Shown here piece after piece: positions 1 through 64,000 of a DNA stretch of 64,000 nt. The DNA lies in the NCBI GenBank assembly GCA_026874595.1, contig CM049318.1, positions 44,434,456 through 44,498,455 of the forward strand, given 5' to 3'. Source of the stretch: Sipunculus nudus (taxonomy: Eukaryota > Annelida > Sipuncula > Golfingiida > Sipunculidae). The translations under genes and the position numbers were made by a program. The notes beneath the pieces were generated by a model that was not told the DNA's origin, ran no database searches, and saw nothing but the letters and a program-made list of their open reading frames with translations. Each line of letters opens with the position of its first letter. The first letter of the stretch is position 1.

Positions 1-1293
1 ATCTCTCTTGAGAAAAGAGCATTAATTTATTTTACAGAAACAGGAAGGTAGGTGGCGCCACCTGTCTGGTTTTCACAAAAATTTTCGAAGATGGATAGAC
101 ATGCTAAATTTAACAATTTCAAGTTTTAAATCCACATGTCAATCCTAGCTTGAATTATCATCCCGGAACCAAATTTTTGGACAGATGGCCCCTATGACCT
201 TCACCTTTGACCTTGTGCCCTCAAAATGGACAGGGGTCTTCCTCTATTGGCTGGTGAACTATATGTGCAAGATAAAAGGTCTGAGATGAAAAGTTTGGCT
301 GAAAATGCATCAACAATCTTTTTAAAGATGTGTTCTGTGACCTTGGCCTTAGACCTTGAGACCCTAAAATCAATTTTTTAATGGGACATATATAAGTCAA
401 GTTTGAGATCCATACATCAAAAATAGCTGGAATTATCATTCGAAAACTAATTTTTTACAGATAGCTCCTGTGGCCTTGACCTTTGACCTTGTGACCCCAA
501 AATTGATATGGATCATCTACTATTGGCACGTAAGCTATATTTCAAGATGGAACATCTGGGATGAAAAGTTTGGCTTAAAATGCATCCACAATATCTTTAA
601 AGATGCGAGTCCAGTGACCTTGACCTTTGACCTGATGACCCTAGAACCTATAGGGTTCTTACTTTATTGGTGGGCCATACATAAGTCACGTTTGCAATCC
701 ATAAGGCTATCAACACTGGAGATATCATAAGAGGTGTGTGATTTTCACCAAATATGGAAATATTAAAAATCAAGGCCACTCTCATGGTAAAGGTCATGAC
801 CCAAATTTAAATAGACCTCATCCCCAAACCCAACTCTCTACATGTTCATAATATGAAAGAAATCTGTCCATTAGTTTTTTATTTATAAAGCTCACAGTAC
901 TGTCAAGTGGCAATTATGGGGGTATTAAAAGGCGTAAAAACAAGAAAAGGATAATAGGTGGCGCCACCAGTTTCCAGCATATCACAAGGCCATCCAAGAT
1001 CTTTGGTCACCTTGATTTTTGGACCAGTCCATGCAAGCTTTCTTGAGATATTTAAGAATTTGTGTTATTTTCAGCAAAAATGGACCTATTCAAGGTCAAG
1101 GTCACTCTCCTAGCAAAGGTCATGACCTCATTTTAAATAGGCTTTGTCCTCTTACTATATCTATGCAAATGTAAAGTTTAAAAAAAGATCAGTGAAATAT
1201 TTTTTTAGTTATCCAGCTCACAAGATTTTTCTGTGGCAGCGGTGACAGGACTGTCGTGAAACCATAGTATCCCAACTTTGTCTGTGGATACAA
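1..1293 (-). mobile_element. Family C Helitron-like element, left part outside window
   Basis: Two kinds of internal tandem unit are visible. One is a ~145-bp unit carrying TGACCTTTGACC (exact at 477 and 621). The other is a ~330-bp unit carrying GGTGGCGCCACC (exact at 51 and 957). The right terminus matches other C copies: a diverged form of ATAGTATCCCCAGAC followed by GTCTGTGGATACAA ending at 1293. In other copies of this family the left end carries the hairpin and CTAG that mark the 3' end of a Helitron read on the minus strand, so this copy is placed on the minus strand. The left end lies before base 1. It is more diverged than the C copies at 23-26 kb. Confidence 0.7.
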
Positions 1294-1587
1294 GTAAACT
1301 ATGAGAAACCTTTTTGACGTACACAGGAATAAATTCCCCACATATTTAAATGAAAATATTATGATCATAACTGTCAACTTACCAATGAAAGGTGTTCTCA
1401 AAAAGTAGGACATTAAGGAAAATTTTACAAACTAAAATTCTTTTTTTTTTCAGATAACAACCATTCAAAGTTTTTTAAAGCTTTGTTTCAATTTTAAATC
1501 ATGGTGTTTGGCATTCATTTTTTGTCGGCAGAGTGTTACACATTCAGAGGAATTTAACAGAGATGTTATACAGATAAAATGAAAAAA
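1294..1587. other. Short single-copy spacer
   Basis: No repeat family is recognised here. A long T-run followed by CAG near 1441-1453 resembles a plus-strand splice acceptor. The minus strand has a good donor-like GGTAAGT near 1376-1382. No open frame connects to either, so no exon is called. Confidence 0.4.
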
Positions 1588-2530
1588 CAAGGGACCCATG
1601 GGTCACGGCACTCAGCTGACTGTGATTGGACTATAAATGTATCATCATTGTGATACTATATCCAGACAATAAAGCTTATGAATGGAACCTGACTGATGGA
1701 TTAATATGGAGTAAAATATAGTGGTTTATATTTTATTAATTTAGGAGGGGCTGACAATAGCGATATATTTGAGCAAATATGAATGTAATGACAGTATACT
1801 AAGCAGTGATGGAATGATGAAAGGAGTTCAACCTGACATGAAGGGATTTATGAATTTGTTACTGTGTGACATGATATCTCTTCAGTCTTGACAAGGTACA
1901 TTATTTTGATGCCCACCATGTCTACATAAGACACAATATTGACATAATTTCTGGCATGTACATAGGTACCTATGGACAAATAGTTATGCAAAATATAAAA
2001 ATATGAATACATCTGATTCATCTTGTTCTTGTTTACTGAGGCTGACATTGAGATAGGGTTTGGAGAAGGGAACAGTGAGGGCAGCAAGAAGGGGTGGATG
2101 TAGAGAGAAACGGAGAGGAAAGAGAGGGGAAGGAGCATTCAACAGTACTTGAACACCTGGTAGGTTAAAATCTAAAATATTATGAAATGTAGATAAAGTC
2201 TGAGAGCAAGAGGTAACCTAGCTAGGCCATAGTTGGTTGATGTGATTGAAGAAATGGTTGCAAATAATATTTTGAGATCTTACCATGCGTTTCCATTGGT
2301 TCCATTTTTTTTAGCTGTTGACAGTTCAACAGTTTACACATTTGTCTAATGAGATCCAATTTATTTAATAAATCTTTTTTTTCAATTTTATGATATGTAT
2401 ACAGTTGCCATAATGTCTCCACTCTACAAGTGGAATGAATTGATGGGGGGGAGATTTTGATATTACACCTCTGTCTCTCTGTAGATATTTTCTTTAATTA
2501 TTAAATTTTATGCTATAGCAATAGAACTAT
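1588..2530 (+). mobile_element. Family G element, 5' part
   Basis: Starts with CAAGGGACCCATGGGTCA and CACTCAGCTGA, the same type of 5' head as families A and F, but with a different body. The body matches 51976-52560 (shared stretch around GGTTTATATTTTATTAATTT and AGGAGGGG). Its distal part, about 2170-2460, matches 61975-62345 (AGATAAAGTCT, GACAGTTCA, AGTTTACACATTTG). No 3' hairpin is found before the DE element starting at 2650, so the 3' end is missing or unrecognised. Bases 2531-2649 hold nothing I can assign. Confidence 0.55.
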
Positions 2531-2649
2531 TGTTCACAGTGCCAAGGAGCAAGGACTCAGTACGGTGAAGAAGGGGATGGTGGGAGTTACAACACCCTTG
2601 CATATACATACTGGATATGAAATTAAATTCAACAGTGCTTATAAGAAAA

Positions 2650-3962
2650 CAAGGCCTACAGGCCTTATGCAAACCTGTGCATTGGGAAATATATCAGGTA
2701 TAATGCTACAATGCTGGACCATTACTTCTCATGTATATAAACAATGCAAGTACTAAACATTTTGAATAAGAAACAATTACACAAACATCACTGCTGAAAT
2801 TCTAGCATGGGTGCACACAACACAAAAATGATTGTAGCTGGCACCACCAGTTCTTGTATACAACGAAGCTATTCAACATGTATAAATATGCCCAATTTCA
2901 GGCTGATATTTCAAATTCCTCTGTAGAAATAAGCAGGCACATACACTTTGCAAATTCATTGTAGGTGGCGACATCTCTCTTGTGATAGAGACAGCAATCA
3001 AAGACACATAGACAGTTCAAAATATCAGGCCAATACATCAAACTTACCTGAGTCTGATGCATGGGGCTGACGAGGCATAGGTGAGAAGGGCAGTTGCCCT
3101 GAATGGACTGTGACAAATTTGCTAGCTCAGGCTACTGCACTGAGTGAAATCATGACCTGCACCTGGTTAGACTGAGTGAACTTTTGACCTGTACCTGACT
3201 GCACTGAGTGAACTCTTGACCTGTTGCCTAATCTGATATAGTTGGCAGTCTGCCAAAGCTATTAATAGATCCAGACTGACCTTTGGCCTGTTGCTAAATC
3301 TGAAATAGTAGCCACACCATTGCATAAGCTCACAGATTGGCTCCACATGCAGCCCTGAGGGGCATGACACCCATGAGGTGATCAAATGGTGCCCATGAGG
3401 TGTTCATATGTCACCCATGAGGTGATCACATGCCTTGTGCTTGGCTGCACTGATTGAACTCTTGACCTATATCTGGCTGCACTAAATGAACTCTTGATCT
3501 GTCGCCAAATCTGAAACAGTTTGCAGTTTCTCAACCTATTTAAAGATACAGACACAATCTTGGCCTGTTGGTAAATCTGTTTACACATACTGAAAGACTG
3601 AAATGTTTTTTTTTAAGCTGACATATTCATAAACTTTTTATCAAAATATCAAGAATAATAAAGGATATAGTCCTTTCATTGTTACAGGTCCAATAATTCT
3701 GCCAAAAATTATTCAAGTAAACTTGAACAAAGGCCACCTACAAATAACTTTTGTGCAATGTTACAGAAGTTATAATTGAACCAATAATTTTGTAGAAGAA
3801 CAGTTTTGCAGTCCTCAGTTTGAAATAGACATAATACTGGCCATAAGACAAATTAAGCTTTTCTGATATGATTGAAAGAACCATGTCCTAGGATAATTCT
3901 TTTGAAATATTGAACAATTTGGCTTGGCAGTTTTGGAGGAGAAGATTTTTTAAAGGTTTTTA
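2650..3962 (+). mobile_element. Family DE element, internally deleted and 3'-truncated
   Basis: Begins with CAAGGCCTACAGGCCT, a near-perfect palindrome, followed by the body shared with copies at 22300, 43508 and 47062, including tandem ACTGCACTGAGTGAACT units at 3135-3260. Near 3905 the sequence jumps from the TGAAAGAACCATGTCC segment straight to GAACAATTTGGCTTGGCAG and the GGAGGAGAAGATTTTT block. In the 22300 copy these blocks lie about 700 bp apart, so this copy has an internal deletion. The 3' terminus CACAGGTTCGCTAAAAA is absent. Confidence 0.75.
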
Positions 3963-4271
3963 TCACTTGGACAAAGTCATACTGCAGGCACATGTATTAT
4001 CTAGTTAATTTATATACATATTCTTTTAAAACTATTCTTTTAATACTTTTCTGTTATTTCATAGTTCCAATTAAGCAGACCTTCATTCAGTATCTAGATT
4101 ATGTTAATTTATATTTTGAAAATTAAATGAACCATTTTTTCATGATATTAATTTATTTGATTATGTAATATGAGAATATAAGTAACTGTTCATATTTTAT
4201 TATTTAATATCTGAAATTTTGATATCAAATAATTAGATCCTGTTATGTACAAAATTTAAAGTACAAGATTG
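3963..4271. other. AT-rich spacer, nothing recognised
   Basis: Very AT-rich, with no open frame and no match to the repeat families in this window. It separates the truncated DE copy from the long inverted repeat. Confidence 0.4.
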
Positions 4272-4855
4272 TTTAATACCAAATTTATTGTGAAACTGAT
4301 TTAAATAATATTTTATTTGTTTTGTAAAATTGATGTAAGTTTAAATCACTCTCCATATTCCTAAATTATCCTATGCTTCTTTTGCTGCTATGAAGAAGGG
4401 CATGCCTGAAGAATAAAAGTCATGCTTGCTTCCATTATTGTAAAGTTTACCACCTCTCTGTTCACTCTCGAGATGTATTATGTGATGGAATAAAAAATGG
4501 CATCACATCCAAATGAACATGTACACCCGAGAAGATGGGGTACTTTTGTCTCCAGTTTGGTTCTGTCCAGAATCTTGACGTAAACAGTATTTTTATTGGA
4601 TATATTTATAAGCCCTACATAAATTCCTCTCCTGATACATACATAAAGGATTGAATTGTCAGCTTTGATACTAAATAATAATATGCAATAATCATGAATA
4701 ATTCCTCTGGAGACAAATTTTTAGTTACACTGAAAATCTTTATTTATTGACTATAAATTTATGTGAAATATATATGAAAATAATATAAAGTGTACAAGTA
4801 TGCATATAATTATAAATCAATATTTCACATATGCCAAGGCCTTTACAATGGGTTG
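4272..4855 (+). repeat. Left arm of the long inverted repeat
   Basis: Runs from TTTAATACCAAATTTATTG to ACAATGGGTTG and pairs with 5924-6660. The largest difference seen is an extra segment of about 20 bp in the right arm near 6209-6228. The right arm also carries a 95-bp tandem duplication that this arm lacks. Confidence 0.8.
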
Positions 4856-4894
4856 TCCTGTTTCTGTTTTGAATGTAACTAACTTGTTTGGACT

Positions 4895-5014
4895 GAAAAA
4901 CAAAGCATGCCAGACCAGCATCAGGAAAAACAAAGCATGCCAGATCAGCATCAGGAAAAATAAAGAATGCCAGACCAGCATCAGGAAAAACAAAGCATGC
5001 CAGACCAGCATCAG
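4895..5014 (+). repeat. 30-bp minisatellite, four units
   Basis: Four head-to-tail 30-bp units containing CAAAGCATGCCAGACCAGCA, with two or three substitutions between units. Because 30 is a multiple of three, several frames stay open on both strands and give decapeptide-repeat translations. I treat those as a by-product. The array lies in the loop of the inverted repeat, just inside the left arm. Confidence 0.9.
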
Positions 5015-5500
5015 TATTTACCAATGTTTTTTTTTCTCCTTGTGATCATCTCCTGATGATACAAAAGTTCATAAAACCACACCATTCAAACATCAGATAA
5101 GATATCACCTGAGCTTGATAAGATAGGAAAATATTAACCCTCCAGTGAGACTGGGATGGTGTTTCTACTGATAAAACCTTGGTTAACAGAGGAAGATGTC
5201 CATGCACTCATCACATGCATTGTTATCTGTCAGTCACAGCAAGAGAAACCCTAAATACATCACCTAGTTTCTTGGAACAAAAGGAAAGGTCAGGATCCCA
5301 GTCTGTCTTAGGAGTGTGCTTTTCAGTCACAGGATACATGTGAATGCAAGCCCAGAAATGTGTTCCACTCCCCCATGAGTCATCTCAGCCCACTGGAACA
5401 AAGGTGCAACCTCATACCAGTATAACTTTCCCCTCTTCCAATACACTAATTGCCCTATCTCACAATGATAAAAAACAGACATGGGGTCTATTACAGTTGT

Positions 5501-5630
5501 TCTATTACTACTACTATTACTATTACTTTCAATTTCTGATATTACTATTACCATTACCACATTTTATCTTCTATTACTATTACTATTACTATTACTGGGG
5601 TATCTATTACTATTACTATTACTATTACTT
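5501..5630 (+). repeat. (TATTAC)n / (ATTACT)n microsatellite
   Basis: Interrupted hexanucleotide tract. The purest blocks are at about 5569-5596 and 5603-5630. Tyrosine-rich translation of this tract is an artefact. It lies in the loop of the inverted repeat. Confidence 0.9.
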
Positions 5631-5923
5631 AAACTGATGGTAGGATTCTAGACCTTGCACAGCCATGAGTGCTATAATCTAGCACCACAATCACATGTTT
5701 AAATAATATTGAAAGCAACTATATCATCCAGTTACCTACACAATTTTCTTATACTGTGTTTGTCATTTTCAAGACGCCTAATAATAATGGAGATCTTAAT
5801 TATTTCAGCTTCTTTAATTCTGTATTTTTTTAATATTTTGAAACCTCAATGATCGTTATTGGGGTGATTCAAGTCGAATTTATAAGATAATTGTATGAAC
5901 TCATGAATACATGTTACTTAAAG

Positions 5924-6660
5924 CAACCCATTGTAAAGGCCTTGGCATATGTAAAATATTGATTTATAATTATATGCATACTTGTTCATTTTTATTTTTA
6001 AATATATTTCACATAAATTTATTTTATAGTACATACTTCCGTTTAGATTTAATCTTCGTTCTCATAGTCAATAAATAAAGATTTTCAATGTAACTAAAAA
6101 TTGTCTATAGAGGAATTATTCATGATTATTGCATATTATTATTTAGTATCATAGCTGACAATTCAATCCTTTATGTATGTATCAGGAGAGGAATTTATGT
6201 AGGGCTGAGTCCTGTTTCCAAATCCTTATAAATATATCCAATAAAAATACTTTTTACGTCAAGATTCTGGACAGAACCAAACTGGAGACAAAAGTTCCCC
6301 ATCTTCTCGGGTGTATATGTTCATTTGGATGTGATGCCATGTTTTATTCCATCACATAATACATCTCGAGAGTGAACAGAGAGGTGGTAAACTTTACAAT
6401 AATGGAAGCAAGCATGACTTTTATTCTTCAGGACTTCTTTATTCCATCACATAATACATCTCGAGAGTGAACAGAGAGGTGGTAAACTTTACAATAATGG
6501 AAGCAAGCATGACTTTTATTCTTCAGGCATGCCCTTCTTCAGAGCAGCAAAAGAAACATAGGATAATTTAGGAATATGGAGAGTGATTTAAACTTACATC
6601 AATTTTACAAAACAAATAAAATATTATTTAAATCACTTTCACAATAAATTTGGTATCAAA
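5924..6660 (-). repeat. Right arm of the long inverted repeat
   Basis: Reverse complement of 4272-4855, running from CAACCCATTGTAAAGGC to ACAATAAATTTGGTATCAAA. It is about 150 bp longer than the left arm, because of a 95-bp tandem duplication, an extra segment of about 20 bp and small indels. It ends at the family A head at 6661. Confidence 0.8.
6345..6527 (+). repeat. 95-bp tandem duplication inside the right arm
   Basis: The segment from TATTCCATCACATAATACAT to TTTATTCTTCAGG occurs at 6345-6432 and again at 6440-6527, apparently identical, joined by ACTTCTT. The left arm has one copy, so the duplication arose after the inverted repeat formed. Confidence 0.9.
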
Positions 6661-7042
6661 CAAGGGACCTATGGGTCACGACGCTCAGCTGTTATATATG
6701 ATAAAAAAATATTTTTTAGAAATGAGGCACATGCTGGTTTTGTGTGGTAATAAATATAAGCTGTATTATGAGTTGTATGTATGATTTTGATAGTATCTTT
6801 GGAGACAGGGAAGAGGATTGATTTCATTTATTTTATTAACAAATGGAGTGCTATTGTCACACAGATTTTGACTTGGCCATATAACTTATAAGCAGAACAT
6901 GTAATATAAGAGTTTAACTATTTATTAAAAAAATTACAAATATTGTCCCAAATATAATTTTTATTAAAAATAATAAGAGAATCATATGATTTTTTAAAAT
7001 GAAATATAACTGATATGATTATTAAAATAATATTAAAGAATA

Positions 7043-7066
7043 TATTCATGAATGCATTCATGAATA
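7043..7066. repeat. 24-bp perfect palindrome conserved in family A
   Basis: TATTCATGAATG followed directly by its exact reverse complement. The same palindrome lies at 16883-16906, 19244-19267, 48836-48859, 55495-55518 and 58622-58645. A shorter remnant is at 34192-34209. Confidence 0.9.
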
Positions 7067-9172
7067 CATTTTGAAAGTATTTGCACCAGTATTCATATAC
7101 TTTCATTTTTACCTGAAATCCCATTCTTTATGCAAGAAATTTTATAATGGAGTACATAATCATATACGTATTTAAATACAATTACAAAGTATTTGCACCA
7201 TGTCTGGTATTTATTCAGTTTTCACCAAACAATGATTTTGAGAATCCAGAATATACAAAATTCACACATTTAAATAATGATCATAAGTACCTGGTTTTAT
7301 GGCTTTTATTTATATTAAAAAATAACTGTAAAAAATTCATTTTGGACTAATTTCACATCAATGTACACACTAGACACAGTAGGAATCTAGGTTAATATTA
7401 TCAACTGCATCTTTGTCTATCATTAATTTCCTTCATATAATCCCTAATGATTAGTAATGAATAATATGATTTACTTCTTTATCATTAAAAATGAACTGAA
7501 AAATGCCATAGGTGACTGCATGGTGTTATTTGGAATATGTGATATTCTACCCATCGATACAAGATTCTTATATCATCAGTAACTGCAAGTTAATTTCCTG
7601 TTATTATAAACTAACAAATGCCTTTTCTATTTTTCTTTAATTTGTTATTAAAAACCAAGAAAAATTTATTAATTTATTGTTTATTGTTATGTTGTTTGTT
7701 AAAAGTACTAGATGAGTTGGGTTGGACACCTGGATCAACTGTGGCTGGCCATAAGCTGCCTGGATTCTCGCCTCAAGCGTGCATAATTTGATGAAAGGTC
7801 AACAAGGTCAACATACAGGTGACTCAAGAGGGGCTGGAGAGAGCCAAAGTCAGACAGGGTCTCATAAAAAACATTAATAAAAGCTACAATATTTGGCCAA
7901 TTTCTTTCAGCTTTCTAAACTAAAAAGCTGAAATCCTTATGTGTGCATGATATGAGAATTATATCAACAGTGCTCTCAGGAAACAAACGTGCCATGGTCA
8001 CACTTGGGCAAAATTTAAGGTACTAATTTTATATTCATACTAATAACTTATAAAATTTGAAAAATTCAGAACTAATTTTGGGTATTCAATTGAATCTTGA
8101 TTAAATAATGTTACATCCCTGACAATAAAATCTCTAGCTTCAGCAATGCCCTTGTTAAGGGAGTAAATATATTTCTTGATTTTTTACAAAGTGCATTATG
8201 TTTGGGCCCATAACTTAAAAAAATACACAATACTGACATCATTTCTGGCATGTGCATAGCGAATGTATAGAAAAATATGTATATTATATATGATCAAAGT
8301 CAGATCTGTGGTTTTGATATTAGGCAGTCTTAAAGTGTAACAATGAGTTTTTAATGGAAAAATGAAGTTTTTCATTGATATCTCGAAGGAATTAAGTCCT
8401 AGTGACCAAATTCTTGGCATGGTAGGGGATTTTGGAGAAATCTAACTGTATGCTAAATTTAAGGAACTTAGAGCTGAAGCTCGGGAGCTGAGCTCTAGCA
8501 AACTGCATAACACTAGCAATATGTGACATGGTGCTTGAAAACTTGAATAAAATCTACAGTTTTTGATCAACTGGTTTCAAATTTTTGGTGTTAACAGTTG
8601 AAATGCTAACAAAAACAAGCTGAGAAAATTAAATCCACAGCAGTTACAGCAAAAAAACGTGCCATGGTCAAAGTTGGGCAAAATTTAAGGTACCAATTTT
8701 TTATTTTTGCTAATATTTTTAAAAATTTAAAAGATTTTGATCTAATTTTGGGTATACAATTTAATTTTGATTAATAAAAGTAATATTACTGGAAAAAAAA
8801 GTGCTTAGCTTTAACAAGTTTTGTGTTAAGTGATAAAATTTCTTTCCTGATTATTTACAAAATGCATTATGTTTGGGCCCATAACTTTTTTAAATTATAT
8901 AATACAGACCCAATTTCTGGCATGTACATAGGAATTATATAGAGGATTATTTATAGGAAATATGAGGAAATACAGATGAGTGGTTTTGATATTAGGCAGT
9001 CCTGAAGTGTGAAAATAGGTTTTTAATAAAAAATTGAGGTTTTTCCTTAATTTCTCAAAGGAATGAAGTCGCAAAGACCCAGTTTTCGGCTTGGTAGGAG
9101 ATCTTGGGGACATCTAACATTATGCTGAATTTTGGATTCCTAGGTCTTACGGTTTCAAAACGTGCCACATCT

Positions 9173-9206
9173 ACGGACGGACGGACGGACAGACGGACGG
9201 ACGATG
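9173..9206 (+). repeat. (ACGG)n microsatellite of family A
   Basis: Tetranucleotide tract with one ACAG interruption. Its length differs between A copies; the tract near 19025-19084 is about 60 bp. Read on the minus strand it gives the four-residue repeat RPSV, a spurious translation. Confidence 0.95.
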
Positions 9207-9225
9207 GACAATGGACCACGACTAT

Positions 9226-9254
9226 AGCTCAGATGACTTATAGTCAGCTGAGCT
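9226..9254 (+). terminator. Family A 3' stem-loop
   Basis: AGCTCAGATGACT and AGTCAGCTGAGCT form a 13-bp stem with one mismatch around the loop TAT, followed by AAAAA. This hairpin is repeated at the end of every complete A copy (for example 19102-19130 and 21455-21483) and, with small changes, at the end of the B copies. It matches the position of the rolling-circle 3' hairpin, not a transcription terminator. Confidence 0.85.
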
Positions 9255-9259
9255 AAAAA

Positions 9260-10488
9260 TCATGTACTTTCAAGTGGCAATGATGGGGTATTAATTTTCA
9301 AGGTCAAGGCCACTCTAATAGGAAAGGTCATGACCCCAATTTATGAATACATCATCCCATAACCCATGTCTATGTATATGCATAATATGAAAGAAATCTG
9401 TCCATTAGTTTTTGACTTATAATGCTCACAGGTTATAAATGTACTGTTAAGTGGCAATAATGGGGTATTAAACGGCACGAAAACAAGTAAAAGAATAACA
9501 GGTGGCGCCACCTGTTTTCGGAACATGACATTACTATCCAAGATCTTCGGTCAAGTTGATTGTTGGACCAATGCATGCATCCCTTATTGAGAAATTAATG
9601 ATTTTGTGTGATTTTCACCATATATGGCAATATTCAAGGTCAAGGCCACTCATTGGAAAGGTCATGACCCCTATTCAAATAAACATTATCCTATAACCCA
9701 TATCCATGTATATGCATAATATGAAAGAAATTTGTCCATTAGTTTTTGACTTATAATGCTCACAGTACTAATAAATGGCAATGATGGGGTATTAAACGGC
9801 ACAAAACAAGTAAAAGAATAACAGGTGACGCCACCTGTTTCCGGTACATGACAATACTTTCCAAGATCTTTGAACATGTTGATTTTTGGACCAATGCATG
9901 CATCCCTTATTGAGATATTAATGATTTTGTGCAATTTTCACCATATATGGCAATATTCAAGGTCAAGGCCACTCTCATAGGAAAGGTCATGACCCCAATT
10001 TAAATAAACATCATCCCATAACCCATATCTATGTATTTGCATAATATGAAAGAAATCTGTCCATTAGTTTTTGACTTATAATGCTCACAGTACTGTCAAG
10101 TAGCAATTTTGGGGATATTAAACGGCATGAAAACAAGTAAAGAATAATAGGTGGCGCCACCAGTTTCTGGAACATGACAACCCTATCCATGATCTTCGAT
10201 CAACTTGATTTTGGGATCAATCCATGCAAGTTTTCTTGAGATATTTAAGAATTTGTGTGATTTTCCCCAAAATTGAACCTATTCAAGGTCAAGGTCACTC
10301 TCTTAGTTGAGGTCATGACCTCATTTTAAATAGGCGTTGTCCTCTCACCCATATCTATACATATACCAAGTTTGGTAAAGATCCGTGAAATATTTTTTGA
10401 GTTATTGTGTCCAAAAGAAATCTCTGCGGCGGGGGCGGCGCGACCGTGCCTAAACCATAGTATCTCCAGACTATGTCTGGCGATACAA
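9260..10488 (-). mobile_element. Family C element, left end missing
   Basis: Three ~330-bp monomers, each with AAGGTCAAGGCCACTC and a GGTGGCGCCACC palindrome (exact at 9501 and 10150, mutated to GGTGACGCCACC near 9822). A CGG-rich tract at about 10430-10443 and the C terminus TATGTCTGGCGATACAA close it at 10488. The next base is T, so on the minus strand the element is preceded by A, as Helitrons prefer. The CTAG-bearing end is absent; an A element abuts instead. Confidence 0.75.
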
Positions 10489-11460
10489 TTAATTATTATA
10501 AGAATTATTAAGGGGATTATTCTTGTAAAATATTAAACAAATTGGCCACAGTGGCTTAAGTCAAAAAATGTTTTGCAGGTTTATAACTCATATGGGAAAA
10601 TAAAGCAAAACGGCTAAGTTAAGCTTCCCATAACTCAGCCAAAAATCACTGAACCAAAACCATTTGAACAAACTTGAATTAACAACATCTAAGGATAATT
10701 AATGTGCGAGATTTAAGAATTTGGCCCAGTGGTTTTTGAGAAGAACATCTTTGTAGCCGCTGAGCTAAAATGGGCTGTTATGGCATATGACTAAATTCAG
10801 CTTCCCATAACTCAGCCAAAAGTCACTGAACTGAGACCATTTTAACAAACTTCAGAAAGCACTACCCTAGGATCATTTCTGTGCGATATTAAACAATTTG
10901 GCCATATGGTTTCAGAGAAGTTTTTTGTAGCTGTCAGTATGATATGGGCACTGATGACCCCCGTACAAAAAAAGGCTGATGCAGGTGGCGCCACCAATAC
11001 CTCAATTTCAGATATGACTCATGTGACCAACATTTGCATAAAATTTGGTGATGATAGCTCCAGCCGTTTCTCAGATTGTAATTTTAGTATGCTTTTTTGG
11101 ACAGATGACTAAGTTAAACTATCTGTAACTCTGCCAAAAATCACCGAACTTAAACCATTCGAACAAACTTGAGAGAGATTGTTTCAGGGATCATTTCTGT
11201 GAAATATTGGACATTTTGGCTGAACAGTTTTGGAGAAGAAGATTTTTAAAGCTTTTTTAGCTTTTTCCATATAAAATCTAAGAAAATGCAGTTAGCCAAA
11301 AAATAAGCAAAATCCGACAGAGTTTTTTAGATGACTAATTTTTTGCATAAAATTTCGTGATTCTAACTCTTGCCGTTTTTAAGATAGTATAGGTTAACGT
11401 ACAGACGACGGACGACGGACGACGCCACACCATCGCATAAGCTCACAGGTTCGCTAAAAA
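10489..11460 (+). mobile_element. Family DE element, 3' part
   Basis: Contains the ACTCAGCCAAAAATCACTGA units, one GGTGGCGCCACC at 10984, and the full 3' end: a GACGACGG-type tract, CACCATCGCATAAGCTCACA and GGTTCGCTAAAAA. Its 5' side is cut where the C terminus joins at 10488. It joins family A sequence at 11461, and in intact A copies the same place reads AAACTAAAAAGCTGAAATCC, so this DE end sits inside an A copy. Confidence 0.75.
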
Positions 11461-12711
11461 GCTGAAATCCTTATGTGTGCATGATATGAAAATTATATAA
11501 ACAGAGCTCACATGAAACAAAAGTGAAATGGTCAAAGTTGGGCAAAATTTAAGGTACTAATTTTATATTTATACTAATAACTTATAAAATTTTAAAGATT
11601 CAGAACTAATTTTGGGTATTCAATTGAATCTTGATTAAATAATGTTACATCCCTGACAAAAAATCTCTAGCTTCAGCAAGCCCCTTGTTAAGGGAGTAAA
11701 TATATTTCTTGATTTTTTACAAAGTGCATTATGTTTGGGCCCATAACTTAAAACAATTACGCAATACTGACATCATTTCTGGCATGTGCACAGAGAATGT
11801 ATAGAAAAACATGTATATTATATATGATTAAAGTCAGATCAGTGGTTTTGATATTAGGCAGTATTGAAGTGAAACAATGGGTTTTTAATTGAAAAATGAA
11901 GTTTTTCATTAATATCTCAAAGGTATTAAGTCCTAGCGACCAAATTCTTGGCATGGTAGGGAATTTTGGAGACATCTAATTGTATGCCAAATTTTAGGAA
12001 CTGAGAGCTTAAGCTGGGGAGCTGAGCTCTTGCAAACTGCATAACACTAGCCTGATGTAAACAATATGTTACATGGTGCTTGAAAACTTGAATAAAATCT
12101 ACAGTTTTTGATCAACTGGTTTCAAGTTTTTGGTGTTAACAGACAAAATGCTAACAAAAACATGCTGAGAAAATTAAATCCACAGTACTTACAGGGAAAA
12201 AACGTGCCATGGTCAAAGTTAGGCAAAATTTAAGGTACCAATTTTTTATTTTTGTTAATATTTTAAAAAATTTAAAAGATTTTGATCTAATTTTGGGTAT
12301 ACAATTTAATTTTGATTAATTAAAGTTATATTACTTGAAAAAAAGTCCATAGCTTTAACAAGTTTTGTGTTAAGTGATCAAATATCTTTCCTGATTTTTT
12401 ACAAATGCATTATGTTCTGGCCCATAACTTTCTTAAATTATATAATACAGACATAATTTCAGGCATGTACATAGGAACTACATAGAGGAATATTTATGGT
12501 AAATATGAGGAAAAACATTAGGCCCATATCTTGCAAAACATAGATTACCATATGACACAATTTCAGGTTTCCAAATAAGACCTCCCTGGATATACAGTGA
12601 AGTTTTTTAAGTCCTATGGTTATGATTTGTGCCCTGTTAATGGACAGATGGACTGCAGAAAAAGGGTGATCGCTATATATATAGATGACTTACAGTTATT
12701 TGAGCTAAAAA
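11461..12711 (+). mobile_element. Chimeric element: family A body with a family B-type 3' end
   Basis: From GCTGAAATCC to about 12515 this follows the A body, closest to the copy at 20140-21190. Near 12518 it switches to a B-like tail containing TATGGTTATGATTTGTGCCC, AGGGTGATCGCTATA and GATGACTTACAGT, ending TTGAGCTAAAAA. The B composite at 36-42 kb ends the same way. The second A monomer's 3' part and the (ACGG)n tract are absent. Confidence 0.7.
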
Positions 12712-13245
12712 TGTGGCTTGCTCAAAGTAGGACAATCTTTATGGTAGTGATTTTACACTAAACGGAAAAGCTTGAATAATTTACAAAATCTGTATCTTTT
12801 TTTCTGGTGTACACTTAAATATAAATTAAATGTAGTTATATCATGAAAGAAAATCTCTCTAGCATCAACATTTAACACATTAAATGGGTAAATGTTTTTG
12901 CTGCTGTTCTTACTAAGTACATTATTGTTCAGTCTGTAACTTCTACAAATTACCTAATATTAATCTAATTCAGGCATCTAAATACAAAATATGTATAGGA
13001 AACTTTATGCCCTATATGAACAAAATAACATCAGTGGTTTTTATATGAGGCCATCTTGATGTATAACAATAACTTTCCAATGGAAAACACTGGTTTTTGT
13101 GTATTATACTGAAGGAATGAAGTCACAACTACCTTGCTTCGAATTTTGTTGGAAAATTTAGATACATGGAATTTCAAATTCATAGATCCAATGGTGTCAA
13201 AACGATGCAGAGTGATCACTGTGGCTTTCATTTAGCTGAGCTAAA
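12712..13245 (+). mobile_element. Old family A-related relic
   Basis: Weakly similar to the last ~530 bp of family A, in the same order: a GGACAATCTTTATGGTA variant of the GGCAAAATTTAAGGTA block, CAGTGGTTTTTATATGAGGC, a terminal GGTGTCAAAACGATGC, and TTAGCTGAGCTAAACA. Divergence is much higher than between the other A copies, so it is an older insertion or a separate subfamily. Confidence 0.5.
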
Positions 13246-13597
13246 CATACAGACACAAGTATTCTGGATCACAATTTACTTGTTCATCTTGATCAGAACT
13301 TGGGAGTTATTTGGTGTATGAGAATTGAACAGGTGGGTTTATTAATAGCACAAGGTGTGTAAAATTAGACCATTACAAACATGGACTGTTATTAATAAAT
13401 CTCCACTCACCAAGCTGCCGTAATCCAAAAAATAAATTAAAGTTGCATGTAAAGAATTTCAAATTTCAGCATTTATTTGTGAGGGTTAATATGGGATATA
13501 TTTCTGCTGTCACAGTGATTAACACCAGGCTCAGCAGACAAAAGCACAATACATCATAACAATAAACCCGCTTGTCACTACTGGGGGATTAAACTAA
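13246..13597. other. Single-copy spacer with a possible short MITE
   Basis: No recognised repeat. ACAGGTGGGTTTATT at 13329-13343 and AATAAACCCGCTTGT at 13561-13575 are inverted repeats (13 of 15 positions) enclosing about 217 bp. No target-site duplication is visible, so a miniature inverted-repeat element is only a possibility. Confidence 0.3.
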
Positions 13598-13802
13598 CAA
13601 GTGATCCATGGGTCATGACACTCAGCTGAATGACCAGTTGGTATTGGCAACAGTGTGATACAAGATGGACTTTTGATGGACCTCCCAGGATGTCAAGTAA
13701 GAAGATTCTAGGTTCAACGGTTATGAATTGTGCCCTGTTAATGGACATCCACTTTTTTTAAGGTCTCAAAAATAGAAAAAAAAAAATGCCTAAAAATTGA
13801 AA
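13598..13802 (+). mobile_element. Family B element, 5' head with collapsed body
   Basis: Head CAAGTGATCCATGGGTCATG with ACTCAGCTGA, then only the end of one B monomer (CAGGATGTCAAGTAAGAAGA, GGTTATGAATTGTGCCC, AAGGTCTCAAAAATAGAAAA). The rest is missing. The following DE head starts at 13803 in the A-rich sequence after AATAGA. Confidence 0.6.
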
Positions 13803-14165
13803 CAAGGCCTACAGGCTTAATGCAAACCTGTGCAATGGGATATTCACCAGGTATAATTTGCTTCAATGCTGGGCCATTACTTTACAAGTACACGTGTAAC
13901 ATGTATATGAACAATTCAAGTACTAAACATTTTGAACAAGTTCCAATTACATAAACATCACTGCTGAAATTCTGGCATGGGTACACACAACACAAAAATG
14001 ATTGTAGGTGGCACCACCAGTCTTGTTTACGATGAAGCTATCAGAGATGAATACATATGCCCAATTTTAGGCTGATATATCAAACCCCTTATCAGATATA
14101 AGAAGAGATATACACTGTGCAAAAAGTACTGTAGGTGGCAACACCAGTCTTGTGAACGAGTAAGC
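13803..14165 (+). mobile_element. Family DE element, 5' part
   Basis: Head CAAGGCCTACAGGCTTAATG and CAAACCTGTGCAATGG, then the AGGTGGCACCACCAGTCTTG monomer. Similarity to other DE copies stops near GAACGAGTAAGCCATCAAAG at about 14165, where unrelated DNA begins. Confidence 0.7.
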
Positions 14166-14440
14166 CATCAAAGGTTGCAAGGTTGTGGTTTCGCAAAGTC
14201 TTTACTACAAGGGTGCCCTCTCTCAACCCAGGAGTGAATGGGTACTGGTCATGGGAGAAAGGCAAATTTAGAACCAATAACATTCTAGTGCCTAATATGG
14301 CTGCTTGGGTTGTATGCTCCCCAGGGAGCTGAGAAAAGCTGCAAGAATGAACAGGCTGGAAAGACCAGGAAGGCAAAGTGTAAAGTCGGATGAGACTGAC
14401 ATCGTCGGTGATATCAGACTGAAAACCCCCACCTTTACCT
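14166..14440 (-). mobile_element. Possible SINE or other short insertion
   Basis: A ~275-bp block found nowhere else in the window and more GC-rich than its surroundings. It replaces DE sequence on the left and meets an F-like 3' end on the right. Its right edge has short CTTTAC units (CCTTTACCTTTACC), like a simple repeat at a retroposon end. I see no convincing pol III A and B boxes, so the class is unproven. Confidence 0.3.
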
Positions 14441-14520
14441 TTACCTTAACAGGGTAAAAGTTAACGGATGCCAGACAGAAAGATGGATGGACAGACAGCA
14501 TAGGCCTAACCAGAGGCTGA
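14441..14520 (+). mobile_element. Family F-like 3' terminus
   Basis: ACAGGGTAAAAGTTAACGGA, a decayed GGACAGAC tract and GGCTGAGGGCTTAAATG match the end of the F element at 21770-21864 (AAGGTAAAAATTAACGGACG, GGGCTGAGGGCTAAAAA). Only the terminal ~80 bp remain. Confidence 0.5.
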
Positions 14521-14813
14521 GGGCTTAAATGATGTGGACATATATATCTTAATAATGAAGCTTTATTGATATGGCCACCTGACTTTGAGCCTTCTGGCTC
14601 AGCTGGCTATAAATAGACAGTCTAGAGGAAACAGCACACATTGGTCTATAGCTAGGCTTGAATAAAGGACATGCCACACTTGCTGATCATGTCATTACCT
14701 GGGACACTTGCAAGTTGCAGTTTTTCAAGGACCTCTGATTGTGGTCCAGGGTTGTGTGAAACTGGGTCAAGCCTATAAACAGTGTCTTAGGGCAAACCAA
14801 TTTATTTAGATAA
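14521..14813. other. Single-copy spacer
   Basis: No open frame, tandem repeat or family match was recognised between the F-like end and the next DE head. Confidence 0.35.
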
Positions 14814-15358
14814 CAAGGCCATCAGGCCTAATGCAAACCTGTGCAATGGGATAAACATCACATATAATGCTTCCATGCTGGACCATTACAAGTATATGCT
14901 AGTATATGTGTGACATGTGTATGTACAATGCAAGTACCAAACATTTTGAACCAAAGTATAAGTACCAATTACACAAACTCCTGAAATACTGGCATGGATG
15001 TACACAACACAAAATTATTGTAGGTGGCACCACCAGTCTTGTGTAGGAGAAAGATATCTATGATGTATGGAAATGCAAAATTCCAGGCAGAGACTTCAAC
15101 CCACCCCTGGGCTATGTGCACACATGCATAAAACCCAAAAGCAATTGTTGGTGATGCCACAAGTCTTGTATTCAACAAACCTATCCAAGATGTATTGACT
15201 TGCATAATTTCAGGCTGATATGTTAAATCTCTTGTGAGAAATAAGCAGACACCACCAGACAAATACGACAAAGCTATCTGAGATGTATACATATGCCTAA
15301 TTTCATGCTGATATATCAAATCCCTCCTGAGAAATAAGCAGGGGCATACACAATGCAA
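14814..15358 (+). mobile_element. Family DE element, 5' part
   Basis: Head CAAGGCCATCAGGCCTAATG with CAAACCTGTGCAATGG. It contains several diverged ~140-bp units, each with CAGGCTGATATNTYAAA and a GGTGGCACCACC-like motif. It is cut at 15358 by the F head and does not resume after the F element, so this copy lost its 3' half. Confidence 0.65.
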
Positions 15359-16203
15359 CAAGGGACACATGGGTCACATCACTCAGCTGAATTTTGAAAA
15401 GTTTAGCAAATGCAAAATATACTTATTTCTTTTGGTTTTTCAAATATATTAGCATTTAATTAGCTAAGAGGAAAAGGCTGTGCTTAATTGAAAACCTGAT
15501 AATTATGGAATAATGAACATGATCCAAAGTATAATAAGGCCAAAACTAGAATATCAGCAGAAGTTGACAAAAGCCCTCAGCCAAAAGAACAGTGTTTAGA
15601 GGTGGTAACAGTAACAAGTACTAAATATCTGTTCTCACATGGATGTATATCTGTACATGTCTCAGTTATAAATTTAAAATGGAGAGGTATGTACCATGGT
15701 TCATAACAATCCACCAAATGCTTCCTGAAAAATAAGCTTCTAAGTTTTATTCTATTATCAGCTCTGTGACCTTGAAAAGTAGGTCAAGGTCACCCATCTT
15801 CGAACTAGACCAAGATTTTGTCGATATACATCTTCACCAAAGAAATAAAATTCCTATTGTGAATCCTTATAGAGATATCCCGCTCACAAGGCCAAACTTG
15901 AAAAATCCAAGAAAAATTCATTAAAAATCAGAAATTGCAGGTGGCGCCCCCCCAACTTGTGCAGCAGTTACAGACCATCACTCCCTTAATCATAGTAAGT
16001 ATTGTGAAAATCCAGCCAATGGTTCCTGAGAAATAAGCTTCTAAATGTTTTTTCTATAATCAGCTCTAAAACGTAGAAAAATAGGTCAAGGTCACCCATC
16101 TTTGAACTTGACCGAGATTTTGTCAATATACATTTTCACAGAAAAATAAAATTCCTATGGTGAATCCTTTTAGAGATATCCCGCTCACAAGCCCAAAGTT
16201 GAA

Positions 16204-19200
16204 CAAGGGACCTATGGGTCACGGCGCTCAGCTGTTATATATGATAAAAAAATATGATTTAGAAATGAGGCACATGCTGGTTTTGTGTGGTAATAAGTAT
16301 AAGCTGTATTATGAGTTGTTGTTGTTAAGCTTATGTATGATTTTGATAGTACCTTTGGAGACAGAGAAGAGAATTGATTTCATTTATTTTATTAACAAAT
16401 GGAGTACTATTGTCACACAGATTTTGACTTGGCCATATAACTTATAAGCAGAACATATAATATAAGAGTTTAACTATTTATTAAAACAAGGGACCTATGG
16501 GTCACGACGCTCAGCTGTTATATATGATAAAAAAATATTATTTAGAAATGAGGCACATGCTGGTTTTGTGTGGTAATAAATATAAGCTGTATTATGAGTT
16601 GTTGTTGTTTAGCTTATGTATGATTTTGATAGTACCTTTGGAGACAGGGAAGAGGATTGATTTCATTTATTTTATTAACAAATGGAGTACTATTGTCACA
16701 CAGATTTTGAATTGGCCATATAACTTATAAGCAGAACATATAATATAAGAGTTTGACTATTTATTAAAAAAAATTACAAATATTGTCCCAAATATAATTT
16801 TTATAAAAAATAATAAGAGAATCATATGATTTTTTTAAATGAAATATAACTGATATGATTATTAAAATAATATTAAAGAATATATTCATGAATGCATTCA
16901 TGAATACATTTTGAAAGTATTTGCACGAGTATTCATATACTTTCATTTTTACCTGAATTCCTATTCTTTATGCAAGAAATTTTATAATGGAGTACATAAT
17001 CATATTCGTATTTAAATACAATTGCAAAGTATTCGCACCATGTCTGGTATTTATTCAGTTTCACCAACCAATGATGTTGAGAATCCAGAATATACAAAAT
17101 TCACACATTTAAATAATGATCATAAGTACCTGGTTTTATGGCTTTTATTTATATTAAAAAATAACTGTAAAAAATTCATTTTGGACTAATTTCACATCAA
17201 TGTACACACTAGACACAGTAGGAATCTAGATTAATATTATCAACTGCATCTTTGTCTATCATTAATTTCCTTCATATGATCCCTAATGATTAGTAATGAA
17301 TAATATGATTTACTTCTTTAGCATTAAAATTAAACTGAAAAATGCCATAGGTGACTGCATGGTGTTATTTGGAATATGTGACATTCTACCCATCGATACA
17401 AGATTCTTATATCATCAGTAACTGCAAGTTAATTTCCTGTTATTATAAACTAACAAATTCCTTTTCTATTTTTCTTTAATTTGTTATTAAAAACCAATAA
17501 AAATTTATTAATTTATTGTTTATTGTTATGTTGTTGGTTAAAACTACTAGATGAGTTGGGTTGGACACCTGGATCAACTGTGGCTGGCCATAAGCTGCCT
17601 GGATTCCTGTATGCCTCGCCTCAAGCGTGCATAATTTGATGAAAGGTCAACAAGGTCAACATACAGGTGACTCAAGAGGGGCTGGAGAGAGCCAAAGTCT
17701 GACAGGGTCTCATAAAAAACATTAATAAAAGCTACAATTTTTGGCCAATTTCTTTCAGCTTTCTAAACCAAAAAGCTGAAATCCTAATGTGTGCATGATA
17801 TGAAAATTATATCAACAGTGCTCACAGGACACAAACGTGCCATGGTCACAGTTGGGCAAAATTTGAGGTACTAATTTTATATTTATACTTATAACTTATA
17901 AAATTTGAAAAATTCAGAACTAATTTTGGGTATTCAATTGAATCTTGATTAAATAATGTTACATCCCTGACAAAAAAATCTCTAGCTTCAGCAATGCCCT
18001 TGTTAAGGGAGTAAATATATTTCTTGATTTTTTACAAAGTGCATTATGTTTGGGCCCATAACTTAAAACAATTTCGCAATACTGACATCATTCTGGCATG
18101 TGCATAGAGAATGAATAATATGTATATTATTTATGATTAAAGTCAGATCAGTGGTTTTGATATTAGGCAGTCTTGAAGTGTAACAATGGGTTTTTAATGG
18201 AAAAATGAAGTTTTTCATTAATATCTCGAAGGTATTAAGTCCTAGTGACCTAATTCTTGGCATGGTAGGGGATTTTGGATACATCTAACTGTATGCCGAA
18301 TTTAAGGAACTAAGAGCTGAAGCTGGGGAGCTGAGCTCTTGCAAACTGCATAACACTAGCTTGATGTAAACAATTTGTTACATGGTGCTTGAAAACTTAT
18401 TAAAATCTACAGTTTTTTATCAACTGGTTTCAAATTTTTGGTGTTAACAGTTAAAATGCTAACAAAAACATGCTGTGAAAATTAAATCCACAGTACTTAC
18501 AGGAAAAAAACGTGCCATGGTCAAAGTTGGGCAAAATTTAAGGTACCAATTTTTTATTTTTATTAATATTTTAGAAAATTTAAAAGATTTTCATCTAATT
18601 TTGGGTATACAATTTAATTTTGATTAATTAAAGTTATATTACTGGAAAAAAGGTCGATAGCTTTAACATTTTTTGTGTTAAGTGATCAAATATCTTTCCT
18701 GATTTTTTACAAAATGCATTATGTTTGGGCCCATAACTTTTTTAAATTAAATAATACAGAAATAATTTTTGGCATGTACATAGGAACTATATAGAGGAAT
18801 ATTTATGGTAAATATGAGGAAAAACAGATGAGTGGTTTTGATATTAGGCAGTCCTGAAGTGTGAAAATAGGTTTTTAATAAAAAATTGAGGTTTTTCCTT
18901 AATTTCTCAAAGGAACGAAGTTGCAAAGACCCAGTTTTCGGCTTGGTAGGAGATCTTGGGGACATCTAACATTATGCCGAATTTTGGATTCCTAGGTCTT
19001 ACGGTTTCAAAACGTGCCACATCTACGGACGGACGGACGGACGGACGGACGGACGGACGGACGGACAGACGGACGGACGACGGACAATGGACCACGACTA
19101 TAGCTCAGATGACTTATAGTCAGCTGAGCTAAAAATTACAAATATTGTCCCAAATATAATTTTTATTAAAAATAATAAGAGAATCGTATGATTTTTAAAA

Positions 19201-21488
19201 TGAAATATAACTGAAGTGATTATTAAAATAATATTAAAGAATATATTCATGAATGCATTCATGAATACATTTGGAAAGTATTTGCACTGGTATTCATATA
19301 CTTTCATTTTTTCCTGAATTCCCATTCTTTATGCAAGAAATTTTATAATGGAGTACATATTCATATTCGTATTTAAATACAATTGCAAAGTATTCCCACC
19401 ATGTCTGGTATTTATTCAGTTTTCACCAAACAATGGTGTTGAGAATCCAGAATGTACAAAATTCACACATTTAAATAATGATCATAAGTACCTGGTTTTA
19501 TGGCTTTTATTTATATTAAAAAAAAATAAATGTGATATATTTATTTTGGACTAATTTCACATCAATGTACACACTAGACACAGTAGGAATCTAGATTAAT
19601 ATTATCAACTGCATCTTTGTCTTTCATTAATTTCCTTCATATGATCCCTAATGATTAGTAATGAATAATATGATTTATTTTTTTATTATTAAAATTGAAC
19701 TGAAAAATGCCATAGGTGACTGCATGGTGTTATTTGGAATACGTGACATTCTATCCATCAATACAAGATTCTTATATCATCAGTAACTGCAAGTTATTTC
19801 CCTATTAATATAAACTAACAAATTCCTTTTCTATTTTTCTTTAATTTGTTATTAAAAACCAATAAAAATTGATTAATTTATTGTTATGTTGTTGGTTAAA
19901 ACTACTTGATGAGTTGGGTTGGACACCTGGATCAACTGTGGCTGGCCATAAGCTGCCTTGCTGCCCCGGTATCTGCCTCGCCTCAAGCGTGCATAATTTG
20001 CTGAAAGTTCAACAAGGTCAACATACAGGTGACTCAAGAGGGGCTGGAGAGAGCCAAAGTCTGACAGGGTCTCATAAAAAACATTAATAAAAGCTACAAT
20101 TTTTGGCCAATTTCTTTTTAGCTTTCTAAACTAAAAAGCTGAAATCCTTGTGTGTGCATGATATGAAAATTATATAAACAGAGCTCACATTAAACAAAAG
20201 TGAAATGGTCAAAGTTGGGCAAAATTTAAGGTACTAATTTTATATTTATACTAATAACTTATAAAATTTTAAAAATTCAGAACTAATTTTGGGTATTCAA
20301 TTGAATCTTGATTAAATAATCTTACATCCCTGACAAAAAATCTCTAGCTTCAGCAAGCCCCTTGTTAAGGGAGTAAATATATTTCTTGATTTTTTACAAA
20401 GTGCATTATGTTTGGGCCCATAACTTAAAACAATTACGCAATACTGACATCATTTCTGGCATGTGCACAGAGAATGTATTGAAAAACATGTATATTATAT
20501 ATGATTAAAGTCAGATCAGTGGTTTTGATATTAGGCAGTATTGAAGTAATAACGGGTTTTTAATTGAAAAATGAAGTTTTTCATTAATATCTCAAAGGTA
20601 TTAAGTCCTAGTGACCAAATTCTTGGCATGGTAGGGAATTTTAGAGACATCTAATTGTATGCCAGATTTTAGGAACTGAGAGCTTAAGCTGGGGAGCTGA
20701 GCTCTTGCAAACCGCATAACACTAGCCTGATGTAAACAAAATGTTACATGGTGCTTGAAAACTTGAATAAAATCTACAGTTTTTGATCAACTGGTTTCAA
20801 ATTTTTGGTGTTAACAGACAAAATGCTAACAAAAACATGCTGAGAAAATTATATCCACAGTACTTACAGGAAAAAAACGTGCCATGGTCAAAGTTAGGCA
20901 AAATTTAAGGTACCAATTTTTTGTTTTTGCTAATATTTTAAAAAAATTTAAAAGATTTTGATCTAATTTTGGGTATACAATTTAATTTTGATTAATTAAA
21001 GTTATATTACTTGAAAAAAAGTCCATAGCTTTAACAAGTTTTGTGTTAAGTGATCAAATATCTTTCCTGATTTTTTACAAAATGCATTATGTTCTGGCCC
21101 ATAACTTTCTTAAATTATATAATACAGACATAATTTCAGGCATGTACATAGGAACTATATAGAGGAATATTTATGGTAAATATGAGGAAAAACAGATGAG
21201 TGGTTTTGATATTAGGCAGCCCTAAAGTGTGAAAATAGGTTTTTAATAAAAAAATTGAGGTTTTTCCTTAATTTCTCAAAGCAACAAAGTCGCAAAGACC
21301 CAGTTTTCGGCTTGGTAGGAGATCTTGGGGACAGCTAACATTATGCCAAATTTTGGATTCCTAAGTCTTACGGTTTCAAAACGTGCCACATCTACGAACG
21401 GACGGACGGACGGACGGACTGACGGACAGACGACGGACAATGGACCACGACTATAGCTCAGATGACTTATAGTCAGCTGAGCTAAAAA
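16204..21488 (+). mobile_element. Outer family A element, split by a second A element
   Basis: Outer parts are 16204-16486 and 19136-21488, together about 2.64 kb, the length of an uninterrupted A copy. The left part has the head and the start of the body to TATTTATTAAAA. The right part resumes at TTACAAATATTGTCCC. Intact copies read TATTTATTAAAAAAATTACA across the same point, so the inner element entered the A-run without a target-site duplication. The (ACGG)n tract is at about 21397-21440 and the 3' stem-loop at 21455-21483. Confidence 0.85.
16487..19135 (+). mobile_element. Inner family A element, complete
   Basis: A full copy of about 2.65 kb with head CAAGGGACCTATGGGTCACG, the 24-bp palindrome at 16883, two ~675-bp monomers, a ~60-bp (ACGG)n tract at 19025-19084, and the 3' stem-loop at 19102-19130 followed by AAAAA. 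It is the youngest of the three layers here, because it interrupts the outer A, which interrupts F. Confidence 0.85.
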
Positions 21489-21864
21489 TCAGATAAAAAT
21501 TCGTTAAAAATCAGACATTGTAGGTGGCGCCACCAAACTTGTGTAGCAGGTACAGATTATCAGTCCCAATAATCATAGTAAGTTTTGTGAAAATCCATCA
21601 AATGGTTCCTGAGTAATAAGCATCTAAGTGTTTTTCTATAATCAGCTCTAAAATGTAGAAAAATAGGTTAAGGTCACCCATCTTCGAACTTGACCGAGAT
21701 TTTGTCGATATACATCTTTACCGAGGAAATAAAATTCTGACGGTGAATCCTTTTCAAGATATCCCGCTCACAAGGTAAAAATTAACGGACGCCGGACGGA
21801 CGTACGGATGGACAGTTTGGGTGACGACAATAGCCCATCAGCCTAAGGGCTGAGGGCTAAAAAA

Positions 21865-22299
21865 TTAAAGGTAAAACATCAATTTGAAACCCCGGCATTA
21901 AAGTTATTTATTTTTATTTTCAATAAAAACTTTCCAATTTTGAGCTGCTGCCGCTCCGACATTTCTTTCAAGAAGATAAAACCATACAATTTCCTTTGTT
22001 TTGTAGTGCTTTTACTTATTAAGCAAAATAAAACTGTTATTTTCATGCTTTTCTCTTATCATTTGACATTTTTATCGAAACATACCAGAAAATTTTTTAA
22101 AAAAAAGCACCCGTCTGCATTGATTTCTGAAAAAAGTGCCTGAGAACCATACCTTTTTTTTATTTTGGCCTAATAAACATGAATTTATTAAATGAAATAA
22201 AATGCTGTAAAAAAATTCAAAAGAGCATAAACAAAATTTATACAGCATGTTAAAACAAGCCAATTAGGCCTGAAACCTTTTAATGATGCAATAAAGAAA
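21865..22299. other. Single-copy spacer with nested short inverted repeats
   Basis: AT-rich with no family match. GGCCTAAT (22167-22174) pairs with ATTAGGCC (22263-22270). Inside it ATGCTGTA (22202-22209) pairs with TACAGCAT (22241-22248). This could fold as a two-part stem of about 105 nt. No coding region is called. Confidence 0.4.
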
Positions 22300-23404
22300 C
22301 AAGGCCTACAGGCCTAATGCGAACCTGTGCATTGGGAAATATACCAGGTATAATGCTTCAATGCTGGACCATTACTTTTCATGTATTTGAACTATGCAAG
22401 TACTAAACATTTTGAATAAGAAACAATTACACAAACATCACTGCTGAAATTCTGGCATAGGTGCACACAACACTAAAAAGACTGTAGCTGGCACCACCAG
22501 TCTTGTATACAATGAAGCTATCAGAGATATATACATACGCCAAATTTCAGACTGATATATCAAACCCCTCCTGAGAAAAACGTGTGCAAAAGTCATGGAA
22601 GGTGGCGACACCTGTCTTGTGAGCGAGAAAGCCATCAAAGACACATAGACAGGTCAAAATATTAGGCCAATACATCAAACTGACCTTGAATCTGATGCAT
22701 GGGGCTGACCAGGCTTAGGTGAGAAAGGCTGTTGCCCCGAGTGAACTGTGACAAATTGCTTGCTCAGACTACTGCACTGAGTGAACTCATGACCTGCACC
22801 TGGCCAGACAGTGAACTTTTGACCTGTACCTGGCTGCACTGAGTGAACTCTTGACCTGTTGCATAATTTGGAACAGTTGGCAGTCTGCCAAAGCTATAAA
22901 TAGAATGCAGCTTCTGCACTGAGTAAACTCCTGACCCATACCTGGCTGCACTGAGTGAAAGCTTGACCCGTTGCCTAATCTGATACAGCTGGCAGTCTGC
23001 CAAAGCTATAAATAGATCCAGACTGACCTCTAGCCTGTTGCCAAATCTGAAAAAGTAGCCACACCATTGCATAAGCTCATGCAGGGGCCCTGCCCTGAGG
23101 GGCTTGACACCCATGAAGTGATCACATGGTGCCCATGAGGTGTTCACATGTCACCCATGAGGTGATCACATGCCATGTGCTTGGCTGCACTGATTGAACT
23201 CTTGACCTATATCTGGCTGCACTGAATGAATTCTTGATCTGTTCCCAAATCTGAAACAGTTGGCAGTTTCTCAACCTATTTAAAGATACAGATTCAATCT
23301 TGGCCTGTTGGTATATGTGTTTACATATACTGAAAGACTTTGGTTAAAATTTCTTTTTTCAAGCCGACATATTCATAAACTTTTCATCAAAATATCTAGA
23401 ATAA

Positions 23405-24846
23405 CTAGACATTTCTTGGCACCGCAGGTGCCAGAGTATCCCCAGACATAGTAGGCCCCCCTCCTACAAGAACAGACCCCCATTTTTAGCAGCATATACT
23501 GACACTTGGCATATTTATTGTTTATGCCATCTAACGATCCACAATCTTGTTGAAGATGTTGGTCCTGTGACCTCGATCTTTTTAAAGATGTGTCCTGTGA
23601 CCTTGACCTTTGATCTCATGACCCCAAAATCAATTTGGGTCTTGCTTTTCCAATGGGACATATGCAAGTCAAGTTTGAAATCTATACATCAATAAAGCAG
23701 GAATTATCATCCAGAAACTTATTTTTGGACAGATGACTCCTGTGACCTTCACCTTTGACCTTGTGACCACAAAATTGACAGGGTTCTTCCTCTCTTGGCA
23801 GGTGAACTATATGTGCAAGATGAAAGATATGAGATGAAATGTTTGGCTGAAAATGCATCCACATCTTTTTAAAGATGTGTCCTGTGACCTTGACCTTTGA
23901 CCTCATGACCCCAAAATTAATTTGGGTCTTACTTTTCCAATGGGACATATACAAGTCAAGTTTGAAATCCATACATAAATAAAAGCAGGAATTATCATCC
24001 AGAAACTAATTTTTGGACATATGGCTCCTGTGACCTTCACCTTTGACCTTGTGACCTCAAAATTGACAGGGTTCTTCCTCTATATATTCAAGATGGAAGA
24101 CCTGGGATGAAAGTTTGGCTTAAAATGCATCCACAGTATCTTTTAAAATGCCAGTCCAGTGACCTTGACCTTTGACCTCATGACCCTAGAACCTATAGGG
24201 TTCTTACTTTAGTGGTGGGCCATACATAAGTCATGTTTGACATCCATATGGCTATCAACACTGGAGATATCATAAGAGGTGTGTGATTTTTACCATATAT
24301 GGCAATATTCAAGGTCAAGGCCACTATCATAGGAAAGGTCATGACCCCAATTTAAATAAGCATCATCCCATAACCCATACCTATGTATATGCATGATATA
24401 AAAGAAATCTGTCCATTAGTTTTTGACTTATAATGCTCACAGTGCTGTAAGGTGGCAATTTTGGGGGTATTAATCGGCACGAAATCAAGTAAAGAATAAT
24501 AGGTGGTGCCACCAGTTTCTGGAACATGACAACCCTATCCATGATCTTCCATCAACTTGATTTTGGGATAAATCCATGCAAGATTTCTTGAGATATTAAA
24601 GAATTTGTGGGATTTTCCCCAAAATTGGACCTATTCAAGGTCAAGGACACTCTCCTAGTAAAGGTCATGACCTCATTTTAAATAGGCGTCGTCCTCTTAC
24701 CCATATCTATACATATACCAAGTTTGGTAAAGTTCCGTGAAATATTTTTTGGGCTATCGCGCCAACAAGATTCATATGCGGCGGCGGCGGCGGCGGCGGG
24801 ACCGTTATGAAAACATAGTATCCCCCGACTTTGTCTGGGGATACAA
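23405..24846 (-). mobile_element. Family C Helitron-like element, complete, with ~147-bp and ~330-bp arrays
   Basis: Read on the minus strand, the element begins TTGTATCCCC and ends in a 7-bp hairpin (TGGCACC and GGTGCCA around a three-base loop, 23417-23433) 11 bases before CTAG, with T as next base. The preceding host base is A. A 3' hairpin, CTAG end and A/T target with no duplication is the published Helitron pattern; the 5' TT instead of TC is atypical. About 23540-24230 is the ~147-bp array with TGACCTTTGACC, and 24290-24760 the ~330-bp array. A (CGG)n tract lies at 24778-24800. No Rep/helicase frame is seen. Confidence 0.8.
24778..24800 (+). repeat. (CGG)n tract near the family C terminus
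   Basis: Seven CGG units just inside the right end of the C element. Equivalent tracts lie at about 26522-26539 and 54564-54587, and shorter ones near 10430 and 42667. They stand out strongly against the AT-rich background. Confidence 0.9.
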
Positions 24847-24969
24847 TAAAAGATGCAGTACTTTCATTGTTAAAGGTACAATAGTTCTGCCAAAAATCAT
24901 TCTAGTAAACTTGAACAAAGGCCACCTAAGAATAATTTTTGTGCAATTTTACAGAAGATATAATTGAAA

Positions 24970-26587
24970 CTAGATATTTCTTGGCACTGCAGGTGCCATA
25001 GTATCCCCAGACAATTAATCCCCGCCCCCCTTTAAGAATAGGCCCCCAATCTTCAGCAACAATTAATATCAGACCACACTCATAGAAAAGGTCATTCTCA
25101 TAGAAAAGGTCATGATCCAAATTTCAATATACATCATCCCCTAACCCATGTCTATGTATATGCAAGAAATCTGTCCATTAGTTTTTGACTTATAATGCTC
25201 ACAATTCTGTTAAGTGGCAATGATGGGGTATTAAACGGCACGAAAACAAGTAAAAGAATAACAGGTGGCGCCACCTGTTTCCGGTACATGACATTACTAT
25301 CCAAGATCTTCGGTCAAGTTGATTTTTGGACCAATGCATGCATCCCTTATTGAGAAATTAATGATTTTGTGTGATTTTCACCATATATGGCAATATTCAA
25401 GGTCAAGGCCACTCATTGGAAAGGTAATGACCCCTATTCAAATAAACATTATCCTATAACCCATATCCATGTATATGCATAATATGAAAGAAATTTGTCC
25501 ATTAGTTTTTGACTTATAATGCTCACAGTACTGATAAATGGCAATGATGGGGCATTAAATGGCACAAAACAAGTAAAAGAATAACAGGTGGCGCCACCTG
25601 TTTCCGGTACATGACAATACTTTCCAAGATCTTCGAAAATGTTGATTTTTCGACCAATGCATGCATCCCTTATTGAGATATTAATGATTTTGTGTAATTT
25701 TCACCATATATGGCAATATTCAAGGTCAAGGCCACTCTAATAGGAAAGGTCATGACCCCAATTTATATATACATCATCCCATAACCCATGTCTATGTATA
25801 TGCATAATATGAAAGAAATCTGTCCATTAGTTTTTGACTTATAATGCTCACAGGTTATAAATGTACTGTTAAGTGGCAATGATGGGGTATTAAACGGCAT
25901 GAAAACAAGTAAAAGAATAACAGGTGGCGCCACCTGTTTCCGGTACATGACATTACTATCCAAGATCTTCGGTCAAGTTGATTTTTGGACCAATGCATGC
26001 ATCCCTTATTGAGGAATTAATGATTTTGTGTGATTTTCACCATATATGGTAATATTCAAGGTCAAGGCCACTCTCATAGGAAAGGTCATGACCCCAATTT
26101 AAATAAACATCATCCCATAACCCATATCTATGTATTTGCATAATATGAAAGAAATCTGTCCATTAGTTTTTGACTTATAATGCTCACAGTACTGTCAAGT
26201 AGCAATTTTGGGGATATTAAACGGCATGAAAACAAGTAAAGAATAGGTGGCGCCACCAGTTTCTGGAACATGACAACCCTATCCATGATCTTCGATTAAC
26301 TTGATTTTGGGATCAATCCATGCAAGTTTTCTTGAGATATTTAAGAATTTGTGTGATTTTCCCCAAAATTGAACCTATTCAAGGTCAAGGTCACTCTCCT
26401 AGTTGAGGTCATGACCTCATTTTAAATAGGTGTCGTCCTCTCACCCATATCTATACATATACCAAGTTTGGTAAAGATCCGTGAAATATATTTTGAGTTA
26501 TTGCGTCCAAAAGAAATCTCTGCGGCGGCGGCGGCGGCGTGACCGTGCCTAAACCATAGTATCTCCAGACTATGTCTGGCGATACAA
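24970..26587 (-). mobile_element. Family C Helitron-like element, complete, ~330-bp array only
   Basis: Starts CTAGATATTTCTTGGCACTG (hairpin 24982-24998, one stem position changed) and ends TATGTCTGGCGATACAA. The body is about four ~330-bp monomers with exact GGTGGCGCCACC at 25263, 25587, 25923 and 26246. The ~147-bp array of the neighbouring C copy is absent. Left flank ends GAAA and right flank starts TAATAATTTTG, an A/T target on the minus strand. It lies 123 bp from the previous C copy in the same DE host. Confidence 0.8.
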
Positions 26588-27657
26588 TAATAATTTTGTA
26601 GAAGAACACTATTGCAGTCCTCAGTTTGAAAAAGACATAATAATGGCCATAAGACCAACTTAAGCCTATCACGACTCAACCAAAAATCAACAAACTCAGT
26701 ATATTCTGATATGATTGAAAGAACCATGTCCTAGGATAATTCTTTTAAAAATTTGAACAAATCAACTTGACAGTTTCATCATTAAGCTGAAAGAGGCTAA
26801 AATTATGAGGTTTTTTGCCCATAAAAAACAGGTCAATGTAGGTGGCACCACTAAATCTACAACTTCAAATATGAGTCATGTGACCACTATTTGCACAATA
26901 CCTGGTAATGCTAGCTTCTGTCATTTCTGAGAGTACTATGTCAGTATGCCTACTTGGCTGAATGACTGTTCAAATTTGTGTAACTCCACTAAAATTCATC
27001 AAATACAAACCATTTGAACAAACTTGAGAGGGCTTGCCTCTGGGATCCTTTATGTAAAATATTTAACAATTTGGCTGGACCGTCTACACGAAGACAACTT
27101 TTAAAATATTGTCAGCTTTTTCCTTATAAAATCTAAGTAAATGCAGATAGCAAAAATATAAGCTGAATCCCACAAAATTTGATATGTGACAGATTATTGC
27201 ATAAAATCTGGTCGTGTACAGATGACCAATGACCCCCGTACAAAAATAGGTCAATTCAGGTGGTGCCACCAATACCTGAATTTCATATATGACTCATGTG
27301 ACCAACACTGGCAAAAAATTTGGTGATGATAGCTCTGGCTGTTTCTGAGACTGTCATTTTAGTATGATTTTTTGGACAGATGACTAAGTTTAACTTCCTG
27401 AACAAAATTGAGGGAGATGGTATAAAAGATTATTTCTGTGAAATATTGAACAATTTGGCTTGAGTGTTTCGGAGGAGAAGATTTTTAAAGGTTTTTTTTA
27501 GCTTTTTCTCTATAAAATTTAAGAAAATTTTCAGATGGCTAATTTTTTGCATTAAATTTCATGGTGCTAGCTGCAATCATTTTCAAAATAGTATGGGTAA
27601 ACGTACAGAAGACAAACCCCACCACACCATCGCATTAGTTCACAGGTTTACTAAAAA

Positions 27658-29029
27658 TTAATACAGATGCATATTGAATGCAAAATTATAATACAGATAC
27701 ATCTCACTGATGGCAAAATTTTGAATTAATTTGACTATGAATCCCAATTATTTATAATCCATGTACAGCCATCTTTATATACCCACAGAGAGCTGTATAG
27801 CTGTGATTGTAAACATTGCCTGGCATGAGGAATATCTAAAAATCATAAATCTACATTTTTTAAAAGCTTTTAAAAAACATTCTTGTCAATATTTACCATA
27901 GATAACCTGAAATCTAAATGTCTAGAGGCATGATGTAATAAATGCTGATAAACTGATGCCAGTCTAGATGTATCTAGATGCATCTGTGTATCTGCTTCAC
28001 ACAGCTAACATATATGGTAAAATGACTCAATTGAACCTTTATAATTCAGCCAAAATTGATTCTTTGGAACCATAAAAGACAATTATTATAAGAATTATTC
28101 AGGGGATTATTCTTGTAAAATATTAAACAAATTGGCCTCAGTAGGGTCAGTCAAAAAAAATTTTACAGGTTTATAACTCATATGGGAAAATACAGCAAAA
28201 TGGCTAAGTTAAGCTTCCCATAACTCAGCCAAAAATCACTGAACCAAAACCATTTGAACAAACTTGAATTATCAACATCTAAGGATAATTAATGTGTGAG
28301 ATTTAAAAATTTGGCCCAGTGGTTTTTGAGGAGAAGATCTTTGTAGCCACTGAGCCAAAATGGGCTGTTTCAGCATATGACTAAATTCAGCTTCCCATAA
28401 CTCAGCCAAAAGTCACTGAACTTAGACCATTTGAACAAATTTCAGAAAGCACTACCCTAGGATCATTTCTGTGCGATATTAAATTATTTGGCCATATGGT
28501 TTCAGAGAAGAAGTTTTTTGTAGCCGTCAGTATGATACGGGCACTGATGACCCCCGTACAAAAAAGGTTGATGCAGGTGGCGCCACCAATACCTCAATTT
28601 CAGATATGTCTCATGTGAACAACATTGGCATAAAATTTGGTGATGATAGCTCCAGCCTTTTCTGAGATTGTAATTTTAGTATGCTTTTATGGACAGATGA
28701 CTAAGTTCAGCTTCCTGTAACTCGGCCAAAAATTACTGAACTTAAACCATTCGAACAAACTTGAGAAAGATTATTCAAGGAATCATTTCTGTGAAATATT
28801 GGACAATTTGGCTGATCAGTTTCGGAGAAGAAGATTTTTAAAGCTTTTTTAGCTTTTTCCCTATAAAATCTAAGAAAATGCAGTTAGCCTAAAAATAAGC
28901 AAAATCCGATATAGTTTTTAGTAGATTAATTTTTTGCATATTTTTCAAGATAGTATGGGTTAACGTACAGAGGACAGCCGAAGGACGCCGGACGACGCCA
29001 CACCATCGCATAAGCTCACAGGTTCGCTA
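27658..29029 (+). mobile_element. Family DE element, 3' part, second in series
   Basis: About 27840-28080 matches 44740-44960 inside the 43508 copy (TAAATCTACATTTTTTAAAA, TAGAGGCATGATGTAAT). The rest follows the ACTCAGCCAAAAATCACTGA monomers, with GGTGGCGCCACC at 28576. It ends with CACCATCGCATAAGCTCACA and GGTTCGCTA at about 29029. No DE head precedes it. Bases 27658-27830 have no family match. Confidence 0.65.
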
Positions 29030-30147
29030 CCAAACTGGCCTCAGTATCATCAGTCAAAAAACGTTTTGTAGGTTTATAACTAATATGGGAAAATACAGGA
29101 AAATTGCAAAGTTCAGCTTCCCATAATTCAGCCAAAAATCATTGAACCAAAACCATAGAACAAACTTGAATTATCAACATCTTAGGAAAATTAATGTGTG
29201 AGATTTAAGAATTTGGCCCAGTGGTTTTTGAGAAGAAGATTTTTGTAGCCACTTAGCTAAAATGGGCTGTTACGGCATATGACTAAATTCAGCTTCCCAT
29301 AACTTAGCCAAAAGTCACTGAACTGAGACCATTTGAACAAACTTGAATTATTAACATCTAAGGATAATTAATGTGTGATATTTAAGAATTTGGCCCAGTG
29401 GTTTTTGAGAAGAAGATTTTTTTAGCCACTTAGCTAAAATGGGCTGCTATGTCATATGACTAAATTCAGCTTCCCATAACTTAGCCAAAAGTCACTGAAC
29501 TGAGACCATTTGAACAAACTTCAGAAAGCACTACCCTAGGATCATTTCTGTGTGATATTAAACAATTTGGCTATATCGTTTCAGAGAAGAAGTTATTTGT
29601 AGACTTCAGTTTGATACAGGCACTGATGACCCCCGTACAAAAAAGGCCGATGCAGGTGGCGCCACCAATACCTAAATTTCAGATATGACTGATGTGATCA
29701 ACATTGGCATAAAATTTGGTGATGATAGCTCAAGCCATTTCTGAGATTGTAATTTTAGTATGCTTTTTTGGACAGATCACAGTTCAACTTCCTGTAACTT
29801 GGCTAAAAATCACCGAACTTAAACTATTTGAACAAACTTAAGAGAGATAGTTCCAGAAATCATTTCTGTAAAATATTGGACAATTTGGCTGAACAGATTC
29901 GGAGAAGATTTTTTAAGCTTTTTTAGCTTTTTCCCTATAAAATCTAAGAAAATGCAGTTAGCCAAAAAACAAGCAAAATCCGATAGAGTTTTTTAGATGA
30001 CTAATTTTATGAATAAAATTTAATGATGCTAATTCTTGCCGTTTTCAAGATAGTATAGGTTAACGTACAGACGATGGACAAAGGACGACAGCCGACGGAC
30101 GCCGGACAATGCCACACCATCGCATAAGCTCACAGGTTCGCTAAAAA
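29030..30147 (+). mobile_element. Family DE element, 3' part, third in series
   Basis: Starts in mid-monomer (CAAACTGGCCTCAGTATCAT) directly after the previous GGTTCGCTA. It contains repeated ~180-bp units with CAGCTTCCCATAACTTAGCC and GGTGGCGCCACC at 29655. It ends in a complex GACGG-rich tract and CACAGGTTCGCTAAAAA at 30147. Three DE 3' ends therefore follow one another at 27657, 29029 and 30147 with only one head, at 22300. Confidence 0.65.
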
Positions 30148-30188
30148 TGTACCTTAGGGTTAAATGAAAAAATACATTTGATAAAAAA

Positions 30189-30720
30189 CAAGTGACCCGT
30201 GGGTCATGATGCTCAGCCGACTGACTTGTTGATAATATGTCCTTGCACAGACAAAAATTAAGATAGGTGGCTTCAAAGTTGATGCATATTAGCTTAAGTT
30301 CATCAAGACCCATAAGCACAACAAATCTGATGACAATCCAACTAGCCTTTCATGAGGAATCTGGCAATTTGTGTGCAATTTGCATTATTTCTGGGGTGCT
30401 CAAACATACCCCAAAACTCTGAGAATATAGATTAACTGTGATCAAATTTCAGGTTTCTGGGGAGAACTTTTGAGGAACTCTCAGGATGTCAAGTAAGAAG
30501 ATTCTGGGCCCCATGGTTTTGATTTGTGCCCTACTTTGGTATCAAATTTTCAATTACGCTGGGGTATTTCAGAGCCCCATAGATCGGAGAATATGGACCT
30601 TAATTCACGTTTCCAAGGAGACTTTAACAGATCTCCCTGGATGTCAAGTTTGAAGATTATAGGACCAATTTAAGTCCTGTTAAGGGACAACTGCATCTTT
30701 GAAGGTCTCATAAATAGAGA
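30189..30720 (+). mobile_element. Family B-type element, 5' part, cut by family H
   Basis: Head CAAGTGACCCGTGGGTCATG with GCTCAGCCGACTGA, then two diverged B-like monomers (CAGGATGTCAAGTAAGAAGA, GATTTGTGCCC). Similarity ends at AAATAGAGA at 30720, where the H head begins. B sequence does not resume after H. Bases 30148-30188 are unassigned. Confidence 0.6.
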
Positions 30721-32155
30721 ACAAGGCCTTAAGGCCTAATGCGAACCTATGCAATGTTTGGGAGTATGAATGGAGATTTATTTTTAAAATTTCATATTGA
30801 TCCTTTCAAGTCCTACATATCTACCTTAGTCATTATGATTTCAGCAAAATGGACATTTCGGACCTGCAAGTTTCAGACTAGGACATTTTAAAACTAGAAT
30901 ATGTGTAGTCTACAAGCCATTATGTGTATCCGCAGAAATCAGAGTGGGACGGGTGAAGCGAGGCATGGATTAAGTGGCAAGGGGAACAGAGTGAGGTGTG
31001 TTGCATATTAGCATAGATGTCTGCAGTCAAACCACTGCTGAGATACGAGTGATTTTATCCCAAGGCAGATGGACAGATGGACGCTGTGCATAAATGGTTG
31101 CAGGTGGCGCCACTAGTTTTGCCTACGATGAAGAGCTATGTGAGATCTATAAGCAAGCAAAATTTTGGCCCAAACGGTCAAACGGTTCCTGAGATATAAG
31201 CTTGGAAGTCTGCAGAGTAAACGTGAATGTAGGTGGCGCCACCTGTCATAAAATCGAGAAAGCTGTCAAGGATGTATAAACCTGCAAAATTTCAGGTGGA
31301 TAAGTCAAACCACTTCTGAGACATGAGTGATTTTATCCCAAAGCAGAGGAACAGATGGACGCTGTGCATAAATGGTTGCAGATGGTGCCACCAGTTTTGC
31401 CCATGATGAAGAGCTATGTGAGATCTATACGCAAGCAAAATTTTGGCCCAAACGGTCAAACGGTTCCTGAGATATGAGCTTGGAAGTCTGCAGAGTAAAC
31501 GTGAATGTAGGTGGCGCCAGCTGTCATAAAATCAAGAGAGCTGTCCAGGATGTATAAAACTGCAAAATTTCAGGTGGATAAGTCAAACCACTGCTGAGAT
31601 ATGAGTGATTTTATCCCAAGGCAGATGAACAGATGAGTGCTGTGTATTAATGGTTGCAGGTGGCGCCACCAGTTTTGCCTATGATGAAGAGCTATGTGAG
31701 ATCTATACACATGCAAAATTTTGGCCCAATCGGTCAAACAGCTCCCAAGATATGAGCTTGGATGTCTGCAGAGTAAACCTGAATCTAGGTGGCACCACCT
31801 GTCATAAATCTCGAAAGCTATCCAGGATGTATAAACCTGCAAAATTTCAGGTGGATAAGTCAAACCACTGCTGAGATATGAGTGATATTATCCCAAGGCA
31901 GATGAACAGATGGACGCTGTGCATAAGTGGTTGCAGGTGGCGCCACCATTTTTAGTGTATGTTATAAAGCTATCAAAGGGCTACATTTGTGCAAAATTTT
32001 TAGCCTGATCAGTCATATGGTTCCTGAGATATGCGGGTTTATGTGTGGAAACAGACGCACAAATGAGCGCTGGGCAGCGAGGAAAGGTCAGAGGTCAACC
32101 AAAAATGAGGGCGCAGCAGTTCACATGTGACCTGATGATAAACCTGATTCGCTTA
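30721..32155 (+). mobile_element. Family H element, ~278-bp dimeric tandem repeats
   Basis: The head contains AGGCCTTAAGGCCT, a perfect 14-bp palindrome, followed by GCGAACCTATGCA, so the terminus resembles DE. Each ~278-bp unit has two half-units, one with GTTGCAGGTGGCGCCAC and one with GAATGTAGGTGGCGCCACC. Exact palindromes are at 31232, 31659 and 31936. The likely 3' end is AACCTGATTCGCTTA at about 32155, a degenerate DE-type end. A second copy starts at 62997. Confidence 0.7.
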
Positions 32156-32168
32156 AAGGCCCAGTTCC

Positions 32169-32180
32169 GGTATAAAAGGA
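32169..32180 (+). promoter_or_regulatory. TATA-box-like motif
   Basis: GGTATAAAAGGA is a close match to the animal TATA consensus and lies about 480 bp upstream of the coding remnant, on the same strand. No initiator or transcript evidence is available, and AT-rich DNA produces such matches by chance, although the flanking GC here is higher than average. Confidence 0.25.
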
Positions 32181-32648
32181 GAAGTGGAGTCACAGCCGAG
32201 CCAGTATACAACCTGTCACCGCAGTGCTCACACAAACCTGGCTTCAGGAGCTTTAATGTGGATTTTATCAAAAATTACTAACCTGTTTGTCCCCAAAAAT
32301 GTCTGTGAGAAACATCTCTTGGAAAGATATCATTTTATTCCTTCATTAAGCACAAAGGATTAATTTTAAGTGAAAATTCCGAAGTTTTGTACACAGCAGC
32401 CAACACAAATTTGAATTTACTGGTCCTAGCTTTGGGGTATCCAGTATCACAACAGAGGCACACATGTGACAGCTTTGAAACCCCCTTTCCCCTGCTTACT
32501 GCACATACCACATGCCAGACACTAAGACAGGCCTTGCTCTGACCCAGCCATCATCTTATCACAACAGAAGCTCAGCTGCTGATAAGGCTGGCTACTACAG
32601 TAGTACTTGATGAATTAATGTGTTACTATGTAAAACATATGTCTTTGA

Positions 32649-33201
32649 TATTGGCAGTTTTATTATTCTGTATTAGATCCATTTGTGACCCATGTCCGTA
32701 CTCATATACACTGGAGCAGGAAGCACTGTGATGGTTCAGCTTACAAACTGAGGGCAAACAAGCGAGGTCTTGTAGAACATTATAAGGGGAACCATGCTAA
32801 CTGCTTTCCATCTACTAGATGCAAGGAAGAAGGTACCCTTTATGATACAAAATGTTTGATTACAGATCAAAAAGCAGAGCAGATGCTAATGAAAGCCATC
32901 ACAGGTGTACAAGAATGCTGAAGACTTTATATTGTGCCAGAACACCCATTATGTTGAGTCCTTTAACAATGCGTGCTTAATTTACCATGATAAAATATTA
33001 AGGATCTCATTTGGCTATGATGAGTATCAACGCCGCAGCAACATGTCAGTAATTGAGTGGAATGAAAACGTGGACAGAGAAAGTACATCAGTGTCTAACA
33101 GAATGTCTGTTAAAAACCCACGAAGACAACAGGGACAAAAAATTTTAAAAGAAAAACAACTTGCATTCTTTGACACAATTTGGGAACATGTGACAATGTA
33201 A
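32649..33201 (+). pseudogene. Frameshifted coding remnant of an uncharacterised invertebrate protein
   Basis: One frame is open from 32649 to a stop at 32919-32921 and includes HYKGNHANC. A second frame, one base shifted, is open from 32905 to a stop at 33199-33201 and includes YVESFNNACLIYHDK, VIEWNENVDRE and KNPRRQQG. The two read as one protein if a single-base indel near 32900-32910 is allowed. Composition is protein-like (Cys, His, Trp, charged blocks), unlike the low-complexity frames elsewhere. From memory, similar C-terminal blocks (His/Cys-rich, then YVESFNN, then W-N-E-N/H-V) occur in large, often multi-copy, uncharacterised proteins of molluscs, cnidarians and echinoderms. I cannot verify that here and assign no function. 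TATTATTCTGTATTAG just before 32677 could be a splice acceptor, making this a last exon. The shift could be decay or a sequencing error. Confidence 0.5.
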
Positions 33202-33644
33202 ACACACTTATTATGACAGTTATATGCATAAACAATGAAGTTTTACACTTGGAATATATCTATATAAAATGTTAAAAAATGTCCACACATTAAATCCACA
33301 TGGTACAGGTACATGATTAATTTTACTTTTTTTAAACAGCTTGCAAACAAAGCAAACAATATCCCTTTCATTAGCTTTCTATCCCTGATCCTCAGTTTTA
33401 CACTGATACACAGAGGTGACATTGTTACCCCATGCAGCCAGGCTGGGAAATTCCCTAAGCTGCCCCAAAGCACACTGGATCATTAATCACATGGTCAGTC
33501 TCAACCAGCTTCACTTGGGATGGGATCACTCGGAATTGGGCCTTTAAAATGCAAACCAAGTTTTTTCAAACAGTTGAAACATATATTTAAAATAATCTGG
33601 GAATTCTGCATCAAAACACTGTCTAGACGTCTAGACGCTGTGTC

Positions 33645-33883
33645 TGTGAGGAGAAGATTTTTTAAGGGTTTTTTAGCTTTTTCCCTATAAAATCTAAGAA
33701 AATGCATATAGCAAAAAAATAAACAAAATCCGATAGAGTTTTTCAGATGACTGATTATTTGCAAAAAATTTGGTGATGCTAGCTCCTGCCATTTTTGAGA
33801 TAGCTATGGTTAACGTACAGACGACGCACAACAGAAGACACACGATGCCGCACCATCGCATAAGCTCACAGGTTTGCTAAAAA
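33645..33883 (+). mobile_element. Family DE element, terminal 240 bp
   Basis: GGAGAAGATTTTTTAAGGG, TTTTTCCCTATAAAATCTAA and the end CACCATCGCATAAGCTCACA plus GGTTTGCTAAAAA. It joins family A sequence at 33884, where intact A copies read GATAAAAAAATATGATTTAG, so this DE end lies in an A-run of an A element whose head is lost. Confidence 0.7.
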
Positions 33884-35951
33884 TATGATTTGGGAATGAG
33901 GCACATGCTGGTTTTGTGTGTTAATAAATATAAGCTTTATTATGAGTTATTGGTGTTTAGCTTATGTATGGTTTTGATAGTATCTTTGGAGACAAGGAAG
34001 AGGATTGATTTCATTTATTTTATTAACAAATGGAGTGCTACTATCACACAGATTTTGACTTGGCCATATAACTTATAAGCAGCACATATAATAAAAGAGT
34101 TTAACTATTTATTTAAATTAAATAACAAATATTGTGCCAATATAATTTTAATTAAAAAAAATAATAAGAAAATCATATGATTTTTTAAAATGAATGCATT
34201 CATGAATACATTTTGAAAGTATCTGCACTGGTATTCAAATACTTTCATTTTTACCTGACGTCCCATTCTTATGCAATAAAATTTTTTAATGCAGTACATA
34301 TTCATATTCCTATTCAAATACATTTGCAAAGCATTCGCACCATGTCTAGTATTTATTCAGTTTAAGCCAAACAATGATGTTGAGAATCCAGAATATACAA
34401 AATTCACAAATTTAAATAATGATCATAAGTAGCTGGTTTTATGGCTTTTATTTATATTAAAAAAAATAAATGTAATATATTCACTTTGGACTACTTTCAC
34501 ATCAATCTACACACTAGACGCAGTAGGAATCTAGATTATTATTATCAACTGCATCTTTGTCTATCATTAATTTCCTTCATATGATCCCTAATGATTAGTA
34601 ATGAATAATATGAATTACTTTTTTATCATTAAAATTGAACTGAAAAATACCATAGGTGACTGCATGGTGTTATTTGGAATAACATTGACATTGACATTCT
34701 ATCCATCCATACAAGATTCTTACATCATCAGTAACTGCAAGTTAATTTTCTGTTACTCATCAACTAACAAATTCCTTTTCTATTAATTTTTCTTTAATTT
34801 GTTATTAAAAACCAATAAAAATTTATTAATTTATTGTTTATTGAAAAACTACTAGATGAGTTGGGTTTGACACCTGGATCAACTGTGGCTGGGCATTAGC
34901 TGCCTGGCTGGCCAAGTGTATGCCTCGCCTCAAGCGTGCATAATTTGATGAAAGGTCAACAAAGTCAACATAAAGGTGAATGAAGAGGGGCTTGGAGAGC
35001 CTGGGTCTGACATGGTCTCATAAAAACATTAATAAAAGCTACATTATTTGGCCAATTTCTTTCAGCTTTCTAAACTACAAAGATAAAATCCTTATGTGTG
35101 CATGATATGAAAATTATATCAACAGTGCTCTCAGGAAACAAACATGCCATGGTCAAAGCTGGGCAAAATCTAAGGTACTAATTTTATATTCATACTAATA
35201 ACTTACAAAATTTGAAAAATTCAAAACTTATTTTGGGTATTCAATTGAATCTTGATTAAATAATGTTACATCCCGGACTAAAAATCTCGAGCTTCAGCAA
35301 TCCTCTTGTAAAGGGAGTAAATATATTTCTTGATTTTTTAAAAAGTGCATTATGTTTGGGCCCATAACTTAAAACAATTACGCAATACTGACATCATTTC
35401 TGGCATGTGCATAGAGAATGTATAGAAAAATATGTATATTATATGATCAAAGTCAAATCAGTGGTTTTGATATTAGGCAGTCTTAAAGTGTAACAATGGG
35501 TTTTTAATGTAAAAATGAAGTTTTTCATTAATATCTCGAAGTCCTAGTGACCAGATTCTTGGCATGGTAGGGGATTTTGGAGACTTCTTACTGTATGCCA
35601 AATTTAAGGAACTTAGAGCTGAAGCTGGGGAGCTGAGCTCTAGCAAACTGCATAACACTAGCTTGATGTAAACAATATGTGACATGGTGCTTGAAAACTT
35701 GAATAAAATCTACAGTTTTTGATCAACTGGTTTCAAATTTTTGGTGTTAACAGTTGAAATGCTAATAAAAACATGCTTTGAAAATTCAATCCACAGCAGT
35801 TACAGGAAAAAAACGTGCCATGGTCAAACTTGGGCAAAATTTAAGGTACCAATTTTATATTTTTGCCAATATTTAAAAAAATCTTTCAGATTTGATCTAA
35901 TTTTTTGTATACAATTAAATTTTGTTTAATTAAAGTTGTATTACTGAAAAA
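33884..35951 (+). mobile_element. Family A element, both ends missing
   Basis: Runs from GAGGCACATGCTGGTTTTGT to the start of the second ~675-bp monomer (TTAATTAAAGTTGTATTACT). The head, (ACGG)n tract and 3' stem-loop are absent. A deletion near 34190 removed half of the conserved 24-bp palindrome. It is more diverged than the complete A copies. Confidence 0.75.
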
Positions 35952-36092
35952 GCATCAAGGTCATCCATATTTGAACTTGGCCTAGCCCTTGATAAGATGC
36001 ATCTAAACTGTTGCTTTGGTAACTGTACCACAAATTCTTTTTGAGTTATTGCCCTTATATCATTTTAGCATAATCGCTGCTGTGACCTTGAA
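35952..36092 (+). repeat. Family K segment, left flank of the B composite
   Basis: GCATCAAGGTCATCCAT, GATAAGATGCATC and TGACCTTGAA. The same segment recurs at 41932-42074 on the other side of the B composite. Joining CCTTGAA to AAATGCATCAAGG gives a natural tandem-repeat reading, so B most likely inserted into a tandem K array. Confidence 0.6.
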
Positions 36093-37579
36093 CAAGTGAC
36101 CCATGGGTCATGACGCTCAGCTGACTGGAAAGTGATTCTCCAAAGGAAATTTTATCATCTGAATGGTAGTATATATCCATTCAACTGCAGCATCAAACAG
36201 ATTAACCAACAGGCCATGATTGTGACTGTATTTATATATCTCAAAAATAGAGAAAAAATGCATAAATTTAAAAAAAAAAATACAGGTGGTTCCAACAGTC
36301 TGCAGAAACTAATAAAAGCAATATCCATGCAAAGAATCATGGTGATCTCTGGATTGGTTGTTCAGATACTTCAGCTTTTGTATCAAATTTTCCATTATTC
36401 TGAGGGATACTTTGGAGTCCTATAGATTCCAGGTCCTGTTGTTACAATTTGTGCCACGTTAACAGATGACAGCATCCTTAAAGGTCTCAAAAAAAGAGAA
36501 AAAAATTCGTAAAAAAACCCAAACAAATACAGGTGGTGCCACCAGTCTGCAGAAACTGATGAAACACTCCATAATCAATATCCATGCAAAGAATCATGGT
36601 GATCTCTGCATTTGTTGTTCAGATACTTCAGCTTTTGTATCAAATTGTCCATTATTCTGAGGGATACTTCAGAGTCCTATAGCTTGAAGGATATGGGTAA
36701 CAGAGACCTAATTTCAGGTTTCCATGGAGACTTTTCATGGGTCTCCCAGTGTATCAAGAATGAAGATTCTAGGTCCAGTTGTTATGATTTGTGCCCAATT
36801 AACAAATGTTCATATCTTTAAAGGTCTCAAAAATAGAGAAAAAAAATCTTAAAAAACCCGAACAAATACAGGTGGTGCCACCAGTCTGCAGAAACTGATG
36901 AAACACTCCATGATCAATATCCATACAAACAATTATGGTGATCTTTGCATTAGTTGTTCAGATACTTCAGCTTTTGTAACAATTTTTCCATTAAGCATCT
37001 GAGCTGTAATTTGGAGTGCCATAGCTCAAAGGATATGGGTAACAGAGACCTAATTTCAGGTTTCCATGGAGACTTTTCATGGGTCTCCCTGTGTATCAAG
37101 AATGAAGATTCTAGGTCCAGCGGTTACGATTTGTACCCTGTTGACAGATAACTACATCCTTAAAGGTCTCAAAAATAGAGAAAATTAATTGTAAAAATTT
37201 GAAAAAATACAGGTGGCACCACCAGTCTACAGGAACTGATGGAACACCTCTTGATCAATATGTATGCCAAAAATCATGACCATCAGTGTTGTAGTTATTG
37301 AGATGTTGCAATTTGTTTTTATCAAATTTTCCATTATTCTGGGGGGTAATTGGGAGCCCCACAGCTCAAAAGATATGGGTAACAGAGACCTTATTTCAGG
37401 TTTCCATGGAAACTTTTCATAGGTCTCTCACTGTGTGAATAAAAAAGATTCTAGGTCCAGTCTTTACAATTTGTGCCTTGTTGACAGATGTTCACATTTT
37501 TAAAAAAAAAGAAAAACACAGGTGGCGCCACCAGTCTGCAGGAACTGATGAAACTTCTCATGATCAATATGTATGCAAA

Positions 37580-37925
37580 CAAGTGACCCATGGGTCATGA
37601 CGCTCAGCTGACTGGGATGAGATTGACAAAAGGAGATTTTATCATAAGAATGGTAGTAAATACCCATTCAACTGAAGCATCAAGCAGATTAACCAACAGG
37701 CCAAGATTTAGTCTGTATTTATATATCTCAAAAATAGAGAAAATATGTGTAAACTTTAAAAACTAGAATACGGGTAACTGACAAGTGACTATGTGTATCC
37801 GCCAAAATCAGAGTGGAAAGGGTGAAATGAGGCATGGATTGAGTGGCAAGGGGAAATAGAGTGAGGTATGTTGCATATTAGCATGGATGTCTGCAGCCTA
37901 AATGTGTATGTAGGTTGTGCCACCT
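37580..37925 (+). mobile_element. Internal B head fused to a family H segment
   Basis: CAAGTGACCCATGGGTCATG starts inside a B monomer at 37580 and repeats the first ~165 bp of the composite (matching 36093-36257). From about 37762 to 37915 it matches H (TGTGTATCCGC, AAATCAGAGTGG, GCATATTAGCATGGATGTCT; compare 30910-31020). It then re-enters a B monomer at ATCTTGAAGGATATGGGTAA. The exit point is the GTGCCACC motif shared by both families. Confidence 0.65.
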
Positions 37926-38459
37926 ATATCTTGAAGGATATGGGTAACAGAGACCTAATTTCAAGTTTCCACAGGCACTTTTCATGGGCCCCCTTGCATG
38001 ACAAGAATGAAGATTCTAGATCCAGTTTTTGCGATTTGTACCCTTTTGACAGATAACCACATCTTTAAAGGTCTCAAAAAAAGAGAAAAAAATTCGTAAA
38101 AAAACCCGAACAAATACAGGTGGTGCCACCAGTCTGCAGAAACTGATGAAACACTCCATGATCAATATCCATGCAAACAATTATGGTTATCTCCGCATTA
38201 GTTGTTCATATACTTCAGCTTTTGTATCAAATTTTCCATTATTCTGAGCTGTACTTTGGAGTGCCATAGCTCAAAGGATATGGGTAACAGAGACCTAATT
38301 TCAGGTTTCAATGGAGACTTATCATGGGTCTCCCTGTGTGTCAAGAATGAACATTCTAGGTCCAGCCGTTACGATTTGTACCCTGTTGACAGATAACTAC
38401 ATCCTTAAAGGTCTCAAAAATAGAGACAAGTGACCCATGGGTCATGACGCTCAGCTGCC

Positions 38460-39700
38460 AAGCATGACCTCTGACTTCATGGACTGAGAGTCACAACTTC
38501 CAGTCAAATTTTGAAGAACCAATTTGCCAATTTGTTGAAAATTTTCTATGACAACAGAAATATAATACACCTATGTCTGGTTAAAACACAGTGAATTGAT
38601 GGTCTGAGGAAAATGCATGATTGTTAAGCTATCAGGAACTATTCCAACAGCTTGCTTGAAACCTATCAGTCTCAAAGGAACACCACAAAAGGAAAATATA
38701 AGATCAAAATATATAGCAAAAATCAAGGAAATACATGCAAGAATTATTGAGAAACAGGTGCTTCTGTATGAATTTTTATTCAATACAAGCCAACTGTACT
38801 GCACTTTTATAAATGATGGTAATATTTATTCAGAAATATTTGACCCAATCCTTTACAAGATTACTTAAATATACATCCAACTGCATTCACTTTAACTGTT
38901 CTTGAGATAACATGATCAAAAGGAATTAAAAGATGGTTGCCTGGTGGCCATATTGGACTTCTGACAAGTCTGAAATCAGACAACAAACATTCTCAAAATC
39001 AGACCAAACATTAAAGAAAAATTACTGAAACTGCACTGAAGAAAGAATTTCTAAGGTGGCTAACTGGCAGACATTATGGATTTCTGACAAGTATGATATT
39101 TGATATCCCACATTCTCCAATAAGAGACCAAACTTGGGCAAATTATCCAGTAATGAATGCCCAAAATAATTCAAAAGGCATGTCCAGGCCCTCATATCAG
39201 ATTTATAGATATGCAATAGTAAAAAGTGTAAGTCCAATATTTTTTATTATCACTCTGCTTTTCAATGGGGTCAGCAGGGTAGGTAAACTGCCAAACCTGA
39301 AAGAAAAGAAATGCAGAAAGCATGACTAAGAGTCTTGAAATAAAACAAAAAGCCATCCTAAATCAAGGTACACATCCACATATTACGAGAACAAACACTT
39401 GCTTTTATATGTGGTGATATATATTAAAATATTCAGATATCTCGGAAACTAAGTTTATTGCTAGGATTCCATAAAATAAACTGCAAAATGTTCCCATCAT
39501 CTTATAAATCAGGAGCTAAACCTTAATACTATACTCTCTTAGTCTTAATGCCTGACTGAAGCATTCTGACAACAGTGTTTTTGTTATGAAGTAACGAGGT
39601 ACTTATCACTGAGCCTTATCACTTAATAGGCTGATACAAAAGGGAGTCATATGTCACCAGTGTCACTCACAATTACAGCAACACAGGGAGATGTACCAGC
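38460..39700 (+). other. Unassigned cargo inside the inserted B-type element
   Basis: About 1.2 kb not matched elsewhere in the window. Two ~120-bp related units (GATGGTTGCCTGGTGGCCAT at 38931; GGTGGCTAACTGGCAGACAT at 39055) suggest part is itself repetitive. An 83-residue plus-strand frame at 38617-38868 has ordinary composition but no recognisable domain. It could be captured host DNA or an unrelated repeat. Confidence 0.4.
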
Positions 39701-40080
39701 TGGAGTGGAATGGTTATATATACAAGAAAAATAGAGATGGTCTATAAAATAAGTAATTGTGAACATCCCTGACCTATGACCTTGGCCTTTTGCCCATATA
39801 TCAACTGGATTCTTTCTAAATGATGGGTAACTACTAACCACTTAAATCTGGTGTAATTACTTGGCAACCAATGGGTGAATAACTTTGACCTGCAACCTTT
39901 AACCTGCTGACCAGCTGAACCCAAAATCAATAAGTTATTTATTCAAGCAAAAAGACCCATAAATATGAAGTTTGAGTCAAACTGAGTGATGCATAGATGT
40001 GGCATATGTGAAAGACTGAAGGTTTGGGTTGAAAAGTTACACTTGAAATATGCTCACAAGCATTTACAACAATTAAATAT

Positions 40081-40620
40081 TGTGACCTTGACCTTTGACT
40101 TTTTGACCTCAACATCAATAGGCTTCTCCCCTTATTGGTAGGTAAGCCATATATGACAGATGGAAGGTACAGATTGAAAAGTTTGCCTGAAAATGACTCC
40201 ACGCAAGAAGTGGGTGCTGTGAACTTGACCTTTGACCTCAAAATCAACAGGTCTTTTCCCCTGTTGGCAGAGAAGCGATATCAGTGCTGGAAGGTTTGGA
40301 ATGAAAAGTCTAGCTTGAAATGTGTCCACAACCTTTTCAAAGAAGTGGATCCTGTGACCCTGACCTTTGACCTTGTGACCTCAAAATCTATAGGATTCTT
40401 CTCCAACTTGGTAGGTGAGCTATATGTGAAAAATCAAAGAATTGGGATGAAAGGGTTGGCTTAAAATGCATCCACAGGCTTTTCAAAGAAGAGGCTCCTG
40501 TGACCTTGACCTTTGACCTTTTGACCTAAAAAAAATTATGGTTCTTCCCCTGTTGGTAGGTGAGCTGTATGTGAAAGATGGAAGGTTTGGGATGAAAATT
40601 TTGTCTCAAAGAGTTATTTC
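40081..40620 (+). repeat. ~140-bp tandem array with TGACCTTTGACC
   Basis: Four units spaced about 140 bp apart, with TGACCTTTGACC exact at 40226, 40361 and 40507 and one mismatch near 40088. On the minus strand the core reads AGGTCAAAGGTCA, a direct repeat of AGGTCA with one-base spacing. The same core marks the ~147-bp array in family C. Confidence 0.8.
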
Positions 40621-41931
40621 TGGGGGGTGCAAACACACCCCATAACTTCGAGAATATAGGTCGCAGTGACCTAATTTCAGGTTTGCAAGGAGATCTTTTT
40701 ATAACCTCTAAGACTGCATAGGGTTCATGGCCCTAGCCCCTACGGTTACGATTTGTGCCCTGCTAACGGCCGGCTGGCCGGACAGCCGGACGTACAGACG
40801 GAAGGACGACGGACAAAGACCCATCGCTATAGCCCAGCATGACTGAAAGTCAGCTGAGCTAAAAAAATTTGTAAAAAAACGAAAAATACAGGTGGCGCCA
40901 CCAGTCTGCAGAAACTGATGAAACATCTCATGATCAATATGTATGCCGAAAATCATGACCATCAGTGATGTAGTTAATGAAATATTGAGGTTTTTTAATG
41001 AAATTTTTTACTATTCTGGGGGATATTTTGGGGCCCCATAGCACGAAAGATATGGGTAACAGAGACCTAATTTCTGGTTTCCATGGAGACTTTTCATACG
41101 TCTCTCAGTGTTTTTCGAAAATGAAGATTCTAGGTCCAGTCGTTACGATTTGTGCCTTGTTAACAGGTGTTCTTATTTTTAAAGGTCCCAAAAATAGAGA
41201 AAAAAATTCGTAAAAAAATTTTAAAAAATACAGGTGGCGCCACCAGTCTGCAGGAAGTGATGGAACATCTCATGATCAATATGTTTGCCAAAAATAATGA
41301 CCAACAGTGATGTAGTTATTGAGATATTGAAGTTTTTGTATGAAATTTTTTACTATTCTTTGGGGGGTACTCTGGGGCCCCTTAGCTCTAAGGATATCGG
41401 TAACAGAGACCTAATTTCTTGTTTCCAAGGAGATTTTTCATGGACCTCTCAGTGTGTCAAGAAGTACGATTCTAGGTCCAGTCTTTACGATTTGTGCCTT
41501 GTTAACAGGTGTTCACATTTTTAAAGGTCCCAAAAATAGAGAAAAAAATTCGTAAAAAAATACAGGTGGCGCCACCAGTCTGCAGGAAGTGATGGAACAT
41601 CTCATGATCAATATGTATGCCAAAAATCATGACCATCAGTCAAGTTGTTAATGAGATATTGAAGTTTTTGTATGAAATTTTTTTACTTTTCTGGGGGGTA
41701 CTTTGGGGCCCCATAGCACGAAAGAAATGGGTAACAGAGACCTAATTTCTGGTTTCCAAGGAGATTTTTTATGGACCTCTCAGTAAAGTTACAAGATTCT
41801 AGGTCTAGCGGTTACGATTTGTGCCAGGTTAACGGACAGACTGACGGACAGACGGACGGACGGACAGACGGACGACGGACAAAGAGTGATCGCTATAGCT
41901 CAGATGACTTACAGTCAGCTGAGCTAAAAAA

Positions 41932-42074
41932 TGCATCAAGGTCATCCATGTTCGAACTTGACCAAGCCGTTGATAAGATGCATCAAACCTGTGGGTTTGG
42001 TGACTGTACCTCAAATTCTCACAAAGTTATCCGTTCACATCATTTTTACAATAAAACGACACAAGGTGGCACCA
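41932..42074 (+). repeat. Family K segment, right flank of the B composite
   Basis: GCATCAAGGTCATCCATGTT, TTGATAAGATGCATC and TGACTGTACC match 35952-36092. It passes into a GGTGGCACCACC-containing unit and then family C monomers. Confidence 0.6.
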
Positions 42075-42696
42075 CCTGTCTTCTGCAAAAGACTAAGCTA
42101 TCAAAGATCTTCGGTCAATTTGATTTTTGAATCATTCAATGTATCCCTTACTGAGATATTAAAGATTTTGTGTGAATTTCACCAAATATGGTAATATTCA
42201 AGGTCAAGGCCACTCTCATAGGAAAGGTCAAAATCCCAATTTATATAAACATCATCCCACAACCCATATCTATGTATATGCATAATATAAAAGAAATCTG
42301 TCCATTGTTTTTTGACTTATAATGCTCACAGTACTGTCAAGTGGCAATTTTGGGGGTAATAAAAGGCACGAAAACAAGTAAAGAATAATAGGTGGCATCA
42401 CCAGTTTCTGCACCATGACAACCCTATCCATGATCTTCAATCAAATTGATTTTGGGATAAATCCATGCAAGATTTCTTGAGATATTTAAGAATTTGTGTG
42501 ATTTTCCCCAAAAATGGATCTATTCAAGGTCAAGGTCACTCTCATGGTAAAGGTCATGACCCCATTTTAAATAGGCTTCATCCTCTTACCCATATCTATT
42601 CACATGTCAAGTTTGGTAAAGATCTGTAAAATATTTTTTGAGTTATTGCGTCCAAACCAAATCTCTGCGGCGGCGCGACTTTGTCTGGGGATACAA
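42075..42696 (-). mobile_element. Family C element, left end missing
   Basis: Two ~330-bp monomers (AAGGTCAAGGCCACTCTCAT near 42203; AAGGTCAAGGTCACTC near 42527), a short CGG tract and the terminus TTTGTCTGGGGATACAA at 42696. The next base is T, so the minus-strand flank is A. The CTAG end is absent, and the left side merges with K. Confidence 0.7.
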
Positions 42697-43339
42697 TATT
42701 ACAGCTCATTGACTTTTTCACTGAGCCATATAAAACACTGGACACAAGATTCAAAGCCTTGACAGATTGGTTCAACATGGGATCCTGGCTCATGAAACTG
42801 TTGGCCTTGTCTTTGCATAAATCATGAGGGGCTGTCTATTACCTCCAACAGTACAGAGACAGTCAACAGCACAGAAATAATGGCTGGCCCACATTATTAA
42901 CAGCCCTTGTACCTATCAGTAGTGGCTGAAGTGGCCCCTTGGCACCTGGCAATAAACCACAAAATCTCCTTGTGGTGGGAATATTTTGTATTTTCTGAGA
43001 CACTAGGTCAGAGGATGCATTGTATACTGGTCGTGTGCAGTAGCACATCCTAGGTGGGGATATTTGTAGAATCTGGAAGGGCTGCATGATTACATAAAGC
43101 GTTTGTGTTGGAATGGCAGAATGAATACTGATTGCTCTAAAGCACAGTCAACAGAATTAACTGAACAACAACAATGGATGAGCTAGAATTTAATTTATTG
43201 TGAGCATTACTGTCTAATTAACTAGTACAAGTATAAACACAAGCTGGTTACATGTTACAACTTTTTTCATTGAATTGTGAATGCCAACAGTAGAGATATT
43301 ACATACTAGATGTGTCTGAACTACACAAATGTCACCGCC
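42697..43339. other. Single-copy spacer
   Basis: No family match. Frames are short and no motif or domain is recognisable. The G+C content is slightly higher than in the neighbouring repeats. Confidence 0.4.
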
Positions 43340-43507
43340 TGGAGCAAATTAGAAATATTTGTTATATTTGGTTAAAATTTTTAAGTTCAGGAGCTGTCAT
43401 ATGGTCAAAAGTAGATCAACCAGGACAAAATGCAAACTCAATCTGTAACAGGTCATTATCAAGCAACGCACCAAAAATCAGACCAGTATCTGCAGGCATT
43501 GTGAAAA
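43340..43507 (+). repeat. Family J segment, left flank of DE
   Basis: CTGTCATATGGTCAAAA, a CCAGGACAAAATGCAAACT variant, GTCATTAT and CAGACCAGTATCTGCAGGCA. The same block in the same order occurs at 46291-46470 just after the DE element. This suggests DE landed in a pre-existing tandem or dispersed J repeat. Confidence 0.55.
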
Positions 43508-46290
43508 CAAGGCCTACAGGCCTAATGCGAACCTGTGCATATGGATATACACCAGGTATAACGCTTCAGTGCTGAACCACTACTTTTCATATATATGAAC
43601 AATGCAAGTACTAAACATTTTGAACAAGAAACAATACACAAACATCACTGCTGAAATTCTGGCATGGGTGCACACAACACAAAAATTATTGTAGGTGGCA
43701 CCACCAGTCTTGTATACAACAAAGCTATTTGACATGTACACATATGCCCAATTTCAGGCTGATATATCAAATTCTTCTGTAGAATTAAGCAGGCAAATAC
43801 ACTTTGCAAAAGTCATTGTAGATGGCAGCACCTGTCTTGTGAACGAGAAAGCCATAAAAACACATAGACAGGTCAGAATATCAGGCCAATACATCAAACT
43901 TACCTTGAGTCTGATGCACGGGGCTGATCAGGCTTAGGTGAGAAAGGCTGTTGCCCCGAGTGTACTGTGACAAATTACTGGCTCAGGCTACTGCACTGAG
44001 TGAACTCTTGACCTGCACCTGGCTAGACTGAGTGAATTTTTTACCTGTACCTGGCTGCACTGAGTGAACTCGTGACCTGTTGCATAATCTGAAACAGTTG
44101 GCAGTCTGCCAAAGCTATAAATAAATCCAGGCTGACCTTTTGCCTATTGCCAAATCTGAAATAGTAGCCACACAATTGCATAAGCTCACAGACTGGCTCT
44201 ATATGCAGCCCTGAGGGGCATGACACCCATGAGGTGATCACATGATACTCATGAGGTGATCACATGCTACCCATGAGATGATCACATGCTGCCCATGAGG
44301 TGATCACATGCCTTGTGCTTGGCTGCACTGACTGAACTGTTGACCTATATTTGGCTGCACTGAATGAACTCTTGATCTGTTGTCAAATCTGAAACAGTTG
44401 GCAGTTTCTCAACCTATTCAAGAAACGTACACAATCTTGGCCTGTTATGTAACTCTGCTAAAATTTAACCAACACAAACCATTTGAAAAAACTTGAGAGG
44501 GCTCGCCTCTGGGATCATTTCTGTAAAATTTGGACAATTTGGCTGGACTGTTTAGAGAGAAAAGAAGACTTTTACAAGTTTTTTTTCAGCTTTTTCCTTG
44601 TAAAATCTAAGTAAATGCAGATAGCAAAAATATGATGAATCCATCAACATTTGATATGTGACAGATAATTGCATAACATTTGGGAATGGTAGCTCCTGCT
44701 ATTCCTGAGAAATTATGAGTTAGTGTACAGATGATATGTAATATCATAAATCTACATTTTTTAAAAGCTTTTAAAAACATTCTTGTCAATATTTTCCATA
44801 GATAACCTGAAATCTAAATGTCTAGAGGCATGATGTAATGGATGCTGATAAACTGGTGCTAGGCTAGATGTATCTGCTTAACACAGCTAACATATTTGGT
44901 AAAATGATTCAATTCAATCTTTATAATTCAGCCAAATTCAATTTTTTTTAACCATAAAGGCCAATTATTATAAGAATGATTCAGGGAATTATTCTTGCAA
45001 AATATTAAACAAACTGGCCTCAGAATCATCATCAGTCGAAAAACGTTTTGTAGGTTTGTAACTCATATGGGAAAATACAACAAAATGGCAAAGTTCAGCT
45101 TCCCATAACTCGGCCAAAAATCATTGAATCAAAACCATTTGAACAAACTTGAATTATCAACATCTAAGGATAATTAATGTGTGAGATTTAAGAATTTGGC
45201 CCAGTGGTTTTTGAGAAGAAGATTTTTGTAGCCACTTAGCTAACATGGGCTGTTATGGCATATGACTAAATTCAGCTTCCCATAACTCAGCCAAAAGTCA
45301 CTGAACTGAGACCATTTGAACAAACTTGAATTATCAACATCTCAGGATAATTAATGTGTGAGATTTAAGAATTTGGCTCAGTGGTTGTTGAGAAGAAGAT
45401 TTTTGTAGCCACTTAGCTAAAATTCGCTGTTATGGCATATGAATAAATTCAGCTCCCCATAACTCAGCCAAAGTCATTGAACTGAGACCATTTGAACAAA
45501 CTGGAATTATCAACATCTAAGGATAATTAATGTGTGAGATTTAAGAATTTGGCCCAGTGGTTTTTGAGAAGAAGATTTTTGTAGCCACTTAGCTAAAATG
45601 GGCTGTTATGGCATATGACTAAATTCAGCTTCCCATAACTTAGCCAAAAGTCACTGAACTGAGACCATTTGAACAAACTTCAGAAAGCACTACCCTAGGA
45701 TCATTTCTGTGCGATATTAAACAATTTGGCCATTTTGTTTCAGAGAAGAAGTTATTTGTAGCTGTCAGTGTGATACGGGCACTGATGACCCTGTACAAAA
45801 AAGGCTGATGCAGGTGGCGCCACCAATACCTCAATTTCAGATATGACTCATGTGACCAACATTGGCATAAAATTTGGTGATGATAGCTCCAGCCGTTTCT
45901 GAGATTTAAATTTTAATATGCTTTTTTGCACAGTTAACAAACTTCAACCTGCTGTAACTCAGCCAAAAATCTCCGAACTGGAACCATTCGAACAAACTTG
46001 AGAAAGATTGTTCCAGGGATCATTTCTGTGAAATATTGGACAATTTGGCTGGACAGTTTCAGAGAAGAAGATTTTTAAAGTTTTTTTAGCTTTTTCCCTA
46101 TAAAATCTAAGAAAATGCAGTTAGAAAAAAAATAAACAAAATCCAATATAGTTTTTTGGATGACTGAATATTTGCAAAAAATTTGGTGATGCTAGCTCCT
46201 GCCGTTTTTGAGATAGCTATGGTTAACGTACAGACGACGCACGACACACGACGCCGCACCATCGCATAAGCTCACAGGTTCGCTAAAAAA
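43508..46290 (+). mobile_element. Family DE element, complete and uninterrupted
   Basis: Head CAAGGCCTACAGGCCTAATG with GCGAACCTGTG; end CACAGGTTCGCTAAAAA at 46290. These give the exact 11-bp subterminal inverted repeat GCGAACCTGTG / CACAGGTTCGC. The body includes tandem ACTGCACTGAGTGAACT units (about 43991-44075), CCCATGAGGTGATCACATG units (44226-44310), and ~180-bp units with CAGCTTCCCATAACTCAGCC at 45100-45650, then GGTGGCGCCACC at 45813. At about 2.78 kb it is about 0.5 kb longer than the copies at 22300 and 47062. Confidence 0.85.
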
Positions 46291-46470
46291 ATCCATACAT
46301 GTGCATTTTTCATAAAAATTTATATTTTTCATGAAATTTTCTATATTCAGGATCTGTCATATGGTCAAAAATAGGACAATTGGGACGAAAGGCGAACTTG
46401 ATTTGTAAGTGGTCATTATGCGCCAACAGACCAAAAAATAGGCCAGTATCTGTAAGCATTGCACTGGGAA
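46291..46470 (+). repeat. Family J segment, right flank of DE
   Basis: CTGTCATATGGTCAAAAATA, GGACAATTGGGACGAAAGGC, GTGGTCATTATG and GGCCAGTATCTGTAAGCATT. It matches 43340-43507 in order and orientation. Confidence 0.55.
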
Positions 46471-47061
46471 ACCAGAATATTAGCAAAAGCTGATAATCAG
46501 TTTTAAATTTAAATAGGAGAGTTATGTATCATGTTTCATAACAATCCACCAAATGCTTCCTGAGAAATAAGCTCCTAAGTTTCTTTCTATTCTAAGCTCT
46601 ATGACCTTGAAAAGTAGGTCAAGATCATCCATCTTTGAACTAGACCAAGATTTTGTAAATATGCAATAGCACTGAAGAAATGAAGTTCCTGTGTTGAATA
46701 CCTTTGGAGATATCCTGCACAAAAGGCCAAAATTGAAAAATCTGATAAAAATTCATTTAAAAATCAGAAATTGTAGGTGACGCCACTAAAATTGTGCAGC
46801 ATGTACAGACCATCAGTCCCAATGACCATAGTAAGTTTTGTGAAAATCCACACAATGGTTCCTGAGATATAAGCTTCTAAGTGTTTTTCTATTATCAGCT
46901 CTAAAACAAAGAAAAATAGGACAAGGTCACCCATCTGTACACTTGACCAAGATTTTGTTGATATACATCTTCACTAAAGAAATAAAGATTCCAACGACAA
47001 ATTCTTTAAGAAATATCCTGCACACAAGGCCAAAGGTGCAAACTCTGATAAAAATTCATAA
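46471..47061 (+). mobile_element. Family F element, fragment
   Basis: Two ~300-bp F monomers (TCATAACAATCCACCAAATG, CAAGGTCACCCATCTGTACA, TTGTAGGTGACGCCACTAAA). The F head is not seen on the left, and the fragment is cut at 47061 by a DE head. F sequence does not resume after that DE element. Confidence 0.65.
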
Positions 47062-50000
47062 ACAAGGCCTACAGGCCTAATGCTTCTATGCTTGACCATT
47101 ACTTCTCATGTATATGAACAATGCAAGGACTAAACATTTTGAATAAGAAACAATTACACAAACATCATTGCTCAAATTCTGGCATGGGTGCACACAACAC
47201 AAAAATGGTAGCTGGCACCACCAGTCTTGTATACAATGACGCTATCATAGATATATACATATGCCCAATTTCAGACTGATATATTTGACCCCTCCTCAAA
47301 AATAAGCAAGGACACACACTGTGCAAAAATTATTGTAGGTGGCACCACCAGTCTTGTATACGACAAAGCTATTCGATATGTATAAATATGCCAAATTTCA
47401 GGCTGATATATCAAATTCCTCCGTAGAAATAAGCAGGCACAGACACTGTACAAAAGTCATTGTAGGTGGCGACACCTGTCTTGTGAATGAGAAAGCCATC
47501 TAAGACACACAGACGGGTTAAAATAGCAGGCCAATACATCAAACTTACCTTCAGTCTGATGCATGGGGCTGACAATGCTAAGGTGAGAAAGGCAGTTGCC
47601 CCCAGTAAACTGTGACAAATTGCTAGCACTGAGTGAAGTTATGACCTGCACCTGGCAAGACTGAGTGCACTTTTGACCTGTACCTGGCTGCACTGAGTGA
47701 ACTATTGACCTGTTGCATAATCTGACACAGTTGACTGTCTGCCAAAGCTATAAATAGATCCAGGCTGAACTTTGGTGCCAAATCTGATGCACTGGGCAGT
47801 CTGCCAAGGCTTTGAATAGAATGCAGCTACTGCACTGAGTGAACTCCTGACCTATATCTGGCTGCACTGAGTGAACTCTTAACCTGTTGCCTTATCTGAT
47901 ACAATTGGCAGTCTGCCAAAACTATAAATAGATCCAGACTGACCTTTGGCCTGTTAACAAATCTGAAATAGTAGCCACACGATTGCACAAGCTCACACAT
48001 TGGCTCCACATGCAGCCCTGAGGGGCATGACATACATATTCATAAACTTTTTATCAAAATATCTAGAATAATAAAAGATGCAGTCCTTTCATTGTTAAAA
48101 AGGTCCAATAATTCTACCAAAAATCTTTCAAGTAAACTTGAACAAAGGCCCCCTAAGAATAATTTTTGTGCAATGTTACAGAAGTTATAATTGAAACAAT
48201 AAATTTGTAGAAGAACATTGTTGCAGTCCTAAGTTTGAAATAGACATAATAATGGCCATAAGACCAACTTCAGCTTTTCAAGACTCAACCAAACATCAAC
48301 AAACTCAATCTATTCTGATATGATTGAAAGAACGATGTCCTTAGTTTATTCTTTTGAAAAACTGAACGCTTCAACTTGACAGATTCATCATGAACATTTT
48401 AAGCTGAAAGAAGCTAAAATTATGAGGTTTTTGCCCATAAAACAAGGGACCTATGGGTCACGACGCTCAGCTGTTATATATGATAAAAAAATATTATTTA
48501 GAAATGAGGCACATGCTCGTTTTGTGTGGTAATAAATATAAGCTGTATTATGAGTTGTTGTTTAGCTTATGTATGATTTTGATAGTACCTTTGGAGACAG
48601 GGAAGAGGATTGATTTCATTTATTTTATTAACAAATGGAGTACTATTGTCACACAGATTTTGACTTGGCCATATAACTTATAAGCAGAACATATAATATA
48701 AGAGTTTAACTATTTATTAAAAAAAAATACAAATATTGTCCCAAATATAATTTTTATAAAAAATAATAAGAGAATCATATGATTTTTTTAAATGAAATAT
48801 AACTGATATGATTATTAAAATAATATTAAAGAATATATTCATGAATGCATTCATGAATACATTTTGAAAGTATTTGCACGAGTATTCATATACTTTCATT
48901 TTTACCTGAATTCCTATTCTTTATGCAAGAAATTTTATAATGGAGTAAATAATCATATTCGTATTTAAATACAATGACAAAGTATTCGCACCATGTCTGG
49001 TATTTATTCAGTTTCACCAACCAATGATGTTGAGAATCCAGAATATACAAAATTCACACATTTAAATAATGATCATAAGTACCTGGTTTTATGGCTTTCT
49101 ATTTATATTAAAAAATAACTGTAAAAAATTCATTTTGGACTAATTTCACATCAATGTACACACTAGACACAGTAGGAATCTAGATTAATATTATCAACTG
49201 CATCTTTGTCTATCATTTATTTCCTTCATATGATCCCTTATGATTAGTAATGAATAATATGATTTACTTCTTTATCATTAAAATTGAACTGAAAAATGCC
49301 ATAGGTGACTGCATGGTGTTATTTGGAATATGTGACATTCTACCCATCGATACAAGATTCTTATATCATCAGTAACTGCAAGTTAATTTCCTGTTATTAT
49401 AAACTAACAAATTCCTTTTCTATTTTTCTTTAATTTGTTATTAAAAACCAATAAAAATTTATTAATTTATTGTTTATTGTTATGTTGTTTGTTAAAACTA
49501 CTAGATGAGTTGGGTTGGACACCTGGATCAACTGTGGCTGGCCATAAGCTGCCTGGATTCCTGTATGCCTCGCCTCAAGCATGCATAATTTGATGAAAGG
49601 TCAACAAGGTTAACATACAGGTGACTCAAGAGGGGCTGGAGAGAGCCAAAGTCTGACAGGGTCTCATAAAAAACATTAATAAAACTAACAATTTTTGGCC
49701 AATTTCTTTCAGCTTTCTAAACTAAAAAGCTGAAATCCTAATGTGTGCATGATATGAAAATTTGTCAACAGTGCTCACAGGACACAAACGTGCCATGGTC
49801 ACAGTTGGGCAAAATTTAAGGTACTAATTTTATATTTATAATAATAACTGATAACATTTGAAAAATTCAGAACTAATTTTGGGTATTCAATTGAATCTTG
49901 ATTAAATAATGTTACATCCCTGACAAAAAAATCTCTAGCTTCAGCAATGCCCTTGTTAAGGGAGTAAATATATTTCTTGATTTTTTACAAAGTGCATTAT

Positions 50001-51975
50001 GTTTGGGCCCATAACTTAAAACAATTACGCAATACTGACATCATTCTGGCATGTGCATAGAGAATGAAAAATATGTATATTATTTATGATTAAAGTCAGA
50101 TCAGTGGTTTTGATATTAGGAAGTCTTGAAGTGTATCAATGGGTTTTTAATGGAAAAATGAAGTTTTTCATTAATATCTCGAAGGTATTAAGTCCTAGTG
50201 ACCAAATTCTTGGCATGGTAGGGGATTTTGGAGACATCTAACTGTATGCCGAATTTAAGGAACTAAGAGCTGAAGCTGGGGAGCTGAGCTCTTGCAAACT
50301 GCATAACACTAGCTTGATGTAAACAATATGTTACATGGTGCTTGAAAACTTGAATAAAATCTACAGTTTTTGATCAACTGGTTTCAAATTTTTGGTGTTA
50401 ACAGTTGAAATGCTAACAAAAACATGCTGTGAAAATTAAATCCACAGTACTTACGGGAAAAAAACGTGCCATGGTCAAAGTTGGGCAAAATTTAAGGTAC
50501 CAATTTTTTATTTTTATTAATATTTTAGAAAATTCAAAAGATTTTCATCTAATTTTGGGTATACAATTTAATTTTGATTAATTAAAGTTATATTACTGGA
50601 AAAAAGGTTGATAGCTTTAACATTTTTTGTGTTAAGTGATCAAATATCTTTCCTGATTTTTTACAAAATGCATTATGTTTGGGCCCATAACTTTTTAAAA
50701 TTAAATAATACAGACATAATTTCTGGCATGTACATAGGAACTATATAGAGGAATATTTATGGTAAATATGAGGAAAAACAGATGAGTGGTTTTGATATTA
50801 GGCAGTCCTGAAGTGTGAAAATAGGTTTTTAATAAAAATTGAGGTTTTTCCTTAATTTCTCAAAGGAACAAAGTTGCAAAGACCCAGTTTTCGGCTTGGT
50901 AGGAGATCTTGGGGACATCTAACATTATGCCGAATTTTGGATTCCTAGGTCTTACGGTTTCAAAACGTGCCACATCTACGGACGGACGGACGGACGGACA
51001 GACGGACGGACGACGGACAATGGACCACGACTATAACTCAGATGACTTATAGTCAGCTGAGCTAAAAACAGGTCAATATAGGTGGCACTACAAAATCTGC
51101 AACTTCAAATTTGAGTCATGTGACCAACATTTGCACTATACTTGGTCATGTTAGCTTCTGTCATTTCTGATTACTATGTCAATATGCTTACTTGGCCAAA
51201 TTGACCAAGTTCAAATCCATGTAACTCAACTAAAATTAATCAAATGCAAACCGTTTGAACAAACTTGAGAGGGCTTGCCTCTGGGATCATTTCTGTAAAA
51301 TATTGAACAATTTGGTTGGACCGTTTACAAGAAGACTTTTAAAGGTTTTTCAGCTTTTTCCCTATAAAATCTAAGTAAATGTAGATAGCAAAAAAAAATT
51401 AGCTGAATCCCACAACATTTGATATGTGACAGATATTTGCATAAAATCTCGGGAATGGTAGCTCCTGCTACTCCTCAGAAATTATGGGTTAATGTACAGA
51501 TGACCAATGACCCCCCTACAAAAAAGGTCAATGCAGGGGGTGCCACCAATACCTGAATTTCATATATTGCTCATGTGACCAACACTGGCATAAAATTTGG
51601 TGATAATAGCTCCGGCCGTATCTGAGATTGTCATTTTAGTATACTTTTTTGGACAGATGACTAAGTTCAACTTCCTGTAACTCAGCAAAAAAATTCACCA
51701 AACTTGAACCACTCGAACAAACATGACAGAGATGGTAAAAAAGATTATTTCTGTGAAATATTGAACAATTTGGCTTGACCGTTTCGGAGGAGATGATTTT
51801 TAAAGGTGTTTTAGCTTTTTCTCTATAAAATCGAAGAAAATGCAGAGTTTTTCAGATGGCTTATTTTTCGCATTAAATTTCATGATGCTAGCTCCAGTCA
51901 TTTTTGAGATAGAATGGGTTAACGTACAGATGATAGATGCCGCCACACCATCGCAATAGCTCACAGGTTAGCTAA
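47062..51975 (+). mobile_element. Family DE element, complete, split by a family A element
   Basis: Head ACAAGGCCTACAGGCCTAAT; end CATCGCAATAGCTCACAGGT then TAGCTAA. Without the A insert at 48443-51068 it is about 2.29 kb. Left flank TTTGCCCATAAA and right flank ACAGGTCAATATAGG restore the uninterrupted GCCCATAAAAAACAGGTCAA seen at 26817. The part of the body just after the head is deleted relative to other copies (CTAATGCTTCTATGC instead of CTAATGCGAACC), so the 5' subterminal repeat is lost. Confidence 0.85.
48443..51068 (+). mobile_element. Family A element, complete
   Basis: About 2.63 kb with head CAAGGGACCTATGGGTCACG, the palindrome at 48836, two ~675-bp monomers, a (ACGG)n tract at about 50979-51017 and the 3' stem-loop. 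It is closest by eye to the inner A copy at 16487 (both read GTATGCCGAATTTAAGG and TTGATGTAAACAAT). It interrupts DE and is therefore younger than it. Confidence 0.85.
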
Positions 51976-52560
51976 CAAGGGACCCATGGGTCACGGCGCT
52001 CAGCTGATCATGATTGAACTATAAATGTTTCTCCACTGTGATACTATATCGAGTCAATAAAGGCTATGAATATCATGGACATGTTGGGCTATTATAAAGG
52101 AATGTAATGTAATATGTGAGTAAATGACAAATGAAATTACCTGACTGATGGATTTATAGAGTAAAATATAGTGGTTTATTTTTTATTTATTTAGGAGGGG
52201 TTGAAAATTGTGATATATTTGAGCAAATATTAATACAATGACAGCAGTAATAAGCAGTAGTAGAATGATGATAAGGCCATTTGTTGAAGGATCTAAAGTG
52301 TATGGAAGTCTGCAAGCTTTCAATTTGACAGATATGATGTTATGATTAACTATGCTGATGACGGTATTTATGAATTTGTAACTGTATGACACAATATCTC
52401 TTTAGTCTTGACAAGATACATTATTGTGATGCCCACTATAACTACATATGGACGAATAGTTATACAAAATATTAAAGTATGAATATATCTGATTCATCTT
52501 GTTCTTGTTTACCAAGGCTGACTTTGGGATGGGGTTCAGAGGAGGGAAAAGTGAGGGCAG
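51976..52560 (+). mobile_element. Family G element, 5' part
   Basis: Head CAAGGGACCCATGGGTCACG with GCTCAGCTGATCATGATTGA; the body matches 1588-2070 with some rearrangement. Similarity fades near 52560. It starts directly after the DE terminus at 51975. Confidence 0.6.
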
Positions 52561-53031
52561 CATGATGGTGGATGTAGAAATATTCTACTGTAATGTTTTT
52601 CATTTATATAAGAATATGAGAAGGTAAGAAGGAAAGGGGCCCTGCTACTTGGTTATAGTAAAGTTCTAAATATATGATTGCAAACTAATACTCTGACAAG
52701 ACTGTCATGAAGAAAAACAGTAAAAGTTTTGAGATACTGTGATGCATATGAAAATTTACAGATGGACAGGCAAGTGGACAGAATGGACTACCGTAATGTC
52801 TACTTGAATTTGTACAGGAAAAATAATTATTTTTCTCAGTGTGTGAATTATTATATCTAAAATATGAAAAATTAGAATATTGCAGGAGAGAAGATCGTTT
52901 GACACCTGAGAACCAGCGATGGGCGATAATAGAGGATGTACGGCAACTCTCATGTTAATTATTATTTAACACTTGTGCTTGTGACGAAAAAGATATCCAA
53001 TATATCCCGTAACAGGAATTTTATTAACTGG

Positions 53032-53071
<40 letters not shown>

Positions 53072-53711
53072 CAGGGTTTTAGCCGCGCCGGATAGGGGTT
53101 GACGGGAAGGGCCTGTACTGCCGGCAGGAACAAACTAAACATTCGTAACCCACAGACTGGCACTAAAGATCGTCAAAAATCCAGCTACCGGCAATAGAAC
53201 TTCAGTAATTTATTACCCCAAACTGTTAAATTTGTACCTCATTAGTATGTTGACAAATTTATTTGATCACGGCTGTGGTGCAAACAAAATTGACAGGAGT
53301 CACTGATCACCTTAATATTACACATCAAATAAATTACTGGTAAACAAACAAGCAACAAAGTGTTTCACAGTTTGGACATGAAAGGAAAACATCATTAGCC
53401 AGGGGTCTCTCACGGCGTACACCGGTGCGTAGCATCATTAGCGGTAAGAAAATGGACTATTGTTTTGTAATACTTCATGGCAACATTTAATTCATTTACA
53501 AACATTATTTGTATGGATTGCAGAATGCGCCCTAAAAAAATGGTAATGGTGATTTTCTTAGGGCAGTAATTAAATTTATTCGGGGTGCCACCTGGCGGCA
53601 AGTGAACTTATTACACCCGTGAATATGTAATCTCACCAGATTTATTTATATATTTAAATAAATTAATTATTTTACCCGTTTAGCAATTTCAGTGGAAAGA
53701 AATAAATGAAA
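52561..53711. other. Single-copy island
   Basis: No repeat-family match over about 1.15 kb. The stretch 53090-53420 is noticeably more GC-rich (GCCGCGCCGGATAGG, CACGGCGTACACCGG) than the rest. A (TA)15 tract lies at 53037-53066. GCCCTAA (53529-53535) and TTAGGGC (53558-53564) can form a hairpin. No domain is recognised in the short frames. Confidence 0.45.
53037..53066. repeat. (TA)15 microsatellite
   Basis: Thirty bases of uninterrupted TA repeats. Confidence 0.95.
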
Positions 53712-54634
53712 CTAGATATTTCTTGGCACCGCAGTCCGCAGGTGCCATAGTATCCCCAGACAATTAATCCCCCCCCCCCCCCTTTAAGAATAGGCCCCCC
53801 ATCTTCAGCAACAATTAATATCAGACCACACTCATAGAAAAGGTCATTCTCATAGAAAAGGTCATGATCCAAATTTCAATATACATCATCCCCTAACCCA
53901 TGTCTATGTATATGCATAATATGAAAGAAGTCGGTCCATTAGTTTTTGACTTATAATGCTCACAGGTTATAAATGTACTGTTAAGTGGCAATGATGGGGT
54001 ATTAAACGGCATGAAAACAAGTAAAAGAATAACAGGTGGCGCCACCTGTTTCCGGTACATGACATTACTATCCAAGATCTTCGGTCAAGTTGATTTTTGG
54101 ACCAATGCATGCATCCCTTATTGAGAAATTAATGATTTTGTGTGATTTTCACCATATATGGCAATATTCAAGGTCAAGGCCACTCATTGGAAAGGTCATG
54201 ACCCCTATTCAAATAAACATAATCCTATAACCCATATCCATGTATATGCATAATATGAAAGAAATTTGTCTATTAGTTTTTGACTTATAATGCTCACAGT
54301 ACTGATAAATGGCAATGATGGGGTATTCAACGGCATGAAAACAAGTAAAAGAATAACAGGTGGCGCCACCTGTTTCCGGTACATGACAATACTTTCCAAG
54401 ATCTTCGAACATGTTGATTTTTGGACCAATGCATGCATCCCTTATTGAGAAATTAATGATTTTGTGTGATTTTCACCACATATGGCAATATTCAAGGTCA
54501 AGGCCACTCTCCTAGTTGAGGTCATGACCTCATTTTTTGAGTTATTGTGTCCAAAAGAAATCTCGGCGGCGGCAGCGGCGGCGGCGCGACCGTGCCTAAA
54601 CCATAGTATCTCCAGACTATGTCTGGCGATACAA
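53712..54634 (-). mobile_element. Family C Helitron-like element, short copy
   Basis: Begins CTAGATATTTCTTGGCACC and ends TATGTCTGGCGATACAA, with about two and a half ~330-bp monomers, exact GGTGGCGCCACC at 54035 and 54359, and (CGG)n at 54564-54587. The hairpin stem (TGGCACC 53724-53730; GGTGCCA 53741-53747) is intact, but the loop is ten bases instead of three, through a duplicated GCAGTCC-type insertion. The left flank begins T on the minus strand; the right flank is A-rich. Confidence 0.8.
54033..54048. repeat. CAGGTGGCGCCACCTG palindrome (representative)
   Basis: Perfect 16-bp palindrome made of two E-box halves around GGCGCC. The 12-bp core GGTGGCGCCACC occurs exactly about two dozen times in the window and is found in families B, C, DE, F and H, whose monomers are otherwise unlike. 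Confidence 0.85.
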
Positions 54635-55100
54635 AAAATATATGTTTATCATATTTTTAAACTGGGACGGGGGGAATAACATAAAAGGGGGCAAAAACTG
54701 ATAGGTTTGAACCAGGGGCACATATTTCACACGATAACCGTTCATGCGCCTCTAACCAAATGGCCACGTTTACATTTAATTTCACGGATATTACCGGGAT
54801 TTATCAAATAAAAACTCTTGAAGACAGCGGTTTATCCTTTGTAGCTGCGGTTAAAAGCACTCTGACGATCTCCATTTAACCTTTGATGTCTTGTAGCACC
54901 AGGTCATGCCTGTGATCAGTGGTCCGTGCGAGGTCTGTCCCAAGTGGATTACTAGTATATGATCATCAGCTAATGTGATTTTTGTCCCGCTTACAAATCC
55001 TTCTTATTCTATAATTGAGTAAACAAAATATTATTGATTAATACACATTTTTTACCTCGAGTTCTATTGTTCTAATTAATTCATGCTGTAACAAGTGAAA
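54635..55100. other. Single-copy island with a tRNA-like relic
   Basis: No repeat-family match. It is bounded by the C terminus on the left and an A head on the right. A tRNA-like stretch lies at 54700-54772. Confidence 0.45.
54700..54772 (-). pseudogene. tRNA-like sequence (decayed tRNA or tRNA-derived SINE head)
   Basis: On the minus strand, TGGCCATTTGGTTAGAGGC resembles a pol III A box with a GCC/GGC D stem. It is followed by a possible 5-bp anticodon stem (CATGA with TCGTG, 7-base loop) and by TGGTTCAAACC, which matches the B box. The spacing is tRNA-like. The T stem does not pair and the base before the would-be anticodon is C, so it is not a functional tRNA. Confidence 0.35.
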
Positions 55101-57731
55101 CAAGGGACCTATGGGTCACGACGCTCAGCTGTTATATATGATCAAAAAATATGATTTAGAAATGAGGCACATGCTCGTTTTGTGTGGTAATAAATATAAG
55201 CTGTATTATGAGTTGTTGTTGTTTAGCTTATGTATGATTTTGATAGTACCTTTAGAGACAGGGAAGAGGATTGATTTCTTTTATTTTATTAACAAATGGA
55301 GTACTACTGTCACACAAATTTTGACTTGGCCATATAACTTATAAGCAGAACATATAATATAAGAGTTTAACTATTTATTAAAAAAATTACAAATATTGTC
55401 CCAAATATAATTTTTATTAAAAATAATAAGAGAATCTTTTGATTTTTTAAAATGAAATATAACTGATATGATTATTAAAATATATTAAAGAATATATTCA
55501 TGAATGCATTCATGAATACATTTTGAAAGTATTTGCACAAGTATTCATATACTTTCATTTTTACCTGAATTCCCATTCTTTATGCAAGAAATTTTATAAT
55601 GGAGTACATAATCATATTCGTATTTAAATACAATTACAAAGTATTTGCACCATGTCTGGTATTTATTCAGTTTTCACCAAACAATGATGTTGAGAATCCA
55701 GAATATTCAAAATTCACACATTTAAATAATGATAATAAGTACCTGGTTTTATGGCTTTTATTTATATTAAAAAATAACTGTAAAAAATTCATTTTGGACT
55801 AATTTCACATCAATGTACACACTAGACACAGTAGGAATCTAGATTAATATTATCAACTGCATCTTTGTCTATCATTAATTTCCTTCATATAATCCCTAAT
55901 GATTAGTAATGAATAATATGATTTACTTCTTTATCATTAAAAATGAACTGAAAAATGCCATAGGTGACTGCATGGTGTTATTTGGACTATGTGACATTCT
56001 ACCCATCGATACAAGATTCTTATATCATCAGTAACTGCAAGTTAATTTCCTGTTATTATAAACTAACAAATTCCTTTTCTATTTTTCTTTAATTTGTTAT
56101 TAAAAACCAATAAAAATTTATTAATTTATTGTTTATTGTTATGTTGTTGGTTAAAACTACTAGATGAGTTGGGTTGGACACCTGGATCAACTGTGGCTGG
56201 CCATAAGCTGCCTGGATTCTCGCCTCAAGCGTGCATAATTTGATGAAAGGTCAACAAGGTCAACATACAGGTGACTCAAGAGGGGCTGGAGAGAGCCAAA
56301 GTCTACCAGGGTCTCATAAAAAACATTAATAAAAGCTACAATATTTGGCCAATTTCTTTCAGCTTTCTAAACTACAAAGATGAAATCCTTATGTGTGCAT
56401 GATATAAAAATTATATCAACAGTGCTCACGGGAAACAAACATGCCATGGTCACAGTTGGGCAAAATTTAAGGTACTAATTTTATATTTATACTAATAACT
56501 TATAAAATTTGTAAAATTCAGAACTAATTTTGGGTATTCAATTGAATCTTGATTAACTAATGTTACATCCCTGACAAAAAAATCTCTAGCTTCAGCAATG
56601 CCCTTGTTAAGGGAGTAAATATATTTCTTGATTTTTTACAAAGTGCATTATGTTTGGGCCCATAACTTAAAAAAAATACACAATACTGACATCATTTCTG
56701 GCATGTGCATAGCGAATGTATAGAAAAATATGTATATTATATATGATCAAAGTCAGATCAGTGGTTGTGATATTAGGCAGTCTTAAAGTGTAACAATGGA
56801 TCTTTAATGGAAAAATGAAGTTTTTCATTGATATCTCAAAGGAATTAAGTCCTAGTGACCAAATTCTTGGCATGGTAGGGGATTTTGGAGAAATCTAACT
56901 GTATGCCAAATTTAAGGAACTTAGAGCTGAAGCTCGGGAGTTGAGCTCTAGCAAACTGCATAACACTAGCAATATGTGACATGGTGCTTGAAAACTTAAA
57001 TAAAATCTACAGTTTTTGATCAACTGGTTTCAAATTTTTAATGTTAACAGTTGAAATGCTTACTAAAACATGCTGTGAAAATTAAATCCACCGCAGTTAC
57101 AGGAAAAAAACGTGCCATGGTCAAAGTTGGGCAAAATTTAAGGTACCAATTTTTTATTTTTGCTAATATTTTAAAAAATTTAAAAGATTTTGATCTAATT
57201 TTGGGTATACAATTTAATTTTGATTAATAAAAGAAATATTACTGGAAAAAAAGAGCTTAGCTTTAACAAGTTTTGTGTTAAGTGATAAAATTTCTTTCCT
57301 GATTATTTACAAAATGCATTATGTTTGGGCCCATAACTTTTTTAAATTATATAATACAGACTAAATTTCTGGCATATACATAGGAATTATATAGAGGATT
57401 ATTTATAGGAAATATGACGAAAAACAGATGAGTGGTTTTGATATTAGGCAGTCCTGAAGTGAGAAAATAGGTTTTTAATAAAAAATTGAGGTTTTTCCTT
57501 AATTTCTCAAAGGAATGAAGTCGCAAAGACCCAGTTTTCGGCTTGGTAGGAGATCTTGGGGACATTTAACATTATGCTGAATTTTGGATTCCTAGGTCTT
57601 ACGGTTTCAAAACGTGCCACATCTACGGACGGACGGACGGACGGACGGACGGACGGACGGACAGACGGACGGAGGACGGACAATGGACCACGACTATAGC
57701 TCAGATGACTTATAGTCAGCTGAGCTAAAAA
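55101..57731 (+). mobile_element. Family A element, complete
   Basis: About 2.63 kb with head CAAGGGACCTATGGGTCACG, the palindrome at 55495, two ~675-bp monomers, a (ACGG)n tract from about 57624 and the 3' stem-loop ending 57731. It lies in otherwise single-copy DNA. It shares with copies 6661 and 58227 the short CTGGATTCTCGCCTCAAGC junction, so these three form a subgroup. Confidence 0.85.
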
Positions 57732-58226
57732 TGGCCCATCGGTATCAGTTAAGCGAAAGTTTTTTCTGTTTACATACATGAAGTCGCAATTCTGATAAAC
57801 CTGTTCCGATAAATTATCATGTTACTGCGACGTACTAAGACTTAAAGATGTGTTGTTATCAGAAGAACAGCGTAGACATTTGATTCATCTCCACATGCAA
57901 AGCAGTTTTAATCATAGCTACAATTACTGTTCATACGGACCGCCGTTGGTCACTGGCAAAAGCTAATATTGGCACAGTATGTTGGTGTACAAATTCATAT
58001 ATGTAATATAGAAAAATATGATTCAGGAAATTTATAGTGTGTGAACTAATGAAGGATGTGAACTGATGCAGACATTACGGTAATACCTTTATTTCACTTT
58101 CAAGGGAATAATGCATTTAAGTCTATATATAAGCCTATTTTTTTAGCATATCCACTTTTTTCATTAAGAAGTTTTATCTGAATCATTTTGTTTATTTACA
58201 AGTTTTATAAAAAAAAATGAAATAAA
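57732..58226. other. Single-copy spacer between two A elements
   Basis: Nearly 500 bp with no family match, no tandem repeat and no convincing open frame. It shows that the two neighbouring A copies are separate insertions and not one tandem array. Confidence 0.45.
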
Positions 58227-60756
58227 CAAGGGACCTATGGGTCACGACGCTCAGCTGTAATATATGATAAAAAAATATTTTTTAGAAATGAGGCACATGC
58301 TGGTTTTGTGTGGTAATAAATATAAGCTGTATTATGAGTTGTGGGTGTTAAGCTTATGTATGATTTTGATAGGATCTTTGGAGACAGGGAAGAGGATTGA
58401 TTTCATTTATTTTATTAACAAATGGAGTGCTATTGTCACACAGATTTTGACTTGGCCATATAACTTATAAGCAGAACATATAATATAAGAGTTTAACTAT
58501 TTATTAAAAAAATTACAAATATTGTCCCAAATATAATTTTTATTAAATATAATAAGAGAATCATATGATTTTTTAAAATGAAATATAACTGATATGATTA
58601 TTAAAATAATATTAAAGAATATATTCATGAATGCATTCATGAATACATTTTGAAAGTATTTGCACGAGTATTCATATACCATGTCTGGTATTTATTCAGT
58701 TTTCACCAAACAATGATTTTGAGAATCCAGAATATACAAAATTCACACATTTAAATAATGATCATAAGTACCTGGTTTTATGGCTTTTATTAATATTAAA
58801 AAATAACTGTAAAAAATTCATTTTGGACTAATTTCACATCAATGTACACACTAGACACAGTAGGAATCTAGATTAATATTATCAACTGCATCTTTGTCTA
58901 TCATTTATTTCCTTCATATAATCCCTAATGATTAGTAATGAATAATATGATTTACTTCTTTATCATTAAAAATGAACTGAAAAATGCCATAGGTGACTGC
59001 ATGGTGTTATTTGGAATATGTGACATTCTACCCATCAATACAAGATTCTTATATCATCAATAACTGCAAGTTAATTTCCTGTTATTATAAACTAACAAAT
59101 TCCTTTTCTATTTTTCTTTAATTTGTTATTAAAAACCAAGAAAAATTTAATAATTTATTGTTTATTGTTATGTTGTTGGTTAAAACTACTAGATGAGTTG
59201 GGTTGGACACCTGGATCAACTGTGGCTGGCCATAAGCTGCCTGGATTCTCGCCTCAAGCGTGCATAATTTGATGAAAGGTCAACAAGGTCAACATACAGG
59301 TGACTCAAGAGGGGCTGGAGAGAGCCAAAGTCTGACAGGGTCTCATAAAAAACATTAATAAAAGCTACAATATTTGGCCAATTTCTTTCAGCTTTCTAAA
59401 CTAAAAAGATGAAATCCTTATGTGTGCATGATATGAAAATTATATCAAAAGTGCTCTCAGGAAACAAACATGCCATGGTCACAGTTGGGCAAAATTTATG
59501 GTACTAATTTTATATTTATACTAATAACTTATAAAATTTGAAAAATTCAGAACTAATTTTGGGTATTCAATTGAATCTTGATTAAATAATGTTACAACCC
59601 TGACAATAAAATCTCTAGCTTCAGCAATGCCCTTGTTAAGGGAGAAAATATAATTATTGATTTTTTACAAAGTGCATTATGTTTGGGCCCATAACTTAAA
59701 AAAAATACACAATACTGACATCATTTCTGGCATGTGCATAGCGAATGTATAGAAAAATATGTATATTATATATGATCAAAGTCATATCAGTGGTTTTGAT
59801 ATTAGGCAGTCTTAAAGTGTAACAATGGGTTTTTAATGGAAAAATGAAGTTTTTCATTGATATCTCGAAGGAATTAAGTCCTAGTGACCAAATTCTTGGC
59901 ATGGTAGGGGATTTTGGAGAAATCTAACTGTATGCCAAATTTAAGGAACTTAGAGCTGAAGCTCGGGAGCTGAGCTCTAGCAAACTGCATAACACTAGCA
60001 ATATGTGACATGGTGCATGAAAACTTGAATAAAATCTACAGTTTTTGATCAACTGGTTTCAAATTTTTGGTGTTAACAGTTAAAATGCTAACAAAAACAT
60101 GCTGTGAAAATTAAATCCACAGCAGTTACAGCAAAAAAACGTGCCATGGTCAAAGTTGGGCAAAATTTAAGGTACCAATTTTTTATTTTTGCTAATATTT
60201 TAAAAAATTTAAAAGATTTTGATCTAATTTTGGGTATACAATTTTATTTTGATTAATAAAAGTAATATTACTGGAAAAAAAGTGCTTAGCTTTAACAAGT
60301 TTTGTGTTAAGTGATCAAATATCTTTCCTGATTATTTACAAAATGCATTATGTTTGGGCCCATAACTTTTTTAAATTATATAATACAGACCTAATTTCTG
60401 GCATGTACATAGGAATTATATAGAGGAATATTTATGGTTAATATGAGGAAAAACAGATGAGTGATTTTGATATTAGGCAGTCCTGAAGTGTGAAAAAAGG
60501 TTTTTAATAAAAAATTGAGGTTTTTCCTTAATTTCTCAAAGGAATGAAGTCGCAAAGACCCAGTTTTCGGCTTGGTATGAGATCTTGGGGACATCTAACA
60601 TTATGCTGAATTTTGGATTCCTAGGTCTTACGGTTTCAAAACGTGCCACATCTACGGACGGACGGACGGACGGACGGACGGACGGACAGACGGACGGACG
60701 ACGGACAATGGACCACGACTATAGCTCAGATGACTTATAGTCAGCTGAGCTAAAAA
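58227..60756 (+). mobile_element. Family A element, complete ends with an internal deletion
   Basis: The head and 3' stem-loop are intact, and the palindrome is at 58622. At about 58679 the sequence passes from GTATTCATATAC straight to CATGTCTGGTATTTATTCAG; other copies have about 105 bp between these points. Total length is therefore about 2.53 kb. The (ACGG)n tract is at about 60654-60703. Confidence 0.85.
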
Positions 60757-61245
60757 AGATTCAGTAAATTTGATAAAATAAAACATCTTTTCAACTAATG
60801 TATACACACTGTTGGTTGAATGAGGGACAAACAATATCATTGTGCTAATTACTATCCCAGCTTTAATTTATTACTGGAATTAATAGTCAATTTCACACCT
60901 GGTGAAGTTTTTACTCTTCTGAAGTAAGGAATTACTTATCTGATGAACATCCACACTTTCATAGCAATACACCACTTTATGGGCACAATTAAATGTGCAC
61001 TTCAATCATTTTAACCCTGCTGGTACAATACAAAATCTAAAATGTATAGCATAGCCTAGAATAAGAATGAATCAAAAACAGAAAATAATAACATTCATCT
61101 AGTTTATGCACCATCTGGGGGAGGGGGGGGGGGGGCAGTGCAGTGCAGAGGGGAAGCCTGCTGGTAGTGGTCAAGCTGAGCCCAGGCATGCTGCCTGGGG
61201 TGGGTTACATAATGCAAGTGAAGGCTGTACTACTATACTAGGTGG
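60757..61245. other. Single-copy spacer with a G-run
   Basis: No family match. A nearly pure G tract lies at 61117-61135 followed by CAGTGCAGTGCAG. Nothing coding was recognised. Confidence 0.4.
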
Positions 61246-61968
61246 GCTAGATGTAAACAATACTTGACATGGTGTATGAAAACTTGAATAAAAGCTCCTC
61301 TTTTCAATCAATTCCTTTGAAATTTCAGATTTTAAAAGATTAAATCCTTATGTATATATGCTGTGAAAATTAAATCAACAGTGCTTAAAGGAAAAAACAT
61401 GCCGAAGCCAAAGATGAACAAAACTTAAGGTATTGATTTTTTATTTATGCTAATAACTTAAAAAATTTGCAAAATTCAGACCTAATTTTGGGTAAACAAT
61501 TATATCTTGATTAAATAAAGTTATATCCCCCCAAAAAAGTCTCCAGCTTCAGCATTTCTCATGTTAAGTGAACAAATATATTTCCTGATTTTTAAAGAAA
61601 CTGCATTATACTTGGGCCCATAACTTCAAAACAACAAGCAATACTGACCTGGTATATTCAAAGAAAATGTACGGAAGAATTTGAATACTATACATGATTA
61701 AAAAAAGATAGGTGGTTTTGATATTAGGCAGCCTTGAAGTGTAACAATGGCTTTTTTATGGAAAACAGAGGTTCTTCCTTAATATTTCGAAGGAACACAG
61801 TCCTAAAGACCCAATTTTCGGTATTGTAGGAGATTTTGGGGACATCTAACTGTAAACAAAATTTTGGATTCATAGGTCCAATGGTTTCAAAACGTGCCCT
61901 GTTAACAGAAGACGGACAATGGACCATGACTATAGCTCAGATGACTTATAGTCAGCTGAGCTAAAAAT
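61246..61968 (+). mobile_element. Diverged family A relic, 3' part
   Basis: Follows the A body from GATGTAAACAATACTTGACA to the 3' stem-loop and GCTGAGCTAAAAA, but with many substitutions and with one ~675-bp monomer instead of two. The (ACGG)n tract has shrunk to GAAGACGGACAATGGACC. It probably represents an older A subfamily or the single-monomer ancestor. Confidence 0.65.
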
Positions 61969-62345
61969 CTAAAATAATATCATTTGGAGATAAAGTCTAG
62001 GAGGAAAAGGTAATATAGGCCATGGCTGGTTGACATGATTGGTTTATATTAATAAGTAGGAAATTGTTTCAAATAATATTTTGTGACCAAACCATGCATT
62101 TCCTTATGTTAAAATAGAAGCATTTGATCAGTTTGTGACCATAAGATGAATATTAATACCATGATCATTGGTTGGCTTTTTTATAAACTGTTGACAGTTC
62201 AGTAGTTTACACATTTGTTCAATGGGCCCTTTTTTTAAATATATATATCATTGAACATATGAATTTTTTTATTTTATAAAATGTATACACTTGAAATATA
62301 ACTAATGTCCCCAGTCAACAGATGCAAGGACTTGGTGATGGTGGT
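61969..62345 (+). mobile_element. Family G-like fragment
   Basis: GGAGATAAAGTCTAGGAGG, GCCATGGCTGGTTGACATGA, AATAATATTTTGTGA and GTTGACAGTTCAGTAGTTTA match 2180-2345 of the first G copy in order. No head or 3' end is visible. Confidence 0.5.
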
Positions 62346-62996
62346 GGTTTGGGGGGGGGGGGGGGAGTGGAATGATTAAAGTTTAACATATGCAGTATTA
62401 CACAACTTAATATATAAGTTGCTTTCAGATTTCCGACTTTAATAGTTTAAATCCATACACAAACAGCATATGAAAATCATTTCAACACCCAGATATGAAA
62501 AATTTCATAATTAATATATATTTAATGATAACGGGGATATGATGGACAGACAGAGCTAATCACTTTATGTTTCATTCTTCTGAGGAAAGAATATGTTTCA
62601 ATCAGATCTTAATTTTTTCTTATCCAATTATTTTTTTTCAAAAAAATTTAACACATTTGCAATGAAAACTAATGTCCCAGTGCAGAGGTGCAAAGGAATC
62701 AATGGCGGGGGGGAGGGGGGGGGATCGGATTAACAAAAGTTCTGCATATACATACAGGGCAAAGCCTGATCTCCAATTCTGCTGAGGGGGGAAAATAATG
62801 AACAAATGTTTGTCTTAGATCCTCATTTTCTTATCACATCATTTTTTTTTTATTTTATGTTTATATTTATATATATTTCCAATATAAATTATATATCTGT
62901 ATTAAAGTTGATTAATAATACTAAATTGCATCATCATAAAACTCAATCAGATAACACCACATCATGCATACAAATGTATATTTATTTTTTACAACA
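62346..62996. other. AT-rich spacer with G-runs
   Basis: G-runs at 62351-62365 and about 62706-62724 follow two related stretches (AGATGCAAGGACTTGG and AGGTGCAAAGGAATCA), suggesting an old local duplication of about 370 bp. The remainder is low-complexity AT-rich sequence with no coding signal. Confidence 0.4.
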
Positions 62997-64000
62997 ACAA
63001 GACCTACAGGCCTTATGCAAACCTGTGCAAAGTTTGGGAGTATGAATGGAGGTTTTTTTTTTTTTAAATTTAATATTGATCCTTTTAAATCCTGCATATC
63101 TACCTTAGTCATTATGATTTCAGCAAAATGGACATTTTGGACCTGCAAGTTTCAGACTAGGACATTTTAAAACTAGAATATGGGTAGTCGACCAGTGACT
63201 TATGTGTATCCGCAGAAATCAGAGTGGGACGGGTGAAGTGAGGCATGGATTAAGTGGCATGGGGAATAGAGTGAGGTGTGTTGCATATTAGCATGGATGT
63301 CTACAGAGTAAACATGAATGTAGGTGGTGCCACCTGTCATAAAATCGAGAAAATTGTCCAGGATGTATAAACCTGCAAAATTTCAGGTGGATAAGTCAAA
63401 CCACTGCTGAGATATGAGTGATTTTATCACAAGGCAGATGAACAGATGGACGCTGTGCATAAGTGGTTGCAGGTGGCACCACTAGTTTTGCTTATGATGA
63501 AGAGGTATGTGAGATCTATACACATGCAAAATTTTGGCCCAATCAGTCAAACGGTTCCCGAGATATGACTATGATGTCTGCAGAATAAACATGAATGTAG
63601 GTGGCGCCAGCTGTCATAAAATCGAGAAAGCTGTCCAGGATGTATAAACCTGCAAAATTTCAGGTGGATAAAAAAAGTCAAACCACTGCTGAGATATGAG
63701 TGATTTTATCCCAAGGCAGATGAACAGATGGGTGCTGTGCATTCATGGTTGCAGGTGGGGCCACCAGTTTTGCCTATGATGAAGAGCTATGTGAGATCTA
63801 TACACATGCAAAATTTTGGCCCAATCGGTCAAACAGTTTCAGAGATATGAGCTTGGATGTCTGCAGAGTAAACCTGAATGTAGGTGGCGCCACCTGTCAT
63901 AAACCGAGAAAGTTTTCCAGGATGTATAAACCTGCAAAATATCAGGTGGATAAGTCAAACCACTGCCGAGATATGAGTGATTTTATCCCAAGGCAGATGA
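62997..64000 (+). mobile_element. Family H element, runs off the window
   Basis: Head CAAGACCTACAGGCCTTATG with GCAAACCTGTGCAAAG, then the same segment as 30740-31020 and ~278-bp dimeric units with GGTGGCACCACTAG, GGTGGCGCCAGCTG and exact GGTGGCGCCACC at 63883. The 3' end is beyond the window. Confidence 0.75.

Follow-up and report, generated by a model that had tools for sequence, protein, structure and literature searches.

The window analysed here, a 64-kb stretch of DNA, lacks coding capacity (no open reading frame longer than 133 aa) and is populated by arrays and single copies of repeat families that carry the 12-nucleotide palindrome GGTGGCGCCACC. This motif occurs in 23 exact copies and, when up to two mismatches are allowed, at 58 sites, compared to 0.23 expected by chance and at most two in shuffled sequences (n=100), bearing out the impression of an earlier note on this DNA that about two dozen exact copies exceed chance. 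Since a palindrome has no meaningful strand of its own, the orientation of the motif was read from its flanks. The features are arranged as follows:

51..62 (+): motif, family H51, exact
957..968 (+): motif, 323-bp family, single copy, exact
2837..2975 (+): 127-bp family, two sites spaced 127 bp apart, 2 mismatches each
9173..9203 (+): ACGG microsatellite ahead of 323-bp array
9293..10332 (+): 323-bp family array, motif sites 9501, 9824, 10150
10457..10489 (+): 3' terminal stem-loop of 323-bp-array element, 15-nt arms
10984..10995 (+): motif, 177-bp-array family, exact
14007..14145 (+): 127-bp family, two sites, 1 and 2 mismatches
15023..15034 (+): 127-bp family, one site, 1 mismatch
15940..15951 (+): motif, family F, 1 mismatch
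21523..21534 (+): motif, family F, exact
22487..22612 (+): 127-bp family, two sites, 2 and 1 mismatches
24502..24513 (+): motif, 323-bp family, single copy, 1 mismatch
25088..26428 (+): 323-bp family array, exact sites 25264, 25587, 25923, 26246
26556..26588 (+): 3' terminal stem-loop of the element with the preceding array, 15-nt arms
26841..26852 (+): motif, 177-bp-array family, 2 mismatches
27259..27270 (+): motif, 177-bp-array family, 1 mismatch
28576..28587 (+): motif, 177-bp-array family, outside array 28200-28525, exact
29655..29666 (+): motif, 177-bp-array family, outside array 29112-29571, exact
31025..31953 (+): 278-bp family array, two motif sites per unit, sites 31103 to 31936
36424..37490 (+): 340-bp family array, sites 36532, 36871, 37212
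37521..37532 (+): motif, 340-bp family, just past the preceding array, exact
37913..37924 (+): motif, 278-bp family, 2 mismatches
38119..38130 (+): motif, 340-bp family, 1 mismatch
40861..41784 (+): 340-bp family array, exact sites 40891, 41233, 41565
42065..42076 (+): motif, family G, right flank in common with 323-bp family, 1 mismatch
42391..42402 (+): motif, 323-bp family, 2 mismatches
43694..43705 (+): motif, 127-bp family, 1 mismatch
45813..45824 (+): motif, 177-bp-array family, past array 45094-45680, exact
46776..46787 (+): motif, family F, 2 mismatches
47208..47484 (+): 127-bp family array, sites 47211, 47338, 47465
51536..51547 (+): motif, 177-bp-array family, 2 mismatches
53849..54509 (+): 323-bp family array, exact sites 54035, 54359
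63295..64000 (+): 278-bp family array, sites 63323 to 63883

Two of the 58 sites, at 10434 and 54580, belong to a GGC-rich tract of the 323-bp-array elements, close to their 3' end, and probably do not represent the true motif. The earlier note described typically one motif per monomer, which is accurate for the 323-, 340- and 127-bp families, but the 278-bp family contains two per unit and the 177-bp family one per element, outside the 177-bp array. In the whole genome (1.43 Gb), for which the same note proposed a count, there are 111,729 exact copies. The reversed control, a palindrome of equal base composition, occurs 14 times; because this control contains two CpG steps, compared to one in the motif, its count sets the baseline somewhat too low. 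The supposedly frequent extension to the 16-mer CAGGTGGCGCCACCTG is found at six of the 23 exact window sites, all of them in the 323-bp family, and at 4,777 of the genomic copies. No more than 1,182 of the genomic copies lack both a preceding A and a following T. In 30 sampled genome regions, each of the 53 exact sites lies in these same repeat families. A text search of the literature for the 12-mer returned only an unrelated match (endochitinase).

Judged by their sequence, the carriers of the motif appear to be non-autonomous Helitron-like elements with repeat units of one old superfamily. Four of seven ACGG runs (9173, 21394, 41832 and 50978) are located at most ~520 bp from an array or motif site; those at 19025, 57625 and 60654 are not close to either. 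The right-end stem-loop recurs, in similar or shortened form, in four more copies identified by eye, the inspection having covered the 323-bp-array elements. At the genome level, there are 143 matches to Helitron_like_N (PF14214), seven of which fall within open frames of more than 2,000 aa. The end words of the window elements are absent from eight Rep loci, which cover the Rep region only. Sampled neighbouring insertions less than 100 kb apart had the same strand in 38 of 38 cases.

Most of the families seem to descend from one common ancestor, since 28 of the 45 possible pairings of their consensuses show in-register alignment even with the motif masked, in certain families over ~120 bp. 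The evidence comprises anchored-extension scores and motif-masked HMMs, with E-values between families computed on a set of just 11 short sequences and with slight circularity in the pairs involving family I340, whose orientation was picked after an opposite-strand HMM match. The other 17 pairs, including most of those that involve F and several that involve E177, fall short of significance at the 5% level, and five of the 45 exceed a z-score of 1.64 in reversed orientation. Gapped percent identity between families equals that at shifted anchors (0.622 vs 0.617), arguing against common ancestry on this measure. The notion of monomers unrelated apart from the motif is partly wrong, being contradicted by the in-register alignments, although gapped identity does not reveal this relationship, and the end-to-end alignment that the earlier note had named as evidence against its view is seen in part, for some families and over the length given above.

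Against this background of divergence, the motif stands out. Between family consensuses, it is identical at 11.8 of 12 positions, compared to an identity of 0.362 for the flanks (ungapped, in register). It is preceded by A (column -1) in all ten families and followed by G at +2 and T at +3 in eight of them. Within families, by contrast, it decays about as fast as its surroundings, most strongly at the central CpG, and its identity ranks 46th, 48th, 24th, 17th, 22nd, 18th and 39th among 81 windows in the seven sets analysed, so that total identity gives no sign of selection on inserted copies. The motif is nearly invariant between families but hardly exceeds its surroundings in conservation within them, and the objection that it might be no better conserved than its neighbourhood applies to the latter comparison only. 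The GCGC centre decays as a CpG, in the same way as other CpGs in the elements. Only when CpGs are treated separately does a lower mismatch rate of the motif become visible, part of which may reflect lineage structure and slips in the alignment of the flanks. CpG decay is symmetric, with 28 C6T and 25 G7A changes at sites with at most one mismatch (127-bp family excluded), and thus reveals no strand preference among inserted copies. In young 127-bp copies, the exact palindrome is absent in 20 of 20 cases, and the youngest 127-bp lineage shows a fixed change from GGCGC to GGCAC.

In sum, a 12-letter palindrome is present at ~112,000 places and, as far as sampled, nearly always within a single old clan of mobile elements that lack coding capacity. 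As it remained constant while the rest of these elements changed almost past recognition, it probably serves as a docking site for a DNA-binding protein. Its near invariance between families with diverged flanks makes a protein site the best reading, and we assign a probability of roughly 0.5 to the view that the motif is the invariant core of the superfamily, a cis-acting site kept by active lineages, with CTCF as a less certain reader. The observed pattern fits selection on active lineages rather than on inserted copies. The modest ranks of the motif within families and the loss of the exact palindrome from the young 127-bp copies weigh against this view. Each lineage would have to retain the site in order to multiply, and since the letters rather than the fold are kept, it would be read by a sequence-specific DNA-binding protein. 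The elements could thereby gain open chromatin, be protected against silencing, or obtain germ-line access to replication or transcription. The idea of a host-factor site put forward in the earlier note may thus be retained in its general form, although its E-box version lacks support as a general rule.

The main competing possibility, which we regard as distinctly less probable, is that the elements themselves supply the reader of the motif, which would then be a binding, priming or processing site of a Helitron-type Rep/helicase or its partner. Its preservation per lineage, but not after insertion, is expected for a transposition signal, the 177-bp-array elements contain one motif although their array lacks it, and the Helitron_like_N matches, some in long open frames, provide a potential source of such proteins. 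However, the motif is internal rather than terminal, varies in copy number per element and is absent from all eight Rep-domain stretches (3.4-3.6 kb, one mismatch allowed), which extend little beyond Rep. It is less likely still that common ancestry alone explains the motif as a functionless relic of the founder. The in-register alignment of most family pairs and the modest conservation within families agree with this idea, but it leaves unexplained that a motif with a mutable CpG is intact in nine of ten family consensuses amid near-random flanks and that non-CpG G/C mismatches amount to 65 of 2,454 in the motif, compared to 492 of 7,856 in the flanks.

A site for bHLH, Snail or ZEB proteins composed of two CAGGTG E-boxes is very improbable: while CAGGTG starts 16 and CACCTG ends 9 of the 23 exact window sites, four have neither, some family consensuses read TAGGTG or CACCAG, three of ten families have T and one has A at the second position ahead of the core, and the central GCGC would have no role. 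Least probable of all is a structural or recombinational role, through a hairpin, template switching or unequal exchange, because the 323-bp family folds well at the motif (-6.8 kcal/mol, z -2.5) but the other five of six folded stretches do not form a stable hairpin (z -0.8 to +0.7), A-A and A-T are equally frequent as the outer pair while the letters are kept, so that pairing is not what is preserved, and the recombination seed envisaged in the earlier note finds little support beyond the fact that families A and G mainly have the right and D and F mainly the left flank in common, given that 13 flank combinations at the motif (11 left, 8 right clusters), compared to 12 (13, 11) and 11 (7, 10) at two control offsets, represent a marginal excess that carries no significance test.

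If the motif is indeed a protein site, the best candidate reader is perhaps host CTCF. The core YAGGTGGCGC of its published consensus CCASYAGRKGGCRS would be contacted by zinc fingers 3 to 5. A CTCF ortholog with 11 fingers, counted by eye, is encoded at C11:67037578 (best PDB match CTCF 7w1m, E 2.2e-111), and the contact positions in its fingers 3 to 5, under the position numbering that we assume, are the same as in CTCF in the alignment. On the better strand, family consensuses agree with the CTCF consensus at 10 to 13 of 14 positions, eight of them supplied by the palindrome, with the CCAS part mostly absent; the change in the youngest 127-bp lineage is permitted. When GC is fixed at its two final positions, the consensus has 2,410 genomic matches, compared to 17, although 12 of 20 sampled places fall in another repeat family. 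Arguing against CTCF, the final ACC of the palindrome is kept without being needed, and the degenerate R and K of the consensus are invariant across family consensuses. The symmetric CpG decay reveals no strand preference of the kind that CTCF might impose.

Helitron relatives with repeats are already known from molluscs. What a near-invariant 12-mer marking the winning lineages adds is a handle on why quite different monomers thrive in one kind of element. If CTCF is the reader, the genome would represent a natural experiment on a transposon that has amplified the core of a main architectural site of animals, and strand coherence, if genome-wide, would be a trace of how the elements choose their targets. 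It is tempting, albeit doubtful, to speculate that a rolling-circle superfamily depended for its spread on seeding the genome with more than 100,000 palindromic CTCF-core sites, at a density of one per 13 kb, that these sites shape chromatin folding or fork progress in the host, and that insertion occurred on one strand over ~100 kb domains, as if guided by replication forks.

Rodent B2 SINEs have similarly spread CTCF sites. They belong to another element class, and the elements described here carry just the core part of the CTCF consensus, in palindromic form. A rolling-circle element that spreads a host-factor site in dense clusters is described for the Helitron-borne heat-shock elements of Caenorhabditis (PMC6927752); in that system, HSF-1 binding was shown, whereas the reader of the present motif, which spans many families, is at most a candidate. 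In bivalves, the BIV160/Cg170 satellite superfamily, compared here by description, likewise unites diverged monomer families through two short conserved segments, with palindromes noted in some satellites (PMC5139131). In Crassostrea gigas, the Cg_HINE elements, which are non-autonomous Helentrons with arrays resembling satellites, have a central array of few tandem repeats, a palindrome after the array, tetranucleotide microsatellites including GTCC, the complement of the ACGG found here, and several families with partly common monomer motifs, whereas a 12-bp palindrome common to ten families, as seen here, is not among the features described in the consulted parts of that report (PMC7492417).

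The palindrome GGTGGCGCCACC is indeed strongly enriched, as claimed in the earlier note. The window holds 23 exact copies and, with up to two mismatches allowed, 58 sites, against a mean of 0.23 and a maximum of 2 in shuffled sequences; those at 10434 and 54580 fall in a GGC-rich tract close to element ends and are probably not genuine motif sites. In the genome as a whole (1.43 Gb in 153 contigs, the window belonging to contig C13), exact copies number 111,729 (one per ~12.8 kb), versus 14 occurrences of the motif pattern read backwards. This control is likewise palindromic and of equal base composition; with two CpG steps instead of one, it somewhat underestimates the background. A factor of thousands cannot come from this difference. 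The longer CAGGTGGCGCCACCTG, to which the motif had been thought to be often extended, occurs 4,777 times genome-wide (control, 0) and therefore represents a minority form.

As far as sampled, the motif belongs to the repeat families already seen in the window. All 53 exact sites in 30 regions, taken from listed exact-motif places within the first megabase of contig C1, were assignable to nine reference sets built from the window and one further locus (L001), as were 20 of 22 sites in 10 further regions chosen for a motif with neither A before nor T after it; the listings behind the two samples share one place. Its carriers are array families whose unit lengths are 323, 340 (in two kinds), 278 and 127 bp, together with the smaller families F, G and H. 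The proposed rule of one motif per monomer does not extend to the 278-bp unit, which has two sites, or to the 177-bp-array elements, whose single motif lies outside the array. A stem-loop terminates the elements with 323-bp arrays, no more than ~520 bp separate four of the seven ACGG microsatellites in the window from an array or a motif site, and no open reading frame longer than 133 aa was found within the 64-kb window.

To compare families, genomic copies were fetched with queries free of the motif; only the best candidates were scored, so that the fetched copies are young. Consensuses of ten families (letters, with the array unit length in bp added in A323, B127, C278a, C278b, E177 and I340) were derived from these copies, the window and other loci, and compared with the motif masked. 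HMMs joined B127, C278a, C278b and H51 in motif register (best E 1.7e-10), likewise A323, G and H51 (A323-H51, E 1.4e-5), and matched I340 to E177 on opposite strands, yet in register (E 3.8e-4), with all E-values referring to a set of only 11 short sequences. At the 5% level, with 60 anchors drawn for each pair, 28 of 45 pairs had extension scores anchored in register that exceeded those of shifted anchors, with a mean z of 3.4 versus 0.3 in reversed orientation, where 5 of 45 pairs exceeded 1.64; when the nearest 4 or 8 bases were skipped, 26 and 28 of the 45 pairs still stood above shifted anchors. The notion of otherwise unrelated monomers is thus not borne out for these 28 pairs, whereas it agrees with the gapped percent identity, which is no higher than at shifted anchors (0.622 vs 0.617), and with several of the 45 pairs, chiefly those with F or E177, that give no extension signal. 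We conclude from these alignments that most families appear to share a common ancestor, now nearly erased.

The motif is almost perfectly conserved between families but not within them. Nine of the ten consensuses match it at 12 of 12 positions and B127 at 11, giving a mean identity of 11.8/12 over the 45 pairs versus 36% for the flanks in register; the preceding base is A in all ten, and G at +2 and T at +3 are found in eight. Within families, by contrast, the exact motif is retained at 179 of 305 motif-blind sites and ranks 17th to 48th among 81 windows by mean identity. Leaving aside the 127-bp set, which lacks a CpG at that place, the central CpG is lost at 75 of 285 sites (six sets), and other CpGs of the same stretches at 157 of 450 (five sets). 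Non-CpG mismatches, summed across sets, amount to 75/3,084 in the motif versus 1,120/22,975 in the flanks, and at G/C positions with homopolymer runs removed to 65/2,454 versus 492/7,856, with 2% to 55% of flank windows, depending on the family, being as good as the motif. Inserted copies therefore decay almost freely, and it is in the still multiplying lineages that the motif stays constant. The 127-bp consensus has the motif as GGTGGCACCACC, and none of 20 copies contains the exact palindrome; 35 of 39 other listed places are 100% identical over 96-97 bp, which is a recent burst.

Retention in active lineages and loss from dead copies would most simply point to a cis-acting signal for multiplication, and a signal kept as sequence would serve as a protein site. 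A conserved fold was rejected, since of six stretches folded only one proved stable, and A-A is as frequent as A-T at the outer bases. The proposed recombination seed finds little backing, with no clear breakpoint hot spot detected at the motif, and the 23 exact window sites show that the motif is not simply an E-box, which leaves a protein site. That this site serves the elements' own machinery is a rival reading that we rate lower. Helitron_like_N has 143 matches in the genome; the seven in open frames of more than 2,000 aa may belong to intact autonomous elements, and the matches are candidates for moving the motif elements. We favor a protein site with CTCF as the lead candidate, at a probability of roughly 0.5; that CTCF itself is the factor accounts for perhaps the larger share of this and is by itself less likely than not.

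The stretch YAGGTGGCRC, which we take to be the part read by CTCF fingers 3 to 5, fits the motif and its leading bases on one strand in nine of ten consensuses; family G has A at the Y, and in B127 an A replaces the second-last G. Scored on the better strand against the human consensus as given in PMC6746451, CCASYAGRKGGCRS, the family consensuses agree at 10 to 13 of 14 positions, with I340 (CCTCCAGGTGGCGC) coming closest. Several features disfavor CTCF: the families mostly lack the CCAS part, the palindrome's outer ACC is retained though CTCF has no need of it, and the consensus R and K before GGC are invariant between families. The genome encodes a CTCF ortholog (L201, C11:67037578) with 11 fingers counted by eye, 56% identity to the human query and CTCF 7w1m as the closest solved structure. 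An SVYDF stretch ahead of its fingers aligns with human CTCF; YDF has a role in cohesin binding. A CTCF finger query gave 325 matches, many of those listed being on C16, and C2H2 zinc-finger genes form large clusters on C16, C7, C9 and C11. CCASYAGRKGGCGC occurs 2,410 times genome-wide on both strands, versus 17. Of 20 sampled places, 12 fall into one further repeat family, and eight match neither that family, each other, the window nor the first 20 loci (~150 bp per side). This further family (L021-L023, L025, L027-L030, L034-L037) carries a full CTCF consensus, with CCACTAGRGGGCGCTGCA as its form at 9 of the 13 sites sampled.

A by-product that may outweigh the motif in importance is the strand coherence of the insertions. 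In the window, all 58 sites read + when oriented by their flanks, and 216 of 217 self-alignments of at least 350 bp are direct. Among oriented sampled insertions (array members merged by hand, window and C1:833812 excluded, a dense sample at C1:0.14-0.92 Mb entered with 28 places), neighbors less than 100 kb apart share a strand in 38 of 38 cases, or 12 of 12 once the dense sample is set aside; agreement is 8/13 at 100-200 kb, 8/19 at 200-500 kb, 13/20 at 0.5-1 Mb and 69/156 beyond 1 Mb. Because 9 of these 12 pairs join two different families, local duplication is no easy explanation, and nested head-to-tail insertion accounts for only the closest pairs. Guidance of insertion by replication-fork direction would explain the pattern. 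A limited search by title or start of abstract returned no literature on such coherence.

The window also contains 140 AGGTCA half sites (25 expected from base frequencies) and 12 copies of TGACCTTGACCT (about 0 expected), with putative nuclear-receptor-like direct repeats sitting among the same repeats, e.g. at 23576-24248 and 40313-40597. Self-alignment further revealed about seven full or partial copies of a 2.6-kb repeat, with identities mostly of 87-97% and one head-to-tail pair at 19131:

Copies of the 2.6-kb repeat in the window
6655-9260, repeat copy
16484-19136, repeat copy
19131-21491, repeat copy
33879-35951, repeat copy
48437-51068, repeat copy
55098-57732, repeat copy
58224-60756, repeat copy

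The motif elements share the anatomy of Cg_HINE elements from the Pacific oyster as outlined in PMC7492417, which reports arrays inside HINE elements and, among their microsatellites, GTCY, GTCC and GTCK. Likewise described are short segments that stay conserved among diverged satellite monomers of molluscs (PMC5139131) and the spreading of host factor sites by Helitrons (PMC6927752). As far as the literature was searched, four points are new: a near-invariant palindrome, the number of its copies, its occurrence across ten families and the fit to the CTCF core.
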